64,000 nucleotides of DNA from Microbacterium sp. (GTDB lineage: Bacteria; Actinomycetota; Actinomycetes; Actinomycetales; Microbacteriaceae): the NCBI GenBank assembly GCA_017306415.1, contig JAFKIL010000008.1, positions 1 to 64,000 of the forward strand, in the 5' to 3' direction. The notes beneath the pieces were generated by a model. That model was not told where the DNA came from and ran no database searches. It saw only the letters and a program-made list of their open reading frames with translations. Below, piece by piece: positions 1 through 64,000 of this stretch; position 1 is the stretch's first letter, and every line of letters begins with the position of its first letter. The position numbers and the translations under genes are program-made.

Positions 1-2894
1 TTCTCATACAGCCGGTAGATCGACCCGTTCTCCCCCCACCACAGGTTCATCACCACGTCGTACGACCCGTCCTGCAACCCGGTATCCCACCCGTTGTCAT
101 TCGACAACGCGCCCTGCCCCGGCTTCGCGGTCGCCCCATCCGGAACCGTCACCGCCGCAGCGGCCGAACGGTCGCTCTCGCCCGCCGGGTTGAGCGCTGT
201 CACCGTGAACGACGTCGTGTCGCCGGGCCACACGCCCGTGATCGTCGCCGAGGTCGCATCCGCCCCGGCCGTCGCGACCGGGGCGGCCACGCCGTCTCGG
301 TACACGCGGTAGCCGGTGACGGGCGATCCGCCGTCGTCCGCCGGAGCCGACCACGACACGGTCACCGCGGATGCCGTCGCCGAGGCGTCGACCCCCGTCG
401 GTGCGTCGGGGGCCGCCACGGCGGTCAGCGACCAGAAGTGGTCGGCCGTCGCGGCGTCGGTCGCCGTCGTCGTGCTCGTGGAGCCGGTTGCCGCGACGAC
501 CGTGCCGGTGCGCCCCGCACCCGACGAGTCGACGAGCGTCGTGCCGCCCGCCTCGTCGAACGCGTAGTGCACGACGTTGCCCGCGCCGGGCTGCCCGCTC
601 GCGAGCGTCGCGACCTCGGCGGCGCTCAGCGCGCGGTTGTAGATGTTGAAGTCATCTACGGCGCCGTTGAGCGCAGGGTCGCTGTACTGCGACTTGCCGA
701 GGTAGTTGCGTGTGCTCTGCCCGAACGCGGAGGGGTGCACGGTCATCGCGGTGTTCGTGGCCACGACCTGCCCGTTCACGTACATCGTGCCGGTGGTGCC
801 GGCGACGGTGACCGTGACGAGGGACCACTGGTTCAGCGGCAGCGTCTTGGGGTTGCTGCTGTTGAGGCGCTGCTCGCCGCCTGCGCCGCTCGTCGTGATG
901 GCGTAGCGGAGTTCGCTGCCGTCGTTGACGGTGAGGAACATGCTCGCGTTGCTGCTGCTCCCGATGTCGAAAACGCGCTGCCACGCGGTGTTGCTGGCCG
1001 GGTTCACCCAGACCGACACCGAGTAGTCGCCGGTGAGCGAGCTCACCGCTCCCGTGGGCAGCGTCGCGTACGCGTTGCTGTTGCAGAACGACAGCGCCGT
1101 GCCGATCTTGCCGGGCTGGCGGGCGCCCGTCGCAGTGCATCCCGAGGTGCTGGCACCGTCGGTCCACTGGACGACCCGGGCGCCGTCGGCTTTGCTCATC
1201 CCGTCGACGCCGAGCACGAGACCCGAGCCGAAGTTGGCGAGCCGGTAGTGCCCCTTGCCGTCCGGGACCAGCTGCCAGAGCTGTCCGTCGACGCCCGTGT
1301 CGGCGGCGAGCGCCGGTGCCGAGCCGTTGGCCGCAGCCCCGCTGGGAATGCCGAGGACCCGCCCATCGACCGCGCTCACGATCTTGTAGAGACCGTTGCC
1401 TGCAGCGACGAGCTTCCAGGTCTGAGCGGTGCTGCCCCCTGAGGGGAGCGATCCCTGGCTGACGGCGTCACCCGCGGTGAGCGACAGCCCGCTGTTCAGG
1501 TTCGCGATCGTATAGGTGCCCGCGAGCGAACTCGCCGACGCGGATGCCGGGGTGACGACGACGTGATAGCCGTATGCCGGGTTCATCACGATCGGAACGC
1601 TGATCGATCCGTCATCGCCGACCTGGTACGTCGTGTCGGAGATGGCCGTCGGCCCTGCAACGGCCACGGTACGGCCGTATGCCGGGGTGAACTCCACCTT
1701 GACGTCGACCTTCGATCCCACCGCGAGCTTGTCGAGGCCCGTGACCTGCACGGACGCGGGCCCGCTCGTCCCGCCCGTGATGACGTCGACCTCCTTCTTG
1801 TCGGCGGTCACGGATGCCGCGGCGTCGAAGTCGTTGTTGCCCGGAGGCGTGGTGGTGACCATGTCTCCGCTCATCCCGGCGTACCACGTGTACATCCAGT
1901 AGGCGCCGTTCGGGCTGCCGCCCTGACCGGTGAGCAGGTCGCCGAGCGCGCCGGACTGGTTCCAGAACGCCAGCTCCGCGTTGCGGATGCCGAGGCGCTC
2001 GAACTTGGCGATGTAGCCGATGAGGTCTCCGGGGATACCGACCTCGGCGGGCGCCGCGTACTCCTCGATGTCGATCGGACGGCGCGCGATCCCGAGGGCG
2101 TCCTCCATCGCCTCGACCTTCGCGACGTCGTCGGCGATCTTCGAGGACCGGATCAGCTCGTGCCACGCGAGCACGTCCGGCACGGTGTCGGTCGCGACCG
2201 CGTTCTGCAGGAAGTTCTGCATGTCGTTGATGTTGTCCGAGAAGCTCGGCCCCTGAATCGGGGTCGTCGGGTCGAGGCTGCGGATGAGGCGGTACGTGTG
2301 CGTCCAGAAGTCCTCGAACGTGCCGTTGGACGCGAGCCAGGTGTTGTCGGACTCGTTCCAGGGCGCGTAGGCGGCGAGATTCGTCATGCCGGATGCCTGG
2401 ACCTGCTGGATCTGCTGCGTGACCACCTGGTCCCATGTCGACCAGCTGAACTGATAGGGCCAGCCGGCGTAGTAGTCCGAGAGCCGGTCGACGACCTTGG
2501 CCCCGGCCGCGGCGGCCTTCTGCCAGGTCTTGCCGATGTCGCCGCTGCCCTGCTGATGTCCGCCGATCGGCATCATCACGAACGTGTTGGGCTTGATCGC
2601 CTGGACGAGCGCGTCCGACGGGGTGGTGGCGTTCGCGAGGCCGTACAGCGAGCCGGTCGCCACGTGCGTCACCGCCCGGAACGGCTGGTCGGCGTGCACG
2701 ACGATGGTATTGGCCGCAGGTGCGGCGGCGCTCGCCGGGGCGGCGACGGCCGCGATGCCCGCGACGACGAGCCCGGACGCGGCGACCGCGGCCGCGGCTC
2801 TGCGAGCCGTGCGCGCGGGTGCTCCCGGGGTGCGGTGCGGAGCCGGGACGCGTCCTGCGCGTCGCCGTTCCGCGGATCCGGTCTTCCTTGACAT
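1..2894 (-). CDS. Secreted multidomain glycoside hydrolase (clan-A type catalytic domain, ricin-B, LamG, Fn3); 3' end outside window
   Basis: About 964 residues are visible and the frame is still open at base 1. The start is the ATG at 2894, followed by an Arg-rich signal peptide ending near residue 57 (ASAAAP). Residues about 60-345 look like a TIM-barrel glycosidase: E181 in PWNESD is the likely acid/base and E277 or E278 in DIEEY the likely nucleophile. Next come a beta-sandwich linker domain, a ricin-type lectin repeat region (about 455-590), a LamG/concanavalin-like domain (about 595-760), an Fn3 domain (about 790-890) and a C-terminal module beginning near MNLWWGENG that resembles carbohydrate-binding modules. 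It is probably exported to attack a plant polysaccharide. It is divergent from a LacI regulator and flanked by that regulator's operators, so expression is probably substrate-induced. The exact GH family is not certain from motifs alone. Confidence 0.8.
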
Positions 2895-3022
2895 GAGATT
2901 CGACTCCGATTCCAGCGTGGGATTGGCATCCGTCGACAGCGACTGGGGGAGGAGGCGCTCGTCGGCCCATCGTTGCGGCCCGAGCGCTCCGCCTCTGGGG
3001 ACATCGGCGGCCGCGGACACTG

Positions 3023-3036
3023 TCGAACCGGTTCGC
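3023..3036. promoter_or_regulatory. LacI operator copy O1 (imperfect TCGAACCGGTTCGA)
   Basis: TCGAACCGGTTCGC matches the repeated palindrome in 13 of 14 bases. It lies in the 5' untranslated region of the secreted hydrolase, downstream of that gene's predicted promoter, where a bound repressor would block elongation. Confidence 0.7.
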
Positions 3037-3097
3037 TTGCGATGGATGATCTGGGGTCCGTCGTGAACGCAGGGGGTCGAGAAGTGCTCGCGGGAGC

Positions 3098-3127
3098 ACC
3101 GTAACAGGGGGCTCGGCGACGGGTCAA
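3098..3127 (-). promoter_or_regulatory. Predicted sigma-A promoter of the secreted hydrolase
   Basis: On the minus strand TTGACC (3127-3122) and TACGGT (3103-3098) are spaced by 18 bases. The promoter is bracketed by operators at 3023 and 3137. This is a pattern match only; no transcript data. Confidence 0.45.
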
Positions 3128-3136
3128 GGAAAGATG

Positions 3137-3150
3137 TCGAACCGGTTCGA
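3137..3150. promoter_or_regulatory. LacI operator copy O2, perfect TCGAACCGGTTCGA
   Basis: A perfect 14-bp palindrome just upstream of the hydrolase -35 element, about 210 bases before the LacI gene. Its central C-G dyad is the usual feature of LacI/GalR-family operators. Confidence 0.8.
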
Positions 3151-3208
3151 ATCCATCTCGCATCGAAGGAATCGCTGTGAGGCGCCGATACATGGGCAGA
3201 AACGACTC

Positions 3209-3237
3209 TTGCGTAGTCGAACCGGTTCGACTACCGT
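3209..3237 (+). promoter_or_regulatory. Predicted LacI-gene promoter with operator O3 filling the spacer
   Basis: TTGCGT (3209-3214) and TACCGT (3232-3237) are separated by 17 bases. The perfect 22-bp dyad at 3213-3234, with core TCGAACCGGTTCGA at 3217-3230, occupies the whole spacer. A repressor bound here would exclude RNA polymerase, so the regulator should control itself. Confidence 0.6.
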
Positions 3238-3346
3238 GAAGCCCACGTCGAGGCATCCGCATCTCGGCGTTCGACAGATTCGACGTCCGTGACCCGAGTT
3301 CGACGGCGTTCGATGACCGTGAATCGCTCGATCGGCGCCAAGATGG

Positions 3347-3360
3347 TCGAAGCGGTTCGA
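3347..3360. promoter_or_regulatory. LacI operator copy O4 (TCGAAGCGGTTCGA)
   Basis: One-mismatch copy of the operator between the predicted promoter and the GTG start at 3385, in the 5' untranslated region. Its position argues that translation starts at 3385 and not at the earlier in-frame start near 3289, which would put the operator in coding sequence. Confidence 0.65.
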
Positions 3361-3384
3361 AGACGCAGTTCGAAGGAGACCGGC

Positions 3385-4389
3385 GTGGCGACGATCGGCG
3401 ACGTGGCACGAGTGGCGGGTGTGTCCCGCAGCACCGTCTCGTATGCGCTGTCCGGCAAGCGCGCGATCTCGCAGGACACGCGGGAGCGCATCGAGCAGGC
3501 GATCCGCGAGCTCGACTTCACGCCGAACGCCGGCGCGCGCGCCCTCGCCACGTCGCAGACGATGGTCATCGGCCTTCTGGTCCAGTTCTTCCACGACGAA
3601 TTCTCGCCGGCCATGCTCCAGTACGTCCTCCCCATCTCCGACGCGGCGCGCGAAGAGGGGTACGACGTGCTGATGGTCACCGAGGACGATGGCCCGCACG
3701 CCCTCCGACGGATCACCGAGTCCGACATGGTCGACGGTGTCGTGCTGCTCAACGTCGCCCACGACGACCCGCGCGTCGCCCCGCTGCGCGCAGCCCGTCA
3801 GCCGGGTGCTCTCGTCGGACTGCCGAAGGACACCGACGGACTCGACGTGTTCGACCTGGACTTCGGCGAGGCGGCCCGCATGCTGGTCGACCACCTCCAT
3901 GATCGCGGTCACCGGGAGATCGTCCTGATCTCGCCCAACGAGCACGTCATCACCCGCGGCGGCGCGTATGCCTGGCGCTTCCGCGACGCGGCGATGGAGC
4001 GCGCCGCCCGGTACGGTCTGCGCATCTATCCCTACTGGGGGGAGACCGAGCAGCCCGCGATCACGCAGTCGCTCAACGCGATCCTCGACGAGCGGCCGTC
4101 CGCAACGGCCCTCATCGTGCACAACGACGCGGTGATCGCCGGGCTCCCGTCGGTGCTCAACGCCCGGAACGTCCATGTGCCCGACGACCTGTCGGTGGTC
4201 GGCATCTACTCGGAAGACTTCGGTCGGCTGTTCTCGCTGCCCTACACGGCCATCGAGACGTCGCCGGACAAGCTGGGCCGCGCCGCGGTCCAGGCGCTCG
4301 TGCGGAGGATGCAGGACCCGGAGCGTGCAGGCACTCCGGTCGTGCGTTTCATCGCACCGGAACTGACGGATCGAGGCAGCACCCGCTGA
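3385..4389 (+). CDS. LacI-family transcriptional repressor of the adjacent glycan locus
   Basis: 334 residues. The GTG start at 3385 is preceded by GAAGGAGA at the right spacing. The N-terminus (ATIGDVARVAGVSRSTVSYALSG) is a textbook LacI helix-turn-helix with hinge helix; residues about 60-334 form the periplasmic-binding-protein-like effector domain. It sits between the divergent secreted hydrolase and the ABC importer operon, and the same palindrome occurs before all three units, so it is the natural local repressor, released by an oligosaccharide inducer. The inducer identity cannot be read from the sequence. An in-frame upstream start near 3289 is rejected because it lacks a ribosome site and runs through an operator. 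Confidence 0.9.
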   Translation: MATIGDVARVAGVSRSTVSYALSGKRAISQDTRERIEQAIRELDFTPNAGARALATSQTMVIGLLVQFFHDEFSPAMLQYVLPISDAAREEGYDVLMVTEDDGPHALRRITESDMVDGVVLLNVAHDDPRVAPLRAARQPGALVGLPKDTDGLDVFDLDFGEAARMLVDHLHDRGHREIVLISPNEHVITRGGAYAWRFRDAAMERAARYGLRIYPYWGETEQPAITQSLNAILDERPSATALIVHNDAVIAGLPSVLNARNVHVPDDLSVVGIYSEDFGRLFSLPYTAIETSPDKLGRAAVQALVRRMQDPERAGTPVVRFIAPELTDRGSTR

Positions 4390-4427
4390 CCGCCGACACT
4401 CGCCGGCGGACGTCTCCGTCACGAGTA

Positions 4428-4441
4428 TCGAACCGGTTCGA
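4428..4441. promoter_or_regulatory. LacI operator copy O5, perfect, upstream of the ABC importer operon
   Basis: TCGAACCGGTTCGA lies 55 bases before the solute-binding-protein start. It overlaps a possible -35 (TTCGAC, 4437-4442) with GACAAT at 4461-4466 as a possible -10. Confidence 0.8.
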
Positions 4442-4495
4442 CAGGTAGGCATCACCGCCTGACAATCACACACCACACATTCAGAGAGGAACATC

Positions 4496-5740
4496 GTGGA
4501 ATCGACACGCAAAGCCCGCGTCGCCGGCGCGGCGCTCGCCGCGCTCGGGGTGACCGCCGTCGTCCTGACCGGCTGCTCCGGATCCGGCGGCGGCACGTCC
4601 AGCAGCAACGGCAGCGGAGGTGGCACGTACACGTTGTGGGACCCGTACCCGGATCGCGACGCCACGTCGACGTGGGCCAAGGCCATCGACGCGTGCGCAT
4701 CCGACATCGGCATCACGATCAAGCGCAACGCCGGGAACACGGGCGACACGGTGAAGGATCTCACCACCGCCGCCCCCAACCTCCCCGACATCGCCATGGT
4801 CGACAACCCCAAGGTCTCGACCCTCGCCGACGCGGGCCTGCTGACCACCACGAAGGAGAACGGCCTCGACGTCTCGGACATCCAGGCGAACATCCTCACG
4901 GCCGGTCAGATCGACGGCAAGACCTACGGGGTGCCGGTCGGCGCGAACACGCTCGGTCTCTACTACAACCCGACCGTGCTCAGCGCGGCCGGCGTCGACA
5001 TCTCGTCCGTCAAGGACTGGGACTCGCTCACCGCCGCGCTGAAGAAGGTCGTGGCCGCGGGGAAGAAGGGCATCACGTTCTCGGCCGTCGGCACCGAGGA
5101 GGGCTCGTTCCAGTTCCTCCCCTGGTTCTGGGGGGCGGGCGCCGACCTGACGAAGCTCGACTCGGACAAGGCGGTCCAGGCCCTCACGCTCTGGACCGAC
5201 TGGGTCAAGCAGGGCCTCGCGCCCAACTCGGTCCTGCAGAACACGCAGGGCACGAGCTGGGACGAGTTCAAGACGGGGCAGTTCGCCTTCGCCGAGAACG
5301 GATCGTGGTTCAAGGGCGACGCCGACAAGGCGGGATACAAGGTCCTCCAGCTGTTCGGGCCGGACGGGTCGGCCGCACCCGCGCCGACGGGCGGCGAGTT
5401 CATCACCATCCCGGTGCAGAAGGACACCGCGCGCTACGCGACCTCGGTCAAGATCGTGAAGTGCCTCACGAAGGGTGACGCCGGCGCCAATGCGCTCGGC
5501 TACATCGCCCCCACCAAGGCGGGTCAGGACGCGCAGCTGAAGGAGGACCCGACGCTGCAGTTCTGGGTCACGGCAGTCGCGGCAGCCAAGCCCCGCACGG
5601 CGGACAACCTCGGCATCAAGTACGGCACCATCTCGGAGCAGCTCTACACCGCGGTGCAGAACGCCCTGAGCGGCGCCTCGACGCCGACGGATGCGCTGAA
5701 GAAGGCGCAGACCGACGCGCAGGCCGCGCTGAGCAAGTAG
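4496..5740 (+). CDS. ABC sugar transporter substrate-binding lipoprotein
   Basis: 414 residues, GTG start preceded by AGAGAGGA. A lipoprotein signal ends in the lipobox LTGC near residue 26, followed by a Gly/Ser-rich linker, so the mature protein is tethered outside the membrane. The rest has the length and composition of family-1 (MalE-like) extracellular solute-binding proteins. It delivers a sugar or oligosaccharide to the two permeases that follow. No ATPase gene is in the operon; as is common for CUT1 importers in actinobacteria, a shared MsiK-type ATPase elsewhere probably energises it. Its expression is expected to be repressed by the LacI protein through O5. Confidence 0.88.
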   Translation: MESTRKARVAGAALAALGVTAVVLTGCSGSGGGTSSSNGSGGGTYTLWDPYPDRDATSTWAKAIDACASDIGITIKRNAGNTGDTVKDLTTAAPNLPDIAMVDNPKVSTLADAGLLTTTKENGLDVSDIQANILTAGQIDGKTYGVPVGANTLGLYYNPTVLSAAGVDISSVKDWDSLTAALKKVVAAGKKGITFSAVGTEEGSFQFLPWFWGAGADLTKLDSDKAVQALTLWTDWVKQGLAPNSVLQNTQGTSWDEFKTGQFAFAENGSWFKGDADKAGYKVLQLFGPDGSAAPAPTGGEFITIPVQKDTARYATSVKIVKCLTKGDAGANALGYIAPTKAGQDAQLKEDPTLQFWVTAVAAAKPRTADNLGIKYGTISEQLYTAVQNALSGASTPTDALKKAQTDAQAALSK

Positions 5741-5748
5741 TCCCACCC

Positions 5749-5766
5749 CGCGCGGCCGACCGCGCG
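5749..5766 (+). terminator. Stem-loop immediately after the binding-protein gene (attenuator or mRNA stabiliser)
   Basis: CGCGCGG (5749-5755) pairs perfectly with CCGCGCG (5760-5766) around a CCGA loop, 8 bases after the stop. No U tract follows, so it is more likely a partial terminator or 3'-end stabiliser giving more binding protein than permease. Confidence 0.45.
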
Positions 5767-5789
5767 AACCTGAGAGGAAACCCCATCGG

Positions 5790-6779
5790 ATGTCTGCGAC
5801 GAGGCTCGAGTCGAGGGTGAGCGCGGCCGACCGCCGGAAGGGGGCGGCTCCGGAATCCGGAGTCGCCCCCGCGACGGGTGCATCCCGCCGGAGACAGCGG
5901 GTCCGCGCGCAGCTGGCGGCGTGGGCGTTCCTCGCGCCGGTGGTCGTCTATCTGCTCGTCTTCTACGCGTACCCGCTGCTGCGCAACCTCGACCTCAGCT
6001 TCCGCGACTACACGCTGCGTTCGTTCATCGACGGGTCGGCGCCGTGGGTGTGGTTCGAGAACTACGTCGAGGTCGTACGCAGCTCCACGTTCTGGCCGGC
6101 GGTGCTCAACACGGCGGTCTTCACGTTCGGGTCGATCCTCGTGCAGTTCACGCTCGGACTCGCCCTCGCGGTGTTCTTCTTCCGTCGCTTCCCGCTGGCG
6201 ACCACGCTGCGCGCGCTGTTCCTCGTGCCGTGGCTCCTCCCGCTCCTGGTGTCCGCGTCGGTGTGGGCCTGGATGCTCAACAGCGAGTCGGGCGTCGTCA
6301 ACGCGGCGATCGAGGCGGTCGGCGGCCACCAGGTCAACTGGCTCACCTCCCCGCAGTGGTCGCTCGTCTCCGTCCTCATCGCCAACATCTGGATCGGCAT
6401 CCCGTTCAACCTCGTCATCCTCTACAGCGGACTGCAGAACATCTCCGGCGACCTGTACGAGGCCGCGGCCCTCGACGGGGCGAACGCGTGGCAGATCTTC
6501 TGGCGCATCACGTTTCCGCTGCTGCGGCCCGTGTCGGCCATCACGCTCCTGCTCGGGCTCGTCTACACCCTGAAGGTCTTCGACATCATCTGGATCATGA
6601 CCCGCGGGGGCCCGGGCGACTCTTCGACGACGCTCGCGATCTGGTCGTACCGGCTCGGCTTCGGCGGCGAATCCCCGCAGCTGAGCCCGGCGGCAGCAGT
6701 AGGCAACATCCTCATCGTGGTCGCCTTCGTCTTCGGGATCGTCTACATCCGGGCGCAGCGAAGGGCGGAGCGGTCATGA
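5790..6779 (+). CDS. ABC sugar transporter permease, MalF type
   Basis: 329 residues, ATG preceded by GAGAGGA. About 45 polar, basic residues precede the first membrane helix (WAFLAPVVVYLLVFYAY). Six membrane segments follow, with the cytoplasmic EAA loop (EAAALDGANAWQIFWRITFPLL) that docks the ATPase. This is the first permease of a CUT1 importer. Its stop overlaps the next permease start (ATGA), implying coupled translation. A strong stem-loop lies within its first 30 codons. Confidence 0.88.
   Translation: MSATRLESRVSAADRRKGAAPESGVAPATGASRRRQRVRAQLAAWAFLAPVVVYLLVFYAYPLLRNLDLSFRDYTLRSFIDGSAPWVWFENYVEVVRSSTFWPAVLNTAVFTFGSILVQFTLGLALAVFFFRRFPLATTLRALFLVPWLLPLLVSASVWAWMLNSESGVVNAAIEAVGGHQVNWLTSPQWSLVSVLIANIWIGIPFNLVILYSGLQNISGDLYEAAALDGANAWQIFWRITFPLLRPVSAITLLLGLVYTLKVFDIIWIMTRGGPGDSSTTLAIWSYRLGFGGESPQLSPAAAVGNILIVVAFVFGIVYIRAQRRAERS
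5840..5870 (+). promoter_or_regulatory. Long RNA hairpin inside the permease 5' coding region
   Basis: Bases 5840-5853 pair with 5857-5870 to give a 14-bp stem with one G-U pair and a three-base AAT loop. It encodes part of the polar N-terminal tail, before the first membrane helix. Confidence 0.5.
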
Positions 6780-7588
6780 AGCGCAGAGCGGTCGACACCG
6801 TCATCGGCGTCATCCTCACCGCGATCATGCTGTTCCCCCTCTACTGGATGATCAACGTCTCGCTGACGCAACCGGATCGGCTGCGCCACGATCCGCCCGA
6901 CCTCTTCCCGGTCAACCCGACGTTCGCCGGGTACGAGCGGGTGCTGAGCGATCAGCTCCCCTACCTGCTGACGAGCCTCGTGGTGGGGCTCGGCACCGTC
7001 GTCCTGACGCTCGTCCTGGCCGCTCCCGCCGCGTTCGCGCTGGCGAAGCTGCGACCCCGCGGACGGACCGCCCTGAACTTCGTGCTGCTGATCGCCCAGA
7101 TGATCCCGAGCATCATCATGGCGATGGGGTTCTACCTGATCTTCTACAACTGGGGCATCCTGAACACCATCCCCGGGATGATCCTCGCCGACTCCACCCT
7201 CGCCGTCCCCTTCGGCGTGCTCATCTTCACTGCCTTCATGGCGGGCATCCCGGACGAGCTCATGTCGGCGGCCAAGATCGACGGCGCCGGCACGTGGCGC
7301 ACCTTCCGCTCGATCGTGCTGCCGGTCAGCAGGAACTCGATCGTGACGGTGTCCCTGTTCGCGTTCCTGTGGGCGTGGTCGGACTTCATCTTCGCCTCCA
7401 CGATCAACCGCGGCGGGGACTGGCAGCCGATCACGATCGGCATCTACCGCTACATCGGCAACAACACCCAGGACTGGAACGCCATCATGGCGACCGCGGT
7501 CGTGGCATCCATTCCGACGGCGATCCTGCTCGTCGTCGCTCAACGGTACGTCGCCGCGGGAGTCACCGCCGGCGCGGTGAAGGACTGA
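6776..7588 (+). CDS. ABC sugar transporter permease, MalG type
   Basis: 270 residues, ATG overlapping the previous stop by four bases. Six predicted membrane helices with the EAA-type loop (SAAKIDGAGTWRTFRSIVLPV) near residue 170. It pairs with the upstream permease to form the import channel. The next gene starts three bases after the stop, so transporter and intracellular hydrolase are one transcription unit. Confidence 0.88.
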   Translation: MKRRAVDTVIGVILTAIMLFPLYWMINVSLTQPDRLRHDPPDLFPVNPTFAGYERVLSDQLPYLLTSLVVGLGTVVLTLVLAAPAAFALAKLRPRGRTALNFVLLIAQMIPSIIMAMGFYLIFYNWGILNTIPGMILADSTLAVPFGVLIFTAFMAGIPDELMSAAKIDGAGTWRTFRSIVLPVSRNSIVTVSLFAFLWAWSDFIFASTINRGGDWQPITIGIYRYIGNNTQDWNAIMATAVVASIPTAILLVVAQRYVAAGVTAGAVKD

Positions 7589-7591
7589 CCC

Positions 7592-9304
7592 ATGGACACG
7601 TCTCTGCCCTCGTTCGACGTGCGCGAGATCCCGTTCAGCCGCCGCGGTGCGTGGATCGACCTGTCTCCGGTGGTGGGTCTGCACCGCACGGCGGCGGACG
7701 TGCACCTCGTGTCGCACCGCACGGGCATGCACGCCGTGCTCGCCCTCGTCCCCCGCCTCGGCGGCACGAACCGCGGCTCGCGGGTGACGGCCGACCCCGC
7801 GGTGCTGACGTGGACGTGCGAGGACGGCGTCGTGGAGGCCGTGTTCGCGGGCGACGAGGTGATCCGCCTGCGTGGCCGCGGGGTGGGAATGCGGATCGAG
7901 GATGCCGCGGGCGAGCTGACGCCGTTCACTGGCGCGTATCTCTACGCCGACCCGATGGACGGCGCATACGTGTTCACCTCGTACGAGACCGGCCTGCGCT
8001 ACCGAGTGACCTCCCTCGCCGGAACGATCCACGCGGAGGGCGCGGGCGCGCTCGGCGCCCACGGACGATTCGTCGAGGCGGGCGGGGACGAGTGGGAGCT
8101 CCTCATCGAGGAGGCCGCGGAGGGGACCGCGCCGGCCCGCGCCGAGGGCTCGTTCGACGATGCGGTGGATCGCGTCCGGGCGGAGTTCGCCGCCCATCTC
8201 GAGGCGGTGGCACCGTGGCGGTCGGTCGGAACCCCGGCCGCCGCGCTCGCCGTCTACCTGCTGTGGTCGGCCACCGTCCGTCCGGCCGGGTTCCTCGCGC
8301 GCGCGTCCGTCCTGATGTCGAAGAACTGGATGGACAAGGTGTGGAGCTGGGACCACTGCTTCAACGCGCTCGCTCTGGCGCCCGGGCTGCCGGACGACGC
8401 GCTCGACCAGTTCCTCGCGCCGTTCGATCATCAGGATGCGGGCGGCGCGCTGCCCGATTCGATCGCCCACTCCGAGATCCTGCGCAACTTCGTCAAGCCG
8501 CCGATCCACGGCTGGACGTTCGCGCGGCTCCGGCGAGAGCTCGGCCGGGAGCTGAGCCGCACCGAGTTGACGGAGGTGTACGGCCGCCTGGCCGCGTGGT
8601 CACGCTTCTGGCTGGACCGGCGGACGGCGCCGGGGAGCGACCTGCCGCACTATCAGCACGGGAACGACAGCGGCTGGGACAACGCGACGGTGTTCGACCG
8701 CGACCGGGTCGTCGAATCCCCGGATCTCGCGGCCTTCCTGGTGCTGCAGCTGGACGAGCTCGCGCGGCTCGCTCCCGAGGTGGGGTCGAATGAGGCCGGG
8801 TTCTGGCGGGGGGAGCGGGACCGCGTCCAGGCGGCGTTGCTGTCGCAGTTGCATGACGACGACGGATTCTTCGCGGTCGGCGCGTCGTCGGGGGAGCCGA
8901 GCTCGCGCTCCAGCCTGCTGACGGCCCTTCCCATCCTCGCCGCGCACCGCTTCCCGGCGGAGGTCCGGACGCAGCTGGCTGAGAAGCTCGCCGCGCATCT
9001 CACCTCCTGGGGCCTTGCGACGCAGCCGCCGGACACGCCGGAGTATGACAGCGACGGATACTGGCGTGGGCCGATCTGGGCGCCGTCGACGCTCCTCATC
9101 GAGGATGGACTGCGCAGCGCGGGCTTCGCCGACATCGCCGACACCGTCAGCGCGCGCTTCCGTGCCCTGTGCGAACGGTCGGGGTTCGCGGAGAACTTCG
9201 ACGCGCTGACGGGCGAGGGCCTTCGGGACCGTGCCTACACCTGGACGGCGAGCGTGTATCTGGTGCTGGCGAGGGATGCCGTGGCCAGGTCTGCCGCATC
9301 CTGA
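7592..9304 (+). CDS. Cytoplasmic GH63-like glucosidase (YgjK/mannosylglycerate-hydrolase type)
   Basis: 570 residues without signal peptide. The N-terminal half is a beta-sandwich domain and the C-terminal half an (alpha/alpha)6 barrel. GH63-type landmarks are visible: WSWDHCF, NDSGWDNA with D363 as likely general acid, YWRGPIW, and FAENFDALTGEG with E534 as likely general base. It begins three bases after the permease stop, so it probably degrades the imported oligosaccharide in the cytoplasm by an inverting mechanism. The family covers alpha-glucosides and alpha-mannosyl compounds; the substrate is not certain. The gene ends the operon controlled by the TCGAACCGGTTCGA repressor. Confidence 0.78.
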   Translation: MDTSLPSFDVREIPFSRRGAWIDLSPVVGLHRTAADVHLVSHRTGMHAVLALVPRLGGTNRGSRVTADPAVLTWTCEDGVVEAVFAGDEVIRLRGRGVGMRIEDAAGELTPFTGAYLYADPMDGAYVFTSYETGLRYRVTSLAGTIHAEGAGALGAHGRFVEAGGDEWELLIEEAAEGTAPARAEGSFDDAVDRVRAEFAAHLEAVAPWRSVGTPAAALAVYLLWSATVRPAGFLARASVLMSKNWMDKVWSWDHCFNALALAPGLPDDALDQFLAPFDHQDAGGALPDSIAHSEILRNFVKPPIHGWTFARLRRELGRELSRTELTEVYGRLAAWSRFWLDRRTAPGSDLPHYQHGNDSGWDNATVFDRDRVVESPDLAAFLVLQLDELARLAPEVGSNEAGFWRGERDRVQAALLSQLHDDDGFFAVGASSGEPSSRSSLLTALPILAAHRFPAEVRTQLAEKLAAHLTSWGLATQPPDTPEYDSDGYWRGPIWAPSTLLIEDGLRSAGFADIADTVSARFRALCERSGFAENFDALTGEGLRDRAYTWTASVYLVLARDAVARSAAS

Positions 9305-9445
9305 GCCGCCCCGCCCGGGTGCGAGGTTCGCCCCGCCCGGCCGCGTTGGGGCGCATCTCCGCCGTTGGGGCGGGGAATGTGCGCCCCGACGACGCGGATG
9401 CGCCCCGAACCCGGCGCGAGCGGGAGGCCAGAGCAGCGGTCGCTG
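9305..9445. repeat. Intergenic cluster of CGCCCCG motifs in both orientations
   Basis: The gap between convergent genes carries several copies of a GTTGGGGCG/CGCCCCGAAC motif. GTTGGGGCGCAT (9345-9356) can pair with ATGCGCCCCGAAC (9398-9410) with one bulge. It could act as a bidirectional terminator or be a dispersed intergenic repeat. No U tract is present. Confidence 0.35.
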
Positions 9446-10498
9446 TCACGCCGTCGCGGGGACGGCCGGTCGGGTGGACTCTGCGCGCCCGCCGGTCGAC
9501 TCGCGCACCACGATGCGGAAGCCCGTCGTCACCGTGCGGGCGGGCCGCCGGGTGCCCTTCTCGTCGATCCGCTCGACCAGCAGGTCGACGGCCGTCCGGG
9601 CGATCTCGTCGCGGCCGGGGTCCACGGTGGACAGCGACGGCACGGCGTACCTGCCCTCGTCGACGTCGTCGAACCCGATCACGGCCACGTCCTCCGGCAC
9701 GCGGCGTCCGGCATCCTGCAGGGCGCGCAGGACGCCGAGGCCCATCGCGTCGTTGAGCGCGAACACGCCGTCCAGCTCGTGACCCTCGTCGAGGAGTCGC
9801 TGCATCGCCTGCATTCCTCCGCGAGGCGTCCACTCCGACGCACTGCGCACGAGCGCGGGGTCGGCGGTGATCCCGGCCGCCGCGAGCGCGGATCGGTAGC
9901 CGCGCAACCGCAGGACGGCCGAGCTCACCTCATCCGCGTCGTCGCGAGCGCCGATGACCGCGGTCCGTCGCCGGCCGAGGGAGAGCAGATGTCCGACGGC
10001 TGCGCTCGCCGCGTCGACGTTGCGCATCGTGACGTGGTCGGTCGGGCCGTCGAAGATGCGCTCTCCCAGCAGCACGAGCGGGAACGGCACGTCGAGCAGG
10101 TGCACGTCGCGCTGTCCGAGCGCGACGGGGCTGAACAGGATGCCGTCGGTGAACCGCAGCCGAGCCCCCGAGATGCTCCGAAGCTCGGCATCTCGGTCGC
10201 CGCCGGTCTGTTCGACGACGACGCCGAGCCCGCGCGAACCTGCGACGCGGATGACGGCGTCGGCGAGCTCTGCGAAGTAGTTCTCGCGCAGCTCGGGGAC
10301 CGCGAGGCCGATGATGCCGGTCTTTCCCGAGCGCAGTCCGCGCGCGGACAGGTTGGGGCGGTAGCCCAGCTCTTCGATCGCCGCCCGCACCCTGCGACGC
10401 GTCTCGTCTCGAACGTGCGGATGGTCGTTGATGACGTTGGAGACGGTCTTGACGGACACCCCGGCGATCCGCGCGACGTCGTGCATCGTCGAGGTCAT
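9446..10498 (-). CDS. LacI-family regulator divergent from GH51 arabinofuranosidase
   Basis: 350 residues. The ATG at 10498 is preceded by GGGAGGAG; an upstream in-frame start near 10582 would add 28 unrelated residues before the helix-turn-helix and is rejected. The N-terminus (MTSTMHDVARIAGVSVKTVSNVIND) is a LacI DNA-binding domain with hinge (ARGLRSG) and the remainder is a sugar-binding-protein-like effector domain. The divergent neighbour is an alpha-L-arabinofuranosidase, and a near-perfect dyad with the central CAACGTTG core lies between them, so control by an arabinose-containing inducer is likely. Confidence 0.88.
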   Translation of the reverse strand: MTSTMHDVARIAGVSVKTVSNVINDHPHVRDETRRRVRAAIEELGYRPNLSARGLRSGKTGIIGLAVPELRENYFAELADAVIRVAGSRGLGVVVEQTGGDRDAELRSISGARLRFTDGILFSPVALGQRDVHLLDVPFPLVLLGERIFDGPTDHVTMRNVDAASAAVGHLLSLGRRRTAVIGARDDADEVSSAVLRLRGYRSALAAAGITADPALVRSASEWTPRGGMQAMQRLLDEGHELDGVFALNDAMGLGVLRALQDAGRRVPEDVAVIGFDDVDEGRYAVPSLSTVDPGRDEIARTAVDLLVERIDEKGTRRPARTVTTGFRIVVRESTGGRAESTRPAVPATA

Positions 10499-10595
10499 GC
10501 CGGCTCCTCCCGCGGGTCGCGACGCCTCGCGGCGACCCCGCGAGTCTAGCCAGGGCTTGACACGTCGGCCGGGCGTTGGCATATTCGACCTCGGA

Positions 10596-10613
10596 ATTTA
10601 CAACGTTGGAAAT
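10596..10613. promoter_or_regulatory. LacI-type operator, core CAACGTTG, before the arabinofuranosidase
   Basis: ATTTACAACGTTGGAAAT is an 18-bp dyad with a single mismatched pair. It lies 35 bases before the GH51 start and overlaps a plausible -35 (TTTACA, 10597-10602; CACGAT 17 bases on). Such CAACGTTG cores are typical of LacI-family sites of pentose genes. Confidence 0.7.
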
Positions 10614-10647
10614 CTCTTCCACGATAGCTCGCAGCCGATTGAGGACC

Positions 10648-12159
10648 ATGATCCACGCGCATCTCACCATCGACCCCCACTTCGCCGTCGGCCCGATCGA
10701 CCGGCGACTGTTCGGGTCGTTCGTCGAGCACCTCGGCCGGTGCGTCTACGACGGCATCTATGAGCCTGGTCACCCGCGTGCCGATGAGGACGGCTTCCGC
10801 CAGGACGTCATCGAGCTGGTGCGGGAGCTCGGGGTGTCCACGATCCGGTACCCCGGCGGGAACTTCGTGTCGGGCTATCGCTGGGAGGACGGCGTGGGGC
10901 CGCGGGAGGAGCGCCCCCGCCGCCTCGACCTCGCGTGGCACTCCACCGAGACGAACGAGGTCGGGCTCGACGAGTTCTCCGTCTGGCTGCGCAAGGTCGG
11001 CAGCGACCTCATGTACGCCGTCAACCTGGGCACGCGGGGCGTCCAGGAGGCGCTCGACGTGCTCGAGTACGCGAACATCCGTTCCGGGACGGCGCTCTCC
11101 GACCAGCGCGTGGCCAACGGGACACCGGAGCCGCACGACATCCGGATGTGGTGCCTCGGCAACGAGATGGACGGCCCCTGGCAGCTCGGCCACGGCACGG
11201 CCGAGGACTACGCCCAGCTGGCAGGCAAGACCGCGCGGGCGATGCGTCAGATCGACCCGGGTCTGGAGCTGGTCGTGTGCGGGAGCTCGGGAGCGGGGAT
11301 GCCCACGTTCGGGGAGTGGGAGCGCGTAGTCCTGCAGGAGACCTACGACGAGGTCGACTTCATCTCGTGCCACGCCTATTACGAGCCGCGCGACGGCGAC
11401 CTCGGGAGCTTCCTCGCCTCGGCTGTCGACATGGACCGGTTCATCGACTCGGTGGTCGCGACCGCCGACCACGTGAAGGCGCTGCGCCGCAGCGACAAGA
11501 CGATCTCGATCTCCTTCGACGAGTGGAACGTGTGGTACCAGTCGCGCTACGAAGACGTCGACAAGATCACCGACATCGCGACGTGGCCCGTCGCGCCCCG
11601 CCTGCTGGAGGACTCCTACTCGGTGCTGGACGGCGTCGTCGTCGGAAGCCTGCTCATCTCGCTCCTGCGCCACGCCGACCGCGTGACCTCGGCGAGCCTG
11701 GCGCAGCTGGTCAACGTCATCGCGCCGATCATGACCGAGCCGGGCGGTCCCGCCTGGCGGCAGACGACGTTCTTCCCCTTCGCCGTCACCTCCGCGCTGG
11801 CGCGCGGACGCACGCTTGAGCTGAAGCTCGACGGCCCCGCCTACGACACCGCGCTGTACGGCTCCGTCCCCCTGGTCGACGCCGTCGCGACCCACGACCC
11901 GGAGACCTCCTCGACCGCCGTGTTCCTCGTGAACCGGAGCCTGGAGGAGGAGGCGACGGTCGAGATCGACGCCGCTCTGCTGGGCGCCGTCGAGATCGGC
12001 AGCATCCAGACGCTCCACGACGCCGACATCCACGCGGCGAACACGCTGGCGGACCCCGAGCGGGTCGGCCTGCAGGCGAACCGCACCGCGCACCGGGACG
12101 GCGGCGTCGTCACGGTGACGCTTCCGCCGGTGTCGTGGACCGCGATCACGCTGGTCTGA
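10648..12159 (+). CDS. abfA: Alpha-L-arabinofuranosidase, GH51, intracellular
   Basis: 503 residues counted from the ATG at 10648, matching the family N-terminus (LTIDPHFAVGPIDRRLFGSFVEHLGR). TTG at 10639 is an alternative start. Clan-A catalytic residues are visible: E173 in LGNEMDG (acid/base) and E292 in SFDEWNVWY (nucleophile). The C-terminal 150 residues form the usual beta domain. There is no signal peptide, so it removes arabinose side chains from imported arabino-oligosaccharides. It is transcribed alone, faces its LacI regulator and ends at a strong stem-loop. Confidence 0.93.
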   Translation: MIHAHLTIDPHFAVGPIDRRLFGSFVEHLGRCVYDGIYEPGHPRADEDGFRQDVIELVRELGVSTIRYPGGNFVSGYRWEDGVGPREERPRRLDLAWHSTETNEVGLDEFSVWLRKVGSDLMYAVNLGTRGVQEALDVLEYANIRSGTALSDQRVANGTPEPHDIRMWCLGNEMDGPWQLGHGTAEDYAQLAGKTARAMRQIDPGLELVVCGSSGAGMPTFGEWERVVLQETYDEVDFISCHAYYEPRDGDLGSFLASAVDMDRFIDSVVATADHVKALRRSDKTISISFDEWNVWYQSRYEDVDKITDIATWPVAPRLLEDSYSVLDGVVVGSLLISLLRHADRVTSASLAQLVNVIAPIMTEPGGPAWRQTTFFPFAVTSALARGRTLELKLDGPAYDTALYGSVPLVDAVATHDPETSSTAVFLVNRSLEEEATVEIDAALLGAVEIGSIQTLHDADIHAANTLADPERVGLQANRTAHRDGGVVTVTLPPVSWTAITLV

Positions 12160-12172
12160 CACACCGGCACGG

Positions 12173-12206
12173 ACCGAGGGGGCTGCGATCGCGCAGCCCC
12201 CTCGGT
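12173..12206. terminator. Strong bidirectional terminator hairpin
   Basis: A perfect 15-bp stem (12173-12187 with 12192-12206) around an ATCG loop lies between the convergent GH51 and GH3 genes. It serves both strands, though neither side has a clear U tract. Confidence 0.8.
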
Positions 12207-12217
12207 GACGTCCGAGC

Positions 12218-14512
12218 TCAGCCGGCGACGACGGCCGAGACGCCCACGGCGACGAGCCGGTCGTCCTCGGCGCGCAGGGCGTGGACGGGGCCGCCGATGC
12301 GCAGCGACGTCTCCGTCTCACGGTCCGCGCACGAGGGACCGACCCACAGCTCGATGTCGCCGGGTTCGACGATCCGCCGGCCGTCCTGGCCGGTGAACGC
12401 GAGGCGCGAGGTGGGCACGTCGAAGCGCACGGCGACCTCCTCGCCGGGAGCGAGCGTGACGCGCGCGTACCCCATGAGCTGCGCGACCGGGCGGTTCACC
12501 GAGGCGTACGTGTCGTGGGCGTACAGCTGGACGACGTCGGTCGCGGTGCGCGTCCCGGTGTTGCGGACCCGCACGCTGGCGGCGAACGTGCCGCCGGCCA
12601 CGACCTCCGCGTCGGCCGAGAGCCCGGTCCGTTCGAACGACGTGTAGGTGAGGCCGTGTCCGAACGCCAGCGGGGGCGTCGGATCGGCGCTCGTGATCTC
12701 GGTCGGCCCCGCGAGCAGCGTGTGCAGGTAGGAGTAGGGCTGCGCACCGACCGAGCGGGGAAGCGAGACAGGCAGTCGCCCCGACGGCGTCACGCGACCC
12801 GACAGGATGCCCGCGATCGCCGATCCGCCCTCCTCGCCCGGGAAGAAGGCCTGCACCAACGCGGCGGGTGCCGACACTTCGTCGACCGCCCAGCCGAGCG
12901 CGTACGGACGGCCGGAGATCACGACGGTCACGACCGGCGTCCCCGTCGCCACGACGGCTTCGACGAGGCGGCGCTGCAGACCCGGGAGCTCGAGGTCGTC
13001 GACGTCGTTTCCCTCCCCCACGGTGCCGCGGCCGAAGAGGCCGGCCCGGTCGCCGACGACGACGATCGCCACGTCCGCGTTCCGCGCGGACGCCACGGCC
13101 GCCTCGATCCCCGACGCGTCGTCGCCCTCCACGTCGACGCCCCGCTCGAACGTGAGCGACGCGTCCGGCAGCTCGTCGCGGAGTGCGTCGAGGACGGCGG
13201 GGATCTCGAAGCCGTAGGGGACCCCCGGGTGATGGGCGAGCACGTGGTTCGCGAACGAGTAGCAGCCCATGAGCGCGGCCGCGGCGTCCGCGTTGGGGCC
13301 GATCACCGCGACGCGGTGCGTCCGGGCGACGTCCAGCGGGAGCACGCCCGAGTTGGTGAGGAGCACGACCGACTCCTCGGCGAGCCGGCGCGCCGCATCG
13401 CGGTGCGCCGGGGTGTCGAGGTCGATCTGCGTGGGCGGCGCGTCGAACGTCTCGTCCAGCAGACCGAGCTCCTCCTTCTGGGTCAGCACGCGACGGACGG
13501 CGGCGTCGACGAGCCCCACGTCGACGCGCCCCGTCCGCACGGCCTCGGCCAGCGGGCCGGCGAACGCGTCGGCGGACGGCAGCTCGACGTCGATGCCGGC
13601 GCCGAGGGCGAGCACGGCCGCCTCGCCGAGGTCGGCCGCCACCCGGTGCATGGTGTGCAGGAAGGCGACCGAGAAGTAGTCCGAGACGACGACGCCGTCG
13701 AAGCCCCAGTCCTCGCGCAGGACGCGGGTCAGGTACTCCGGCGAGGCGGCGACGGGGACCCCGTCGATCGCCGAGTAGGAGTTCATGACAGATCGCACGC
13801 CTCCGTCGCGCACGGCCATCTCGAACGGCGGGAGCAGCACGTCCTGGATCTCGCGCGACCCCGCCTGCACGGGCGCATGGTTGCGGCCGCCCTGCGACGC
13901 CGAGTACCCGACGAAGTGCTTCAGGGTCGCGTGCACGCCGGCATCCTGCAGCCCGCGCACGTAGGCGGTGCCGATCGTCCCGACGACGTAGGGGTCTTCC
14001 GAGATGCACTCGTCGACGCGTCCCCAGCGCGGGTCGCGGATGACGTCGAGCACGGGCGCAAGGCCCTGGTGGATCCCGAGCTGCCGCATGGACTCGCCGA
14101 TGAGGCGTCCGGTCTCCTCGACCAGCTCGGGATCGAACGCCGCTCCCCACGCGAGCGGCGTGGGGAAGGTGGCGGCCTTCCACGCTGCCAGTCCGGTGAG
14201 GCACTCCTCGTGCACGAGGGCCGGGATGCCCAGCCGGGTCTGCGCGCGCAGCCGGCGCTGCTCGCCCCAGAGCCACGCGGCGCGCTCGACGGGATCCACC
14301 GGACGCGTGCCGTACACGCGCGTGAGGTGGCCGATGCCGTGCACGGTCGCGTCCTCGTAGCTGGTCCCGGAGGCCATCTCGCCCGCCATCGGCGCGACGA
14401 TCTCATCGCCCTGGTCGACCCAGTAGCCGACGAGCTGGGCGAGCTTCTCGTCCAGCGACATCCGCTCGACGAGGTCCGCCACTCTCGTCGAGTGCGTCTC
14501 GCCGGCGCTCAT
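12218..14512 (-). CDS. GH3 beta-glycosidase (beta-xylosidase/beta-glucosidase), intracellular
   Basis: 764 residues from the ATG at 14512, which overlaps the stop of the upstream permease. The protein has the GH3 (beta/alpha)8 domain, with nucleophile D278 in GVVVSDY and the substrate-binding KHFVGYSA motif, then the alpha/beta sandwich domain and a C-terminal Fn3-like domain. It lacks a signal peptide. As last gene of an ABC importer operon it should hydrolyse the imported beta-linked oligosaccharide. Proximity to GH51 favours xylo-oligosaccharides, but a beta-glucoside or other beta-glycoside is possible. Confidence 0.88.
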   Translation of the reverse strand: MSAGETHSTRVADLVERMSLDEKLAQLVGYWVDQGDEIVAPMAGEMASGTSYEDATVHGIGHLTRVYGTRPVDPVERAAWLWGEQRRLRAQTRLGIPALVHEECLTGLAAWKAATFPTPLAWGAAFDPELVEETGRLIGESMRQLGIHQGLAPVLDVIRDPRWGRVDECISEDPYVVGTIGTAYVRGLQDAGVHATLKHFVGYSASQGGRNHAPVQAGSREIQDVLLPPFEMAVRDGGVRSVMNSYSAIDGVPVAASPEYLTRVLREDWGFDGVVVSDYFSVAFLHTMHRVAADLGEAAVLALGAGIDVELPSADAFAGPLAEAVRTGRVDVGLVDAAVRRVLTQKEELGLLDETFDAPPTQIDLDTPAHRDAARRLAEESVVLLTNSGVLPLDVARTHRVAVIGPNADAAAALMGCYSFANHVLAHHPGVPYGFEIPAVLDALRDELPDASLTFERGVDVEGDDASGIEAAVASARNADVAIVVVGDRAGLFGRGTVGEGNDVDDLELPGLQRRLVEAVVATGTPVVTVVISGRPYALGWAVDEVSAPAALVQAFFPGEEGGSAIAGILSGRVTPSGRLPVSLPRSVGAQPYSYLHTLLAGPTEITSADPTPPLAFGHGLTYTSFERTGLSADAEVVAGGTFAASVRVRNTGTRTATDVVQLYAHDTYASVNRPVAQLMGYARVTLAPGEEVAVRFDVPTSRLAFTGQDGRRIVEPGDIELWVGPSCADRETETSLRIGGPVHALRAEDDRLVAVGVSAVVAG

Positions 14513-15366
14513 CCCTTCACCGCTCCCGTGAGGCCGCCGACGATGCGACGCTCGAAGATGCTGAAGAACACCAGCGCGGGGATCATGGACAGCGATGTGA
14601 AGGCCAGCACCTTCGCGGTGTCGACGGAATACTGCGACGAGAAGGCCTGCACCCCCAGCGGGAGGGTGAAGGATGCCTGGTCGTTGAGGATGTACAGCGG
14701 GAGCAGGTAGCTGTTCCAGCTGCCGATGAACGCCAGGATGCCGACCGTGATGACGCCGGGAAGCGACAGCGGGAGCACCATCCGCCAGAAGAAGCCGAGG
14801 CGGCTGCATCCGTCGATGAACGCCGCCTCCTGGATCTCCTCCGGGATGGCGCGGAGGAACGGCACCAGGATGATGATCGTCGTCGGCAGGGCGAACGCGA
14901 TCTGCGGGAGGATGACGCCGGTCAGGCTGTTCATCAGGCCGAGCGACCGCACCACGATGTACAGCGGCGTGATGGCGACGGTCAGCGGGAACATCAGCCC
15001 CGCCGCGAACAGCGCGTACAGCGCGCCGCGCCCGCGGAAGCGATAGCGGGCGAGGACGTAGCTGGCCATGAGGCCCAGCACGACCACCCCGACGGTCGTC
15101 GAGACGGCGGCGATGGTCGAGTTGATGACCTCGGTCCAGAACGTCGAGCCCGTGAGGACGCCGGCGTAGTTCTCGAAGTGCCAGGGGTTCGGCCAGCCCG
15201 ACGGGTCGACCGTGATCTGCGAGTTCGTGCGGAAGCCGCCGATGATGATGAACAGGATCGGCGCCAGCATCGCGATGATGACGACCGCCGCGATGAGGTA
15301 GACGGCCGGATTGCCCCAGTTCAGGCGCTGGCGTGCGCCGCGCGGGACGGTGATGGCGGCGGTCAT
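14509..15366 (-). CDS. ABC sugar transporter permease, MalG type
   Basis: 285 residues with six predicted membrane segments and the EAA loop (EAAFIDGCSRLGFFWRMVLPL). ATGA overlaps occur with both the preceding permease and the following GH3 gene, so the three proteins are translationally coupled. It forms the inner-membrane channel of a CUT1 sugar importer with the permease upstream. Confidence 0.9.
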   Translation of the reverse strand: MTAAITVPRGARQRLNWGNPAVYLIAAVVIIAMLAPILFIIIGGFRTNSQITVDPSGWPNPWHFENYAGVLTGSTFWTEVINSTIAAVSTTVGVVVLGLMASYVLARYRFRGRGALYALFAAGLMFPLTVAITPLYIVVRSLGLMNSLTGVILPQIAFALPTTIIILVPFLRAIPEEIQEAAFIDGCSRLGFFWRMVLPLSLPGVITVGILAFIGSWNSYLLPLYILNDQASFTLPLGVQAFSSQYSVDTAKVLAFTSLSMIPALVFFSIFERRIVGGLTGAVKG

Positions 15367-16382
15367 TTGGCCGGCCTTTCGGTGAGTGCGCCTTCGGTGT
15401 CCCGGCGCAGGACGAAGCGCTGATAGATCAGGGCGACGATGAGCGAGATGAGGAAGAGCACGACTGCGACGGCGTTGCCGTAGCCGAAGTTGCCGGCGTT
15501 GCGGCCGTTGGCGACCATGTACGTCACCATCGTCGAGGTGCCGGCCGTGGAGGCGATGTACTGACCCCAGATGATGTAGACGAGGTCGAACAGCTGCAGA
15601 GCGCCGATGATCGACAGGAACGCCCAGATGCGCAGCGTGGGTCCGAGCAGCGGCAGCGCGATGCGGCGCTGGATCTGCCAGTACGACGCGCCGTCGAGGG
15701 CCGCGGCCTCGTAGAGCTCCTCCGGGATGCCCTGGAGCCCGGCGAGGAAGAGGATGACGGCGAAGCCGACGTACTTCCAGGTGAGGATCGCCAGCAGCGT
15801 CCAGATGGCGATGTTCGGATCGGCGAGCCAGTCGTGCGCGAGCCAGCCCAGCCCGATGTTGTGCAGCAGGCCGTTGAGGGCGCCGTTGGTCTGCAGCATC
15901 AGGCTGAGGCCGGTGCCGACGACGACCTCGGAGATGACGTAGGGGATGAAGATGAGGACGCGGATGACCGACTGCCCGCGCATCCGCCGGTTCAGCAGCA
16001 GGGCGAGTCCGATCGCCACCGGCCCCTGCAGGATGAGGCCCATGACGACGATCACACCGTTGTGCCAGAGCGCCTCCTGGAAGGCGGGGTCCGTGAGGAT
16101 GACGACGTAGTTCTTGAGCCCGACGAAGTCGGTGGCCGGTCCGTACCCCTGCCAGTTGAAGAAGCCGTAGTAGGCCGCCATCGCCACGGGGAAGATGACG
16201 AAGCCGAGGAAGAAGATGACCGCCGGCCCGACCAGGAGGAGGATCTCGAATCGCCCGCCCCAGCCGATGCCGCGTCGTCGCCGTCGCAGCGGTGACGGGG
16301 GCGGCGTGACGCCGCCCCCGTCGTGCTGCGAGAGCTCTGTCTGCGACCGATCGGTGGTCGCGGAGTTCTCGCGGGTGTGCAT
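15363..16382 (-). CDS. ABC sugar transporter permease, MalF type
   Basis: 339 residues. A polar N-terminal tail of about 45 residues precedes the first membrane helix (ILLLVGPAVIFFLGFVIFPV); the EAA loop is EAAALDGASYWQIQRRIALPLL. Its start lies 11 bases from the binding-protein stop. It is the partner of the following MalG-type permease in the importer that supplies the GH3 enzyme. Confidence 0.9.
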   Translation of the reverse strand: MHTRENSATTDRSQTELSQHDGGGVTPPPSPLRRRRRGIGWGGRFEILLLVGPAVIFFLGFVIFPVAMAAYYGFFNWQGYGPATDFVGLKNYVVILTDPAFQEALWHNGVIVVMGLILQGPVAIGLALLLNRRMRGQSVIRVLIFIPYVISEVVVGTGLSLMLQTNGALNGLLHNIGLGWLAHDWLADPNIAIWTLLAILTWKYVGFAVILFLAGLQGIPEELYEAAALDGASYWQIQRRIALPLLGPTLRIWAFLSIIGALQLFDLVYIIWGQYIASTAGTSTMVTYMVANGRNAGNFGYGNAVAVVLFLISLIVALIYQRFVLRRDTEGALTERPAK

Positions 16383-16392
16383 CCGGTCGGTC

Positions 16393-17682
16393 CTATCCCT
16401 TCGCGCCGGCCTGGTTGGCGGCGGCGATGAGCTGCTTGGGCGTGCTCTTGCCCGCCAGCATGTCCACGACCGCGACGTTCAGCGCGTTTCCGACGTTCTG
16501 ACCCAGCACCGTGTCGAGCCACTGCGACACGTACGGCGCCTTGTTGTAGGCCTCGAGGATCTGCTTGAGGTAGTCCTCGGTGACCGACTTCTGCGCCTCG
16601 GTGTTGACCGGCGGCGATGCGAACGCCTTGTAGTACGCGACCTGCTGGTCGTTCGACCCGATGAAGTTGAGGAAGTCGACGCACTCCTTGGGCGCCTTGG
16701 CCGAGCACGAGTATCCGTCGACGCCGCCCATCATCGAACCGGGCTCACCCTGTCCGCCGGAGACCTCGGGGAAGGGGTACCAGGCCAGGTCCGGCAGCGG
16801 CTTCTGGTCGGGGGTGAGGGAGGCGATCACGCCCGGGTCCCACGCGCCCATCAGCTCGCCGCCGGCCTTGTGGTTGGCGACGAGGCCTGCCGAGCTGCCG
16901 GCGCCCTGCTGAGCGGACGTCGTGAGGAACCCGTCGTTGAACGGCTTGGTCTTGGCGAAGTCGTTCAGGTCCTCGGCCGCCTTGAGCCAGCACGGGTCGG
17001 AGAAGTCCTTCGAGTCGCCCGTCTTCTCCATCGTGGCGGGAGCGCACTCGCGGATCGAGAACCAGTAGAACCAGTGTGCGGCGGGCCAGGCGTCCTTCGC
17101 GCCGAGGGCCAGGGGCGCGACGCCGGTCGCCTTGAGCTTGGCGTTGGCGGCCTCGAGCTCGTCGACGGTCGTCGGGGTGGCGGTGACGCCGGCCTTCGAG
17201 TACAGGTCCTTGCTGTAGAAGATGCCGCCGGGGAGCACCGACAGCGGCATCGCCCAGATCTTGTCCTGGTAGGTCTCCGCCTTGAACGAGCCCTCCGAGA
17301 TGTTCTGCTTCGCCTCGCCGGTGATCTTGCCGGTCAGATCCTTGAGCTGACCCGCGTTGACCATCGCGGTCATCTTGCCACCGCCGCGCTGGAGGAAGAT
17401 GTCGGGCGGGTCGCCGGCGTTCAGCGCGGTCTGCAGCTTGCCGTCCATGTCCTCGTTCTGGACCGACTGCATCTTGATCGTGACGTTCGGGTTCTTCTTC
17501 TCGAACGCCGCGATCGCGTCCTTCCAGAACTGCTGGCCCGGACCGGTCGTGGAGTTCTGCCACAGGGTCATGCTGACCTTGCCGCCGGTGTCACCACCGG
17601 ATCCGCCCGCGCTGCAGGCGCTCAGTGCGAGCGCGCCGACCACGAGGGCGGCCGAGCCCATCAGGAGCTTCTTGGCTTCCAT
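16393..17682 (-). CDS. ABC sugar transporter substrate-binding lipoprotein
   Basis: 429 residues, ATG preceded by TGAGGAGAA. A lipoprotein signal ends in LSAC near residue 23. The body resembles family-1 extracellular solute-binding proteins, including the Trp-rich sugar-binding stretches (AHWFYWF, MGAWDPG). It is the first gene of the importer-GH3 operon and is divergent from its LacI regulator. The ligand is likely a beta-linked oligosaccharide cleaved by the GH3 enzyme. Confidence 0.9.
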   Translation of the reverse strand: MEAKKLLMGSAALVVGALALSACSAGGSGGDTGGKVSMTLWQNSTTGPGQQFWKDAIAAFEKKNPNVTIKMQSVQNEDMDGKLQTALNAGDPPDIFLQRGGGKMTAMVNAGQLKDLTGKITGEAKQNISEGSFKAETYQDKIWAMPLSVLPGGIFYSKDLYSKAGVTATPTTVDELEAANAKLKATGVAPLALGAKDAWPAAHWFYWFSIRECAPATMEKTGDSKDFSDPCWLKAAEDLNDFAKTKPFNDGFLTTSAQQGAGSSAGLVANHKAGGELMGAWDPGVIASLTPDQKPLPDLAWYPFPEVSGGQGEPGSMMGGVDGYSCSAKAPKECVDFLNFIGSNDQQVAYYKAFASPPVNTEAQKSVTEDYLKQILEAYNKAPYVSQWLDTVLGQNVGNALNVAVVDMLAGKSTPKQLIAAANQAGAKG

Positions 17683-17799
17683 GTGATTCCGTTCTCCTCA
17701 TTGAGTAGTGGCATCTCTCGCGTCGAGATGCGATGGTGCGTGACGTTCCGGGTTTCCGCTGCGACGCGAAGACGCGTATCGGGCCGGACCGCTCGCAAA

Positions 17800-17829
17800 A
17801 GTCTGCGTCGGCAACAAATGCAATGTCAA
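17800..17829 (-). promoter_or_regulatory. Predicted promoter of the importer-GH3 operon
   Basis: On the minus strand a consensus TTGACA (17829-17824) is followed after 18 bases by CAGACT (17805-17800). The operator dyad abuts the -35 element on its upstream side. Confidence 0.5.
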
Positions 17830-17830
17830 T

Positions 17831-17849
17831 CGTTTTCGAAAACGTTTTC
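17831..17849. promoter_or_regulatory. Overlapping LacI operators CGTTTTCGAAAACG / GAAAACGTTTTC
   Basis: Two perfect palindromes share bases: 17831-17844 and 17838-17849. The second is the classical GAAAACGTTTTC type LacI/GalR site. They lie between the divergent binding-protein and LacI genes and overlap the -35 area of the LacI gene, predicting repression of both. Confidence 0.8.
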
Positions 17850-17870
17850 AAGCCGTTATGCTCATCAACC

Positions 17871-18869
17871 ATGGCCCGCCCCACGATCCACGACGTCGCC
17901 GCCGCCGCCGGCGTCTCGGTGTCGACGGTCTCGAAGGCGGTGAACGGGCGCTACGGCGTCGCCGAAGCCACCGTCGATCGTGTGCTGCGCGCGGTCAGCG
18001 ACCTCGGGTACGAGTCCAGTCTCATCGCGAGCAGCATGCGCTCCCACAAGACCGGTGTGATCGGGGTCCTCGTCGCCGACTTCGAACCGTTCAGCGCGGA
18101 GGTGCTCAAGGGCGTCGGCACCGCGATGCGCGGCGCCGGTCATGACCTGCTCGCCTACAGCGGCTCGCTGCAGGCGGACGGCGAGGGGTGGGAGCGACGC
18201 TCCCTCAGCCGGCTGAGCGGGACCCTCGTCGACGGCGTCATCATGGTGACGCCCACCGTCGTCAATGTCGCCGCGGAGGTCCCGATCGTCGCGGTCGACC
18301 CGCACACGGGGCCCGCGGATCTGCCGACGGTGGAAGCGGACAGCTTCGGCGGCGCGTGGCAGGCGACGAGCTTCCTCATCGAGCTCGGCCATCGGCGCAT
18401 CGGGTTCATCGCCGGTCGCGCCGACCTGCGCTCGTCGATCGCGCGCGACGCGGGCTACCGCAAGGCGCTCGCCGACGCCGGGCTGATGTTCGATCCGTCG
18501 CTGGTGGGAAGCGGCCGCTACCGACAGGATGCCGTGCGTGAGGTCGCGCGCGAGATGCTGTCGCGCCCCGATCGGCCCACGGCGGTGTTCGCCGCGAACG
18601 ACCTGTCCGCGATCGAGATCATGCGCGTCGCGGCGGAGCTCGGGATCGATGTGCCGCACGACCTGTCGGTGGTGGGCTTCGACGACGTCCCCGAAGCGAC
18701 GCAGGCGAGCCCCGCGTTGACCACGGTGCGCCAGCCGATGCAGCGACTGGGTGAGACCGCCGCCGGAATGCTGCTGCAGCTGATGCGGGGCGAGCCGCTC
18801 AAGGCCACCCGCGTCCGCCTGCCGACGCGCCTCGTGCGCCGGGGGACCACCGCGCCGCCGGCTGCGTGA
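17871..18869 (+). CDS. LacI-family regulator of the importer-GH3 operon, probably leaderless
   Basis: 332 residues from the ATG at 17871 (MARPTIHDVAAAAGVSVSTVSKAVNG, a LacI helix-turn-helix), with hinge (ASSMRSHKTG) and effector domain. No ribosome-binding site precedes this ATG. A TATGCT -10 element at 17857-17862 would start transcription at about the ATG itself, so the mRNA is probably leaderless. The overlapping dyads 22 bases upstream imply autoregulation together with control of the divergent importer. An earlier in-frame start near 17733 would run through the operator and is rejected. Confidence 0.88.
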   Translation: MARPTIHDVAAAAGVSVSTVSKAVNGRYGVAEATVDRVLRAVSDLGYESSLIASSMRSHKTGVIGVLVADFEPFSAEVLKGVGTAMRGAGHDLLAYSGSLQADGEGWERRSLSRLSGTLVDGVIMVTPTVVNVAAEVPIVAVDPHTGPADLPTVEADSFGGAWQATSFLIELGHRRIGFIAGRADLRSSIARDAGYRKALADAGLMFDPSLVGSGRYRQDAVREVAREMLSRPDRPTAVFAANDLSAIEIMRVAAELGIDVPHDLSVVGFDDVPEATQASPALTTVRQPMQRLGETAAGMLLQLMRGEPLKATRVRLPTRLVRRGTTAPPAA

Positions 18870-18878
18870 GAAGATCCG

Positions 18879-18923
18879 TTATGTACCTCCTCTCCCGACT
18901 TATGTAGGAATCAGACGTAATCT
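18879..18923 (+). promoter_or_regulatory. Promoter region of the fused C-glycoside deglycosidase gene with direct repeats
   Basis: TTATGTA occurs at 18879-18885 and 18900-18906, exactly 21 bases (two helical turns) apart, upstream of a possible -10 TAATCT (18918-18923) with no good -35. This is the layout expected for an activator-dependent promoter. GAATCAGAC (18908-18916) just before the -10 recurs at 28561-28569 just before another predicted -10. Confidence 0.45.
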
Positions 18924-19010
18924 CTGCTACCGTGGCGGCGGGCGTCACCGCCCCGCGGGCACGTCGGTGTCCCGCGCGATCGACGCCCCCGGGCGGAAGA
19001 GTGAGCACCG

Positions 19011-20315
19011 ATGCTTCTCGAGAGAGACCTGATCCAGTCCGTCGGATTCCGCAACGTGCGCGAGGGCGGTGAGGTCACCGGGTTCCAGCTGCGTGTGCGC
19101 ATCCCGAACTATCGCGGGCTCGCGGCATCCCTCATCGACGGGATCTCGGTCCGCGTCGACGACATCGTGGACGTCGGGCCCGATGTCCCACTGTGGACGC
19201 TGCAGGGCGGCACCTACACGCTCGCGCAGCTGTGGGACTCCGACGGTGTCCGCTGGCCGCTCGAGGAGGCGGCGATCGTGACGGTGCCCCATCCCGGCGG
19301 GCTCGCCGAGGGCGTCCACGAGGTCTCGGTGGAGGTCCTGCTGCGCGCGTCGTACATCCCGATCGAGCACCAGCCCAGTCGCACGCGCGCGACGCGGCAC
19401 GTCACCCTGTCGCCGGAGGCGGACGGCGCCCCGTTCCGGTACGGCGTCTCGCTCTACAGCTACACCGACGACTTCAACACCGTGCTCGGCCTCGAGGGGG
19501 CCATGGCCGCGATCGCCGACATCGGGGCCACCGGCATCGAGATCCTCGGCGAGGGGCACATCCCGGGCTACCCGGAGCCGACGACGTCGTGGACGGACCG
19601 GTGGTTCGAGCTCCTCGAGCAGTACCGGCTCGAGCCGACGAACTACGGGTCGTGGATCGACACCCGTCTCCACTCCAGCGGTCCGCACGCGCGCGAGTTC
19701 ACGGCCGCGGAGGGCGCCGCGACGCTGCAGCGCGACCTGCGGCTCGCGAAGCGGCTCGGCTTCCGCTTCGTGCGCCCGAAGATCGGGGTCGTGTCGAGCG
19801 ACCTCGTGCCGCATCCGACGTGGACAGAGGCCGTCGAGCGCAGTCTGGACCTCGCCGCCGAGCTGGACGTCGTGATCTGCCCCGAGATCCACTCGCCGAC
19901 CCCGATCAAGCATCCCGTCGTCGAGGAGTACATCGAGTTCATCCAGCGCACTGGGACGAAGCACTTCGGCCTGCTCATCGACACCGGCATCTTCCAGGAC
20001 CGCCCGATCCCGCTGCGCCCCGGCGAGACCCGGGAGACGCGACCCGCGTTCCTCGACGGACTGGGGGTGGACCCCGCGGACTTCGCCGACGTCGCGCCCT
20101 ACGTCGTATTCGTGCAGGCGAAGTTCCACGACATCGACGAGACGCTCGAAGACCAGCAGATCCCGTGGCGCCCCGTGCTCCAGGGGCTCAAGGATGCCGG
20201 CTACGCCGGGTACCTGTCGAGCGAGTACGAAGGGGTGCGCAGCCCGTGGCGCTCGCTCGAGCAGGTGCGCCGCCAGCACTCCCTGATGCGCACCATCGCC
20301 TCGCAGCTCGACTGA
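19011..20315 (+). CDS. Fused beta-alpha C-glycoside deglycosidase-like protein
   Basis: 434 residues. Residues 1-137 resemble the small beta subunit of C-glycoside deglycosidases (DUF6379 type, as DfgB, DgpC and CarC). Residues 142-434 are a TIM barrel of the AP-endonuclease-2/sugar isomerase fold, like the alpha subunit (DfgA, DgpB, CarB). In the alpha part E292 and H294 (PEIHSP), D324 (LLIDTG) and E405 (SSEYEG) match the metal/catalytic pattern of the separate alpha subunits at 29029 and 30190, but the HVHxKF histidine is Gln at 369 (VQAKFHDID). It should cleave the C-C bond of a 3-oxo-C-glycoside by elimination, or be a variant acting on a related ketoglycoside. The characterised enzymes are two separate chains; a single-chain form is unusual. 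An SGNH hydrolase follows. Confidence 0.75.
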   Translation: MLLERDLIQSVGFRNVREGGEVTGFQLRVRIPNYRGLAASLIDGISVRVDDIVDVGPDVPLWTLQGGTYTLAQLWDSDGVRWPLEEAAIVTVPHPGGLAEGVHEVSVEVLLRASYIPIEHQPSRTRATRHVTLSPEADGAPFRYGVSLYSYTDDFNTVLGLEGAMAAIADIGATGIEILGEGHIPGYPEPTTSWTDRWFELLEQYRLEPTNYGSWIDTRLHSSGPHAREFTAAEGAATLQRDLRLAKRLGFRFVRPKIGVVSSDLVPHPTWTEAVERSLDLAAELDVVICPEIHSPTPIKHPVVEEYIEFIQRTGTKHFGLLIDTGIFQDRPIPLRPGETRETRPAFLDGLGVDPADFADVAPYVVFVQAKFHDIDETLEDQQIPWRPVLQGLKDAGYAGYLSSEYEGVRSPWRSLEQVRRQHSLMRTIASQLD

Positions 20316-20361
20316 GGATGCGGCGGGTGGGGCGCGCTTCCGCAGACCGGAACGGAGCGAG

Positions 20362-21540
20362 GTGAACGAGGCGACCACGGGGCTCGTGCGCGCGAGCCTG
20401 CGGGGGATCGTCGACGTCGAGGTCACGGACACCGGCCTCATTCCGCTGCGGCTGCCGTCGCGCGCTCGCGCTCAATCCGACTCGGACTGGATGTGGATCG
20501 CGGCGGAGCAGCCGTCAGGTGTGCGCTGCGCGTTCCGGACAGCCGCGACCTGGATCGAGCTGACGGTGGAGACGATGGGGCTGTTTCTGCCCTGGATCCC
20601 CGACCAGGAGCGGTGGGCGGTGTTCTCCGCGACGGTAGACGGCCACCCCGTCGACGACGCCCGCGTGACGGGCGGCTCGGAACTCCATCTGGGGGAGCCC
20701 GGGGGATCGCGCTTCGTCCAGGGTGCGCCCGCCCTCGTGCGATTCGAACTCGGCGGAACGGGTGCCGAGGAACGCCGGGTCGACGTGTGGCTGCCCCAGA
20801 CGGACCGGGTCGAGATCCGTGACGTCCGAGCCGATGCCCCCCTCCGGCCCGCCGACGGGGTCGATGGCCCGCGGTGGTGGCATTACGGCAGCTCGATCAG
20901 CCACTGCATCGAGGCGACCACGCCGCGCGGTGTGTGGCCCGTGGTCGCCGCCGACCGGCTGGCGCTGGACGTCACGAATCTCGGTTTCGCGGCCAACGCC
21001 CATCTCGATCAGTTCACGGCGCGGGCGATGCGCGACTCCGGCGCGGACCTGCTCAGCCTGAAGGTCGGGATCAACATCGTCGGCGGCGACACCATGAAGC
21101 GGCGGACGTTCATCCCGGCCGTCCACGGCTTCCTCGACACGATCCGCGACGGCGCTCCGACGACCCCGATCCTCGTGGTCTCGCCGATCATCTGCCCGAT
21201 GCACGAAGACACCCCGGGGCCGACCGTCACCGATCCAGAGACAGGGGAGCGGCGCGGAACCCCCGTGCAGACGGCAGATCCGTTCGACCCGCCCCTCACC
21301 CTGCGGTCGGTACGGCAGATCCTGCACGACATCGTGCGGGCGCGCGCGTCGGACGACCCCGCGGTGTTTTACCTGGACGGCCGGGAGCTGTTCGGCGCGG
21401 ACGATCTCGCGGAGCTGCCCGACGGCCTGCATCCGAGCCCCGCCGGGTACCTGCGGATGGCGGAGCGGTTCGCGGGATCGCCCGTCGTCTCGGAGTGGAG
21501 GGCCGGCGCGCGGTCCGTCGCCGGTGACCGTTCCGGCTGA
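20362..21540 (+). CDS. SGNH/GDSL-family hydrolase with N-terminal beta-sandwich (carbohydrate-esterase type)
   Basis: 392 residues from a GTG preceded by GGAGCGAGG. About 165 residues of beta-sandwich precede an SGNH domain: WHYGSSISH carries the nucleophile Ser and LPDGLHPSPAGY carries the Asp/His dyad. There is no signal peptide. The arrangement recalls the CE2/CE3-like esterases, so it may remove acyl groups from sugar moieties before oxidation or deglycosylation. It follows the fused deglycosidase by 47 bases and is probably cotranscribed with it; it converges on the LysR gene. Confidence 0.7.
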   Translation: MNEATTGLVRASLRGIVDVEVTDTGLIPLRLPSRARAQSDSDWMWIAAEQPSGVRCAFRTAATWIELTVETMGLFLPWIPDQERWAVFSATVDGHPVDDARVTGGSELHLGEPGGSRFVQGAPALVRFELGGTGAEERRVDVWLPQTDRVEIRDVRADAPLRPADGVDGPRWWHYGSSISHCIEATTPRGVWPVVAADRLALDVTNLGFAANAHLDQFTARAMRDSGADLLSLKVGINIVGGDTMKRRTFIPAVHGFLDTIRDGAPTTPILVVSPIICPMHEDTPGPTVTDPETGERRGTPVQTADPFDPPLTLRSVRQILHDIVRARASDDPAVFYLDGRELFGADDLAELPDGLHPSPAGYLRMAERFAGSPVVSEWRAGARSVAGDRSG

Positions 21541-21554
21541 ACATCGCTCACCCG

Positions 21555-22490
21555 TCAGGCGTGCGCGCCCGACTCGACGAGCTGCCCGGCCTCGACGAAC
21601 AGTGCGCGCATCCACGCGTGCTCGGGGTCCCGCGAATGGACCGGATGCCACCACAGCGCGTTCACGAGCGGGGTGGCGTCGAACGGGAGGTCCACGACCC
21701 GCAGCCCGCCGATGCGCCGGGCGATCGGCGCGAGCGCAGCCTGGATCAGCCCGATCCGATCGCTGCCCGCGATGAAGTGCGGGAGGGAGAGGAAGCTCTC
21801 CACGACGATCTCGACCCGGGGCTCCACCCCCAGCTGCTGCACCTGGCGTTCGGCGGAGGTGAAGGCGGAGCGCGTCTGGTAGTTCATGACCCACGGCAGC
21901 TCGGTCATGTTCTCCATCGTGAGCGTGTCTCCCACCGCGGTGTTCTCCTCGGCGACGATTCCTACCCAGGTGTCGTGCCACAGGTCGGCGTACGGGAGTT
22001 CGGCGAGGAAGCCGTGCGGGATCACCATGCCGTCCACGGACCGGAGCCGGTTGGCGGCATCCTCGACGATGAGGGGGTTGTGCAGTGCGAAGCGGAAGCG
22101 CACGCCCGGTGCCCGCTCCGCGGCGAGCTCCGCGACGGCGTGGCCGATCGTGGTGAAGCCGTAGTCGGAGCCGTAGATCACGAACTCCCTGGTCGACTCG
22201 GCCGGTGCCCAGGATGCCTGGCTCTCGAAGACGCGGCGTGCGGCCTCGAGGGCGACCGTGGTGTGCTCCGCGAGGCGCAGCGCGAACGGGGTGAGTTCGT
22301 AGGAGTTGCCGCGGCGGGCGAGGATGGGGTCCCCGAAGTGGGTGCGGAGTCGGGCGAGCGAGGCGCTCAGCGCGGGCTGGCTCAGGTGGAGGCGGTCGGC
22401 GGCGCGTGTCACGCTGCGCTCCGTCAGCAGCGCATCGAGCGACACGAGCAGGTTCAGGTCGAGCCGCGAGAGCAGGGCGAGGTCGGTCAC
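21555..22490 (-). CDS. LysR-family regulator (NodD/NahR-like) divergent from the C-glycoside importer operon
   Basis: 311 residues from the GTG at 22490; GGAGG lies about 12 bases upstream. The N-terminus (LDLNLLVSLDALLTERSVTRAADRLHLSQPALSASLARLR) is the LysR winged helix-turn-helix, followed by a substrate-binding domain of two alpha/beta lobes. The LDLNLL start resembles NodD, NahR and PcpR-type members, which sense flavonoids or aromatic compounds; that resemblance is by eye. It lies divergent from the importer that opens the island, so it is the best candidate activator for it, with the aglycone or the glycoside as effector. Confidence 0.85.
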   Translation of the reverse strand: MTDLALLSRLDLNLLVSLDALLTERSVTRAADRLHLSQPALSASLARLRTHFGDPILARRGNSYELTPFALRLAEHTTVALEAARRVFESQASWAPAESTREFVIYGSDYGFTTIGHAVAELAAERAPGVRFRFALHNPLIVEDAANRLRSVDGMVIPHGFLAELPYADLWHDTWVGIVAEENTAVGDTLTMENMTELPWVMNYQTRSAFTSAERQVQQLGVEPRVEIVVESFLSLPHFIAGSDRIGLIQAALAPIARRIGGLRVVDLPFDATPLVNALWWHPVHSRDPEHAWMRALFVEAGQLVESGAHA

Positions 22491-22595
22491 GTCGGTGTGA
22501 TCCTCCGGTGCGGGGGCGGTGGCCCCGAGTGTATCAATGGCCCTGATGCGCGCGCCGTACCGCATCCTTCCCTGCGATGTACCGCTGGGCCCGCA

Positions 22596-22640
22596 GCTTA
22601 TGCAGCATATCGAAAGAACTTATGTGCGTTTCTGGCACAT
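22596..22640. promoter_or_regulatory. Candidate LysR binding region between the LysR gene and the importer operon
   Basis: CTTATG occurs at 22597-22602 and 22619-22624. CATA-N11-TATG spans 22606-22624. A perfect dyad ATGTGC-N7-GCACAT spans 22622-22640. CTTATG also lies upstream of the fused deglycosidase gene (18899-18904). The area sits 75-120 bases before the importer start. Confidence 0.5.
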
Positions 22641-22715
22641 CCGGGCGATACTGAGGCAACAGCACACGGCGCCTCGATGGACGAGTCGTCGACAACGAAG
22701 TCAGAAAGGCTGGAC

Positions 22716-24017
22716 ATGTCACAGCACCGCCGTACCCGGGCGTCGCGGATCGGCCTCATCGCCGCCCCGCTCGCCGTGGGCGCCCTCGTCCTCGCCGGCT
22801 GCTCGGGAACCTCATCCGACAACAGCAGCACCAGCGGGGGTCCGCAGCAGTTCTCGTTCACGTACGTCACCTCCAACAACATCGAGAGCGCCTTCGAGGC
22901 GATCGCGAAGGTGTACATGCAGGAGCACCCGGAGGTGAAGATCACCCTCAACGCGCAGCCGAACGACCAGTACGACCAGACCCTGCGCACCCAGCTGCAG
23001 GCCGGCAACGCCTCCGACCTCGTCGAGACCTCTCCGGGCACCGGTCAGGGCCGCAGCCTCATCCCGCTCGCGAAGGCCGGCTTCCTCGAGCCCCTCAACG
23101 ACAAGGCCACGGCGCTCGTGCCGGAGAACAGCAAGTCGCAGTTCATCCTGAACGGCAAGACGTACGGCGCTCCCACGGACCTGACCTTCATCGGGATGGT
23201 CGAGAACGAGACGGCGGCAAAGGCCGCGGGCGTCTCCACCTTCCCCGCCGACTGGGACTCGCTGAAGGCGGCCTGCACCTCGGCGAAGTCCGCGGGCAAG
23301 TCCTTCGCCGTCCTCGCCGGCGCGGCGGCACCGAACACCGGGCTGCTCGCGATGGTGATCGCAGCGACGCGCGTGTATGCCGACAACCCGAAGTGGGACC
23401 AGGACCGCGCCGACAAGAAGGTCACGTTCGCCGACAGCGACGGCTGGAAGGCCGCGCTCAAGACGGTCACCGACCTCAAGGATGCCGGATGCTTCCAGTC
23501 CGGTGTCGAGGGCGCGGGCTTCGACGCGATCACCAACGGCATGGCGCAGGGCACATCGGTGGCCTCGTTCATCCCCGCTCCCTCGGTCGCACAGCTCGCG
23601 TCGGCAGCGAAGGACCAGACGTTCGCGGTGCAGGCGTTCCCGCCGGCCGCGAGCAGCGACAAGCCGTTCGGGTTCGCGAGCATCAACTACGCGCTGTCGA
23701 TCACGAAGGCGTCGAAGAACAAGGCAGCCGCGCAGGCGTTCCTCGACTGGCTGGGTGAGCCCGCCAACGCCAAGAAGTTCGCCGACATCGACGGCGGACT
23801 CCCGGTCAGCGGCGTGGGAGACCTCGACCTGTCGAAGACGCCGTACGCACCGGTCGCCGACATCCTGAAGTCCGGCGACTACACCGGCCTCCCGAACTCC
23901 AACTGGTCGAACGCCGCGGTCTACGACGCGCTGTCGACGGGGGTCCAGGGTCTGCTCACCGGGCAGAAGTCGGTGAGCGACGTCCTGAAGGCGATGGACG
24001 CCGCCTGGGATCAGTGA
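22716..24017 (+). CDS. ABC transporter substrate-binding lipoprotein, candidate C-glycoside binder
   Basis: 433 residues; ATG at 22716 after AGAAAGG. A lipoprotein signal ends in LAGC near residue 29, then a Ser/Thr linker (SGTSSDNSSTSGG). The remainder is a family-1 type extracellular solute-binding protein. It heads a cluster of two permeases and more than a dozen sugar- and aromatic-modifying genes, so its ligand is probably the C-glycoside or an oligosaccharide-linked form. No ATPase gene accompanies it, as for the other two importers here. Confidence 0.88.
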   Translation: MSQHRRTRASRIGLIAAPLAVGALVLAGCSGTSSDNSSTSGGPQQFSFTYVTSNNIESAFEAIAKVYMQEHPEVKITLNAQPNDQYDQTLRTQLQAGNASDLVETSPGTGQGRSLIPLAKAGFLEPLNDKATALVPENSKSQFILNGKTYGAPTDLTFIGMVENETAAKAAGVSTFPADWDSLKAACTSAKSAGKSFAVLAGAAAPNTGLLAMVIAATRVYADNPKWDQDRADKKVTFADSDGWKAALKTVTDLKDAGCFQSGVEGAGFDAITNGMAQGTSVASFIPAPSVAQLASAAKDQTFAVQAFPPAASSDKPFGFASINYALSITKASKNKAAAQAFLDWLGEPANAKKFADIDGGLPVSGVGDLDLSKTPYAPVADILKSGDYTGLPNSNWSNAAVYDALSTGVQGLLTGQKSVSDVLKAMDAAWDQ

Positions 24018-24059
24018 CCTGATCGGTCCCCGCTGAGGCACGACGAGCGAAGGAAGACG

Positions 24060-25022
24060 ATGACTGCGACGACGCAATCGGAGACGGAGACGCTGGTCGT
24101 GCCTCGCCGGGGCAAGCGGACCGCGGGGCCGGGTGGAGACATCCGGCCCCGCCGGCCCGGACTCCTCAAGTTCGGGCACTGGTGGTGGGCTCTCCCCGGC
24201 GTCCTGCTCGTGATCGCGGTCCACTACGTCGCCACGGGAATCGGCGGGTTCTTCGCCTTCACGAACTGGACCGGAATCGGCGACTGGACCTGGATCGGGT
24301 TCCAGAACTTCGTCAAGATCTTCCAGGACCCGACGAAGATCGGCGCCCTCGGCAACACGCTCTTCCTCGCGTTCGGCTCGGTCATCCTGAGCAACGTCGC
24401 CGGTCTCGTCCTGGCGGTCGGCCTCAACCGGGTGCTGAAGACCCGCTACATCCTGCGGGTGCTGTTCTTCATGCCGGTCGTGCTCAGCCCGCTGGCCACC
24501 TCGTACATCTGGAAGTTCATCTTCGACTACAACGGCCCGCTCAACGCGATCCTGAAAGCCGTGGGATTGGGCGCGCTGGCGCAGCCGTGGCTCGCGAGCC
24601 CGACGTGGTCGATCTGGGCCGTGCTCATCGTGCTCGTGTGGCAGAACACCGGGTTCGCGATGGTCATCTACATGGCGGGTCTCGCGGCGGTTCCGGTCGA
24701 GATCGAGGAGGCGGCCGCGATCGACGGCGCGGGCCTGTGGCAGCGCTTCTGGCACGTGACGCTCCCGGCCATCCGTCCCGCCGTCGCGATCGCGACGACC
24801 CTCGGGATCGTGAACGGGCTGCGCGTGTTCGACCAGATCATGGCGCTCACCGGCGGCGGTCCCGCCGGTGCGACGGAGACGCTCGCGACGCAGGTCTACA
24901 AGCAGGCGTTCTCGCTCGGCAACTTCGGCTACGGCGCCGCGCTGGCGCTGCTGCTGACCATCATCATCCTGGTCTTCGCGGTGATCCAGCAGCGTGTGAC
25001 CCAGGGCCGCTCGGAGGACTGA
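24060..25022 (+). CDS. ABC sugar transporter permease, MalF type
   Basis: 320 residues; ATG after GAAGGAAGA. The cytoplasmic N-terminal tail of about 40 residues precedes six membrane segments. The EAA loop reads EAAAIDGAGLWQRFWHVTLPAI. It pairs with the permease starting one base after its stop to form the channel of the island's importer. Confidence 0.9.
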   Translation: MTATTQSETETLVVPRRGKRTAGPGGDIRPRRPGLLKFGHWWWALPGVLLVIAVHYVATGIGGFFAFTNWTGIGDWTWIGFQNFVKIFQDPTKIGALGNTLFLAFGSVILSNVAGLVLAVGLNRVLKTRYILRVLFFMPVVLSPLATSYIWKFIFDYNGPLNAILKAVGLGALAQPWLASPTWSIWAVLIVLVWQNTGFAMVIYMAGLAAVPVEIEEAAAIDGAGLWQRFWHVTLPAIRPAVAIATTLGIVNGLRVFDQIMALTGGGPAGATETLATQVYKQAFSLGNFGYGAALALLLTIIILVFAVIQQRVTQGRSED

Positions 25023-25023
25023 C

Positions 25024-25860
25024 ATGTTCCGGTACACGAAGCTCTCGCTCCTGCGCGAGGTCGGCCTGTGGCTCCTGGCCCTCGTCTTCCTCCTCCCCTT
25101 CTACTTCCTCATCACCATCGCGCTCAAGCCGGACGACGAGGTGTTCACCACGTCGCCGCTCGCCCCGCCCAGCACCGCCTACTTCGGCAACTTCGCGACC
25201 GTGCTCACCGCGCAGGGCAACTCGAACGTGGTGCTGGGGCTCATCAACAGCCTCATCATCACGGCCGGCAGCATCTTCGGCCTCGTGCTCCTGGGCTCCC
25301 TCACCGGGTACGTCATCGCGCGCAGCACCCGGCGGTGGAGTCGCGGGGTCTACTACCTGTTCCTCATCGCGATCGTGCTCCCCACCCAGCTGGGCGTCGT
25401 CCCGCTCTACATCGGCGCACGGACGATCGGCCTGACCGGGTCGGCGTGGGGCATGATCATCCTCTACACCGGGATGCTGCTGCCGCTGTCGATCTTCCTG
25501 TACGCCGGGTTCTTCCGCGGGCTCGGGATCGAGTACGAGGAGGCCGCGACGATCGACGGCGCGAGCCGCACCCAGATCTTCTTCCGCATCGTCCTCCCGC
25601 TGATGTCGCCCGCGACGGGGACCGTCGCGATCCTCGCGGGCCTCATCGTGTGGAACGACTTCTTCACGTCGCTGATCTTCCTCGGCGGATCGAGCAACCA
25701 GACGCTCCCCGTCGCGATGTACTACTACATCGGGTCGCTCGTCTCGGAGTGGAACAAGATCTTCGCGATCGTGATCGTCTCGATGATCCCGATCCTGGCG
25801 TTCTACCTGTTCGCGCAGAAGCGGTTCATCCAGGGCTTCGCCGGCGGGCTCAAGGGCTGA
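25024..25860 (+). CDS. ABC sugar transporter permease, MalG type
   Basis: 278 residues, six membrane segments, EAA loop EAATIDGASRTQIFFRIVLPLM. It begins one base after the previous stop and is followed four bases later by a SnoaL-like gene, so uptake and metabolism of the substrate are expressed from the same message. Confidence 0.9.
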   Translation: MFRYTKLSLLREVGLWLLALVFLLPFYFLITIALKPDDEVFTTSPLAPPSTAYFGNFATVLTAQGNSNVVLGLINSLIITAGSIFGLVLLGSLTGYVIARSTRRWSRGVYYLFLIAIVLPTQLGVVPLYIGARTIGLTGSAWGMIILYTGMLLPLSIFLYAGFFRGLGIEYEEAATIDGASRTQIFFRIVLPLMSPATGTVAILAGLIVWNDFFTSLIFLGGSSNQTLPVAMYYYIGSLVSEWNKIFAIVIVSMIPILAFYLFAQKRFIQGFAGGLKG

Positions 25861-25864
25861 CGCG

Positions 25865-26236
25865 ATGGGCGACAACCGTGCTGCCTTCGAGCGGTTCTGC
25901 GAGCTGTTCTACACCGAGCGGCGGGTGGCGGATGCCTTCGCCTTCCTCGTCGCCGACGACTACCGCCAGCACAACCCGTCCATCGTCGACGGACCGGCCG
26001 CCGCGATCGAGATGCTGACCCCGAAGTTCGACGGGTCGCCCGACGCGCGGTTCGATATCCAGCGCATCCTCGTCGACGGCGACCTGGCGATGGTGCACGT
26101 GAAGGCTTCGCGACCCGGCGCACCCGACGCCGCGGTCGCGGATATCTACCGATTCGACGGCGGCCGGATCGTCGAGCACTGGGACGTGCTGCAGCAGGTT
26201 CCCGTGCATGCCGCCCACGACCATCCGATGTTCTGA
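25865..26236 (+). CDS. SnoaL-like polyketide-cyclase-fold protein
   Basis: 123 residues with the NTF2/SnoaL cone fold pattern: an N-terminal helix pair (AAFERFCELFYTERRVADAFAFL), the YRQHNP motif and a terminal strand pair (IYRFDGGRIVEHWDVLQQVP). Relatives are described as aldol-type or lactone-type enzymes. Here it is embedded between the importer and a hydroxypyruvate-isomerase-like gene, so a role in rearranging the unstable enone or ketosugar released from C-glycoside cleavage is possible. The real function is unknown. Confidence 0.7.
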   Translation: MGDNRAAFERFCELFYTERRVADAFAFLVADDYRQHNPSIVDGPAAAIEMLTPKFDGSPDARFDIQRILVDGDLAMVHVKASRPGAPDAAVADIYRFDGGRIVEHWDVLQQVPVHAAHDHPMF

Positions 26237-26250
26237 GACGAAGGCGAACC

Positions 26251-27045
26251 ATGTACGAACTCGCACCCAATATCGAACTGCTGTTCACCGAGGCAGGCGA
26301 CTACCAGGACCGTGTGCGCGCGGCGGCCGCGGCGGGCTTCACGGCCGTCGAGATGTGGGGCCCGACCGGCGTCGACGCCCCGGCCCAGCCCAAGGACATC
26401 CCGGCGCTGAAGGCCGCGCTGGAGGAGACCGGGACGAAGATGGTGGCGCAGCTCAGCGAGCCGCGCACGCAGTTCATGATCCCGCCGTGGGACCACTCCG
26501 AGTTCTACCGCAAGCTCGACGAGGGCGTCGAGATCGCCCACGCGCTCGGCACGCCCCGCATCGTGGTGGGCAGCGGCACCGGCTTCGGCGGCTGGAAGCG
26601 CCAGGTCCAGCTCGACAAGCTCATCGAGATCTACCAGAAGGCGATCGCGCAGATCGAGGGCTCCGGGATCACGCTCGTGCTGGAGCCGGTCAACGTGCGC
26701 GTGGACCACCCCGGGTCGCTGCTGGACCGCACGGCCGAAGGCGTCTACGTCGCCCGCGGCGTCGACTCGCCGTTCTTCGGCGTGCTCTACGACATCTACC
26801 ACTCGGCGGTCGAGGGCGAGGACATGGCGGCCGAGCTCGCCGCGGCGGGCGACGTCGTGAAGTACGTGCAGCTCGCCGATGCGCCGGGCCGCGGCGAACC
26901 GGGCACCGGCGACCTCGACTGGCCGGAGCGCCTGCGGATCCTGCGGGGCGCCGGCTACGACGGGCCGATCGGCCTCGAGTACTACCCGACGACCGAGAGC
27001 GCCGCCTCCGTCGCGTACATCCGAGAGGTGGCGGCAGCGGCATGA
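26251..27045 (+). CDS. Hydroxypyruvate-isomerase-like TIM-barrel enzyme
   Basis: 264 residues. The Hyi subfamily of the AP-endonuclease-2 fold is recognisable: E145 in LEPVN, D in LYDIYH, the loop QLADAPGRGEPGTGDLDW, and E243 in GLEYYPT. These form the metal site and acid/base pair that isomerise alpha-hydroxy ketones and aldehydes. The usual HIQ of Hyi is YVQ here. It overlaps the GMC oxidase start by four bases, so it likely handles a ketosugar from the same pathway; an isomerase or hydratase role is inferred. Confidence 0.78.
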   Translation: MYELAPNIELLFTEAGDYQDRVRAAAAAGFTAVEMWGPTGVDAPAQPKDIPALKAALEETGTKMVAQLSEPRTQFMIPPWDHSEFYRKLDEGVEIAHALGTPRIVVGSGTGFGGWKRQVQLDKLIEIYQKAIAQIEGSGITLVLEPVNVRVDHPGSLLDRTAEGVYVARGVDSPFFGVLYDIYHSAVEGEDMAAELAAAGDVVKYVQLADAPGRGEPGTGDLDWPERLRILRGAGYDGPIGLEYYPTTESAASVAYIREVAAAA

Positions 27046-28562
27046 CGGGGAGGTATCCGGACGCCGTCGACGTCGCGATCGTCGGCAGCGGGCCCACCGG
27101 TGCGGCCTACGCGCGCATCCTGAGCGAGCGGTCGCCGGGCGCGACGATCGCGATGTTCGAGGTGGGTCCCACGGTCTCGGACCCGCCGGGGTCGCACGTG
27201 AAGAACATCGCGGACCCCGTGCGCCGTGCGCAGGCCCAGCACGCGTCGCAGGGCCCGGACGCGGATGCGGCGACGGTCAGCTCGCCCGGAGTAGTCAAGA
27301 GCGGCCAGCGCATGGGCAGGGCGGGCACCTTCCTGCTGCCGGACGGCTACCGCTTCGACGGTGAGGACGGCCTTCCGGTCGCCGCGATGTCGAGCAACGT
27401 GGGCGGCATGGCGGCGCACTGGACGGCGGCCTGCCCGCGACCGGGCGGCAGCGAGCGGATCGGGTTCCTGCCGGACCTCGACGAGCTCCTCGACGAGGGC
27501 GATCGGCTCCTGGGCGTCACCACCGACGCGTTCGACGGCTCGCCGTTCGGCGGGATCGTGCGCGAGCGGCTGTCCGTCGCGGTCGACGAGGGCCGCGCGC
27601 CCGCCGCGCGCGTGCAGCGGATGCCGCTGGCCGTGCACCGCCGTGAGGACGGGCGCCTGGTGTGGTCGGGCTCGGACGTCGTTCTGGGCGACGAGACGCG
27701 CGGGAACGCGAACTTCGCGCTGCACGACGAGTCGCTCGTCACGCGTGTGCTGGTCGCCGAAGGGCGCGTGACGGGGGTCGAGGTGCGCGACCTCCGCACG
27801 GAGGAGCGGCACGTCGTGCGGGCGCGGTTCGTCGTCGTGGCTGCGGACGCGCTGCGGACGCCGCAGCTGCTGTGGGCATCCGGCATCCGCCCCGACGCGC
27901 TCGGGCGGTACCTGAACGACCAGGCGCAGGTCGTGTTCGCGACGCGCATCCGGGACCTCCCCGACCTCGACACCGTCGTGCCTGCGGACGGCACCCTGGC
28001 CGAGTACAGCGGCGTGAGCTGGGTGCCGTTCACGGACGACATGCCCTTCCACGGGCAGGTCATGCAGCTGGACGCCTCGCCGGTCCCGCTCGCCGACGAC
28101 GACGCCGTGCAGCCGGGATCCATCGTCGGGCTGGGCCTGTTCTGCGCGAAGGACCTGCAGCGCGACGATCGCGTCGTGTTCGACGACGACCGTCTCGATG
28201 CCTACGGCATGCCCGCGATCGGCATCCACTACCTCCTGACCGACCGCGACCACGCCGTGCTCGATCGCGCGCGGGAGGAGATCGTCCGGCTCGGCGCCGC
28301 CGTCGGGGAGCCCCTCGACCCGCGTCCGTTCACGATGCCGCTCGGCGCGTCGCTGCACTACCAGGGGACGACCCGGATGGGCGAGGAAGACGACGGCGAG
28401 AGCGTGTGCGGGCCGGACAGCGAGCTGTGGGCCGTACCCGGGGTGTTCGTCGCGGGCAACGGCGTCATCCCCACCGCGACGGCCTGCAACCCGACCCTCA
28501 CGTCGGTGGCTTTGGCCGTGCGGGGCGCGCGGGAGATCGCCCGGCGCCTTGCTTCCGCCTGA
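27042..28562 (+). CDS. GMC-family FAD oxidoreductase, pyranose/glycoside 3-oxidase-like (CarA type)
   Basis: 506 residues. The dinucleotide-binding motif GSGPTG is at 15-20, SNVGGMAAHW matches the flavin-attachment region of pyranose oxidases (STHW in the fungal enzymes, Thr replaced by Ala), and the GMC catalytic pair is H439 (LHYQGTTRMG) and N483 (CNPTLT). Bacterial relatives include CarA of Microbacterium and glycoside 3-oxidases that oxidise C3 of C-glucosides before C-C cleavage. It lies directly before the deglycosidase beta and alpha genes, which fits that role exactly. The start overlaps the stop of the isomerase-like gene. Confidence 0.85.
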   Translation: MTGRYPDAVDVAIVGSGPTGAAYARILSERSPGATIAMFEVGPTVSDPPGSHVKNIADPVRRAQAQHASQGPDADAATVSSPGVVKSGQRMGRAGTFLLPDGYRFDGEDGLPVAAMSSNVGGMAAHWTAACPRPGGSERIGFLPDLDELLDEGDRLLGVTTDAFDGSPFGGIVRERLSVAVDEGRAPAARVQRMPLAVHRREDGRLVWSGSDVVLGDETRGNANFALHDESLVTRVLVAEGRVTGVEVRDLRTEERHVVRARFVVVAADALRTPQLLWASGIRPDALGRYLNDQAQVVFATRIRDLPDLDTVVPADGTLAEYSGVSWVPFTDDMPFHGQVMQLDASPVPLADDDAVQPGSIVGLGLFCAKDLQRDDRVVFDDDRLDAYGMPAIGIHYLLTDRDHAVLDRAREEIVRLGAAVGEPLDPRPFTMPLGASLHYQGTTRMGEEDDGESVCGPDSELWAVPGVFVAGNGVIPTATACNPTLTSVALAVRGAREIARRLASA

Positions 28563-28577
28563 ATCAGACATTAGAAT
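28549..28577 (+). promoter_or_regulatory. Predicted internal promoter before the deglycosidase beta gene
   Basis: TTGCTT (28549-28554) and TAGAAT (28572-28577) with 17-base spacing overlap the end of the GMC gene. The 74-base gap that follows contains a CCGGC-CTC-GCCGG stem-loop and the only extended AT-rich patch in this part of the operon. Confidence 0.5.
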
Positions 28578-28636
28578 GCAGAAACGATGACAAAGATGTC
28601 CAGCCGGCCTCGCCGGTCCAGAACCAGGAGGTTCTC

Positions 28637-29032
28637 GTGATCCCCGATCGCATCATCGAGCAGGGAACGCTCACGACCGACGGCGACCGTACGGCCGTCG
28701 AGGTCCGTCTGCCCTGGTACCGGGCGCTCCCCGGCTCCTGCATCGCCGGCGCGAAGCTGAGCGTCGACGGCGTCGAGGCGCCCGCCGACTCATTGCGCTG
28801 GCGTATGAACGGCCGCGAGTTCCGCTTCGAGGAGCTGGTCGACGAGACCGGCGAGTGGTGGTTCCCCGTCGACTCCGCCGTCCTCTCCGGCGATCTGCTC
28901 GTCAGCGCCGACGCCGACCACGAGGTGCGGGTCGACCTGACGCTCTATATCCCGTACATCATCATCTCGGACACCGAGACGCTCCACATCGAGGAGCACG
29001 ACGTCAAGACCATGAAGGCGGTGGCCGCATGA
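28637..29032 (+). CDS. C-glycoside deglycosidase beta subunit-like protein (DUF6379 type)
   Basis: 131 residues; GTG start at 28637 preceded by CAGGAGG. The conserved RLPWYRALPGSCI stretch near residue 25, the VDG turn, the FRFEEL segment and the aromatic-rich C-terminal strands (LTLYIPYI) match beta subunits of C-glycoside deglycosidases. These pack beside the alpha TIM barrel and complete its active site. It overlaps the alpha gene start by four bases, the expected beta-alpha pairing. Confidence 0.82.
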   Translation: MIPDRIIEQGTLTTDGDRTAVEVRLPWYRALPGSCIAGAKLSVDGVEAPADSLRWRMNGREFRFEELVDETGEWWFPVDSAVLSGDLLVSADADHEVRVDLTLYIPYIIISDTETLHIEEHDVKTMKAVAA

Positions 29033-30147
29033 GCGCCCTCGAGCACGGCTCCGGAGCGGGGACCCCCATCCAGGGCGTCACGCTGTACAGCTTCACCCGC
29101 GCGTTCCACGGCCGCGAGTACGACCTCGAGGGGCTGATCCGCAAGGTCGCCGCCGAGGGCTACGGCCCGGGGCTCGAGGTGATCGGCTTCTCCAGCTTCC
29201 GCGGCTTCCCCGCGATCGACGACGCCTACGCCGGGTGGTTCCGCGATCTCGTCGACGAGGTCGGGCTGGTCACGACGTCTCTCGCGGTGAACGCCGACAT
29301 CGGCATCCATCGCGATCGGCTCCTCACGCAGGACGAGCTCATCGAGTACATGACGCTGCAGATCAAGGCCGCAGCGTCGCTCGGGTTCCCCATCGCGCGC
29401 GTGCAGATCTCGATCACGCCCGACTCGATGGAGGCGCTCGCCCCCATCGCGGAGGACCACGGCGTCACGCTCGCGCTCGAGGTGCACGCCGACCAGTACG
29501 CCTCGCACCCGCGGATCCTGGCGCTGCGCGACAGGTACGAGAAGGTGGGGTCGCCGTACCTCGGCTTCACCGCCGACTGGGGGGCCACGGTCAGCGGGTT
29601 CGCGCCGTCGCTCATCGAGGCCTACCGCCGCCGCGGTGCGTCGGAGGAGTTGCTCGGCAAGGTCGTGGACCTGTGGAACACCTACTACGAGCAGGGCCCG
29701 CCCGCGGATCAGACCGAGCACGGACAGCGCTTCGGGGCGTTCATCGGCCTCGCCGCCCAGAACGGCCGGCCCGATCTCGGCATCGACTTCGGCATCAACG
29801 GCACGGGCCTGTTCGGGCCCGCACGTGTCGACGACTGGCTGGAGATCATGCCGTGGATCCGGCACGTGCACGGCAAGTTCTTCGGCATCGACGAGAACGG
29901 CGAGGAGCCGTCCGTCCCGGTGCGCGACCTCATCCGCCTGCTCGTGGAGAACGGCTACTCCGGCGCGATCTCGAGCGAGTACGAGGGGTGGCACTGGAAC
30001 CACTGGCAGAGCCCGTTCGAGATCATCGCCGGCGAGCAGGCCGTGCAGCGCTCCGCCGCCGCGGATGCCGGCTCGCGCATGATCACCGACGCCGACGAAG
30101 CGCGCCGCACCCTGTCCGCCCATCTGGCCCAGCCCGTCCGGGGCTGA
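29029..30147 (+). CDS. C-glycoside deglycosidase alpha subunit-like TIM barrel
   Basis: 372 residues, ATG overlapping the beta gene stop. Landmarks of the alpha subunit are all present: TLYSF start, E151 and H153 (LEVHAD), D183 (FTADW), H281 (HVHGKFFGIDE) and E317 (SSEYEGWHW), forming the divalent metal site and catalytic His. With the preceding beta protein it should eliminate the aglycone from a 3-oxo-C-glycoside, giving free aglycone and an unsaturated ketosugar. Substrate range is unknown. Confidence 0.82.
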   Translation: MSALEHGSGAGTPIQGVTLYSFTRAFHGREYDLEGLIRKVAAEGYGPGLEVIGFSSFRGFPAIDDAYAGWFRDLVDEVGLVTTSLAVNADIGIHRDRLLTQDELIEYMTLQIKAAASLGFPIARVQISITPDSMEALAPIAEDHGVTLALEVHADQYASHPRILALRDRYEKVGSPYLGFTADWGATVSGFAPSLIEAYRRRGASEELLGKVVDLWNTYYEQGPPADQTEHGQRFGAFIGLAAQNGRPDLGIDFGINGTGLFGPARVDDWLEIMPWIRHVHGKFFGIDENGEEPSVPVRDLIRLLVENGYSGAISSEYEGWHWNHWQSPFEIIAGEQAVQRSAAADAGSRMITDADEARRTLSAHLAQPVRG

Positions 30148-30189
30148 ACACCGACCGTTCGACGAGCTCACGCTCAGGAAGCATCCATC

Positions 30190-31230
30190 ATGACTGACGA
30201 CAACGGCATCGCCGGCACCGGCATCAAGCTCGGGATCACCCTCTACTCGCTCACCTCGGAGTTCGCGGCGGGTCTCTACACCCCCGAGACCCTCATCGCC
30301 GCCGCCGCCGAGAACGGCCTCGGCCCCGGCATCGAGTTCAACATCGCGCAGATGCTGCGCACGTACCCCGACGTGGACGCGGACTTCGTCCGCCTGTGGC
30401 GCGACAGCATGGACCGCTACGGGCTCGAGCCCAGCGCGATCGGCACCAACCTCGACATGGGCCGCCGCAAGGACCGCGACATGACGCCGGACGAGGAGCA
30501 CGACTTCCTCGCCCGCCAGCTCGAGACCGCGCACACGCTCGGATTCAGCAAGGTCGTCATCCGCTCCCACGGCAAGGAGCTGCTGCGCAGCCTCCTGCCG
30601 CTCGCGGAGAAGTACGACCTCAAGCTCGGCTACGAGATCCACGCGCCGTCGGGCCCGAACAACCCGCAGGTGCTGCAGATGCGGGAGATGTACGACGAGC
30701 TCCAGTCCGACCGCCTCGGGTTCACCGCCGACTTCTCCTCCACCATGCACAGCCTGTCCCCGACGCTGCTGCGCACGATGCGCCAGATGGGGATGCCGGA
30801 GGAGTACTTCCCGGTCATGGACGAGATCTGGCACGAGCCGACACCCATGCACGTGCGCAACCAGAAGTTCGAGGACTTCCTGACGTCGGAGAACTTCGAC
30901 TTCGCGCGCCTCGGACCGTTCACGCGCCTGGCCTTCAACATGCACGGGCTCGTGCCGCCGGAGGAGTGGCTGGACATCATGCCGCAGATCTTCCACGTGC
31001 ACGCGAAGTTCTACGACATCGATGCCAACGGCGACGAGCCGGCCATGGACATCCCGCGCATCGTGCGGCAGTTCGTGCTCGGCGGCTACCAGGGCTACCT
31101 CTCCAGCGAGTGGGAGGGGCACGCCTTCTCCGACCTCGGGGAGTCGGACCCGATCGACCTCGTGAAGAAGCAGCACGTCCTCATGCGCCGCGCCATCGAG
31201 GAGACCGTGAAGGAGAACGCCGTTGCCTGA
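30190..31230 (+). CDS. Second C-glycoside deglycosidase alpha subunit-like TIM barrel
   Basis: 346 residues. It shares the pattern of the gene before it: TLYSL start, E149 and H151 (YEIHAP), D181 (FTADF), H271 (HVHAKFYDID) and E307 (SSEWEGHAF). The two alphas clearly differ in the loops between these motifs, so they are paralogues with different specificity or partner. The nearest beta gene downstream is at 31996, separated by a SnoaL-like gene that overlaps this stop by eight bases. Confidence 0.82.
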   Translation: MTDDNGIAGTGIKLGITLYSLTSEFAAGLYTPETLIAAAAENGLGPGIEFNIAQMLRTYPDVDADFVRLWRDSMDRYGLEPSAIGTNLDMGRRKDRDMTPDEEHDFLARQLETAHTLGFSKVVIRSHGKELLRSLLPLAEKYDLKLGYEIHAPSGPNNPQVLQMREMYDELQSDRLGFTADFSSTMHSLSPTLLRTMRQMGMPEEYFPVMDEIWHEPTPMHVRNQKFEDFLTSENFDFARLGPFTRLAFNMHGLVPPEEWLDIMPQIFHVHAKFYDIDANGDEPAMDIPRIVRQFVLGGYQGYLSSEWEGHAFSDLGESDPIDLVKKQHVLMRRAIEETVKENAVA

Positions 31231-31987
31231 CACCACCGCCATCGAGGCCGAGCTCGCGGCCCTCCGCGAGGAGCTCGCCGCCGTTCGGTCGCTCGCCCAG
31301 CGGGCCCACGACCGCGGAGCGGTGGAGAACCTCTTCAACCGCTACATGTACCTGCACAACGCGTTCCAGGACGAGCAGATCATCCCGCTCTGGGTGAAGG
31401 AGGGCACGGAGGGCATCCGCGCCCGCTACACAAACGCGGGGCAGTACACGACGTGGGAGAGCGTGACGAGGTACCACCGCGACCGGCCGAGCCCCGAAGG
31501 GAAGCTCATCCTGCACGCCACGACGACCCCGGTGATCGAGGTCGCCGCCGACGGCGAGACCGCCAAGGGCGTGTGGCTCATGGCGGGCACCGAGTCGGGG
31601 CTCACCGACCCGAAGGTCGCGGAGGCGTTCCCGGACATGTACTCGCCCGACGAGGTCCTCGGCAAGAAGGTCTGGGCGCACTGGGTCTGGTGCAAATACG
31701 CCATCGACTTCCTCAAGCAGGACGGCGAGTGGAAGTTCTGGAAGTTTCGCTGCTACGAGCTGGCGCGCGCCCCGTTCGAGGAGAACTGGGTCAGCTTCGG
31801 CCTGAAGAACCAGGGCGCGTTCGACCTCGACCTCATGTACTTCGGCGACGACGGCAAACCCGTGTTCATGCCCCCGGCCGACGAGCCGGTGCCCAGCACC
31901 AACCACCCCTACAGCCCCACGACGGTGCAGAAGCTCGAACCGGTCCCGCCGGTCGCGCACGCCACCTTCGAAGACACGTATCAGTAA
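31223..31987 (+). CDS. Long SnoaL_4-like protein inserted between alpha and beta genes
   Basis: 254 residues from a TTG at 31223 with AAGGAGA six bases upstream, overlapping the previous gene. Residues 1-30 are a helical coiled segment (EAELAALREELAAVRSLAQRAHD); residues about 35-190 have the SnoaL/NTF2 pattern (VENLFNRYMYLHNAFQDE, GEWKFWKFRCYELARAPF); a Pro-rich tail follows. Family members include dehydratases, isomerases and ring-hydroxylating enzyme relatives, so function is open. Its place inside an alpha-SnoaL-beta set suggests that it acts on the same substrate or forms part of the complex. Confidence 0.7.
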   Translation: MPDTTAIEAELAALREELAAVRSLAQRAHDRGAVENLFNRYMYLHNAFQDEQIIPLWVKEGTEGIRARYTNAGQYTTWESVTRYHRDRPSPEGKLILHATTTPVIEVAADGETAKGVWLMAGTESGLTDPKVAEAFPDMYSPDEVLGKKVWAHWVWCKYAIDFLKQDGEWKFWKFRCYELARAPFEENWVSFGLKNQGAFDLDLMYFGDDGKPVFMPPADEPVPSTNHPYSPTTVQKLEPVPPVAHATFEDTYQ

Positions 31988-31995
31988 GGATCGTC

Positions 31996-32412
31996 ATGGC
32001 CACTCACAACTCCCTCTTCGCCGAGAAGGACGTCCGGCGCGTCGACGACGGCATCGCCGTCTCGCTCCAGCTCCCCTGGTACCGCAGCCTGTGGCTCTCC
32101 GCGGTGGACGACGTCGCGGCATCCGTCAACGGCGTCGAGATCCCGAAGGACCGCCTGCGGTTCGAGCTGGAGGGCCGCAGCTACCGCATCGAGGAGCTGC
32201 CCGAGCAGTCCGAGACGCTGTGGTTCGTCGCCGACCGGCCCGACGTGGTGATCTCGCTCGACGACGTGCCCGCCGCCGGTGAGAAGATCACCGTCGAGGT
32301 GGTCCTCACCATGCGTCTGCTGTACATGCAGATCATGCCCGGCGTCGACGGCGGCCCGGGTCGCTACGTCAGCAACCGCGTGCCGGTCGAGCGGGAAGTC
32401 GTCCTCTCATGA
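31996..32412 (+). CDS. Second C-glycoside deglycosidase beta subunit-like protein (DUF6379 type)
   Basis: 138 residues; ATG after TAAGGA. It carries LQLPWYRSLWLSAV, a VNGVEIP turn, YRIEELPEQ and a C-terminal strand pair, parallel to the first beta protein. The C-terminus (MPGVDGGPGRYVSNRVPVEREV) is longer. It probably pairs with the alpha protein at 30190. It overlaps the Gfo/Idh gene start by four bases. Confidence 0.8.
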   Translation: MATHNSLFAEKDVRRVDDGIAVSLQLPWYRSLWLSAVDDVAASVNGVEIPKDRLRFELEGRSYRIEELPEQSETLWFVADRPDVVISLDDVPAAGEKITVEVVLTMRLLYMQIMPGVDGGPGRYVSNRVPVEREVVLS

Positions 32413-33584
32413 GCTCCGCCCGGCCCCTGCGGGTCGCGATGATCGGGTACGGCTTCATGGGCTCCGCGCACTCGGTCGGCTGGCGCCAGGCGCCGCGGAT
32501 GTTCGACCTGCCCGCGGAGCCCGAGATGGCGGTCATCGTCGGGCGCAACGCGGAGGCCGTCGCCGCGGCCGCCGAGAAGTGGGGCTGGGCCGAGTCGGCG
32601 ACCGACTGGCGAGAGGTGATCGCGCGCGACGACATCGACATCGTCGACATCGTGACGCCCGGCGACTCGCACGCCGAGATCACGATCGCAGCCCTCGAGG
32701 CGGGCAAGCACGTGCTGTGCGAGAAGCCGCTCGCGAACACGGTGGCCGAGGCGGAGGCGATGGCGGATGCCGCGGCCCGCGCGGCGGCCGAGGGCGTGCG
32801 GGCGATGGTCGGTTTCACCTACCGCCGCGTTCCCGCCGTGACGTTCCTGCGCGATCTCATCGCCGAGGGGGTCGTCGGCACGGTGCAGCAGGTGCGCGCC
32901 GCCTACCGGCAGGACTGGCTCGTGGATCCCGAGATGCCGCTCGCGTGGCGCCTCCAGAAGGAGCACGCCGGCTCCGGCGCCCTGGGCGACATCGGCGCGC
33001 ACATCATCGACATGACGCAGTTCGTGACCGGGCTCACCGTCGACGCGATCTCGGGCACGGTGGACACGATCGTGAAGGAGCGCCCGCTCCTGGGCTCCGG
33101 CTCGGGACTGTCGGGAACCGCGGGCGAGGGCAAGGGGGAGGTGACCGTCGACGACGTCGCGATCTTCACGGGCCGGCTCTCCAACGGCGCGCTGGCCTCG
33201 TTCGAGGCCACGCGGTTCGCGACCGGCCGCAAGAACGCGCTCACCATCGAGGTGTCCGGCGACAAGGGGGCGCTCGCCTTCGACCTCGAGGACCTCAACA
33301 GCCTGCAGCTGTACGACCGCACCGCCCCGGCCGACCGCCAGGGCTTCACGAAGATCCTCGTCACCGAGGCGCAGCATCCGTACGTCGCCGCGTGGTGGCC
33401 GGCCGGTCACATGCTCGGCTACGAACACGGGTTCAGCCACCAGGTCGTGGATCTGGTGACCGCGATCGCGGCGGGCACCGACCCCCACCCCGGATTCGCC
33501 GAGGGACTGTCGGTGCAGCGCGTGCTGGCCGCGGTCGAGCGCAGTGCCGAGAATGATTCCGCCTGGGTCCGCGTCGCGGACTGA
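32409..33584 (+). CDS. Gfo/Idh/MocA-family NAD(P)-dependent oxidoreductase
   Basis: 391 residues: N-terminal Rossmann fold ([10 protein letters not shown]), the EKPLA motif with the catalytic Lys, and the C-terminal alpha/beta domain with GDIGAHIID supplying the usual Asp/His pair. In the puerarin system DgpA of this family oxidises the sugar C3, so this enzyme could be an oxidase partner of the GMC protein or the reductase of the final ketosugar. It lies between deglycosidase beta and a TIM-barrel gene. Confidence 0.82.
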
Positions 33585-33610
33585 CCGGGCCGACGATTGA
33601 AGGAGGAGCG

Positions 33611-34612
33611 ATGACGCGTCCGATCACCCTGTTCACCGGCCAGTGGGCCGACCTTCCGTTCGAAGAGGTGGCCCGGCTCGCCGGCGAGTGGGGCTACGAC
33701 GGCCTCGAGATCGCCTGCTGGGGCGACCACCTCGATGTGTCGCGCTGGGACGACGACGCCTACGTGCAGTCGCGGCTCGACATCCTGGAGCGCAACGGCC
33801 TGAAGGTCTACACGATCTCGAATCACCTCACCGGTCAGGCGGTGTGCGACGACCCGATCGACGAGCGCCACCGCGACATCCTGTCGGACCGCGTATGGGG
33901 CGACGGCGACCCGGAGGGCGTGCGGCAGCGTGCCGCGGAGGACCTCAAGGACACCGCCCGCTTCGCCGCGAAGCTCGGGGTGAAGACCGTCGTCGGGTTC
34001 ACCGGATCGTCGATCTGGAAGGCCGTCGCGATGTTCCCGCCTGCGTCGGACGAGTTCATCGCCCGCGGCTACCAGGACTTCGCCGACCGGTGGAACCCGA
34101 TCCTCGACGTGTTCGAGGAGGTCGGGGTGCGCTTCGCGCTGGAGGTGCACCCGTCCGAGATCGCCTACGACTACTGGACCGCGAAGGACACGCTCGCCGC
34201 GATCGGCCACCGCAAGAGCTTCGGCTTCAACTTCGACCCGTCGCACTTCGTGTGGCAGCAGCTGGACTACGTCGCGTTCGTCCTGGATTTCGCCGACCAC
34301 ATCTTCCACGTGCACGTGAAGGAGTCGATCACCAACCTCGACGGCCGCAACGGCGTGCTCGGCTCGCACCGTCCGTGGGCCGACCCGCGCCGCGGGTGGA
34401 CGTTCGTCTCCACCGGCCACGGCGAGGTGCGGTGGGAGCCGCTCTTCCGCGCGCTCAACGCGATCGGCTACGAAGGCCCCACGAGCGTGGAGTGGGAGGA
34501 CGCGGGCATGGACCGCCTCATCGGCGCGCCCGAGGCGCTCGCGTTCGTGCGCCGGCTCGCCGAGATCACGCCCCCCGCCGCGGCCTTCGACGCCGCGTTC
34601 TCGACGAAGTAG
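33611..34612 (+). CDS. Sugar phosphate isomerase/epimerase-fold TIM barrel, unassigned
   Basis: 333 residues; ATG after AAGGAGGAG. The AP-endonuclease-2 fold is visible: [30 protein letters not shown] and SVEWEDAG hold candidate metal ligands. A long insertion ([22 protein letters not shown]) characterises a subgroup often found with Gfo/Idh dehydrogenases. It could hydrate or isomerise the ketosugar produced by the deglycosidase. No closer assignment is possible. Confidence 0.75.
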
Positions 34613-34668
34613 GGACCGCCGCGGCATCCGGTCCGCCGCGGTCCGCCCGACGAAAGCAGACGACACCC

Positions 34669-35643
34669 ATGACCACGCCCACCACGGACGAACCGCGCGG
34701 GATCAAGTGGAGCTATATGGACCACTGGCGCAGCCAGGGTCCGGCCGGCCCCATCGATCAGTGGCAGTCGCGCCTGGCGATGACACGCTTTCTCCGTCAG
34801 GTGGCGGCGGTGGGGTTCGACGCGATCGACACGTTCGACTTCCGCATCTGGCAGATCCTCGAGCAGTACGGATCGGTCGCGAACTACCAGGAGTTCGTGC
34901 AGGAACAGGGGCTGGAGCGCATCGTCAACACGTTCCACGGCGTCTACTACACGCCCGACCGGTACGCCCCCGAGGTCCCGGCGACGCATCCGACGATCCT
35001 CGACGACTTCAAGCGGACGATGGACATGTGGTCGGGCATCCAGCTCGACAACATCATCGTGATGCCCGGCTCGCGGTATTTCGACGAGGCCGGCGTCCCC
35101 GACGACGGGCTCAAGCACGCCGCTGAGATCTGGGGCAAGGTCGGCGAGCTCACGCAGGAGTACGGCGTGAACCTCACGTGCCACCACGAGTTCTACGCGG
35201 GGATCCGCACGCGCGACCAGATCGACCGCTTCTACGCCTACGCGGATCCGCGCTACGTGAAGTTCTTCGTCGACACCGCGCAGCACTGCATCGCCGACGT
35301 CGACCCGGTGGACGTCTACGAGGCGCACCACGAGCGCGTGACCGGCTTCCACTTCAAGGACACCCGCTTCACGGACACCAACGAGGACTATCGGATGTTC
35401 CCGGATGCCGAGGTGTCGGCGAAGACCACGGAGAAGTGGTTCTACGAGATGGGCACCGCGGAGGGGCTCGTCGACTTCGAGTCGATGATGCGCTCCGTGC
35501 GCGACCACGGCTACTCCGGCTGGATCAGCGTCGAGCACGACAAGGCCGACAAGCTCGGCGGCGACTACTCCGAGAGCACGGCGATCGCGCGGTGGTACGC
35601 GAAGAACGTGCTCGACGGCATCTACGCGGAGGCGACCCGATGA
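34669..35643 (+). CDS. Sugar phosphate isomerase/epimerase-fold TIM barrel, unassigned
   Basis: 324 residues. It begins with a KWSYMDHWRS stretch unlike its neighbours, then the barrel with CHHEFYAG, FFVDTAQHCIAD, GFHFKDTRF and SVEHDKAD as likely metal-site strands. The His-rich CHHE replaces the ExH of the deglycosidase alphas, so it is not simply another alpha subunit. It overlaps the following TIM-barrel gene by four bases. Ketosugar isomerase, epimerase or hydratase are the candidates. Confidence 0.72.
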   Translation: MTTPTTDEPRGIKWSYMDHWRSQGPAGPIDQWQSRLAMTRFLRQVAAVGFDAIDTFDFRIWQILEQYGSVANYQEFVQEQGLERIVNTFHGVYYTPDRYAPEVPATHPTILDDFKRTMDMWSGIQLDNIIVMPGSRYFDEAGVPDDGLKHAAEIWGKVGELTQEYGVNLTCHHEFYAGIRTRDQIDRFYAYADPRYVKFFVDTAQHCIADVDPVDVYEAHHERVTGFHFKDTRFTDTNEDYRMFPDAEVSAKTTEKWFYEMGTAEGLVDFESMMRSVRDHGYSGWISVEHDKADKLGGDYSESTAIARWYAKNVLDGIYAEATR

Positions 35644-36641
35644 GCGGCGTGCGCTGGGCCTACGCCCTCAACCAGTGGGACACGAACATCGACGCGTTCG
35701 TCCGCACGCGCGAGCACGAGCGCGCGTTCAAGACGATCTCCATCAGCGGGTTCAGCGGCGTGGAGTTCACCGCGGTCAGCTTCGGGGCCTGGGAGCCGTT
35801 CGGCAGCCCCGCCGAGATCGCGAACCTGTACGGGTCGCTCGAGGGGCTGCGATCCTTTCTGGCGGAGTGCGCGCTGGATGCCGTCAGCAGCTATGTGTAC
35901 GACCCCTTCGTCGGCTTCGACGTGGAGATGGGTCGCGGGCCGGACCCGCTGGACCCCGACGCGGTCGAGCGGATCGCGACCACCGCCGTGTGGTTCGCGG
36001 ACGCCGTGCACCGCCTCGGCGGCGACGCGCTGGTCGTCCGCCCCGTCGGCTCGGCCTGGCAGACCGGCGCCCTGAGCGACGAGCAGATCGGCACGCTGGC
36101 CCGCCTGTGGGACGAGGTGGGGCGCCGCATCGCGGCCCACGACGTGCGGCTCGCGCTGCACGTGGACTTCCTCTCCGCCCTGCGGCTCGCCGAGGGCATC
36201 GACCGGCTCCTGGCCGCCACGGATCCCGCGCTCGTCGGCCTGGCGCTCGACACGGCCGAGTTCGCGATCGCCGGCATCGACCCGGTCGCGTTCTTCCGCT
36301 CGCACGCCGACCGCGTGCGGCACATCCAGCTGAAGAACGCCCGCCATGTCGTGGACGAGGCCGAGGCGCTCACCCCGCACGCCGAGCAGTTCGTGCGCAC
36401 CGAGGGGGGTGCGCGTCGCATCGAGCGGTGGTTCTTCGAGCCCACCGACGAGGGCGGCCTCATCGACTTCGAGGCGTTCGCGCAGGCCGTCGCCGACGCG
36501 GACTACGCGGGATGGATCGTGGTCGAGTCCGACCAGAGCCCGCACCCGGCCGAGAGCGCCATGGTCAGCGGCTGGTACGTCCAGAACGTGCTCCGGCCGA
36601 TCGTCGAGGGCAGTGCCCGTCTCGTGGAGGAGAAGAAGTGA
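35640..36641 (+). CDS. Sugar phosphate isomerase/epimerase-fold TIM barrel, unassigned
   Basis: 333 residues. It opens with VRWAYALNQWD, resembling the start of the protein before it, and has barrel strands ALHVDFLS, LALDTAEFAIAG, HIQLKNAR and VVESDQSP. The first metal-ligand position is His rather than Glu, again unlike the deglycosidase alphas. It likely arose by duplication with 34669 and acts beside it, possibly as a heteromer. ATGA and GTGA overlaps couple it to both neighbours. Confidence 0.72.
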   Translation: MSGVRWAYALNQWDTNIDAFVRTREHERAFKTISISGFSGVEFTAVSFGAWEPFGSPAEIANLYGSLEGLRSFLAECALDAVSSYVYDPFVGFDVEMGRGPDPLDPDAVERIATTAVWFADAVHRLGGDALVVRPVGSAWQTGALSDEQIGTLARLWDEVGRRIAAHDVRLALHVDFLSALRLAEGIDRLLAATDPALVGLALDTAEFAIAGIDPVAFFRSHADRVRHIQLKNARHVVDEAEALTPHAEQFVRTEGGARRIERWFFEPTDEGGLIDFEAFAQAVADADYAGWIVVESDQSPHPAESAMVSGWYVQNVLRPIVEGSARLVEEKK

Positions 36642-37510
36642 CCGATGTCCTGAACGTGCTCATCCTGTCCGGGCACATGACCCGCGAGCACGACAACGAG
36701 TTCCGCAGCTTCCGCTTGCACAACCAGTGGATCACGACGCTCCTGGAGGACACCGGGCGCTTCAGGGTGCGGGTCGTCGAGGATCCGCGCGGCCTCGGCG
36801 CCGACATCATCGACAAGTACGACGTGCTGATCGTCGTGTTCGAGGGGCGTGACGGGTTCTTCGAGAAGGCCGTCGGGTTCGGCGCGGAGACGGATGCCGC
36901 GATCCTCCGCTTCGTCCACGACGAGGGCAAGGGCATCGTGTGGTTCCACGGGTCGGCCGCGCAGGAGGACCGCTGGGGCTACCCGGAGGAGTACAACGTC
37001 ATGCGGGGCGCGAAGCTGAGCGCCTACGAGACCGGGCTTCGCCCGCGTCCGTGGGGCGAAGCGCAGCTCGACACCGTCGAGCCGCGGCATCCGATCACCG
37101 AGGGGATCAGTGCTCGTTGGACCGTGACGGGCGACGACATCCTCACCGGCGTCGATCTGTACGAGGGGGCGCGGGTGCTGCTCACCACGTTCGACGACCT
37201 CGAGGCGTACGAGAAGGCGCCCATCTGGCCGATGTCGCACTATCCGGTCGAGCTCCCCGAGGAGGGCCTCGCCGCACTCAACGGCATGAACACGGATCAG
37301 CCGATCGCCTGGATCAACGAGTACGGGAAGGGCCGTTCGTTCACGATCACGATCGGGCACGACATCGACACCTTCCGGCGCATCGAGTTCATCCGCATGT
37401 TCCCGCGCGGCGTCGAGTGGGCGGCGACGGGCGAGGTCGCCCTGACCGGTCCGGATCGCCGCGGCGAGCGCCGGTTCCTGCCCTGGCCGTACTACAACCA
37501 CGAGGGCTGA
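36638..37510 (+). CDS. ThuA-like protein (class I glutamine-amidotransferase fold)
   Basis: 290 residues from a GTG with GGAGGAG upstream, overlapping the previous stop. ThuA family pattern: LILSGHMTREHDNEF at the start, KYDVLIVVFEGRD, GKGIVWFHGSAA and HPITEGI, then YGKGRSFTITIGHD. ThuA proteins accompany sugar utilisation genes (trehalose, ketosugars) and their reaction is not settled. Here it sits among enzymes for oxidised sugars, in keeping with a 3-keto-sugar role. Confidence 0.78.
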   Translation: MTDVLNVLILSGHMTREHDNEFRSFRLHNQWITTLLEDTGRFRVRVVEDPRGLGADIIDKYDVLIVVFEGRDGFFEKAVGFGAETDAAILRFVHDEGKGIVWFHGSAAQEDRWGYPEEYNVMRGAKLSAYETGLRPRPWGEAQLDTVEPRHPITEGISARWTVTGDDILTGVDLYEGARVLLTTFDDLEAYEKAPIWPMSHYPVELPEEGLAALNGMNTDQPIAWINEYGKGRSFTITIGHDIDTFRRIEFIRMFPRGVEWAATGEVALTGPDRRGERRFLPWPYYNHEG

Positions 37511-37517
37511 GCCGACG

Positions 37518-38303
37518 GTGTCGCAGCCGGTGTCCGTGCCCGGTGTCGAGGGCCGCGTCGTCGTCGTGACCGGCGCCGGCTCCGGACAGGGGCTGGCCGA
37601 GGCGCTGGTGCTCGCGGGAGCCGGCGCCCGGGTCGTCGCCACCGACGTGCGGCCCGACCCGCCGGACGAGCTCGCCGGCGCCGGCGCGCGGTACCGCCAG
37701 CTCGACGTGACCGACGAGGCAGGGTGGCGCGCGCTCGCCGCCGAGCTCGGCGCGGCAGGCGGGGGCCCGCTCAAGGGGCTCGTGAACAACGCCGGAATCA
37801 CCCACCGGGCCGGCATCGCCGACACCGAGCGCGCCGACTGGGACCGCGTCCTCGCCGTCAACCTCACCGGTGCCATGCTCGGCATCCGTGCGCTCGCGCC
37901 GCTCATGGCCGCGGGGTCGTCGATCGTGAACGTCGGATCCTCGGCCGCCCTCACCGGGCACTACACCGCGGCCTACACGGCATCCAAGTGGGGGCTGCGC
38001 GGGCTCACGCACGTCGCCGCGACCGAGTACGGTCCTCGCGGCATCCGCGTGAACATCGTCCACCCGGGCTTCATCGAGACGCCGATGACGGCCGGGGCTC
38101 CCGCGGCCATGCGGGATGCGCAGCTCGCGCTCACCCCCGTGGAGCGGTTCGGTTCGCCCGACGAGGTCGCCGGTGTCGTGGCCTTCCTGCTGTCGGACGC
38201 CGCGTCCTACCTCACCGGCGCCGAGATCCCGGTCGACGGCGGCTTCACGTCGTCCTCCGGCGCGAAGTACATGGCGGACCGCATCGCCGCGGAGCGCGGC
38301 TGA
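37518..38303 (+). CDS. Short-chain dehydrogenase/reductase
   Basis: 261 residues from a GTG. The cofactor motif TGAGSGQG, NNAG at about 91, catalytic Ser in VGSSAAL and the YTASK active site are complete. The Asp after the second beta strand (ATDVRP) favours NAD(H). As last gene of the long importer operon it could reduce the 3-ketosugar or oxidise an alcohol of the aglycone. It converges with the minus-strand Gfo/Idh gene, 23 bases away. Confidence 0.85.
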   Translation: MSQPVSVPGVEGRVVVVTGAGSGQGLAEALVLAGAGARVVATDVRPDPPDELAGAGARYRQLDVTDEAGWRALAAELGAAGGGPLKGLVNNAGITHRAGIADTERADWDRVLAVNLTGAMLGIRALAPLMAAGSSIVNVGSSAALTGHYTAAYTASKWGLRGLTHVAATEYGPRGIRVNIVHPGFIETPMTAGAPAAMRDAQLALTPVERFGSPDEVAGVVAFLLSDAASYLTGAEIPVDGGFTSSSGAKYMADRIAAERG

Positions 38304-38326
38304 ACCCCGCCTGATGCCGACGCCGC

Positions 38327-39319
38327 TCAGCGCGCGTCGCGCTGCGCGATGAGCTGCGAGCGGACCAGCTCCATCGTCTCGAGAACCTCGATCGTGGCCG
38401 AGACCGGGTGGATGGGATGCTCGCGCTCACCCGCAAGGATCGCCTCGCACGCGGCGCGGAACATCGGCACATAGCCGGCGCCCTCCTGCGCGAAGTCGAT
38501 GTCCTCCACGTGCGGCGGCTGCGGCGGTGTGCCCGTCATCAGCCGCAGGCTGCGCGGGGCGAAGAGCATCTCGCCGAACGCGATGCTGCCGGTCGTGCCG
38601 CCGATCGAACCGCGTGGCGGGATCGCGTACGTGATCGAGGTCGTCAGCTGCGCGACGGCGCCGTTGGCGTAGCTCAGCGTGTACGACTCGTACAGGTCGA
38701 CGTCGTCCGGGCGGATCTCACCCACCGTGCTGACGGCATCCGGGACGCCGAGGAACATGTGCGCGAGCGCGATCGTGTACACGCCCATGTCGAACAGCGC
38801 GCCGCCGCCGAGCTCCGCGACCCAGAACCGGCGCGGGCCGTCCGGCGGGACCGGGTAGCCGAGTCCCGCCTGGACGAACATCGGCGTTCCGATCGTGCCG
38901 GACTCGACGATCTCCAGGGCGCGGCGCATGCTCGGGCTGAACTTCATCCACATGGCCTCCATGAGGAACACGCCGTTCTCCTCCGCGAGCGCCCGCAGCT
39001 CGCGCGCCTCGGCCGCGGTCATCGTGAGCGGCTTCTCGCACAGCACGTGCTTGCCGGCGCGCAGGGCCTCGCTCGCGTACCGGAAGTGGGTGCCGTGCGG
39101 AGTGCCGACGTAGATCGCGTCGACCGTGTCGTCGGCGCACAGCGCCGTGAAGTCGGAGTACGCGGCGCCGAGCCCCCATTCGGCGGCGAACGCATCCGCC
39201 GACTGCTGACTGCGTGAGCACACGGCGACGATCTCGGCCTCCGGGATCAGCCGCAGATCGCCGAGCGTCCTTCTCGCGATCCCACCCGTGCCGACGATCG
39301 CCCACTGCACCACGGTCAT
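38327..39319 (-). CDS. Gfo/Idh/MocA-family oxidoreductase
   Basis: 330 residues from the ATG at 39319 with GAAGGGG upstream; an earlier in-frame ATG would overlap the previous gene. N-terminal Rossmann motif VGTGGIARRT, EKPLT with the catalytic Lys, and the C-terminal domain with GGGALFDMGVY. The sequence resembles the dihydrodiol/xylose dehydrogenase-like branch. It is the second gene of a two-gene unit with the fused deglycosidase-like protein 14 bases upstream. Confidence 0.83.
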   Translation of the reverse strand: MTVVQWAIVGTGGIARRTLGDLRLIPEAEIVAVCSRSQQSADAFAAEWGLGAAYSDFTALCADDTVDAIYVGTPHGTHFRYASEALRAGKHVLCEKPLTMTAAEARELRALAEENGVFLMEAMWMKFSPSMRRALEIVESGTIGTPMFVQAGLGYPVPPDGPRRFWVAELGGGALFDMGVYTIALAHMFLGVPDAVSTVGEIRPDDVDLYESYTLSYANGAVAQLTTSITYAIPPRGSIGGTTGSIAFGEMLFAPRSLRLMTGTPPQPPHVEDIDFAQEGAGYVPMFRAACEAILAGEREHPIHPVSATIEVLETMELVRSQLIAQRDAR

Positions 39320-39332
39320 GTCGTCCCCTTCG

Positions 39333-40772
39333 TCAGACACGGTCACGTGCACTCGCGTCCAGTGCGGAGGACGCGAGCGCGAGGTGCGCCCGCGTCATCG
39401 TCGCGGAGTCCTCGTCCAGCCATTCGTGCCCGCCCCACTCGCTGCAGAGCGTCCCCGTGAAGCCCACCGCCGCAAGTTCGGCGGCGAGGTCCCGGATCGG
39501 CTGCGACACGCGTCCGCCCTCGTCGTCCAGATCCCAGAACTTGAGGTGGATCGCGCCGACGAGGGGGAGGATGCCGCGCAGGTCCGCGGCATCCGACCGC
39601 CCGAAGCGGACGAGCAGGTCCATGAACATCGTGTGCACCTCGGCGGGCACGCGGTCCGCACGCAGCAGGTCGATCACGGCGTCGGTCGTCGCCGGGTCGC
39701 GCCAGTCCGCCGCGATCCGGTCGAGGAAGGCCGCATCGACGCCGCCCGCGCGCAGCCGCGCGAGGTAGCTCGGGGGGAGCGAGGGCATCAGCATGCTGAT
39801 GTCCACGAGCGCGCGCACGTGCGGGTCGTCGATATCGGCGATCGCGTCGAAGGCGGCGGCCGTCGCCGGGTTCTGCGGGCTCTGCTGCCCCTGGGCCTCC
39901 TCGTACAGCACGAGGTCGAGGTCGTGGAGGACCGGCACGAGCCGGCGCAGCAGGGGCGTCCCCGCCTGGCCGATCGGGAGCCGCACGGCGGCCGCGCCGA
40001 CGCGCCGCGCCGCGTGCAGCTGCGGGATCAGGAACGCGAGCCGCTCGTCGTCGTCGCGGCGCCGCGCGGGGCCGAGCCAGTCGTCGAGGCTCGCACCGAC
40101 GATGCTCACCGAGCCGCCGACAGCCTCCAGGTCGCGGCGGAACGCGTCGACCTCGGCGTCGTCCGGGTCGGGGAAGGAGCGCCACAGCTGCCCGGCTTCG
40201 AGCTCGATCGCCGACACGATGCCGTCCGCGACGATGCCCACCTCGATCTCGGCGGCGTCGCGCTCCGCGCGGACCACCTCGGGCGTCCAGTTGAAGGCGG
40301 ATGCCGTCAGGGTCCAGCCCGCGGGCACGGCCGCGCGCGGCTCGACCGGGCGCTCGCGGAGGGACGGAGTCCGTGCTGACGCTGGACCGGAGGCCGAGGC
40401 ATCCGCCGTGAGCGTGCGCTCGAGGTGGAACGGGAGCGTGAGCGGTCCGTCGGGGCCCGCCTGCAGGTAGGGGACGACGAGGCGGAAGGTGACCGCGACG
40501 ACATGCGGACCGGGGGCGAGCTCGGTGCTCCCGCGGATCGTGAGCCGATCCTGCAGGAACCACCACGTGTCCTCAGCGCCCAGGGCCGTCGGAGCGACCC
40601 TCCGGCCGTCGAGCTCGATCGTCACGTCCGTCGCGGACTGCCCGTCGACGGCGACGGAGAGGTCGACGAGGGATGCGACGGGCAGGGAGCGGATCCACGG
40701 CAGCCCGAGGAGCAGGGTGAAGCCGTCCGGCGCGGTGCGGAGGGCATCGTCTCGGAGCGCGGTCACGGTCAT
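39333..40772 (-). CDS. Second fused beta-alpha C-glycoside deglycosidase-like protein, divergent
   Basis: 479 residues from the ATG at 40772. Residues 1-130 carry the beta-domain pattern (LLGLPWIRSLPVASL, VDG, TWWFLQDRL, LVVPYLQAG). A linker of about 45 residues rich in Ala, Pro and Ser follows, then a TIM barrel. In the alpha part E291/E292 (YEEAQ), H409 (AIHLKFWDLDD) and E445 (CSEWGGHEW) are kept, but the His of ExH is replaced (EAQ). It may therefore use another base, act on a different bond or be a degenerate paralogue. It is only distantly similar to the fusion at 19011, suggesting two independent fusions or an old one. Confidence 0.72.
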   Translation of the reverse strand: MTVTALRDDALRTAPDGFTLLLGLPWIRSLPVASLVDLSVAVDGQSATDVTIELDGRRVAPTALGAEDTWWFLQDRLTIRGSTELAPGPHVVAVTFRLVVPYLQAGPDGPLTLPFHLERTLTADASASGPASARTPSLRERPVEPRAAVPAGWTLTASAFNWTPEVVRAERDAAEIEVGIVADGIVSAIELEAGQLWRSFPDPDDAEVDAFRRDLEAVGGSVSIVGASLDDWLGPARRRDDDERLAFLIPQLHAARRVGAAAVRLPIGQAGTPLLRRLVPVLHDLDLVLYEEAQGQQSPQNPATAAAFDAIADIDDPHVRALVDISMLMPSLPPSYLARLRAGGVDAAFLDRIAADWRDPATTDAVIDLLRADRVPAEVHTMFMDLLVRFGRSDAADLRGILPLVGAIHLKFWDLDDEGGRVSQPIRDLAAELAAVGFTGTLCSEWGGHEWLDEDSATMTRAHLALASSALDASARDRV

Positions 40773-40834
40773 CGCGGGCACATCCTCGTGTCTGTCGAGC
40801 CAGGGCAGCCGGAGGGGTAGCGGCTTACGACGAG

Positions 40835-40852
40835 AACCTACACGCTTAGGTT
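40835..40852. promoter_or_regulatory. Dyad AACCTA-N6-TAGGTT before the second fusion gene
   Basis: A perfect inverted repeat lies 63 bases upstream of the 40772 start. On the minus strand it contains CCTAAG, which also occurs in the control region of the divergent gene at 42538 (reverse of 42496-42501). The ROK regulator next door is the candidate binder. Confidence 0.5.
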
Positions 40853-40903
40853 GGAAAAGGAAAGAAGTTCGGCGGATCGCTCCGACGGACGGGCTCGACC
40901 GGG

Positions 40904-40985
40904 GCAGAACTCCACGGATCTGTCGCCGAGAGCGAGGGAGACGCCCCCCTGCCCCCGGTTGCGCGGGGATTCCGTGGACTTCTGC
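40904..40985. repeat. Intergenic inverted repeat with 17-18 base arms
   Basis: GCAGAACTCCACGGATC (40904-40920) pairs with GATTCCGTGGACTTCTGC (40968-40985), with one mismatch and one bulge. The 47-base interior holds a second CCCCGGTTGCGCGGGG hairpin. No gene lies between 40773 and 41146. It looks like a small palindromic element or a structured leader, not a simple terminator. Confidence 0.6.
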
Positions 40986-40994
40986 ACGAGCGAA

Positions 40995-41065
40995 CTCCTC
41001 GAGGACCGGGCCGCGGGAGGGATCGGGGCGCCGGATCCCGCGGGGCGTCCTCCGGATATGAGGAG
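40995..41065. repeat. Nested hairpin next to the inverted repeat
   Basis: CTCCT/AGGAG, GAGGAC/GTCCTC (41001-41006 with 41047-41052) and GCGGGA/TCCCGC (41013-41018 with 41036-41041) nest in one fold. It follows the ROK gene stop on the minus strand and may terminate that transcript. Confidence 0.5.
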
Positions 41066-41146
41066 TTGGCAACCTGTCGCGGATGTCCGGGGCCGTGGCT
41101 CGGGTGCGCGGCTCGGGTGGCCGGCCGCCCCGGCTCGACGCGGGCT

Positions 41147-42427
41147 CTACGCGACGGGCTCGAGCTCGGCGCCGCGGATCGCGCCGATCGTCGGCCGGCC
41201 GTCGCCGAACCAGCGGGGGAACGTGACCTCGAAGAGCTGCTCGCGCGCGAGCTCCGCGCCACCGCGCAGCGGCTCGCGGACGTCGTCGGGCGAGTTCACG
41301 ATCGACAGGTCGCGCGTCGCAAGGGGCAGCGACAGCTCGTACACGCGCTGGCGCACTTCGGCGAGGAACAGCTCGCCGGCCGCGGCCACGGCGCCGCCGA
41401 TGACGATCACGCCGGGGTTGAACATGTTGACGAGAGCCGCGATCGATTCGCCGATGACGCGGGCGGAGCGCTGGATGAGCGAGATCGCGAGCGCGTCGCC
41501 GTTCTCGGCGGCGCGCGCGATCCCCTCGGGAGTGGGCGCCTCGCCCGCTGCCGCGCACTGCGCGACGTACCCCGTCGTCTCGGCCGTCATCGCCTCCTGT
41601 GCGTCGCGGACGAGTGCCCATCCGCCCGCGACGGCCTCGAGGCAGCCGACCTTGCCGCAGCGGCAGAGCACATCCGCCCCCTGGACCCGCACGTGGCCGA
41701 TGTCTCCGGCGGCGCCGTTCGCCCCGCGGTGGAGGTGCCCGTTCGACAGCAGTCCCGCGCCGATGCCGGTGCCGACCTTGCAGTAGATGAGGTCGATCCG
41801 GTCGTCCTTGCGGCGTGAGCGCTCGCTGAGCGCGAGCAGGTTCACGTCGTTGTCGACCCACACCGGTGCGTCGAAGCGCTGCTCGAAGCGGCGGCGCACG
41901 TCGAAGCCGTTCCAGCCCGGCATGATCGGCGGTGCGACGGGTCGGCCGCTGGCGAAGTCCACCGGCCCGGGCAGGCCGACGCTGACGCCCCACACCGGCG
42001 TGTTCGGGACGCGGGCGAGCACCTCGTCGATCATCGACATGACCGTGTCGAGCGTCTCCGCCGGTCCGCGCGAGATCTCCCACTGTCTGTGCACCTGATC
42101 GACGATCTCGCCGTCGAGGGTGGCGACGCCGGCGTGGATGTGCAGGGCGCCGAGGGCGCACACGACGATGACGCCGAGCTCCGACCGGAAGCGCAGGGTG
42201 CGCGGCGCGCGTCCCCCCGAAGAGGGGCCGAACTCGCCGTCCTCGAGGTAGCCCATCTCGATCGCGCGGTCGACGCGCTGCGTCACGACGCCGCGCCCGA
42301 GCCCGGTCAGGCGGCCGATCTCGGGACGGGTCGACGCCTCGCCGGTACGCACCATGTTGACGATTCGCAGCAGGCTGGTCACTTCGTCGGTCTGGGCGCC
42401 GAAGCGAAGGGTGGACTCGTTGGCCAT
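41147..42427 (-). CDS. ROK-family transcriptional regulator
   Basis: 426 residues from the ATG at 42427; a GTG at 42442 would add five. An N-terminal winged helix (RPEIGRLTGLGRGVVTQRVDRAIEMGYL) is followed by a sugar-kinase-like domain: GVSVGLPGPVD, WVDNDVNLLALSE and the ROK zinc site CRCGKVGCLE. It resembles the XylR/NagC type, repressors that bind a sugar or sugar phosphate. It sits between the minus-strand deglycosidase fusion and the plus-strand Gfo/Idh gene, and CCTAAG-containing motifs occur on both sides. The kinase remnant suggests a hexose-like effector. Confidence 0.88.
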   Translation of the reverse strand: MANESTLRFGAQTDEVTSLLRIVNMVRTGEASTRPEIGRLTGLGRGVVTQRVDRAIEMGYLEDGEFGPSSGGRAPRTLRFRSELGVIVVCALGALHIHAGVATLDGEIVDQVHRQWEISRGPAETLDTVMSMIDEVLARVPNTPVWGVSVGLPGPVDFASGRPVAPPIMPGWNGFDVRRRFEQRFDAPVWVDNDVNLLALSERSRRKDDRIDLIYCKVGTGIGAGLLSNGHLHRGANGAAGDIGHVRVQGADVLCRCGKVGCLEAVAGGWALVRDAQEAMTAETTGYVAQCAAAGEAPTPEGIARAAENGDALAISLIQRSARVIGESIAALVNMFNPGVIVIGGAVAAAGELFLAEVRQRVYELSLPLATRDLSIVNSPDDVREPLRGGAELAREQLFEVTFPRWFGDGRPTIGAIRGAELEPVA

Positions 42428-42537
42428 GGTTGATTCTGACACAACGCCGACCTGCTTCGGTCGATCATCGCGCCTACTATCGTCAAAATAGCCAAAACTT
42501 AGGTATGCTTCCTGCTCAAGTAGTCCACGGGAACGGA

Positions 42538-43596
42538 ATGAGCGAGGAAGCCATGGCCACCGGGGTCGGAATCATCGGAGCGGGGCCGGGCGTCGCCGCC
42601 CTCCACATGCCCACGGTCGCTCGCCTCGCCGACCGCTTCGCCGTCGTGCACGTCTCGGACGGCGGCAGCGGCCGCGCCGACGTGCTCGCGGCGCGCGTCG
42701 GGGGCGTGGCGTCCCGCGGACACGAGGAGCTCCTCGCCGACCCCCGCGTCGAGGTGGTGGCGATCTGCAGCCCGCCCGACGCCCACGCCGCCCAGGTGCT
42801 CGCCGCCGTGCGGGCCGGCAAGCGCGCCATCCTGTGCGAGAAGCCGCTGGCGCTCACCCTCGAGGACGCCGAGGCCGCGGTCGAGGCGTGCCGGGATGCC
42901 GGCACCGCGCTCGTGGTGGGCACCAACCACCACTTCGACCCGGCGTGGGGCCGCGCGAAGCACCACCTGACGGCACTCGGGAGCCGTGTGCGCTCCGTCG
43001 TCGTGACGGTCGCGCTTCCGCCCAACGGCAGGTACCACGACGTCGTGTCGGAGGGCGCCGCCGACCTCGCCTCGGCCCCGCGCCCGCGGCCGGACTGGAG
43101 CGACCCCGCGGTCGCCGCGGCGATCGTGCGTCAGCTCGTCCTCGGGCTCGGCATCCACGACCTGCCGCTGCTGCGCGATCTCGTCCCGCACGTCGACGAG
43201 GTCGTCTACGCCCGCGGCATCCCGCCGGTGGGCTACGCCCTCGGGCTCATCGGCGGGGGCGTCCCCGTGCAGCTGAACGCGGTGATGCTGCCCGGTGGCG
43301 ACGACACGCTGTGGCGCATGGAGGTGACCACCTCGGTCGACACTCTCGACGTGACGTTCCCGCCGCCGTTCGTGCACTCCGGCAGCGCGGCGGTGCGCGT
43401 GCGGTCGGAGGACGGCCGCGTCACCGCGTATCCGCGGGAGGGCGGGGACGGCTACGTCGCCGAGTGGCGCGCCGTCGGGGCGCTCCTGGACGGCACGGAG
43501 ACGGTGGAGTACGACGAGATCCTCGCCGACGCCCGGTACGCCGTCGACCTGGCGGATGCCGCCGCCGAGGCCGTCCGCGAGGGAGCGGTCGCATGA
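42538..43596 (+). CDS. Gfo/Idh/MocA-family oxidoreductase
   Basis: 352 residues from the ATG at 42538; ATG 42553 (GAGGA four bases upstream) is an equally good start. Rossmann motif GAGPGVAALHMP, EKPLAL with the Lys, and a C-terminal domain whose usual GxHxxD region reads GLGIHDLPLLRD. It is divergent from the ROK regulator, with a possible -10 TATGCT at 42504-42509. It could be another ketosugar-forming or ketosugar-reducing enzyme of the island. It overlaps the next gene by four bases. Confidence 0.8.
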   Translation: MSEEAMATGVGIIGAGPGVAALHMPTVARLADRFAVVHVSDGGSGRADVLAARVGGVASRGHEELLADPRVEVVAICSPPDAHAAQVLAAVRAGKRAILCEKPLALTLEDAEAAVEACRDAGTALVVGTNHHFDPAWGRAKHHLTALGSRVRSVVVTVALPPNGRYHDVVSEGAADLASAPRPRPDWSDPAVAAAIVRQLVLGLGIHDLPLLRDLVPHVDEVVYARGIPPVGYALGLIGGGVPVQLNAVMLPGGDDTLWRMEVTTSVDTLDVTFPPPFVHSGSAAVRVRSEDGRVTAYPREGGDGYVAEWRAVGALLDGTETVEYDEILADARYAVDLADAAAEAVREGAVA

Positions 43597-44351
43597 TGCG
43601 CGTGCGTACGACGCTGCCGGGCTACCTCGCCGCGGTGGCCGAACTCCCGGTCTCGACGTCGCCGACGGCCGAGAGCGCGGGGTCCCTCGTCGTGCTCCCC
43701 GGGCGACGCGGGTGGACGGATGCCGTGGCCCGCGCGGCCGCGGACGGCGCCGCCGTCGTGGTCGTCGACGAGCCCGGCTGGGCCGCGGTGGCGGATCTCG
43801 ACGCCCTGCTGCGCCTCGACGTCCCGGTCGTGCTGAGCCGCAGCCGCCTCCGTGCGGACGTCGCCGACGACGCCCGGCGAACCGAACGGGCCGCGCTCGT
43901 GGTCGGATCGTGTGCGGCGGCGCCGCGGGTCCTCGCGGAGGTCGTGCGGGACGCGGTCGGCTGGATCCGCACGCTCGGCGACGCCCCCGTCTCCGCCGTC
44001 TCCGCGCGCGGCGCCGAGCACGGCGGGATCGCGCTGCTCGACGTCGGCGGAACCCCCGCGACGCTGGCGGTGACCGCCCTCGACCCGACCGCTCGGCCGC
44101 GCACGCGCGTGACCGCGCTCGGTGTGGAGCGCAGCGACGTCGAGACGACGCCGGACGGCACGACGGTGACGGTCTCGTCCGAGAGCGGGGCGCGGCTCCT
44201 CCCCGCCCGATTCGAGGATGCGCCGCGCCTCGCACTGCGCCGCGCGCTCGCCGCCGGCGGCGCGCATGCGGACGACGTCGCGCTCTTCCGCGCGGACGTG
44301 GTGGTGGCCGATGCCCTCGTGGGCGGGCAGGGTCGTCTTCCGGCCTCATAA
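43593..44351 (+). CDS. Conserved-looking protein of unknown function coupled to Gfo/Idh gene
   Basis: 252 residues beginning MMRVRTTLPGYLAAVAEL, overlapping the oxidoreductase stop by four bases. The sequence is Ala/Val/Asp-rich with Rossmann-like alternation of strands (SLVVLPG, GAAVVVVDEP, VPVVLSR, AALVVGSC), then a strand-rich middle (GGIALLDVGGTPATLAVTAL) and a helical end. The tight coupling suggests a partner or second subunit of the Gfo/Idh enzyme. I recognise no family and no catalytic motif. Confidence 0.65.
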   Translation: MMRVRTTLPGYLAAVAELPVSTSPTAESAGSLVVLPGRRGWTDAVARAAADGAAVVVVDEPGWAAVADLDALLRLDVPVVLSRSRLRADVADDARRTERAALVVGSCAAAPRVLAEVVRDAVGWIRTLGDAPVSAVSARGAEHGGIALLDVGGTPATLAVTALDPTARPRTRVTALGVERSDVETTPDGTTVTVSSESGARLLPARFEDAPRLALRRALAAGGAHADDVALFRADVVVADALVGGQGRLPAS

Positions 44352-44372
44352 ACGCGGCCGATTCGCCACATA

Positions 44373-44396
44373 GGAACAATCGGGTTCCCATATTGT
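44373..44396. promoter_or_regulatory. Overlapping dyads before the aromatic ring-cleavage operon
   Basis: GGAAC-N6-GTTCC (44373-44388) overlaps ACAAT-N11-ATTGT (44376-44396, arms perfect). The second fits the T-N11-A rule of LysR sites. The dyads lie 56-79 bases before the start of the ring-cleavage operon. Confidence 0.55.
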
Positions 44397-44451
44397 CGGA
44401 AACCGACCAAAGTGGCAGATGGCGCGAGAGCCGCTTCCGAAAGGATCGAAG

Positions 44452-45489
44452 ATGATCACACTCCTCTCCCACCTGTCCTACGTGGCGATCACGTCTCCCG
44501 ACGTCGAGGCGTCGGTGGAGTTCTACAAGAACCAGGTCGGGCTCATCGAGGTCGACCGCGTCGACGGCGCCGTGTACCTGCGCTGCTGGGGCGACTACTA
44601 CGCGTACTCCGTCGTCGTCCTCCCCGGCGACGAGCCGTCGCTCGCGACGATGGCGTGGCGCACCTCCAGCCCCGAGGCGCTCGAGGAGGCCGCGCGGCGG
44701 GTCGAGGCCGCCGGCATCCAGGGCGAGTGGGTCGACGACGTGCACCTGATCGGCCGCGCGTACCGCTTCGTCGGGCCGTGGGGTCACTCGCTCACCCTCC
44801 ACTGGGACGTCACCCGCCATCACGCCACCGACGCGAACGCCCTCGACGGCGAGGCGGCGTCCATCTACCCGGACCGGCCGTCGCGCCGCAGCTCGGTCGC
44901 GGGTGCGCCGCGTCAGCTCGACCACGTCACGGTCGCGACGAGCGACGTCGACGCGTTCGCCGCGTGGTATCGCGATGTGCTCGGGTTCCGGATCATGGCT
45001 CGGACGGTGCTCGACGAGGCGCCGATCTCGGTGTTCTCGGTGCTGACGACGAACGAGAAGTCCCACGACCTCGGCGTCGTGCTGGACGGCTCGACCCGCG
45101 CCGGGCGCGTCAATCACTACGCGTTCTGGGTGGACACCCGCGAAGAGCTGCTCATCGCGGCCGACATCCTCGGCGAGAACGGCTACCCGATCGAGTACGG
45201 GCCGTCCATCCACGGCATCGGGGAGCAGAACTTCCTCTACTACCGCGAGCCGTCGAGCCTGCGGATCGAGCTGAACACCGGCGGGTACCGCAACTACGTC
45301 CCCGACTGGGAGCCGAACACGTGGCGGCCGTCCCAGGGGTCGAACAACTTCTACCGCAACAGCACGATGCCGATGTCGATGACGGAGTCCTTCCCCGCCG
45401 CGGACGGCCCCAGTGCGACGGAGGAGGGCGTCCCCGAGGAGATCCGGGCGGCACTGCTCAACCCCTACGCCGAGCAGGGCCGCGGCTGA
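44452..45489 (+). CDS. Extradiol ring-cleavage dioxygenase, type I (VOC fold)
   Basis: 345 residues; ATG after CGAAAGGA. Two VOC modules: the N-terminal (LSHLSYVAITSPDVEASVEFY) is non-catalytic and the C-terminal holds the 2-His-1-Glu iron site H158 (LDHVTV), H222 (VNHYAFWV) and E273 (RIELNTGG). Length and order match catechol 2,3-dioxygenase and 2,3-dihydroxybiphenyl dioxygenase relatives. It should open a catechol-type ring of the aglycone or its product. It heads a five-gene aromatic operon. Confidence 0.87.
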   Translation: MITLLSHLSYVAITSPDVEASVEFYKNQVGLIEVDRVDGAVYLRCWGDYYAYSVVVLPGDEPSLATMAWRTSSPEALEEAARRVEAAGIQGEWVDDVHLIGRAYRFVGPWGHSLTLHWDVTRHHATDANALDGEAASIYPDRPSRRSSVAGAPRQLDHVTVATSDVDAFAAWYRDVLGFRIMARTVLDEAPISVFSVLTTNEKSHDLGVVLDGSTRAGRVNHYAFWVDTREELLIAADILGENGYPIEYGPSIHGIGEQNFLYYREPSSLRIELNTGGYRNYVPDWEPNTWRPSQGSNNFYRNSTMPMSMTESFPAADGPSATEEGVPEEIRAALLNPYAEQGRG

Positions 45490-45562
45490 TAGACCTGAGG
45501 GCGGGTCGTCCCCGACGATCCGCCCTCGACAGCCCCGGGCATCCGGGGCAGCAGGAGGATTC

Positions 45563-46531
45563 ATGACGACGAGGTCCGCCGGGCTCACCGCCCCGTTCGC
45601 GCTCGCACGCTATCGCGATGCCGACGGGACGACCCTCGGACTCGTGGCCGGCGACCGCATCCGTCCGCTCGGCGCTGCCGATCTCGGCGCGCCCGACCTG
45701 AACGCCTTCCTCGTCGCGCCGGACTGGGACCGCGTGGCCGGCCTCGCAGCCGGCGACGCCGACTGGCGCGCGCTGGACGACGTGACCCTGGTCGCACCGG
45801 TCGAGCCGCGGCAGGTGCTGCAGACCGGCGCGAACTACCGGCAGCACGTGATCGAGCTCGTCGCCGCCGGCCTCACGCAGGACGACACCCGCACGCCGGA
45901 GGAGGCGCGGGCGTTCGCCGCGAAGCTCATGGACGACCGGCGTGCGAACGGCGAGCCCTACTTCTTCATCGGACTCCCCGCGTGCGTGGTCGGCGACGAC
46001 GTGCCGCTCGCGCTCCCCGCGTACAGCGACGTCCACGACTGGGAGCTGGAGCTGGCCGTCGTGATCGGCGTGCCCGCCTTCCGCGTCGCGCGGGACGAGG
46101 CGATGGCGCACGTCGCGGGCTACACGATCTGCAACGACATCACCACGCGCGACCTCGTCTTCCGCAAGGACATGAAGGAGATCGGCACCGACTGGTACCG
46201 GGCGAAGAACGCGCCCGGGTTCCTCCCGACCGGTCCGTTCCTGGTGCCGGCGCCGTTCGTCGACGCCGCGGACCTGCACGTGCGGCTCGAGCTCAACGGG
46301 CAGATCATGCAGGATGCCTCGACCTCCGACCTCCTGTTCGACCTGCCCGCCCTCGTCGCGGGCGCATCCTGGAACATGCCGCTGCTGCCGGGCGACCTGC
46401 TCCTCACCGGGAGCCCCGCGGGCAACGGGCAGCACTGGAAGCGGTTCCTCCGCGACGGCGACGTCATGACCGGCAGCATCGAGGGCCTCGGCACCCAGGT
46501 CGTCCGCTGCATCGCGGAGGACGGGCGATGA
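45563..46531 (+). CDS. Fumarylacetoacetate-hydrolase-family protein
   Basis: 322 residues; ATG after CAGGAGG. An N-terminal domain of about 80 residues precedes the FAH fold with metal ligands in DWELELAVVIG and NDITTRD. Members hydrolyse, decarboxylate or hydrate dioxo acids formed after meta ring cleavage. Following an extradiol dioxygenase, cleavage of the ring-opened product is the expected job. It overlaps the next gene by four bases. Confidence 0.83.
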   Translation: MTTRSAGLTAPFALARYRDADGTTLGLVAGDRIRPLGAADLGAPDLNAFLVAPDWDRVAGLAAGDADWRALDDVTLVAPVEPRQVLQTGANYRQHVIELVAAGLTQDDTRTPEEARAFAAKLMDDRRANGEPYFFIGLPACVVGDDVPLALPAYSDVHDWELELAVVIGVPAFRVARDEAMAHVAGYTICNDITTRDLVFRKDMKEIGTDWYRAKNAPGFLPTGPFLVPAPFVDAADLHVRLELNGQIMQDASTSDLLFDLPALVAGASWNMPLLPGDLLLTGSPAGNGQHWKRFLRDGDVMTGSIEGLGTQVVRCIAEDGR

Positions 46532-47526
46532 GCGCGCCGAGCGAGTTCCCCGCCGACCTGGATCGCACCGACCCGGAGGGCGAGATCGCGGCGCGCGCGG
46601 CCGCCTACCGCAACTGGGGCCGGTGGGGCGCCGACGACCGCCTCGGAACGCTCAACCACATCGACGACGCCAAGCGGATCGAGGCCGCGGGACTGGTCCG
46701 CACCGGCCGCGCGATCTCGCTCGCGCAGTCGTTCGACACCGCCGGGCCGCAGAAGGGCTGGCGCCGCCGCACCAACCCGGTGCACACCATGACTGACACC
46801 GGCGTCGACGCCGAGCGGGCGAACCAGGGCTTCCCGCACGGCATGGGGGGCGCCGACGACGTCATCGCCATGCCCCTGCAGTGCTCGACCCAGTGGGACG
46901 GCCTCGGCCACATCTTCGACCACGGCACGGCGTGGAACGGACGCCGCGCAGGCGACGTCGTCACGAGCGAGGGCGACCTGGTGACGGGCATCGAGCACGC
47001 GGCATCCGTCGTCGTATCCCGCGGTGTCCTGCTCGACGTCGGGCGCCACCTGCAGCCGGAATCCGGCGAGCTGCCCGACGGCTACGCCATCACGGCCGCC
47101 GACCTGGACGCGTGCATCGCCGCACAGGGGGAGTCCGCCCGCGTCGGCAGAGGGGACATCGTCCTCGTGCGCACCGGCCAGTACGCGCGCACGCGGCGCG
47201 AGGGGTGGGGCGACTACGCCGGCGGTCCTGCACCCGGTCTCTCGCTGACGACGGCCGGATGGCTGCACCGCACCGAGATCGCCGGGATCGCCACCGACAC
47301 GTGGGGCTTCGAGGTCCGTCCGAACGAGTTCGACGTGCCCGCGTTCCAGCCGCTCCACCAGGTGGTGATCCCGAATCTCGGGCTCACGATCGGTGAGATG
47401 TGGAATCTGGAGGCGCTCGCCGACGCGTGCGCGGCGGAGGGCCGCTACGACTTCCTCCTCAGTGCGGCGCCGCTGCCGATCACCGGCGCCGTCGGCTCGC
47501 CGATCAATCCCGTCGCCCTGCTGTAG
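46528..47526 (+). CDS. Cyclase/kynurenine-formamidase-fold hydrolase
   Basis: 332 residues. The long form of the cyclase family (PF04199-like) is recognisable from WGADDRLGTLNHI, the metal motif region STQWDGLGHIFDHGTAWNG, and RGDIVLVRTG. The usual HxGTHxD motif is the QWDGLGH variant found in this longer subgroup. It may hydrolyse a lactone, amide or C-C bond in the ring-cleavage route. Actual reaction unknown. Confidence 0.75.
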   Translation: MSAPSEFPADLDRTDPEGEIAARAAAYRNWGRWGADDRLGTLNHIDDAKRIEAAGLVRTGRAISLAQSFDTAGPQKGWRRRTNPVHTMTDTGVDAERANQGFPHGMGGADDVIAMPLQCSTQWDGLGHIFDHGTAWNGRRAGDVVTSEGDLVTGIEHAASVVVSRGVLLDVGRHLQPESGELPDGYAITAADLDACIAAQGESARVGRGDIVLVRTGQYARTRREGWGDYAGGPAPGLSLTTAGWLHRTEIAGIATDTWGFEVRPNEFDVPAFQPLHQVVIPNLGLTIGEMWNLEALADACAAEGRYDFLLSAAPLPITGAVGSPINPVALL

Positions 47527-47568
47527 CCGCACGACGACCCCCGACCGCAGGAACAGAGAGGTTCTGAC

Positions 47569-48705
47569 ATGACCGCAGTGAAGAAGGTCGCGATCGCCGG
47601 CAGCGGCGTCGCCGCGATGGCCGCCGCCATCCAGCTCGCGAAGGCCGGTGTCGACGTCGACGTGTTCGAGGCGAAGCCCGAACTCAGTGCCCTCGGGTCG
47701 GGCATCACCCTCCAGGGCAACGCGCTGCGCGTGTTCGACGCGCTCGGGGTCTGGGAGGACGTGCGCGACAAGGGCTACTTCTTCGAGGGTCTGACCCTCC
47801 GCGCGCCCGGCCCCGACGCGCCCGTCGTCGCGGAGCTCCCCGAGGTGAAGACCGGCGGCCCGGACTACCCCGCGGGTGGGGGGATGCCGCGTCCCGACCT
47901 CGCCGCGATCCTCGTCGAGCACGCCGAGGCGGCCGGCGCGCACGTCCGGTTCGGTGCGCGCGTGACGGGCCTCGACGCCCGCGCGGACGATGCCGTCGAG
48001 GTGTTCGTGAACGACGAGTCCGCCGGCGTGTACGACCTGCTCATCGGCGCCGACGGGCTCAACTCGACGGTGCGCGAGCTCATCGGCATCGACACCCGCC
48101 CCGAGCCGACCGGCATGGGGATCTGGCGCGCGTTCGTCTCGCGTCCGGCCGAGGTCGAGCGCAGCGAGCTCTACTACGGCGGCCCCGTCTACATCGCCGG
48201 CTACACCCCGACGGGCGAGGACACGATGTACGCGTACCTCGTCGAGGACGCGCAGGACCGCACCGGCGTCTCGGACGACGAGGCCGTGCAGATCATGCTG
48301 GGCGAGTCCATGGCCTACGGCGGTCCGTGGGAGGCGATCCGCGCCGACCTCGCCGCCGGGGCGAGCGTCAACTACACGTGGTTCACGCAGCACATCGTGC
48401 CCGCGCCGTGGAACCGCGGCCGGGTCGTCGTGATCGGCGACGCGGCCCACAGTTGCCCTCCGACGATCGCGCAGGGTGCCGCACAGGCACTCGAGGACGC
48501 GCTCGTGCTCACCGAGCTCCTCACGGCGCGCGACGCGGTCGACCAGGACCTCTGGGATGCGTTCCACGCGCGTCGCGTCCCCCGCGCGCAGGCCGTCGTC
48601 GAGGCATCCGTCCAGCTGGGTGCGTGGCAGCTCGAGCACAACCGCGATGCCGACGCGCCCGGCCTCATCTTCGGCATCGCGCACCGCATGGCGGAGCCGG
48701 CATGA
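47569..48705 (+). CDS. FAD-dependent aromatic hydroxylase (salicylate/flavoprotein monooxygenase type)
   Basis: 378 residues; ATG after AGAGAGG. Group A flavoprotein monooxygenase motifs: GSGVAAMAAA (dinucleotide binding), IGADGLNSTVR (DG motif) and VVVIGDAAHSCPP (GD motif). It would use NAD(P)H and oxygen to hydroxylate the aglycone ring, making the catechol cleaved by the dioxygenase upstream. Its stop overlaps the amidohydrolase start by four bases. Confidence 0.85.
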   Translation: MTAVKKVAIAGSGVAAMAAAIQLAKAGVDVDVFEAKPELSALGSGITLQGNALRVFDALGVWEDVRDKGYFFEGLTLRAPGPDAPVVAELPEVKTGGPDYPAGGGMPRPDLAAILVEHAEAAGAHVRFGARVTGLDARADDAVEVFVNDESAGVYDLLIGADGLNSTVRELIGIDTRPEPTGMGIWRAFVSRPAEVERSELYYGGPVYIAGYTPTGEDTMYAYLVEDAQDRTGVSDDEAVQIMLGESMAYGGPWEAIRADLAAGASVNYTWFTQHIVPAPWNRGRVVVIGDAAHSCPPTIAQGAAQALEDALVLTELLTARDAVDQDLWDAFHARRVPRAQAVVEASVQLGAWQLEHNRDADAPGLIFGIAHRMAEPA

Positions 48706-48794
48706 CCGAGGCGCATGCGCACGACGCCGGGGTCGCGGAAGACCGAACGCAGGGCGTCGGCATGACCGAGGCGCACGCGCACGACGCCGGGGTC
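48699..48794 (+). repeat. 60-bp tandem duplication at the amidohydrolase start
   Basis: The 36-base stretch 48699-48734 recurs at 48759-48794 with one mismatch. Both copies contain an ATG in the same frame (48702 and 48762), and the unit of 60 bases keeps the frame. Confidence 0.9.
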
Positions 48795-49793
48795 ACCGAC
48801 GTCCACGCCCACGTCCTGCTGCCCTCCCTGCAGGCGGAGGTGGAGCGACGTGCGCCGGAGGGTTTCGCCGCCGCTGCCGCCCTGGAGCTGCGGCGCAACG
48901 GCGCCGAGAGCCAGGCGGTGTCCGGGCCGATGGTCGGGGCGCGCATCCCGAAGCTGACCGATGTCGCGGTCCGGCTCGGGGCGATGGACGCGCAGGGCGT
49001 CGACCGCCAGTGGGTCAGCGCCTCGCCGAACCACTTCTATCCGTGGGCGGAGGAGCAGCTGGCGGTGTGGGCGGCGTGCGAGGCGAACCGCCTCGTCGCC
49101 GAGCACGTGGCGCAGGCCCCGGAGCGGCTCACGGGTCTCGGGCTCGTGCCGCTGCAGCATCCGTCGCGCATCGTGGAGTGCGTCGACGACGCCGTGCTCG
49201 GGCGCGGCCTGGCCGGCGTGGAGATCTCTTCGTTCGCGGGGGACGTCGAGCTGTCCGACGAGCGCCTCGAGCCGTTCTGGGCCCGCGTCGAGGAGCTCGG
49301 CGCGATCGTGTTCCTGCATCCGTTCGGCTGCAGCCTGGACGAGCGGCTCGACCGCTTCTACCTCGCGAACACGGTCGGACAGCCGGCCGAGAACGCGGTC
49401 GCCCTCTCGCATCTGATCTTCGGGGGCGTGCTCGACCGCCACCCCAGGTTGCGCCTGGTCGTCGCACACGGGGGCGGATACCTCCCGACCGCGATCGGCC
49501 GCTCCGACCACGCGTGGCGCGTGCGCCCCGAGGCACACCGCTGCGCGCACGAGCCGTCCCACTATCTGCGGCGGATCTGGTTCGACACCGTCGTCCACGA
49601 CGAACTGGCGCTGCGCCATCTCGTCGAGGTGGCGGGCGGCGCGCAGGTCGTGCTCGGGAGCGACTTCCCGTTCGACATGGGGCTCGAGGACCCCGTTGGC
49701 TTCGTGACGGGTACGGGGCTGCCGGCGGAGGTCGTCGCCCGGATCGTCGGGTCGAACGCCGCCGCGCTCCTCCGCGCGAAGATCCGCACATAA
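48702..49793 (+). CDS. ACMSD-like metal-dependent amidohydrolase/decarboxylase with duplicated N-terminus
   Basis: 363 residues. After a duplicated peptide (MTEAHAHDAGV at 1-11 and 21-31) the amidohydrolase-2 barrel begins: H35 and H37 (DVHAH), FLHPFG with a metal His, VVAHGGGYLP and GSDFPFDM with the catalytic Asp. Relatives are aminocarboxymuconate-semialdehyde decarboxylase and nonoxidative aromatic acid decarboxylases. In this operon decarboxylation of an aromatic or ring-cleaved acid is likely. The second ATG at 48762 gives the normal family N-terminus; the first is created by a 60-base duplication. Confidence 0.82.
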   Translation: MTEAHAHDAGVAEDRTQGVGMTEAHAHDAGVTDVHAHVLLPSLQAEVERRAPEGFAAAAALELRRNGAESQAVSGPMVGARIPKLTDVAVRLGAMDAQGVDRQWVSASPNHFYPWAEEQLAVWAACEANRLVAEHVAQAPERLTGLGLVPLQHPSRIVECVDDAVLGRGLAGVEISSFAGDVELSDERLEPFWARVEELGAIVFLHPFGCSLDERLDRFYLANTVGQPAENAVALSHLIFGGVLDRHPRLRLVVAHGGGYLPTAIGRSDHAWRVRPEAHRCAHEPSHYLRRIWFDTVVHDELALRHLVEVAGGAQVVLGSDFPFDMGLEDPVGFVTGTGLPAEVVARIVGSNAAALLRAKIRT

Positions 49794-49819
49794 CCGCGGC
49801 GCCCGCATCGTAGCTTTAG

Positions 49820-49848
49820 TTGATTTCAGGCTTAAGTGTGATTACAAT
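49820..49848 (+). promoter_or_regulatory. Predicted sigma-A promoter of the MFS transporter
   Basis: TTGATT (49820-49825), 17-base spacer, TACAAT (49843-49848). The spacer contains the CTTAAG palindrome. The untranslated leader would be about 95 bases. Confidence 0.65.
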
Positions 49849-49948
49849 CGACACTGACGTCGGGGCACTGCGCCCGATCCCGCGCGTGACGTCGCGTCGC
49901 GGGGCACACCACGTCGCGTCGATCGCTCGATCTCTCGGGTACTCCGAT

Positions 49949-51463
49949 ATGAAGCCTTCGTCCCGGGTCCCCGCGCCCGTCCTCACGCCGCTCCGGCTCC
50001 GCCTGCTGCTCGTGTCGCTGCTGTCGGTGTCGTTCCTCGGCGCCCTCGACAACACCGTCGTCTCCACCTCGCTCGCGACGATCGCCGGTCAGCTCGGTGC
50101 GCTCGAGCACATGAGCTGGATCGTCGTCGGATACACGCTGTCGAGCACCGTGCTCCTGCCCGTGCTCGGCAAGCTGGGCGACGTGGTCGGCCCGCGCAGC
50201 GTGTTCCTCGCCTCCCTCGTCCTGTTCCTCCTCGCCTCGCTCGCCTGCGGGTTCGCTCCCGGCATGGGATGGCTGATCGCCGCGCGCGTCGTGCAGGGGA
50301 TGAGCTCCGCCGGCCTCCAGCTGATGTCGCAGACGATCGTCGCGCGGGTCACATCCCCGCGTCAGCGTCCCCGCTCGCTGGCGATCATCGGCACCGCGTT
50401 CCCCATCGCGATCCTGATCGGCCCCGTGCTCGGCGGTCTCATCACGGACTACTGGGGCTGGCCCTGGATCTTCTGGATCAACCTCCCGGTCGGCGTCGTC
50501 GCGCTGACCCTCGCGCTCATCGCCGTGCCGCATCTCGCGCCCGGAGAGCGACCGAGCTTCGACATCCCCGGCACCGTGACGCTCACGGTCGGCCTCGTCG
50601 CGCTCGTGCTGGCGGTCACCTGGATCGGCGAGGAGTCGTCCCGCGCGGCCGCGCTGGCATGCTTCCTCGTCGCGGCGATCGCGTTGGCCGCCTTCTTCGC
50701 CGTCGAGGTGCGCGCGTCCGCGCCGATCCTGCCCCTGCGGCTCTTCGCCGACCGTGCGTTCGCGGCGGGCACGGTGCTGTCCGCGATCATCGGCATCGGC
50801 CTGTTCTCGGTGACGTCGTTCCTCCCCACCTACATCCAGATGGCCTACCGCGCGACCGCCACCGTCTCGGGCCTCGTGCCGATCGCGACGGTGTTCGGCA
50901 TGCTCTTCGCCAACCTCGCCACCGGCTCTCTCGTCGGCCGCAGCGGTCGGTACCGGCTGTACCCGATCCTCGGCACCTCGCTCGGCGCCCTCGGGCTCCT
51001 GGGCATGGCGCTGCTGCCGGTCGGCCTCCCGCTCGCCGCGCCGATGGCGATCATGTTCGTCGTCGGCGTCGGTACCGGATGCTTCATGAGCCTCGTCGTC
51101 GCGATCGTGCAGAGCGCCGCCCCGCCGAGCCAGACCGGCACCGCGACGGCGACCGTGAACCTCGTGCGCCAGATCGGGTCGACGGTCGCGACCGCCGTGA
51201 TCGGCGGCGTGATCGCCGTGGGCGTCGCCGCCGCGCTCCCGCGGGGCCTCGACGCCGCCACCCTCACGCCGCAGCTCGTGCACGCGGCGGACCCGGCGAC
51301 GCAGGCCGCCGTCGCCGCCATCTACCGTGACGTCTTCACGCCGATCTTCCTCGCGCTCGCCGCGGTGTACGCGATCGGCATCGTCGCCGCGCTGCTCCTG
51401 CCCCGCGGCCGGCTCTCCGACGACCACGAGCCGGCTCCCGCCACCGAACCGATCGCCGCCTGA
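49949..51463 (+). CDS. MFS transporter, DHA2 (EmrB/QacA) type
   Basis: 504 residues from the ATG at 49949; upstream in-frame starts would fall in the promoter leader. About 14 membrane segments, the motif LDNTVVSTSLATI in helix 1, GKLGDVVGPR between helices 2 and 3, and GPVLGGLITDYWGWPWIFWINLPVG in helix 5, typical of proton-driven DHA2 exporters. It could export toxic aromatics or take up the aglycone. The GMC oxidase follows after 40 bases and is probably cotranscribed. Confidence 0.85.
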   Translation: MKPSSRVPAPVLTPLRLRLLLVSLLSVSFLGALDNTVVSTSLATIAGQLGALEHMSWIVVGYTLSSTVLLPVLGKLGDVVGPRSVFLASLVLFLLASLACGFAPGMGWLIAARVVQGMSSAGLQLMSQTIVARVTSPRQRPRSLAIIGTAFPIAILIGPVLGGLITDYWGWPWIFWINLPVGVVALTLALIAVPHLAPGERPSFDIPGTVTLTVGLVALVLAVTWIGEESSRAAALACFLVAAIALAAFFAVEVRASAPILPLRLFADRAFAAGTVLSAIIGIGLFSVTSFLPTYIQMAYRATATVSGLVPIATVFGMLFANLATGSLVGRSGRYRLYPILGTSLGALGLLGMALLPVGLPLAAPMAIMFVVGVGTGCFMSLVVAIVQSAAPPSQTGTATATVNLVRQIGSTVATAVIGGVIAVGVAAALPRGLDAATLTPQLVHAADPATQAAVAAIYRDVFTPIFLALAAVYAIGIVAALLLPRGRLSDDHEPAPATEPIAA

Positions 51464-51503
51464 CCCCGACCCGTCGAACCCGAAGCCCCATCGAGGAGTA
51501 TCC

Positions 51504-53072
51504 ATGCCGCAGCATCCCACCATCGCCGTCGTCGGGAGCGGACCCATCGGTGCCGCATACGCCCGGCTCATCCTGGAGGGCGCGCCCTCCGCGAGGGTCG
51601 TCATGTTCGAGGCCGGACCGCAGCTCACGGCCCTCCCGGGCGAGAGCGTGCGCAACATCCCGGACCCGGCCGAGAAGGAGCGCGCCCGCGAGCTCTCGCA
51701 GGGCCCGCAGGCGGGGGCGCTGCGGTCATCGCTCGGCATCCCCGAGACGGCCGTCGTGGAGGGCATGTTCACGGCGCGTCAGGGCACGCACCTGATCGAC
51801 TTCGGCGGCGAGGGGTCGGGCCACGCCCCGACGTTCCCGGCCGCCGCGGCCTCGACCAACGTGGGCGGGATGGGCGCGCACTGGACGTGCGCGACGCCCT
51901 CGCCGGCGTTCAGCGAGAAGATCCCATTCATCCCGGACGACGAGTGGGACGAGCTGATCGAGGTGGCGAAGGGCCTGCTCCACGTGCAGAGTGCGGCGTT
52001 CGCCGACTCGGGCGTCGGCGCCGCCATCCGGTCCCTCCTCACGGAGGAGTACGAGGGCGATCTCCCGGATGGCTTCGGGCCGAGCACGCTTCCGGTCGCG
52101 GGCGACCCGCAGCCCGACGGCTCGATGCGGTGGGCGGGTGCGGACGTCGTCCTCGGACCCCTCGCCGTGCCGGGCACTCCGGAGCACGCGCGCTTCGAGC
52201 TGCGCGACCTCACCCTCGTCCGCCGCGTCGAGACGGAGGACGGCCGGGTGACGGGCGTCACCGTCGAGGACCTGCGGACGCAGGAGACCTCGTTCGTCCC
52301 CGCCGACCTGGTGGTCGTGGCGGCCGACGCGTTCCGATCGCCGCAGCTGCTGTGGGCGTCGGGCATCCGCCCTCGCGCGCTCGGGCACTACCTCACCGAG
52401 CACCCTGTCGTCATCTGCACGGTGGCGCTCGACGCCGAGCGCATGGCCCGGTTCGCCACGGAAGCCGACCTCGAGGCGGAGCTCGCCCGCCGCGCGGCGA
52501 ATCCCGTCGATCCGGTGGCGGCGGTCAACCGCATCCCGTTCTCGGAGCCGGACCACCCGTTCTCGCTGCAGGTGATGTACTCCGAGACCACGCCGTTCCC
52601 GATGGAGCCGGGAGCCGCATACTCCGGCAATCGGTGGGGCTACGTGAACATGGGCTACGGCATGCGCAAGGCGCCGCGCTTCGAGGACGGCGTCACCTTC
52701 GACGACGACGACCGGGACTACCGCGGGTTCCCGAACATGACGATCCAGTACGAGCTCACCGAGAGCGAGAACGCCGAGATCGCCGCCGGCACCGCCCTCC
52801 TCCGCCGCGCCGGCGGCGCTCTCGGCGACTTCGTGGCCGAGCCGCGGCTGCTGCCGAACGGCTCGAGCCTCCACTACCAGGGCACGATGCGCACGGGGGA
52901 GACGGACGACGGCACGTCGGTCGCCGACCCCTATTCGCGGGTGTGGGGCGTCGAAGGTCTGTACGTGGGCGGCAACGGCCTGATCCCCACCGCGACCACG
53001 ATGAACCCGACGCTCATGAGCGTGGCCATCGCCGTGCGAGGCGCCCGTCAGGCGGTCGCCGACATCTCCTGA
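51504..53072 (+). CDS. Second GMC-family FAD oxidoreductase, pyranose/glycoside 3-oxidase-like
   Basis: 522 residues; ATG after GAGGAG. GSGPIG near residue 11, TNVGGMGAHWTCATP (pyranose-oxidase-like, with Ala in place of the Thr before His), catalytic pair H457 (LHYQGTMRTG) and N501 (MNPTLM). It is clearly paralogous to the enzyme at 27042 but has a longer middle domain, so a different glycoside or sugar is likely. Its separate promoter with an MFS gene means it may be induced independently of the importer operon. Confidence 0.85.
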   Translation: MPQHPTIAVVGSGPIGAAYARLILEGAPSARVVMFEAGPQLTALPGESVRNIPDPAEKERARELSQGPQAGALRSSLGIPETAVVEGMFTARQGTHLIDFGGEGSGHAPTFPAAAASTNVGGMGAHWTCATPSPAFSEKIPFIPDDEWDELIEVAKGLLHVQSAAFADSGVGAAIRSLLTEEYEGDLPDGFGPSTLPVAGDPQPDGSMRWAGADVVLGPLAVPGTPEHARFELRDLTLVRRVETEDGRVTGVTVEDLRTQETSFVPADLVVVAADAFRSPQLLWASGIRPRALGHYLTEHPVVICTVALDAERMARFATEADLEAELARRAANPVDPVAAVNRIPFSEPDHPFSLQVMYSETTPFPMEPGAAYSGNRWGYVNMGYGMRKAPRFEDGVTFDDDDRDYRGFPNMTIQYELTESENAEIAAGTALLRRAGGALGDFVAEPRLLPNGSSLHYQGTMRTGETDDGTSVADPYSRVWGVEGLYVGGNGLIPTATTMNPTLMSVAIAVRGARQAVADIS

Positions 53073-53099
53073 GCGGCGAGCGGGAGGCCTGGCGGACTA

Positions 53100-53126
53100 T
53101 TAGCACTCGCGATGGCAGAGTGCTAA
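53100..53126. promoter_or_regulatory. CIRCE element (HrcA operator)
   Basis: TTAGCACTC-N9-GAGTGCTAA, perfect arms and canonical spacing, 74 bases before the Hsp20 start. Confidence 0.95.
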
Positions 53127-53135
53127 CATTTCATT

Positions 53136-53158
53136 AGTTGAGTCATATCGACTCAACT
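53136..53158. promoter_or_regulatory. HAIR-like element (HspR operator)
   Basis: AGTTGAGTC-N5-GACTCAACT contains TTGAGT-N7-ACTCAA, the core of the HspR site CTTGAGT-N7-ACTCAAG. It lies nine bases after the CIRCE element. Confidence 0.85.
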
Positions 53159-53200
53159 CTGGAAGTTCGGATGAGAATCCGACCGCTCGAAGGAGATGAC

Positions 53201-53653
53201 ATGGCCACCTATGACCCGCTCCGCGACCTGGAGCGATTCGCGAACAGCATGTTCGAGCCGACCCGTCGAGGACCGCGCGAGATGCCGATGGACCTCTATC
53301 GCGACGGCGACCACTACGTCCTCGCCGCCGACCTTCCCGGCATCGACCCGGGATCGGTCGACGTCGATGTGGACGGCCAGCTGCTGACGATCCGCGCCGA
53401 GCGCACCCTTCCGGCCGGCGAGGGAGTGAAGTGGATCACGCGCGAGCGTGCCGCCGGCAGCTTCCTGCGCCAGCTGAGCCTCGGCCAGGGGATCGACACC
53501 GAGAACATCGCGGCCAGCTACCGGCACGGCGTCCTCAGCGTGACGCTGCCCGTGAGCGAGAAGGCGAAGGCGCGCAAGGTCGAGGTCCGCACCTCCGACG
53601 ACGCGCCGTCGCTCCGCGTGCAGGAGGGCGAGAAGTCGGCCGTCGAGGCCTGA
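53201..53653 (+). CDS. Small heat shock protein, Hsp20/alpha-crystallin family
   Basis: 150 residues; ATG at 53201 after AAGGAGA (an earlier in-frame ATG would overlap the operators). N-terminal arm (YDPLRDLERFANSMF), alpha-crystallin domain from about residue 35 (MDLYRDGDHYVLAADLPGIDPGSV) and the C-terminal GVLSVTLPVSEKAKARKVEV with the conserved GVL motif. It is a holdase that prevents aggregation of unfolded proteins. CIRCE and HAIR elements upstream predict repression by both HrcA and HspR at normal temperature. Confidence 0.95.
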   Translation: MATYDPLRDLERFANSMFEPTRRGPREMPMDLYRDGDHYVLAADLPGIDPGSVDVDVDGQLLTIRAERTLPAGEGVKWITRERAAGSFLRQLSLGQGIDTENIAASYRHGVLSVTLPVSEKAKARKVEVRTSDDAPSLRVQEGEKSAVEA

Positions 53654-53666
53654 CTCCCCGCGCGTG

Positions 53667-53718
53667 ACGCGGTCCCGGCCCCGACCCCCGAGCGGTGGAT
53701 CGGGGGTCGGGACCGCGT
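53667..53718 (+). terminator. Terminator hairpin after hsp20
   Basis: An 11-bp stem (53681-53691 with 53700-53710) is extended by ACGCGGTC/GACCGCGT (53667-53674 with 53711-53718) across a six-base bulge. It lies 14 bases after the stop; no U tract. Confidence 0.75.
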
Positions 53719-53774
53719 GTCGGTGGGGTGGAGTAGGGTCCGACTGAGCCGTCGGGTGTCTTCGAGGAGTGGGT

Positions 53775-54119
53775 ATGGCTTTTCCGAACGCGCAGACGCT
53801 GCAGACGTGGGTGGACGAGTTCCGCGACCTCGGGTACCCGAGTGCCGGCACGCTCCGTGTGCTCGCGCGCGATGGGGACGCGGCGACCGAAGACGGCCTG
53901 CTCACCGTTCACCTGGCGGACGCGGAGACCAGCATCTACGTCGAGCCCGAGTCGAGCGCGTCCGAGCGCTGGCTGATCACCCTCGAGGCGCGCGATGAGC
54001 CGATCACGCTCGATCCCGCCGCGATGCTCCGGCTCGCAGGCGAGCTCGCGTCCGTGTCGGCGCTGTGCGCGTTCCTGGAGGCGCGGTCGATCGCGGCGCG
54101 CGCGGACCGGACCGCCTGA
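53775..54119 (+). CDS. Small hypothetical protein
   Basis: 114 residues; ATG at 53775 with GAGGA at 53764-53768. The start MAFPNAQTLQTWVDEFRDLGYPSAGTLRVLAR suggests a small alpha/beta domain; no membrane segment or catalytic motif is seen. It has its own gap from hsp20, whose terminator precedes it, and converges with the MarR gene. Function unknown. Confidence 0.6.
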   Translation: MAFPNAQTLQTWVDEFRDLGYPSAGTLRVLARDGDAATEDGLLTVHLADAETSIYVEPESSASERWLITLEARDEPITLDPAAMLRLAGELASVSALCAFLEARSIAARADRTA

Positions 54120-54127
54120 TCGGACCG

Positions 54128-54571
54128 CTACGTCCGCGGCTCGTGCGCCGTCGTCGTGATCGCGTCCAGGAAGGTCGCGAACGCCTCGGTCCTCTCCGGG
54201 GGATGGGCACCGATGGCCGTGTCGAGGGCGGTGTCGAACCGCGTCAGCGCCGACCACGGCTCGACGTCGAGGTCGACCGTGATCGTGATGCGATTCACCC
54301 TGCGGTCGGCGGTGTCGACGTCGCGACGCACCGCGCCGCGCTCGACCAGCCGGTCGATGACCGTCGTCACCGCGGGCGAGGTAACGCCGAGATACTCCTT
54401 CAGCCGGGTGGGACGGGTGCCCGGATTCTCCGCGATGAAAAGGAGGGCCCGGGCATCGAGCTCACCGATGCCGAGAGACGTGCGCGCCGCGAGCAGGGCA
54501 GCGCCCCGCGCCTCCAGATAGCGGCGCAGCGCGCTCTGCAGCGCCGTCTGCGGCCGTCGACCCGTGCTCAC
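54128..54571 (-). CDS. MarR-family transcriptional regulator
   Basis: 147 residues from a GTG at 54571 with GAAGGGG upstream; an ATG at 54601 would add ten residues. The winged helix (DARALLFIAENPGTRPTRLKEYLGVTSPAVTTVIDRLVERGAVRRDVDTADRR) with the DxRxxR wing is diagnostic. It is divergent from the small DUF7882 gene, with an inverted repeat between them as probable operator. The ligand is unknown. Confidence 0.88.
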   Translation of the reverse strand: MSTGRRPQTALQSALRRYLEARGAALLAARTSLGIGELDARALLFIAENPGTRPTRLKEYLGVTSPAVTTVIDRLVERGAVRRDVDTADRRVNRITITVDLDVEPWSALTRFDTALDTAIGAHPPERTEAFATFLDAITTTAHEPRT

Positions 54572-54660
54572 CGGATCCCCTTCCCTCGAACGACATTTCA
54601 CCGTACCCCCGTCGCGCGAACGGTCCGGGTGGCGCTCCTCACGTTGTCTGACTAGACTAC

Positions 54661-54681
54661 TTACTTAAATTGCTTAGGTAA
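54661..54681. promoter_or_regulatory. Candidate MarR operator
   Basis: TTACTTAA-N5-TTAGGTAA, an inverted repeat with one mismatch, in the divergent region between the MarR gene and the gene at 54788. Confidence 0.6.
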
Positions 54682-54787
54682 ATGAGCGAAATATCTGCTC
54701 GGGTGCCGGGCGCGGCCGCGAGATCCATGAAGCGACGGCCGACGACAAGGCCGGTGCGTATGTGACGCAGCGGCCGAAGGAGACATC

Positions 54788-55123
54788 GTGGGCAAGTTCC
54801 AGTACAACCAGATGACCAAGGTGGACATCGACGACCGGGTCCTCATCCACCTGCAGCACGTGATGTCGACGAAGCTCCGCCGCGGCGAGCCCTTCGCCTT
54901 CACGTGGCGCGACGATGCGAGCCTCGGCGGCGGCCGCACGACCGTGTGGGTGAACTCCGCGTCCGCGTTGGTGTTCAAGTACTACGGCAGCCGCCAGCCG
55001 GCGCTCAACCACCGCTGGCTCGAGGCCCTCATGTTCGCGGCGAACTCGCCGAACGGACTGCGCTCCGTGCCCGAACCTGAGGACGTCGGTGCGGTGAGCT
55101 CGCTCACGGAGGCCGTCGCCTGA
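54788..55123 (+). CDS. Small DUF7882-type protein of Microbacteriaceae
   Basis: 111 residues from a GTG after GAAGGAGA. The pattern IDDRVLIHLQHVMSTKLRRGEPFAFTWRD, GRTTVWVNSASALVFKYYGSRQPALNHRWLEALMFAANSP matches small proteins common in this family, which databases sometimes mislabel as DNA ligase; it has no ligase motif. Function unknown. Expression may be controlled by the divergent MarR protein. Confidence 0.75.
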   Translation: MGKFQYNQMTKVDIDDRVLIHLQHVMSTKLRRGEPFAFTWRDDASLGGGRTTVWVNSASALVFKYYGSRQPALNHRWLEALMFAANSPNGLRSVPEPEDVGAVSSLTEAVA

Positions 55124-55235
55124 TCCCGCCGCGCCCGTCGCCTCTGGCGCGAGCCCCTCGGATGCGGTAGACCTTCCCCAGGACGCGGGCCCGCGACGAC
55201 GCGGGTCGTCGGCGCCGACGACTGGGGGAACGGCC

Positions 55236-56471
55236 ATGGGGACGATCGACGACGCGCAGCGCGCGAAGGCGGAGGCCGAGGCGGAGACCGCCCGGAAGCA
55301 GGCCGAGGCCGCGGAGAACGACCGGCTGAAAGCGATCGCCGATCGCGAGGCCGCCGAGATCGCGCGGGACAAGGCGCGCGCGGAGCTGACCGAATGGCAG
55401 GCCGGGGCCGCGGCACGCACGCGGACAGCCGACCTGGCCGCGGAGGCGAGCCGCCTCGACAACGTCGCGAAGCTGCAGACGGCGGTGGGCGCTGCGACGC
55501 CCGACCTGAGCGAGGTCAAGACCGGCGAACTCCACATCCCCGCCGACAAGGTCATGTTCACGACGCTGCTGAGTGCGCGCGCCCTGGCCGACGCGGCCGA
55601 TCGCGTGCGTGCGGCCGTGCTGGGGGAACAGGACGACTGCCGCGTGATCGTGACGGCCGATCCGCATCTGCTGGAGCGGGATGCCGCGCGCCTGGGGATC
55701 CAGGCCCGCCTCGCCGACCTCACCGCCGTGATCGGGTCGTTCCCCGGCCCCGCGGTCCACCGGGATGCGCCGTCGCGGTCCCTCGTCGGAACGGCGGTGA
55801 TCGGCGCGGCCACTGCGGCCGCGAAGCTCATCCCCGGCATCCTCAGCCTGCTCGCCGCGAACCGGACGCTCACCGCGGTGGATGTCACGGTGGATGCGGA
55901 GAACGCCGTGATCGCCGTGGCGGGCTCGATCGCCGAGGCCAAGCCCGACTCCGAGGTCGTGATCGACGCGTTCCGCGTGCTCGCGGACGGCGACGCGCCT
56001 GCGGAAGGGGGCGTGCTGGCCGCCCGCAACGCCCTGCAGGCGGCCGTCGTGCAGCTCCAGATGCAGATCGCGGACCAGAACGCGGCGGCGAAGGAGGACC
56101 AGGACGCCGACTGGCTCGCGGCGGCGGCCAGTCTCGCCGCGAACGGGCGCGACGTGCTCGCCGCGATCGACACGATCCCCGCGGGTGCCACGATGTCTCC
56201 GCTGACCGCCGCGATGGCGGTCGAGCGCCTGCGCTTCGGCGCACACGACGGCATCGTGCTCGTCCGAGTGGTGGGGGCGTCGGCGTCGGAGCTGACGAGC
56301 GACCGGGCATCCTTCCTCAAAGACCGGATCCACGCGTCCGCCAGTGTCGCGCTGTCCTACGCCTTCATCGCACGCGGATCGTCGCGGGTGCGCGCCGCGG
56401 GTGTCGTGACCGGGAGCAGCCAGCTCGTGGGCACGATCGGCGCGCAGATCGACGTGACCGCGCACCCCTGA
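55236..56471 (+). CDS. Hypothetical protein with N-terminal coiled coil
   Basis: 411 residues; ATG after a weak GGGGGAA. Residues 1-75 are an Ala/Glu/Arg-rich coiled coil; the middle has one hydrophobic stretch (LVGTAVIGAATAAAKLIPGILSLLAA, about 188-214) that may be a membrane segment; the C-terminal part is alpha/beta. I recognise no family. It stands alone between a small hypothetical gene and a terminator. A structural or envelope-associated role is possible but not supported by a motif. Confidence 0.6.
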   Translation: MGTIDDAQRAKAEAEAETARKQAEAAENDRLKAIADREAAEIARDKARAELTEWQAGAAARTRTADLAAEASRLDNVAKLQTAVGAATPDLSEVKTGELHIPADKVMFTTLLSARALADAADRVRAAVLGEQDDCRVIVTADPHLLERDAARLGIQARLADLTAVIGSFPGPAVHRDAPSRSLVGTAVIGAATAAAKLIPGILSLLAANRTLTAVDVTVDAENAVIAVAGSIAEAKPDSEVVIDAFRVLADGDAPAEGGVLAARNALQAAVVQLQMQIADQNAAAKEDQDADWLAAAASLAANGRDVLAAIDTIPAGATMSPLTAAMAVERLRFGAHDGIVLVRVVGASASELTSDRASFLKDRIHASASVALSYAFIARGSSRVRAAGVVTGSSQLVGTIGAQIDVTAHP

Positions 56472-56509
56472 CCCGGCGCTCCAGACGGCACGGGCGCGGA
56501 TTGCGCGAT

Positions 56510-56546
56510 ACGCGCACCCGCTGGGCGTTCCCCGGCGGGTGCGCGT
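56510..56546. terminator. Bidirectional terminator hairpin
   Basis: ACGCGCACCCGC (56510-56521) pairs perfectly with GCGGGTGCGCGT (56535-56546), 12 bp around a 13-base loop, between convergent genes. Confidence 0.8.
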
Positions 56547-56560
56547 AAGGCGGGAGTCAG

Positions 56561-57421
56561 TCAGGCGTCGCGGCGCTTGACCAGGGTGAGCGCGAGGGCG
56601 AGCACCGCGACGACCCACGCGGAGAGGACGCCGAAGCCGCCCCATCCGTTCAGGACGAGACCGCCGCCGGTCGACACCGTCGCCGTGTCGGTGCTCGCGT
56701 AGCCGAAGAGCTTGCTCCCGGCGCTCTGCGGCATGAGCGCCGACACCGTCGTCACCCAGTCCGCGCCCTGCGTGAGGGCGCCCAGGATCGAAAGGATGAT
56801 CGGCACGACGAGCAGGAGGCCGAGTGCCGTCGCCAGCGTCCCCGCCGTGCTGCGCAGGATGATGCCGAAACCGAAGGCGAGCAGGGCGATCATCGTGACG
56901 AACACGGCGCCGCCGAGGAGCGGGAGGAACACTGAGGGCTCGCCCAGCTGCACCTCGACGTCCTTCGCGGCGAGGATCGGCGACGTGATGAGCGCCGAGA
57001 CCCAGATCCCCACGGAGGTGGCGAGGAACGTCGTGACCGCGAGGACGACCGCTTTGGCGGCGATCGCGCCGGTGCGGCGCGGTACGGCCGCGAAGGTCGA
57101 GCGGATCATGCCGGTCGAGTACTCGCCCGTGATGATGAGCGAGCCCAGCACCGCCGCGATGAGGACGGCGATGTTGAGTCCCGCGGTGTTCACGCTCACC
57201 ACGGTCGAGCGGGCCGCGTCGCCCGTGAGCGCCGTGCCGCCGAAGGAGCTCAGGCTCGAGGCGAGGACCCCGATGCCGATGACGAGCAGGACGATCAGGC
57301 CGTAGCACCAGAGCGTCGAGCGGACGCTGCGCAGCTTGATCCACTCGGAGCGGATGACGCCTCCGGCGGTGAGCCGGCCCGTGGTGGTGCGGCGACGGGT
57401 GGGGGCTGTGGTGGTGGTCAT
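56561..57421 (-). CDS. ABC-2 type exporter permease
   Basis: 286 residues with six predicted membrane segments and an early IRSEWIKLRSVRST stretch typical of ABC-2 permeases of the BcrB/lantibiotic-immunity type. ATG overlaps the ATPase gene stop by four bases. It forms an exporter with that ATPase, possibly for peptides or antibiotics; substrate unknown. Confidence 0.85.
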   Translation of the reverse strand: MTTTTAPTRRRTTTGRLTAGGVIRSEWIKLRSVRSTLWCYGLIVLLVIGIGVLASSLSSFGGTALTGDAARSTVVSVNTAGLNIAVLIAAVLGSLIITGEYSTGMIRSTFAAVPRRTGAIAAKAVVLAVTTFLATSVGIWVSALITSPILAAKDVEVQLGEPSVFLPLLGGAVFVTMIALLAFGFGIILRSTAGTLATALGLLLVVPIILSILGALTQGADWVTTVSALMPQSAGSKLFGYASTDTATVSTGGGLVLNGWGGFGVLSAWVVAVLALALTLVKRRDA

Positions 57422-58329
57422 GCCGCCACCTCCGATCGGTACTCGACATCGTCCTGGGTCAGTTCGAGGTAGGCCTGCTCGAGGCTCGCCTTCACGGGCG
57501 TGAGCTCGTGCAGCAGCACGCCCGCGTGGAATGCGGCCTCCCCGATCCGCGCCGCGTCGATCCCCGTGATCGACAGGGCGCCGTCGGGCGTGCCCGTCAC
57601 GCCGACCTCGGGCCCCGCGATCGCGGAGGCCAGGAGGTCGGGGGACGGCGTCCGCACCGTCACCCGCGTCGTGCCCACCCGGCTGGTGAGGTCGTCCATG
57701 GACGCGTCGGCGAGCACCTTGCCGCGCCCGAGGATGATGACGTGGTCGGCCGTGACCGACATCTCGCTCATCAGATGGCTGGAGAGGAACACCGTGCGCC
57801 CCTGTGCGGCGAGGTGCCGGGTGAGGTGGCGGACCCAGAGCACACCGTCGGGATCCAGACCGTTCACCGGCTCGTCGAGGATGAGCGTCTGCGGATCGCC
57901 GAGGAGCGCGACCGCGATGCCGAGCCGCTGACCCATGCCGAGCGAGAAGCCCCCGACGCGCTTGGATGCCACGTTCTCGAGCCCGGTCATCTCGATCACC
58001 TCGTGAACGCGCGATTTCGGGATCGAGTGCGTCGCCGCGAGAGCGAGCAGGTGGTTGTAGGCGCTGCGTCCGGTGTGCACGGCCTTCGCCTCGAGGAGGG
58101 AGCCGACCTGGTGGAGCGGGTCGCGATGTTCGGCGTAGCGCTTGCCGTTCACCGTCGCGGCACCCGTCGTCGGGCGGTCGAGCCCCACGATCATGCGCAT
58201 CGTCGTGGACTTCCCGGCACCGTTGGGGCCCAGGAATCCGGTCACGACGCCCGGCTTGACCGTGAACGACACGTCGTCCACCGCCAGCTTCGCTCCGTAC
58301 CGCTTGCTCAGGTTCGCGACTTCGATCAT
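57418..58329 (-). CDS. ABC exporter ATPase
   Basis: 303 residues from the ATG at 58329 after GGAAGG. Walker A GPNGAGKST, signature FSLGMGQRLG, Walker B LILDEP and the D-loop NGLDPDG are intact. The C-terminal 80 residues form the extra domain of BcrA-type ATPases. It pairs with the permease downstream. It is divergent from the LuxR-hydrolase gene. Confidence 0.9.
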   Translation of the reverse strand: MIEVANLSKRYGAKLAVDDVSFTVKPGVVTGFLGPNGAGKSTTMRMIVGLDRPTTGAATVNGKRYAEHRDPLHQVGSLLEAKAVHTGRSAYNHLLALAATHSIPKSRVHEVIEMTGLENVASKRVGGFSLGMGQRLGIAVALLGDPQTLILDEPVNGLDPDGVLWVRHLTRHLAAQGRTVFLSSHLMSEMSVTADHVIILGRGKVLADASMDDLTSRVGTTRVTVRTPSPDLLASAIAGPEVGVTGTPDGALSITGIDAARIGEAAFHAGVLLHELTPVKASLEQAYLELTQDDVEYRSEVAA

Positions 58330-58410
58330 GCCTTCCACGCTAGGGGGTCGCAGGCAGCCCGACATCCACCTGTGGAACGACATCGCGGCATCCCATGCAA
58401 CCTGGACGCC

Positions 58411-58416
58411 CATAAT
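58411..58416 (+). promoter_or_regulatory. -10 element CATAAT of a leaderless transcript
   Basis: CATAAT ends six bases before the GTG at 58423, which has no ribosome-binding site upstream. Transcription would start at about the GTG. Confidence 0.5.
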
Positions 58417-58422
58417 GGACGC

Positions 58423-59460
58423 GTGGAGCAGAGCCTCGGCCGGGCGACGACGACCGACGGCACCGAGGTGGCGTACGCCGTCTCCGGCGCCGGCCGTCCG
58501 CTCGTGTACGTCTCCGGATGGCTCAGTCACCTCGAACTGAGCTGGGAGATGACCGACGAGCGGACGTTCTACGAGAGCCTCGCCGCGGGTTGCCGGCTGG
58601 TGCGCTACGACCGCGTGGGCTGCGGGCTCTCGCCCGAGACGGGGCGGCCGCCGTCGCTGGCCTTCGAGCTGGAGCAGCTCGACGCCGTCGTCGCGGCGCT
58701 CGGCGAGGAGCAGGTCGACCTCATGGGCACCTCGGTGGGCGCGCTCGTCGCCGTCGCGTGGGCGGCGGCGCACCCCGAGCGGGTCCGCCGTCTGGTGCTG
58801 TACGGAGGGTGGGCCGACGGCACCGCCGTCTCGCCGCCCAGCGCGCGCGACCACGTGCTCGGTCTCGTCGCCGCGCACTGGGGCCTCGGATCCGACGTGC
58901 TCACCGACATCTTCGCGCCGGACTCCGGTGCGGCCGCCCGGGCCGCGTTCGCCGGGTATCAGCGCGCCAGCTCGACCGCCGAGACCGCGCGGGCGCTGCT
59001 CGCCCTGAGCTACGAGCTCGACGTGAGCGCCCTCCTGCCGGCGATCCGCGTCCCGACGCTCGTCATCCACCGCGAGGGGGACCGCGCCGCGCCGGTGGCG
59101 CAGGCGGAAGCGCTCGCGCGCGGCATCCCCGGCGCGGAGCTCGTGGTGCTGCCCGGCCGTTCGCATCTGCCGTTCGCCGGCGATGCGCAGAGCGTCGTCG
59201 CGCCGATCCGGCGCTTCCTCGGCCTTCGCGCCGCGCGACGGGGGTCCCGCGGCCTGACCGCCCGCCAGCGCGAGGTGGCCGCACTGATCAGCGAGGGCTG
59301 CACGAACCGCGAGATCGCGGCACGCCTGGGCATCGACGAGCGCTCCGCGGAAGGGCACGTCGAGCGCATCCGGGAGCGCCTCGGCGTCCGGTCGCGCGCG
59401 CAGATCGCGGTCTGGTTCACGACCCATCGCGAGGGGCCGGCGACCCACGAAGTGGGGTAG
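58423..59460 (+). CDS. Alpha/beta hydrolase fused to a C-terminal LuxR-type DNA-binding domain
   Basis: 345 residues from a GTG at 58423. Residues 1-265 are an alpha/beta hydrolase with nucleophile Ser in MGTSVGA, Asp in HREGDRA and His in GRSHLPF. Residues about 275-345 are a LuxR helix-turn-helix (LTARQREVAALISEGCTNREIAARLGIDERSAEGHVERIRERLGV). Such fusions probably bind or cleave an ester or lactone signal and regulate transcription. The gene is divergent from the ABC exporter and may control it. Confidence 0.8.
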   Translation: MEQSLGRATTTDGTEVAYAVSGAGRPLVYVSGWLSHLELSWEMTDERTFYESLAAGCRLVRYDRVGCGLSPETGRPPSLAFELEQLDAVVAALGEEQVDLMGTSVGALVAVAWAAAHPERVRRLVLYGGWADGTAVSPPSARDHVLGLVAAHWGLGSDVLTDIFAPDSGAAARAAFAGYQRASSTAETARALLALSYELDVSALLPAIRVPTLVIHREGDRAAPVAQAEALARGIPGAELVVLPGRSHLPFAGDAQSVVAPIRRFLGLRAARRGSRGLTARQREVAALISEGCTNREIAARLGIDERSAEGHVERIRERLGVRSRAQIAVWFTTHREGPATHEVG

Positions 59461-59503
59461 TTCCCCGCCTGACGCGCGGGGCGGCCGCACGCAGGCTGGG
59501 AGC

Positions 59504-60169
59504 ATGACCGACACCATCATCGAGGCCCGCCCCGCCGCGGGATTCGTGCAGCACGCGCTGCGCGGACCTTTCAACGCCGCGTTCTTCCGCGCCATGGAAC
59601 CGTACCTCTCGCGGAGTCTCGGTCCGCGCAAGGAGCGCGTGTTCGCGGGGCTGCCGCACGCGGTGGTCGAGCTCGGATCGGGGGTCGGCGCCAACCTCCG
59701 GTATCTCCCCCGCGGAGCCACCCTCATCGCGATCGAGCCCAACCGGCACATGCACGCGCGACTGCGCGAGGCCGCGCTGCGGCACGGGGTGCATCTCGAG
59801 CTGCGCGCGGACACCGCCGAACGGATCGGGCTTCCCGACCACAGCGCCGACGTGGTCATCTCCTCCCTCGTGCTCTGCACCGTCCACGACGTCCCCGCGA
59901 CTCTGGCCGAGGTCCGCCGCATCCTTCGCCCTGGCGGCACCTTCCGGTTCGTCGAGCATGTCGCGGCGGGACCGGGCACGCCGACGCGCGCTGTGCAGCG
60001 GATCGTGCGGCGGCCGTGGGCGTGGACGTTCGAGGGATGCTCGTGCGAGCGCGATCTCGAGGGGGATCTCCGCGCCGCGGGCTTCGAGAGCGTCGACATC
60101 GAGCGGTACCGCATCCGGAGTCCGATCCTCCCCTTCAACACCCATATCGCGGGGGTGGCGCATGCGTAG
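59504..60169 (+). CDS. Class I SAM-dependent methyltransferase
   Basis: 221 residues. The SAM-binding motif VELGSGVGANLRYL, the acidic IAIEPN strand end, and VVISSLVLCTVHDVPATLAEVRRILRPGGTFRFVEH are characteristic of UbiE/METTL7-like enzymes. The substrate is unknown. It overlaps the following alpha/beta-hydrolase-like gene by eight bases. Confidence 0.85.
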   Translation: MTDTIIEARPAAGFVQHALRGPFNAAFFRAMEPYLSRSLGPRKERVFAGLPHAVVELGSGVGANLRYLPRGATLIAIEPNRHMHARLREAALRHGVHLELRADTAERIGLPDHSADVVISSLVLCTVHDVPATLAEVRRILRPGGTFRFVEHVAAGPGTPTRAVQRIVRRPWAWTFEGCSCERDLEGDLRAAGFESVDIERYRIRSPILPFNTHIAGVAHA

Positions 60170-60848
60170 CCCGCAGACGCTCCGGCTCGATGAGACCAGC
60201 GCCTCGACGCTCCCGTTCGCGCAGACGGGCACGGCGCCCGGGCCCGTCGAGCGCGCCTTCTCCGTCGACGGGATCCCCGGTGTCCTCTGGTCGCCTGCGC
60301 TCGCGATGGGTCCCGCACCCCTCGTGCTGATGGGACATGCGGGCGGACGGCATACGCGCTCGCCGGGGCTCGGGGCCCGTGCTGCCGAGTTCGTGCGCAC
60401 GTTCGGATTCCACGCCGCAGTGATCGACGCCGCGGAGGATCCCGGGCGCGCGGTCCCGGAGTGGCAGGCAGCCACGGAGGCGCTGCTCGCCCTCCCCGCG
60501 ATCGACGCCGATCGGCCGGTGGGCTACGCCGGCACGGCGGGGGCGACGGAGATCGGGCTCCGTCTCGCGGCGGCGGATGCGCGGATCGGTGTGGCGGCGC
60601 TCTGGAGCGCGCCCGCGTCGGACGCCCTCGTCGCCGTGGCACGCCGGGTGCGCATCCCCGTGCAGTTCCTCCTGCCGTGGGACGACCCGGAGATCGACCG
60701 CGAGTCGGCCATCGCTCTGTTCGGCGCCCTCGGGTCGGAGGTCACCTCGCTGCACGTCTTCCCCGGATCGGGGGAGACGGTGCCGGCATCCGAGACGGAG
60801 GACGCGGCGTGGTTCGTCGCCCGCCGGCTGCTCGCTCCGACGATCTGA
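60162..60848 (+). CDS. Alpha/beta-hydrolase-fold protein lacking the nucleophile serine
   Basis: 228 residues. The fold resembles dienelactone-hydrolase-like proteins (LVLMGHAGGRH oxyanion region, late IPVQFLLPWDDPE), but the nucleophile elbow reads GYAGTAGATE, with Ala in place of Ser. The usual C-terminal His is also not obvious (LHVFPGSGE). It is either inactive or a binding protein. It is coupled to the methyltransferase. Confidence 0.65.
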   Translation: MRSPQTLRLDETSASTLPFAQTGTAPGPVERAFSVDGIPGVLWSPALAMGPAPLVLMGHAGGRHTRSPGLGARAAEFVRTFGFHAAVIDAAEDPGRAVPEWQAATEALLALPAIDADRPVGYAGTAGATEIGLRLAAADARIGVAALWSAPASDALVAVARRVRIPVQFLLPWDDPEIDRESAIALFGALGSEVTSLHVFPGSGETVPASETEDAAWFVARRLLAPTI

Positions 60849-60858
60849 CCCCGCCCCC

Positions 60859-60896
60859 TGGGCGAGAGCCCCGCTCCGTGGGCGAGACCCCGTCCG
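60859..60896 (+). repeat. Tandem imperfect repeat TGGGCGAGA(G)CCCCG
   Basis: Two adjacent copies, 20 and 18 bases (60859-60878 and 60879-60896), lie in the gap before the mannose-6-phosphate isomerase gene. Confidence 0.6.
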
Positions 60897-60915
60897 TGCG
60901 GGCCAGGATGGACGC

Positions 60916-61914
60916 ATGGACCTCATCCGGCTCCCCGCGAACCAGCCGCCCGAGCGCTTCTACCGCGGAGGATCGCGCATCGACGACCTGCGCGGGGCGC
61001 CGCACGGGTCCGACCGCCGACCCGAGGACTGGGTGGCCTCGACGACGGCGCTCGCGGGGGAGTCCCGGCTGGGGCTGACGACGCTCCCCGACGGACGGCT
61101 GCTCGTGGACGCCGTGCGGGAGGACCCGGCGTCGTGGCTGGGGCCCGCGCACGTCGCGGCGTTCGGTCCGGTGTCGAACCTGCTCGTCAAGCTGCTCGAT
61201 GCCGGCCAGCGCCTGCCGGTGCATGCGCATCCGGACGACGCGTTCGCCGCCGAGCATCTGGACCTGCCCTCCGGAAAGGCGGAGGCCTGGTACCTCCTGG
61301 AGCCCGGCACGGTTCACCTCGGGCTCCGCGAGACGGTGGCGAAGGACCGGATGAGGGAGCTGGTGGCCGCCCAGGACACCGCGGCCATGCTGGCGCTCCT
61401 GCATCGCCGGGAGATCGCGGCCGGGCAGCTCGTGTACGTGGCCCCGGGGATGCTGCACGCGATCGGAGCGGGCATCCTCCTCGTCGAGCTGCAGCAGCCC
61501 GCGGACCTGTCCATCCTGCTGGAGTGGCGGGGGTTCGACCTCGACGGCGAGCGGGACGGCCATGTCGGGATCGGCTTCGACCGTGCGCTCGACGCGGTGG
61601 AGCTCACGGCGCGCACGGACGACGAGATCGACGAGCTCATCGTGACCCCCGGCGTCGGCGTCGCGTCGCTGCCGTGGGACGCCGCTCGGTACTTCCGCTT
61701 CGAGCGCCGCCCGGTCACGGCCGGCGCATCCGTCTCGATCGAGCGGGGCTTCGCGGTGCTGATCGTCGTCGAGGGGGACGTGGAGCTCAGCGCCGGCGGG
61801 CGACCAGCGGTCGCGGCGCCATCCGGCTCGACGCTCGTGCTGCCGCACGCGGCGGGCGAGGTGACGGCGACGGGTGCGGGGACCGTGCTGGTCTGCCGGC
61901 CGCCCGCGCCCTGA
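60916..61914 (+). CDS. manA: Mannose-6-phosphate isomerase, class I type
   Basis: 332 residues; ATG at 60916 with AGGA ten bases upstream. Cupin-type PMI landmarks: LLDAGQRLPVHAHPDD (zinc His), SGKAEAWYLLEPG (zinc Glu), VYVAPGMLHAIGAGILLVELQQPADLSILLEW. It interconverts mannose 6-phosphate and fructose 6-phosphate. It is shorter than E. coli ManA, as usual for actinobacterial forms. The preceding sequence contains a short tandem repeat and no clear operator. Confidence 0.82.
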   Translation: MDLIRLPANQPPERFYRGGSRIDDLRGAPHGSDRRPEDWVASTTALAGESRLGLTTLPDGRLLVDAVREDPASWLGPAHVAAFGPVSNLLVKLLDAGQRLPVHAHPDDAFAAEHLDLPSGKAEAWYLLEPGTVHLGLRETVAKDRMRELVAAQDTAAMLALLHRREIAAGQLVYVAPGMLHAIGAGILLVELQQPADLSILLEWRGFDLDGERDGHVGIGFDRALDAVELTARTDDEIDELIVTPGVGVASLPWDAARYFRFERRPVTAGASVSIERGFAVLIVVEGDVELSAGGRPAVAAPSGSTLVLPHAAGEVTATGAGTVLVCRPPAP

Positions 61915-61927
61915 CGCGTCGGGGCGC

Positions 61928-62134
61928 CTACTCGTCGGCGGGGAGCTGGATGGCCTCCTCGTCGGACCGGTCGGCGCCCGTCGCGAGTCGATCGGCCTCC
62001 GCGCTGTCGACGCGATCGGGGTCGGCGTCCGGGTCGAGCACCTCCTGGCCGTCGACCTCCTGCACCGGCTCGTCGGGCTCGGACCCGTCGGCGGCGCCGA
62101 GCGGGTTGACCGGGATGATGGGGTTGTTCGTCAT
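61928..62134 (-). CDS. Small acidic hypothetical protein
   Basis: 68 residues; ATG at 62134 after GAAGGAG, the reason to prefer it over an upstream start near 62302. It begins MTNNPIIPVNPLG and is rich in Asp and Glu afterwards, probably disordered. The 254 bases between it and the PadR gene hold no further ORF I support. Function unknown. Confidence 0.6.
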   Translation of the reverse strand: MTNNPIIPVNPLGAADGSEPDEPVQEVDGQEVLDPDADPDRVDSAEADRLATGADRSDEEAIQLPADE

Positions 62135-62340
62135 GGCGACTCCTTCGGCGATGGGGTCTCGCCCTCGGGGAGACGGTAGAACCGGGCCGCGGCCGCCTTC
62201 CACCGCCTTGACGTCGGCGGCGCGCGGGGGTAGCGACCGCTCGCCCGTGTCATTCCGGCCGAGGTGCGTCGTCCTCCGTCCCGCTGTACCGGACTCGAAC
62301 ATCTTGGTATTCGGTGTTGCTAAGTACTGCTACCCTGTGT

Positions 62341-62375
62341 CACTATGTAGTGGTAGTAAGCATCACTGAGTAGTG
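62341..62375. promoter_or_regulatory. Two tandem operator-like dyads before the PadR gene
   Basis: CACTATGTAGTG (62341-62352) and CACTGAGTAGTG (62364-62375) are near-identical dyads 23 bases apart, ending 13 bases before the PadR start. They are plausible PadR autoregulatory sites. Confidence 0.6.
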
Positions 62376-62388
62376 AGGAGGTGAGGGA

Positions 62389-62718
62389 ATGAGCAAGCAG
62401 GCGACGGAGATGCTCAAGGGCGTGCTGGAGGGCATCGTCCTGGCGATCCTGGCCGGGCGACCGGCCTACGGGTACGAGATCACGACGTGGCTGCGCGAGC
62501 AGGGTTTCAGCGACATCGCCGAGGGGACCGTGTACGCGCTGCTCGTCAGAGTCGAGCAGCGCGGTCTCGTGGACGTCGAGAAGGTGCCGTCCGAGAAGGG
62601 GCCGCCGCGCAAGGTGTACTCCCTCAACGCGCAGGGCAGGGAATACCTCGATGAGTTCTGGAGGACGTGGAGCTTCCTCGCAGACCGACTGGAACAGCTC
62701 CACCAAGGAGAGAAGTGA
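62389..62718 (+). CDS. PadR-family transcriptional regulator
   Basis: 109 residues; ATG after GAGGAGGTGAGGG. The PadR winged helix is clear: LKGVLEGIVLAILAGRPAYGYEI, EGTVYALLVRVEQRGLV, PPRKVYSLNAQGREYL, with a C-terminal helix for dimerisation. It heads a PadR-DUF1048-ABC operon, a common arrangement in which PadR represses the exporter until a drug or peptide binds. Confidence 0.92.
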   Translation: MSKQATEMLKGVLEGIVLAILAGRPAYGYEITTWLREQGFSDIAEGTVYALLVRVEQRGLVDVEKVPSEKGPPRKVYSLNAQGREYLDEFWRTWSFLADRLEQLHQGEK

Positions 62719-62719
62719 C

Positions 62720-63088
62720 ATGGCAGCGAAGTGGATCGAGATGGTCACCGGATCGCTCGAGCAGAAGAAGCAGTACAAGCAGTATCAGCGCCGACTCGAG
62801 GCGCTCCCCGAGCCGTACCGCGCTGCGGCGAAGGCCGTGCAGCGCTACCTCATGTATGCGGGAGGAGTGGTCGACGGCGAGACCCTCGTCACGATGAACG
62901 GCGACCTCGTCGACCTGTGGGAGCGGGCGGCGGCCGACGGCACCCCCGTGCGCGACATCGTCGGGGAGAACCCGGCGGAGTTCGCCGAGGACTTCGCCCG
63001 GGCGTACACCGGCACGCAGTGGATCGACAAGGAGCGCGCACGCCTGAACAAGGCGATCGACGACGCCGAGAGGGGTGAGCCGGAATGA
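62720..63088 (+). CDS. DUF1048-family protein
   Basis: 122 residues; ATG at 62720 after AAGGAGAGAAG, one base after the PadR stop. The sequence KWIEMVTGSLEQKKQYKQYQRRLEALPEPYRAAAKAVQRYLM matches DUF1048 proteins that follow PadR genes. All-helical, cytoplasmic. Function unknown, presumably linked to the exporter. It overlaps the ATPase start by four bases. Confidence 0.85.
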   Translation: MAAKWIEMVTGSLEQKKQYKQYQRRLEALPEPYRAAAKAVQRYLMYAGGVVDGETLVTMNGDLVDLWERAAADGTPVRDIVGENPAEFAEDFARAYTGTQWIDKERARLNKAIDDAERGEPE

Positions 63089-63867
63089 GCGGAGACGCAG
63101 CGATCAGCGTCCAGGCACTCGAGAAGTCGTACAAGGACGTGTCGGTCCTCACCGGCGTCGACTTCGACGTCGCGCGGGGTAGCATCTTCGCCCTCCTCGG
63201 CTCGAACGGCGCCGGCAAGACGACGGTGGTCCGCATCCTCAGCACCCTGCTGAAGGCGGATGCCGGGACCGCGGTCGTCGACGGGTTCGACGTCGCCGCG
63301 AAGCCCGCCGACGTGCGGGCGGCGATCAGTCTGACCGGCCAGTTCGCCGCCGTCGACGAGATCCTCAGCGGCCGCGAGAACCTCGTGCTCATCGCGCGCC
63401 TGCGCCATCAGAAGGGCCCGCGCCGGATCGCCGACGAGCTGCTGGCCAGGTTCTCGCTCACCGAGGCCGGCGACCGCAAGGTCGGGACCTACTCCGGCGG
63501 CATGCGCCGGCGGCTCGACATCGCGATGAGCCTCATCGGCGACCCGTCGGTGATCTTCCTCGACGAGCCGACCACGGGCCTCGATCCGCAGGCGCGCGTC
63601 GAGGTGTGGGATGCCGTGAAGGAGCTCGCCGGCAAGGGCACCACCGTCCTCCTCACGACGCAGTACCTCGAGGAGGCGGAGCAGCTCGCGGACCGGATCG
63701 CGATCCTGCACCAGGGCCGCATCATCGTGAACGGCACTCTCACGGAGCTCAAGGGGATGCTGCCGCCCGCGAAGGTCGAATACGTCGAGAAGCAGCCGAG
63801 CCTCGAGGACGTGTTCTTCGCGATCGTCGGCGAGCGGACGGACAGCAACACGGAGGCGACATCATGA
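63085..63867 (+). CDS. ABC exporter ATPase, DrrA/daunorubicin-resistance type
   Basis: 260 residues. Walker A GSNGAGKTT, signature YSGGMRRRLDIA, Walker B VIFLDEPTTGLDPQ, H-loop position occupied by Gln in LTTQYLEEAE as usual for DrrA-type. It energises the permease that begins four bases before its stop. Likely multidrug or peptide export under PadR control. Confidence 0.92.
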   Translation: MSGDAAISVQALEKSYKDVSVLTGVDFDVARGSIFALLGSNGAGKTTVVRILSTLLKADAGTAVVDGFDVAAKPADVRAAISLTGQFAAVDEILSGRENLVLIARLRHQKGPRRIADELLARFSLTEAGDRKVGTYSGGMRRRLDIAMSLIGDPSVIFLDEPTTGLDPQARVEVWDAVKELAGKGTTVLLTTQYLEEAEQLADRIAILHQGRIIVNGTLTELKGMLPPAKVEYVEKQPSLEDVFFAIVGERTDSNTEATS

Positions 63868-64000
63868 CCACCACCCACTTCGTCGGCGACACCGGTGTCC
63901 TGCTCGGGCGCACGCTCAAGCACGTCACCCGCAGTCTCGACACGATCATCACCACCGCGGTCACGCCGATCGCGCTCATGCTGCTCTTCGTCTACGTGCT
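63864..64000 (+). CDS. ABC-2 type exporter permease, 3' part outside window
   Basis: 45 residues visible: a short cytoplasmic start with LLGRTLKHVTRSLDTIITT and the beginning of the first membrane helix (VTPIALMLLFVYVL), typical of DrrB-type permeases. ATGA overlap with the ATPase gene. Confidence 0.85.
   Translation, partial: MTTTHFVGDTGVLLGRTLKHVTRSLDTIITTAVTPIALMLLFVYV

Follow-up and report, generated by a model that had tools for sequence, protein, structure and literature searches.

A probable catabolic island for plant aryl-C-glucosides in Microbacterium sp., linking deglycosidase genes to an aromatic ring-cleavage operon

Can a single bacterial locus encode the use of aromatic C-glycosides from uptake to opening of the aglycone ring? 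The question was raised by a 64,000-nt stretch of a Microbacterium sp. genome (assembly GCA_017306415.1, contig JAFKIL010000008.1; hereafter the window), for which the original prediction proposed an island for complete catabolism of such compounds. Genes were called, every gene between 17871 and 53072 was scanned with Pfam, and NCBIfam and PDB searches were performed, with the following features detected.

17871-18869, + strand: LacI-type regulator (Pfam; unmatched in the islands of relatives)
19011-20315, + strand: gene 14, fused deglycosidase (CGD), beta domain plus TIM barrel (PF19906 116.1 bits; 8qrz 764 bits over 1-433)
20362-21540, + strand: gene 15, GDSL/SsfX3-like hydrolase (Pfam; in one of seven same-genus relatives, G017)
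21555-22565, - strand: gene 16, LysR regulator (Pfam)
22716-24017, + strand: gene 17, ABC solute-binding protein (Pfam)
24060-25022 and 25024-25860, + strand: genes 18 and 19, two ABC permeases (Pfam)
25865-26236, + strand: gene 20, SnoaL-like protein (Pfam)
26251-27045, + strand: gene 21, hydroxypyruvate-isomerase-like TIM barrel (Pfam; NCBIfam below cut-offs; PDB)
27042-28562, + strand: gene 22, GMC oxidase of C-glycoside/glucoside 3-oxidase type (PDB 7qf8 855 bits, 7dve 796 bits)
28637-29032, + strand: gene 23, CGD beta subunit (PF19906 48.7 bits)
29029-30147, + strand: gene 24, CGD alpha subunit, TIM barrel (7dnm_A E 1e-56)
30190-31230, + strand: gene 25, CGD alpha subunit, TIM barrel (Pfam)
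31223-31987, + strand: gene 26, SnoaL-like protein (Pfam)
31996-32412, + strand: gene 27, CGD beta subunit (PF19906 52.0 bits)
32409-33584, + strand: gene 28, Gfo/Idh oxidoreductase (Pfam)
33611-34612, + strand: gene 29, TIM barrel (8ro4 E 1.7e-37 over residues 17-320; 2zds E 1.2e-152)
34669-35643 and 35640-36641, + strand: genes 30 and 31, inosose-dehydratase-like TIM barrels (Pfam; NCBIfam below cut-off)
36638-37510, + strand: gene 32, ThuA-like protein (PF06283 92.8 bits)
37518-38303, + strand: gene 33, short-chain dehydrogenase (Pfam)
38327-39352, - strand: gene 34, Gfo/Idh oxidoreductase (Pfam)
39333-40781, - strand: gene 35, CGD-like fusion of a beta domain and a TIM barrel that has a metal site
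41147-42427, - strand: gene 36, ROK regulator (Pfam)
42538-43596, + strand: gene 37, Gfo/Idh oxidoreductase (Pfam)
43593-44351, + strand: gene 38, divergent Gfo/Idh-fold protein (predicted model matches Gfo/Idh enzymes)
44452-45489, + strand: gene 39, type I extradiol dioxygenase (Pfam, NCBIfam, PDB)
45563-46531, + strand: gene 40, FAA-hydrolase family enzyme (Pfam)
46528-47526, + strand: gene 41, PF04199 cyclase-family hydrolase (Pfam)
47569-48705, + strand: gene 42, enzyme of FAD aromatic monooxygenase type (Pfam, NCBIfam, PDB)
48702-49793, + strand: gene 43, amidohydrolase-2 family enzyme (Pfam)
49949-51463, + strand: gene 44, MFS transporter, DHA2/EmrB-like (Pfam; NCBIfam DHA2/EmrB model, below cut-off)
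51504-53072, + strand: gene 45, second GMC oxidase of pyranose/C-glycoside oxidase type (closest PDB 8qve, 373 bits)

Each predicted component was indeed found between 19011 and 53072: an importer (solute-binding protein and two permeases, 22716-25860), two GMC oxidases, three Gfo/Idh enzymes (genes 28, 34 and 37), four deglycosidase beta domains (in genes 14, 23, 27 and 35), eight TIM barrels (in genes 14, 21, 24, 25, 29, 30, 31 and 35), a short-chain dehydrogenase, a ThuA-like protein and a five-gene aromatic operon (44452-49793). Genes 14, 23 and 27 exceeded the cut-off of the PF19906 (CGDB) profile, and the fourth beta domain, in gene 35, scored 21.7 against the required 27.6 bits and matched a solved beta subunit (E 1.6e-6). 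Similarly, seven barrels passed the PF01261 cut-off, while that of gene 35 scored 17.4 against 31.1 bits and matched 7dnm_A (E 1.6e-25). In genes 14 and 35, the beta domain shares one chain with a TIM barrel. Beyond the earlier component list, the region also encodes a GDSL hydrolase, a LysR and a ROK regulator, a pair of SnoaL-like proteins, an MFS transporter and gene 38. The contents of the island thus stood, whereas its proposed start at 18870 did not: this position lies just past the LacI-type gene, which is probably outside the conserved island, and the first gene begins at 19011. No ABC ATPase was present among the scanned genes, no integrases or transposases among these and seven neighbouring genes, and no tRNA, sought as a mobile-element boundary, in the whole window, whose GC content ranged from 0.66 to 0.74 throughout.

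The genes for sugar removal represent known chemistry. Genes 22 and 45 are predicted to be C3 oxidases of C-glycosides: H439 and N483 of gene 22 align with H440 and N484, the catalytic His and Asn of PsG3Ox, and gene 45, aligned with gene 22, retains this pair. The best oxidase match to gene 22 in M. trichothecenolyticum (795.5 bits, with 795.8 for PDB 7dve) sits within the same island in that species. For the deglycosidases, the available part of PMC8563793 gives, in AgCGD2 numbering, the metal ligands E147, D179, H269, K271 and E305, plus H149 and E307, and mutation showed this His and Glu to be important for C-C cleavage. All these residues are present in genes 24 and 25, and six of the seven in gene 14, where Gln takes the place of H269 (in 5/5 sequences), as read from an alignment of four barrels, direct pairing with AgCGD2 being made for gene 35 only. 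Gene 14 was found in all seven same-genus relatives.

Among the genes that might process the released sugar, gene 29 is a candidate 2-hydroxy-3-keto-glucal hydratase, judging from its homology to the solved 8ro4, and gene 28 a candidate 3-keto-glucose reductase. Gene 15 is a possible deacylase of acylated glycosides. Gene 38 gave no Pfam match, and its window copy has no GxGxxG-type motif; such a pattern occurred within the first 60 residues in 5 of 28 aligned relatives, and in ten of the 28 a PA domain was matched weakly (best E 0.00024). An unknown fold was considered for gene 38 and rejected, as its predicted model matches Gfo/Idh enzymes.

Type I extradiol dioxygenases of the glyoxalase-type family hold their metal in a 2-His-1-Glu triad. 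In gene 39, the corresponding H158, H222 and E273 are invariant in 10/10 sequences; the protein matches catechol 2,3-dioxygenase models and structures, with scores below the equivalog cut-offs. From the presence of this enzyme beside the monooxygenase of gene 42, an aglycone of flavonoid type, opened via its A ring, appears most likely, since a monooxygenase and an extradiol dioxygenase make up the flavonoid A-ring route as described in the available parts of PMC11069340, PMC11303751 and PMC10755750. A carminic acid- or xanthonoid-type C-glycoside as the substrate is less easily reconciled with this, and we regard it as unlikely. It is true that CarB and CarC originate in a Microbacterium obtained by enrichment on carminic acid, and that a CGD of M. 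trichothecenolyticum (MtCGD) acts on a xanthonoid besides C6-glycosylated flavonoids (both from the accessible text of PMC8563793). However, alpha-L-rhamnosidase and GH3 genes were present beside two related CGD-free modules, and protocatechuate genes in G385, a member of another actinobacterial class; both fit flavonoids better. The two rhamnosidase loci are shorter modules with no match to gene 43 and no strong match to gene 40. Flanks of such modules were covered by 89 of 140 called ORFs, mostly the longer ones, from 14 stand-alone loci including one on host contig C7.

The aromatic operon could also be a separate, general phenol-degradation module with another substrate that merely adjoins an island for C-glycoside deglycosylation and sugar use. 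Genes 37-45 share their own transcription direction beside the ROK regulator, and the operon type does occur alone: 31 of 79 ring-cleavage loci (the best 79 of 218 confirmed relatives, with flanks of at most 10 kb and several shorter contigs) carried no CGD in the stretch covered. Three of these 31 possess gene 45, and 22 of them a LysR of the gene 16 type. The host itself has a further CGD-free ring-cleavage module on contig C7, plus an incomplete one on C12. Against this, the dioxygenase was detected in 12/12 family genomes with a CGD beta domain versus 4/138 others (150 genomes, host included; Fisher test uncorrected for phylogeny), and the nearest CGD and dioxygenase places were no more than 11 kb apart in ten of the twelve, and 85 and 787 kb apart in the other two. 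The aromatic cluster ends with the second GMC oxidase, and in a Sinomonas locus (L097) the dioxygenase match ends about 20 bases ahead of the oxidase match. Moreover, with other architectures, as in L097, the association recurs in Deinococcus aetherius, where GMC and CGD genes adjoin the dioxygenase module, on an Arthrobacter megaplasmid, and in G385, with pcaB, pcaGH and CoA-transferase genes in the same run. Two genomes of the phylum sample, G300 (CGDB below the Pfam cut-off) and G419, had CGDB with no dioxygenase at E 1e-60; two others, G253 and G319, had the dioxygenase with no CGDB. Taken together, a separate phenol module seems improbable.

Within the genus, the backbone genes 14, 16-19, 21-25, 27, 32, 35-37 and 39-45 occurred in largely the same order in six of seven PF19906 carriers; for the seventh (G016), the pieces covered end before gene 39. 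Because this order recurs, the arrangement is not due to chance, and a gene-calling artefact was rejected as well, since the genes are conserved in relatives. The island is probably a real working unit, because similar packages recur in distant bacteria. That O-glycosides, degraded via 3-keto-glycosides, are the main substrates of its oxidases, CGD-like proteins and Gfo/Idh enzymes, with C-glycosides being incidental, is very improbable: oxidation, elimination, hydration and reduction are described for O-glycosides in Agrobacterium (PMC10628242, available text), but three CGD-type barrels here retain the His and Glu important for C-C cleavage, and a solved C-glucosyl deglycosidase is a close relative of gene 14.

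We therefore consider it likely that plant aryl-C-glucosides are broken down by the products of this region, which would form a catabolic island that also opens the aglycone ring; C-glucosyl flavones are the most likely substrates, with xanthones as a further possibility. Sequence, residues and linkage support the enzyme classes assigned to oxidation, C-C cleavage, hydration and extradiol chemistry, as well as the genetic link of both halves; the identity of the substrate and the regiochemistry we infer. According to the proposed pathway, the glycoside would be imported by the binding-protein importer and its glucose oxidised at C3 by the FAD oxidases (27042, 51504). The sugar would then be removed through beta-elimination by metal-dependent alpha/beta CGDs (presumably paired as 29029/28637 and 30190/31996, besides the fused 19011). 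The freed 2-hydroxy-3-keto-glucal could be hydrated by the 33611 enzyme and the resulting 3-keto-glucose reduced to glucose by a Gfo/Idh enzyme, a role assigned putatively. As for the aglycone, the FAD monooxygenase (47569) would add a hydroxyl group and the extradiol dioxygenase (44452) would cleave the A ring, after which the FAA-hydrolase, cyclase and amidohydrolase enzymes, in a presumed order, may degrade the ring-opened product, while the B-ring fragment would enter a protocatechuate-type pathway encoded elsewhere. The original functional reading is thereby supported in part. Solved structures of near relatives, together with the retention of catalytic residues, give C-glycoside catabolism good support; co-occurrence and synteny that recurs do the same for the tie to ring cleavage. 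The word "complete" overstates the case: the substrate and the reactions of the aglycone are deduced, the second FAH-type gene of relatives (two FAH matches in 55 of 79 loci) is absent from the window copy, and intradiol dioxygenase and CoA-transferase genes, candidates for the finishing steps, sit elsewhere, on host contig C10.

Gene 35 departs from the other deglycosidases. In its pairing with 7dnm_A, Gln297 and Gly450 stand at the places of the catalytic His149 and Glu307 of AgCGD2, and both were found in 41/41 sequences (counted from 40 hits longer than 850 bases, with L059 and L075, two of 42 loci with gene 35 pieces, left out) and in 19/19 fused forms. Its metal ligands are invariant, and the barrel fold matches 7dnm_A (TM 0.84 by target). 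By a simple NG86 count, dN/dS of the window copy against five orthologues was 0.30-0.45, and two closer pairs gave 0.22; these values exceed those of most comparisons of genes 24 and 25. On this basis, a decaying pseudogene was set aside. Tentatively, a bolder and rather doubtful proposal may be put forward, which combines two points: i) the island takes a C-glycosyl flavonoid all the way to central metabolism by a modular pathway that was joined several times across phyla, and ii) gene 35 is a conserved CGD subtype working without the His/Glu pair, either by metal-only cleavage of another C-glycoside class or by acting on the eliminated keto-glucal.

Known systems resemble parts of the island. 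The Microbacterium testaceum CGD (8qrz, 8un2) is a single chain with beta and TIM parts like gene 14, which matches it over near full length with 764 bits; here, however, four CGD-type units occur, among them gene 14 and a second fused one, gene 35, which lacks the catalytic pair. Deinococcus aerius reportedly carries a CGO/CGD cluster, said to have been described by Furlanetto in 2024. PDB titles name a C-glucosyl deglycosidase from this species, and the related D. aetherius has the dioxygenase-linked genes mentioned above. CarA/CarBC of Microbacterium, and PsG3Ox with PsCGD_B1/C1/B2/C2 of Pseudarthrobacter siccitolerans, comprise the same oxidase and alpha/beta CGD types in one cluster; they are described for oxidation and C-C cleavage, the accessible text mentions no aglycone operon, and "dioxygenase" does not occur in the main text of PMC10646112, as far as available. 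PurA/PurBC of Paenarthrobacter sp. No. 37, a soil actinobacterium growing on puerarin, likewise consist of an FAD oxidase and a CGD and cover the first two steps, the terms "gene cluster" and "transporter" being absent from the main text of PMC12724307. The claim that known systems are limited to these two steps is partly outdated, as the hydratase structure 8ro4 exists and the Agrobacterium glycoside operon (PMC10628242, in part) follows the same scheme of oxidation, elimination, hydration and reduction; that operon serves O-glycosides with a different dehydrogenase, whereas FAD oxidases and CGDs are present here.

On the aromatic side, the fde genes for naringenin (Herbaspirillum) and the ifc genes for isoflavones (Variovorax) encode an FAD monooxygenase and a glyoxalase-type dioxygenase that acts next, the same two types as here, and C-glycoside genes are not mentioned in their available descriptions (PMC11069340, PMC10755750, PMC11303751). 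A match of all five aromatic genes to fde, with FdeD as the cyclase, was rejected: FdeD is a Rieske protein (PMC8552027, available part), whereas the island has a cyclase, so that only the monooxygenase and dioxygenase types are common to fde and the island. The tie to fde and ifc is a comparison of these two enzyme types by published description, and no fde terms occurred in PMC4440368. A literature search with partial coverage of subscription papers yielded no published link between CGDs and ring cleavage, and this link appears to be the new part. While the C-glycoside literature found stops at sugar removal, the conserved locus adds ring-opening genes and offers a testable route for complete use of stable plant C-glycosides, with candidate enzymes for most steps. 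In addition, gene 35 points to a candidate deglycosidase subtype, and the locus suggests which bacteria may clear C-glycosyl flavonoids from soil and plant surfaces.

The components named in the original prediction, among them an importer, GMC oxidases, Gfo/Idh enzymes, C-glycoside deglycosidase (CGD) domains, TIM barrels and a ring-cleavage operon, were borne out by searches of Pfam, NCBIfam and PDB. The window is part of contig C3 of a 3.76 Mb host genome and contains 61 genes according to a codon-model gene call, whose numbering is used here. Genes 17-33 share a single direction; they often overlap, and no gap between them exceeds 74 bases. Genes 34-36 are opposite in direction, and genes 37-45 are forward again, with gaps of up to 155 bases. 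The following belong to the island:

39333-40781, minus strand: gene 35, fused CGD-like
genes 28, 34 and 37: Gfo/Idh enzymes
43593-44351, plus strand: gene 38, Gfo/Idh fold predicted with high confidence (model pLDDT 94.5; 3u3x, E 4e-11, 14% identity)
gene 40: FAA hydrolase (Pfam)
gene 41: PF04199 cyclase (Pfam)
gene 43: amidohydrolase-2 (Pfam)

Upstream of the island (9446-17682), more sugar-use genes are present, encoding GH3, an alpha-L-arabinofuranosidase, an ABC solute-binding protein and a LacI regulator. The LacI gene 13, the sole upstream gene tested, had no match in the islands of relatives.

In six of the seven same-genus relatives possessing the CGD beta domain PF19906, the backbone of the island was detected, including genes 39-45, with single genes absent (for example, genome G012 lacks 26, 28 and 29, and G019 lacks 26 and 29). 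In the seventh, G016, the island is spread over contigs, and the pieces examined stop before gene 39, the extradiol dioxygenase. An extra CGD alpha/beta pair stands after gene 14 in six of seven relatives and is absent from the window's island. Among 150 genomes of the family, PF19906 occurred in 12 and gene 39 (E up to 1e-80) in 16; both were present in 12, own genome included, and gene 39 alone in four (Fisher p 1e-14, phylogeny ignored). The nearest beta domain, taken at E up to 0.001 and in some cases below the Pfam cut-off, was located within 11 kb of gene 39 in 10 of the 12 genomes, at 85 kb in G138 and at 787 kb in G207. Across 296 genomes of the phylum, PF19906 was found in four (one below cut-off) and gene 39 (E up to 1e-60) in four, both being present in the own genome and in G385, a member of another actinobacterial class. 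When 79 gene 39 loci (the best of 218 relatives) were inspected, the stretch included a CGD gene at 48, accompanied at 41 by a GMC oxidase, and 31 carried none; a LysR gene was present in 22 of these 31.

Other architectures were also observed. The run in G385 (loci L131/L132) comprises an importer with ABC ATPase, CGD matches (three alpha, four beta), a GMC oxidase, the dioxygenase (48%), a monooxygenase, FAA hydrolase and cyclase. The same run contains pcaGH and pcaB, which score above their model cut-offs, as well as two CoA-transferase genes that fall in the pcaI/pcaJ subfamilies, and these pca neighbours point to a product entering the protocatechuate pathway. In Sinomonas (L097), the dioxygenase is followed after about 20 bases by a GMC oxidase, a gene 14-type CGD in two pieces and genes 29, 28 and 30/31. 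A plasmid of Deinococcus aetherius harbours a solute-binding protein, two permeases, a sugar isomerase, DUF6379, GMC, a VOC dioxygenase (65% to gene 39), a cyclase and an FAA hydrolase. The megaplasmid of Arthrobacter StoSoilB13 carries genes 17-29 (gene 20 excepted) as well as gene 32 and genes 35-45, at identities of 31-83%, mostly above 60%; the stretch examined starts inside gene 17, leaving genes 14-16 outside it. A record titled Planococcus sp. APC 4015 (L074) contained a Microbacterium-like island with up to 95% identity; the record may be misnamed, or its assembly may be a mixture.

LysR and ring-cleavage genes without CGD were present in many loci. The host itself has a second ring-cleavage module, lacking CGD genes, on C7 (L040, 6519-13598), in which no cyclase match was found, and a partial third one on C12 (L039, 8893-19475). 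Shorter modules of this kind in M. aoyamense (L065) and Agromyces seonyuensis (L118) have an alpha-L-rhamnosidase and GH3 just past LysR, which suggests flavonoid O-glycosides as another feed. Among 89 ORFs scanned in module flanks, CoA-transferases were matched nine times and thiolases four times; neither of the two thiolases tested reached the pcaF cut-off, so they may not be pca enzymes. On host contig C10, a stretch of about 5 kb holds two neighbouring PF00775 matches together with a pair of CoA-transferase genes.

As for the ring-cleavage genes of the island, H158, H222 and E273 of gene 39 occupy the places of an extradiol triad, and none of the three varied among the 10 sequences aligned. 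Gene 39 resembles catechol 2,3-dioxygenases, with a score below the equivalog cut-off, and gene 42 is of the FAD aromatic monooxygenase type. A second FAA-hydrolase type (below 45% to gene 40) occurred in 71 of the 79 loci (best of 218 relatives) and in all six same-genus islands with the aromatic operon; none was called after gene 43 in the window.

The gene 22 oxidase (27042) had as nearest PDB entries 7qf8 (855 bits) and 7dve (796 bits), which we take to be PsG3Ox and MtCarA, respectively. Its H439 and N483 fall at the places of PsG3Ox H440 and N484 (a one-residue offset in the match), which are described as essential in parts of PMC10646112. The gene 45 oxidase (51504) was nearest to 8qve (373 bits), with catalytic His and Asn both retained. 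In M. trichothecenolyticum (G058), the top gene 22 match, at 795.5 bits, had practically the same score as 7dve and was located in that species' copy of the island (contig 33, 145,795-187,706). This genome has six PF19906 domains: the island holds five of them, of which one scores below the cut-off, and the sixth is on a different contig. According to sections of PMC8563793, substrates of MtCGD from this species are C6-glycosylated flavonoids and a xanthonoid.

The same paper gives E147, D179, H269, K271 and E305 as metal ligands of AgCGD2, together with the pair H149 and E307. By alignment, all seven residues are retained in genes 24 and 25, and gene 14 has Gln at the H269 place. In gene 35, the metal ligands are retained, H149 is replaced by Gln and E307 by Gly. 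All 41 sequences compared (that of the window plus 40 hits from the 79 loci, best of 218 relatives) show these two substitutions, as do all 19 fused forms, and a separate HMMER alignment to 7dnm_A gave the same residue pairing. The ORF is fused in 18 loci besides the window, among 42 loci with gene 35, and split into two genes in many others. Its AlphaFold model (pLDDT 85.4) superposed by its barrel on 7dnm_A with TM 0.84 by target. The top Foldseek match was 8qrz, with poor whole-chain superposition (rmsd 18.5), so the domain arrangement may differ. In most comparisons, gene 35 has a higher evolutionary rate than genes 24 and 25, yet it is constrained. Judged by the Gln/Gly conservation and this constraint, gene 35 is a conserved subtype rather than a standard CGD. 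In Naasia aerilata (L059), relatives of genes 35, 36 and 37 are split into several short pieces and those of gene 22 are repeated pieces elsewhere in the genome, possibly reflecting frameshifts or sequencing errors.

Regarding sugar repair, gene 29 matched 8ro4, a 2-hydroxy-3-keto-glucal hydratase (E 1.7e-37). For O-glycosides, portions of PMC10628242 describe oxidation, elimination, hydration and reduction, hydration there resting on preliminary evidence. The gene 38 protein of the window had no Pfam match; every one of the 31 loci that matched gene 38 (among the 79 loci, best of 218 relatives) also had a gene 37 relative.

In A-ring opening of naringenin and isoflavones, a monooxygenase acts before a dioxygenase, as outlined in parts of PMC11069340, PMC11303751 and PMC10755750; genes 42 and 39 are of the same enzyme types, compared by description only. 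No report linking CGD to ring cleavage was found in the literature searched, the D. aerius cluster paper being outside that search. From uptake and oxidation to C-C cleavage and sugar repair, the components are new representatives of known kinds; the novelty lies in their steady pairing with aglycone ring opening and in gene 35, which together make the island worth testing.
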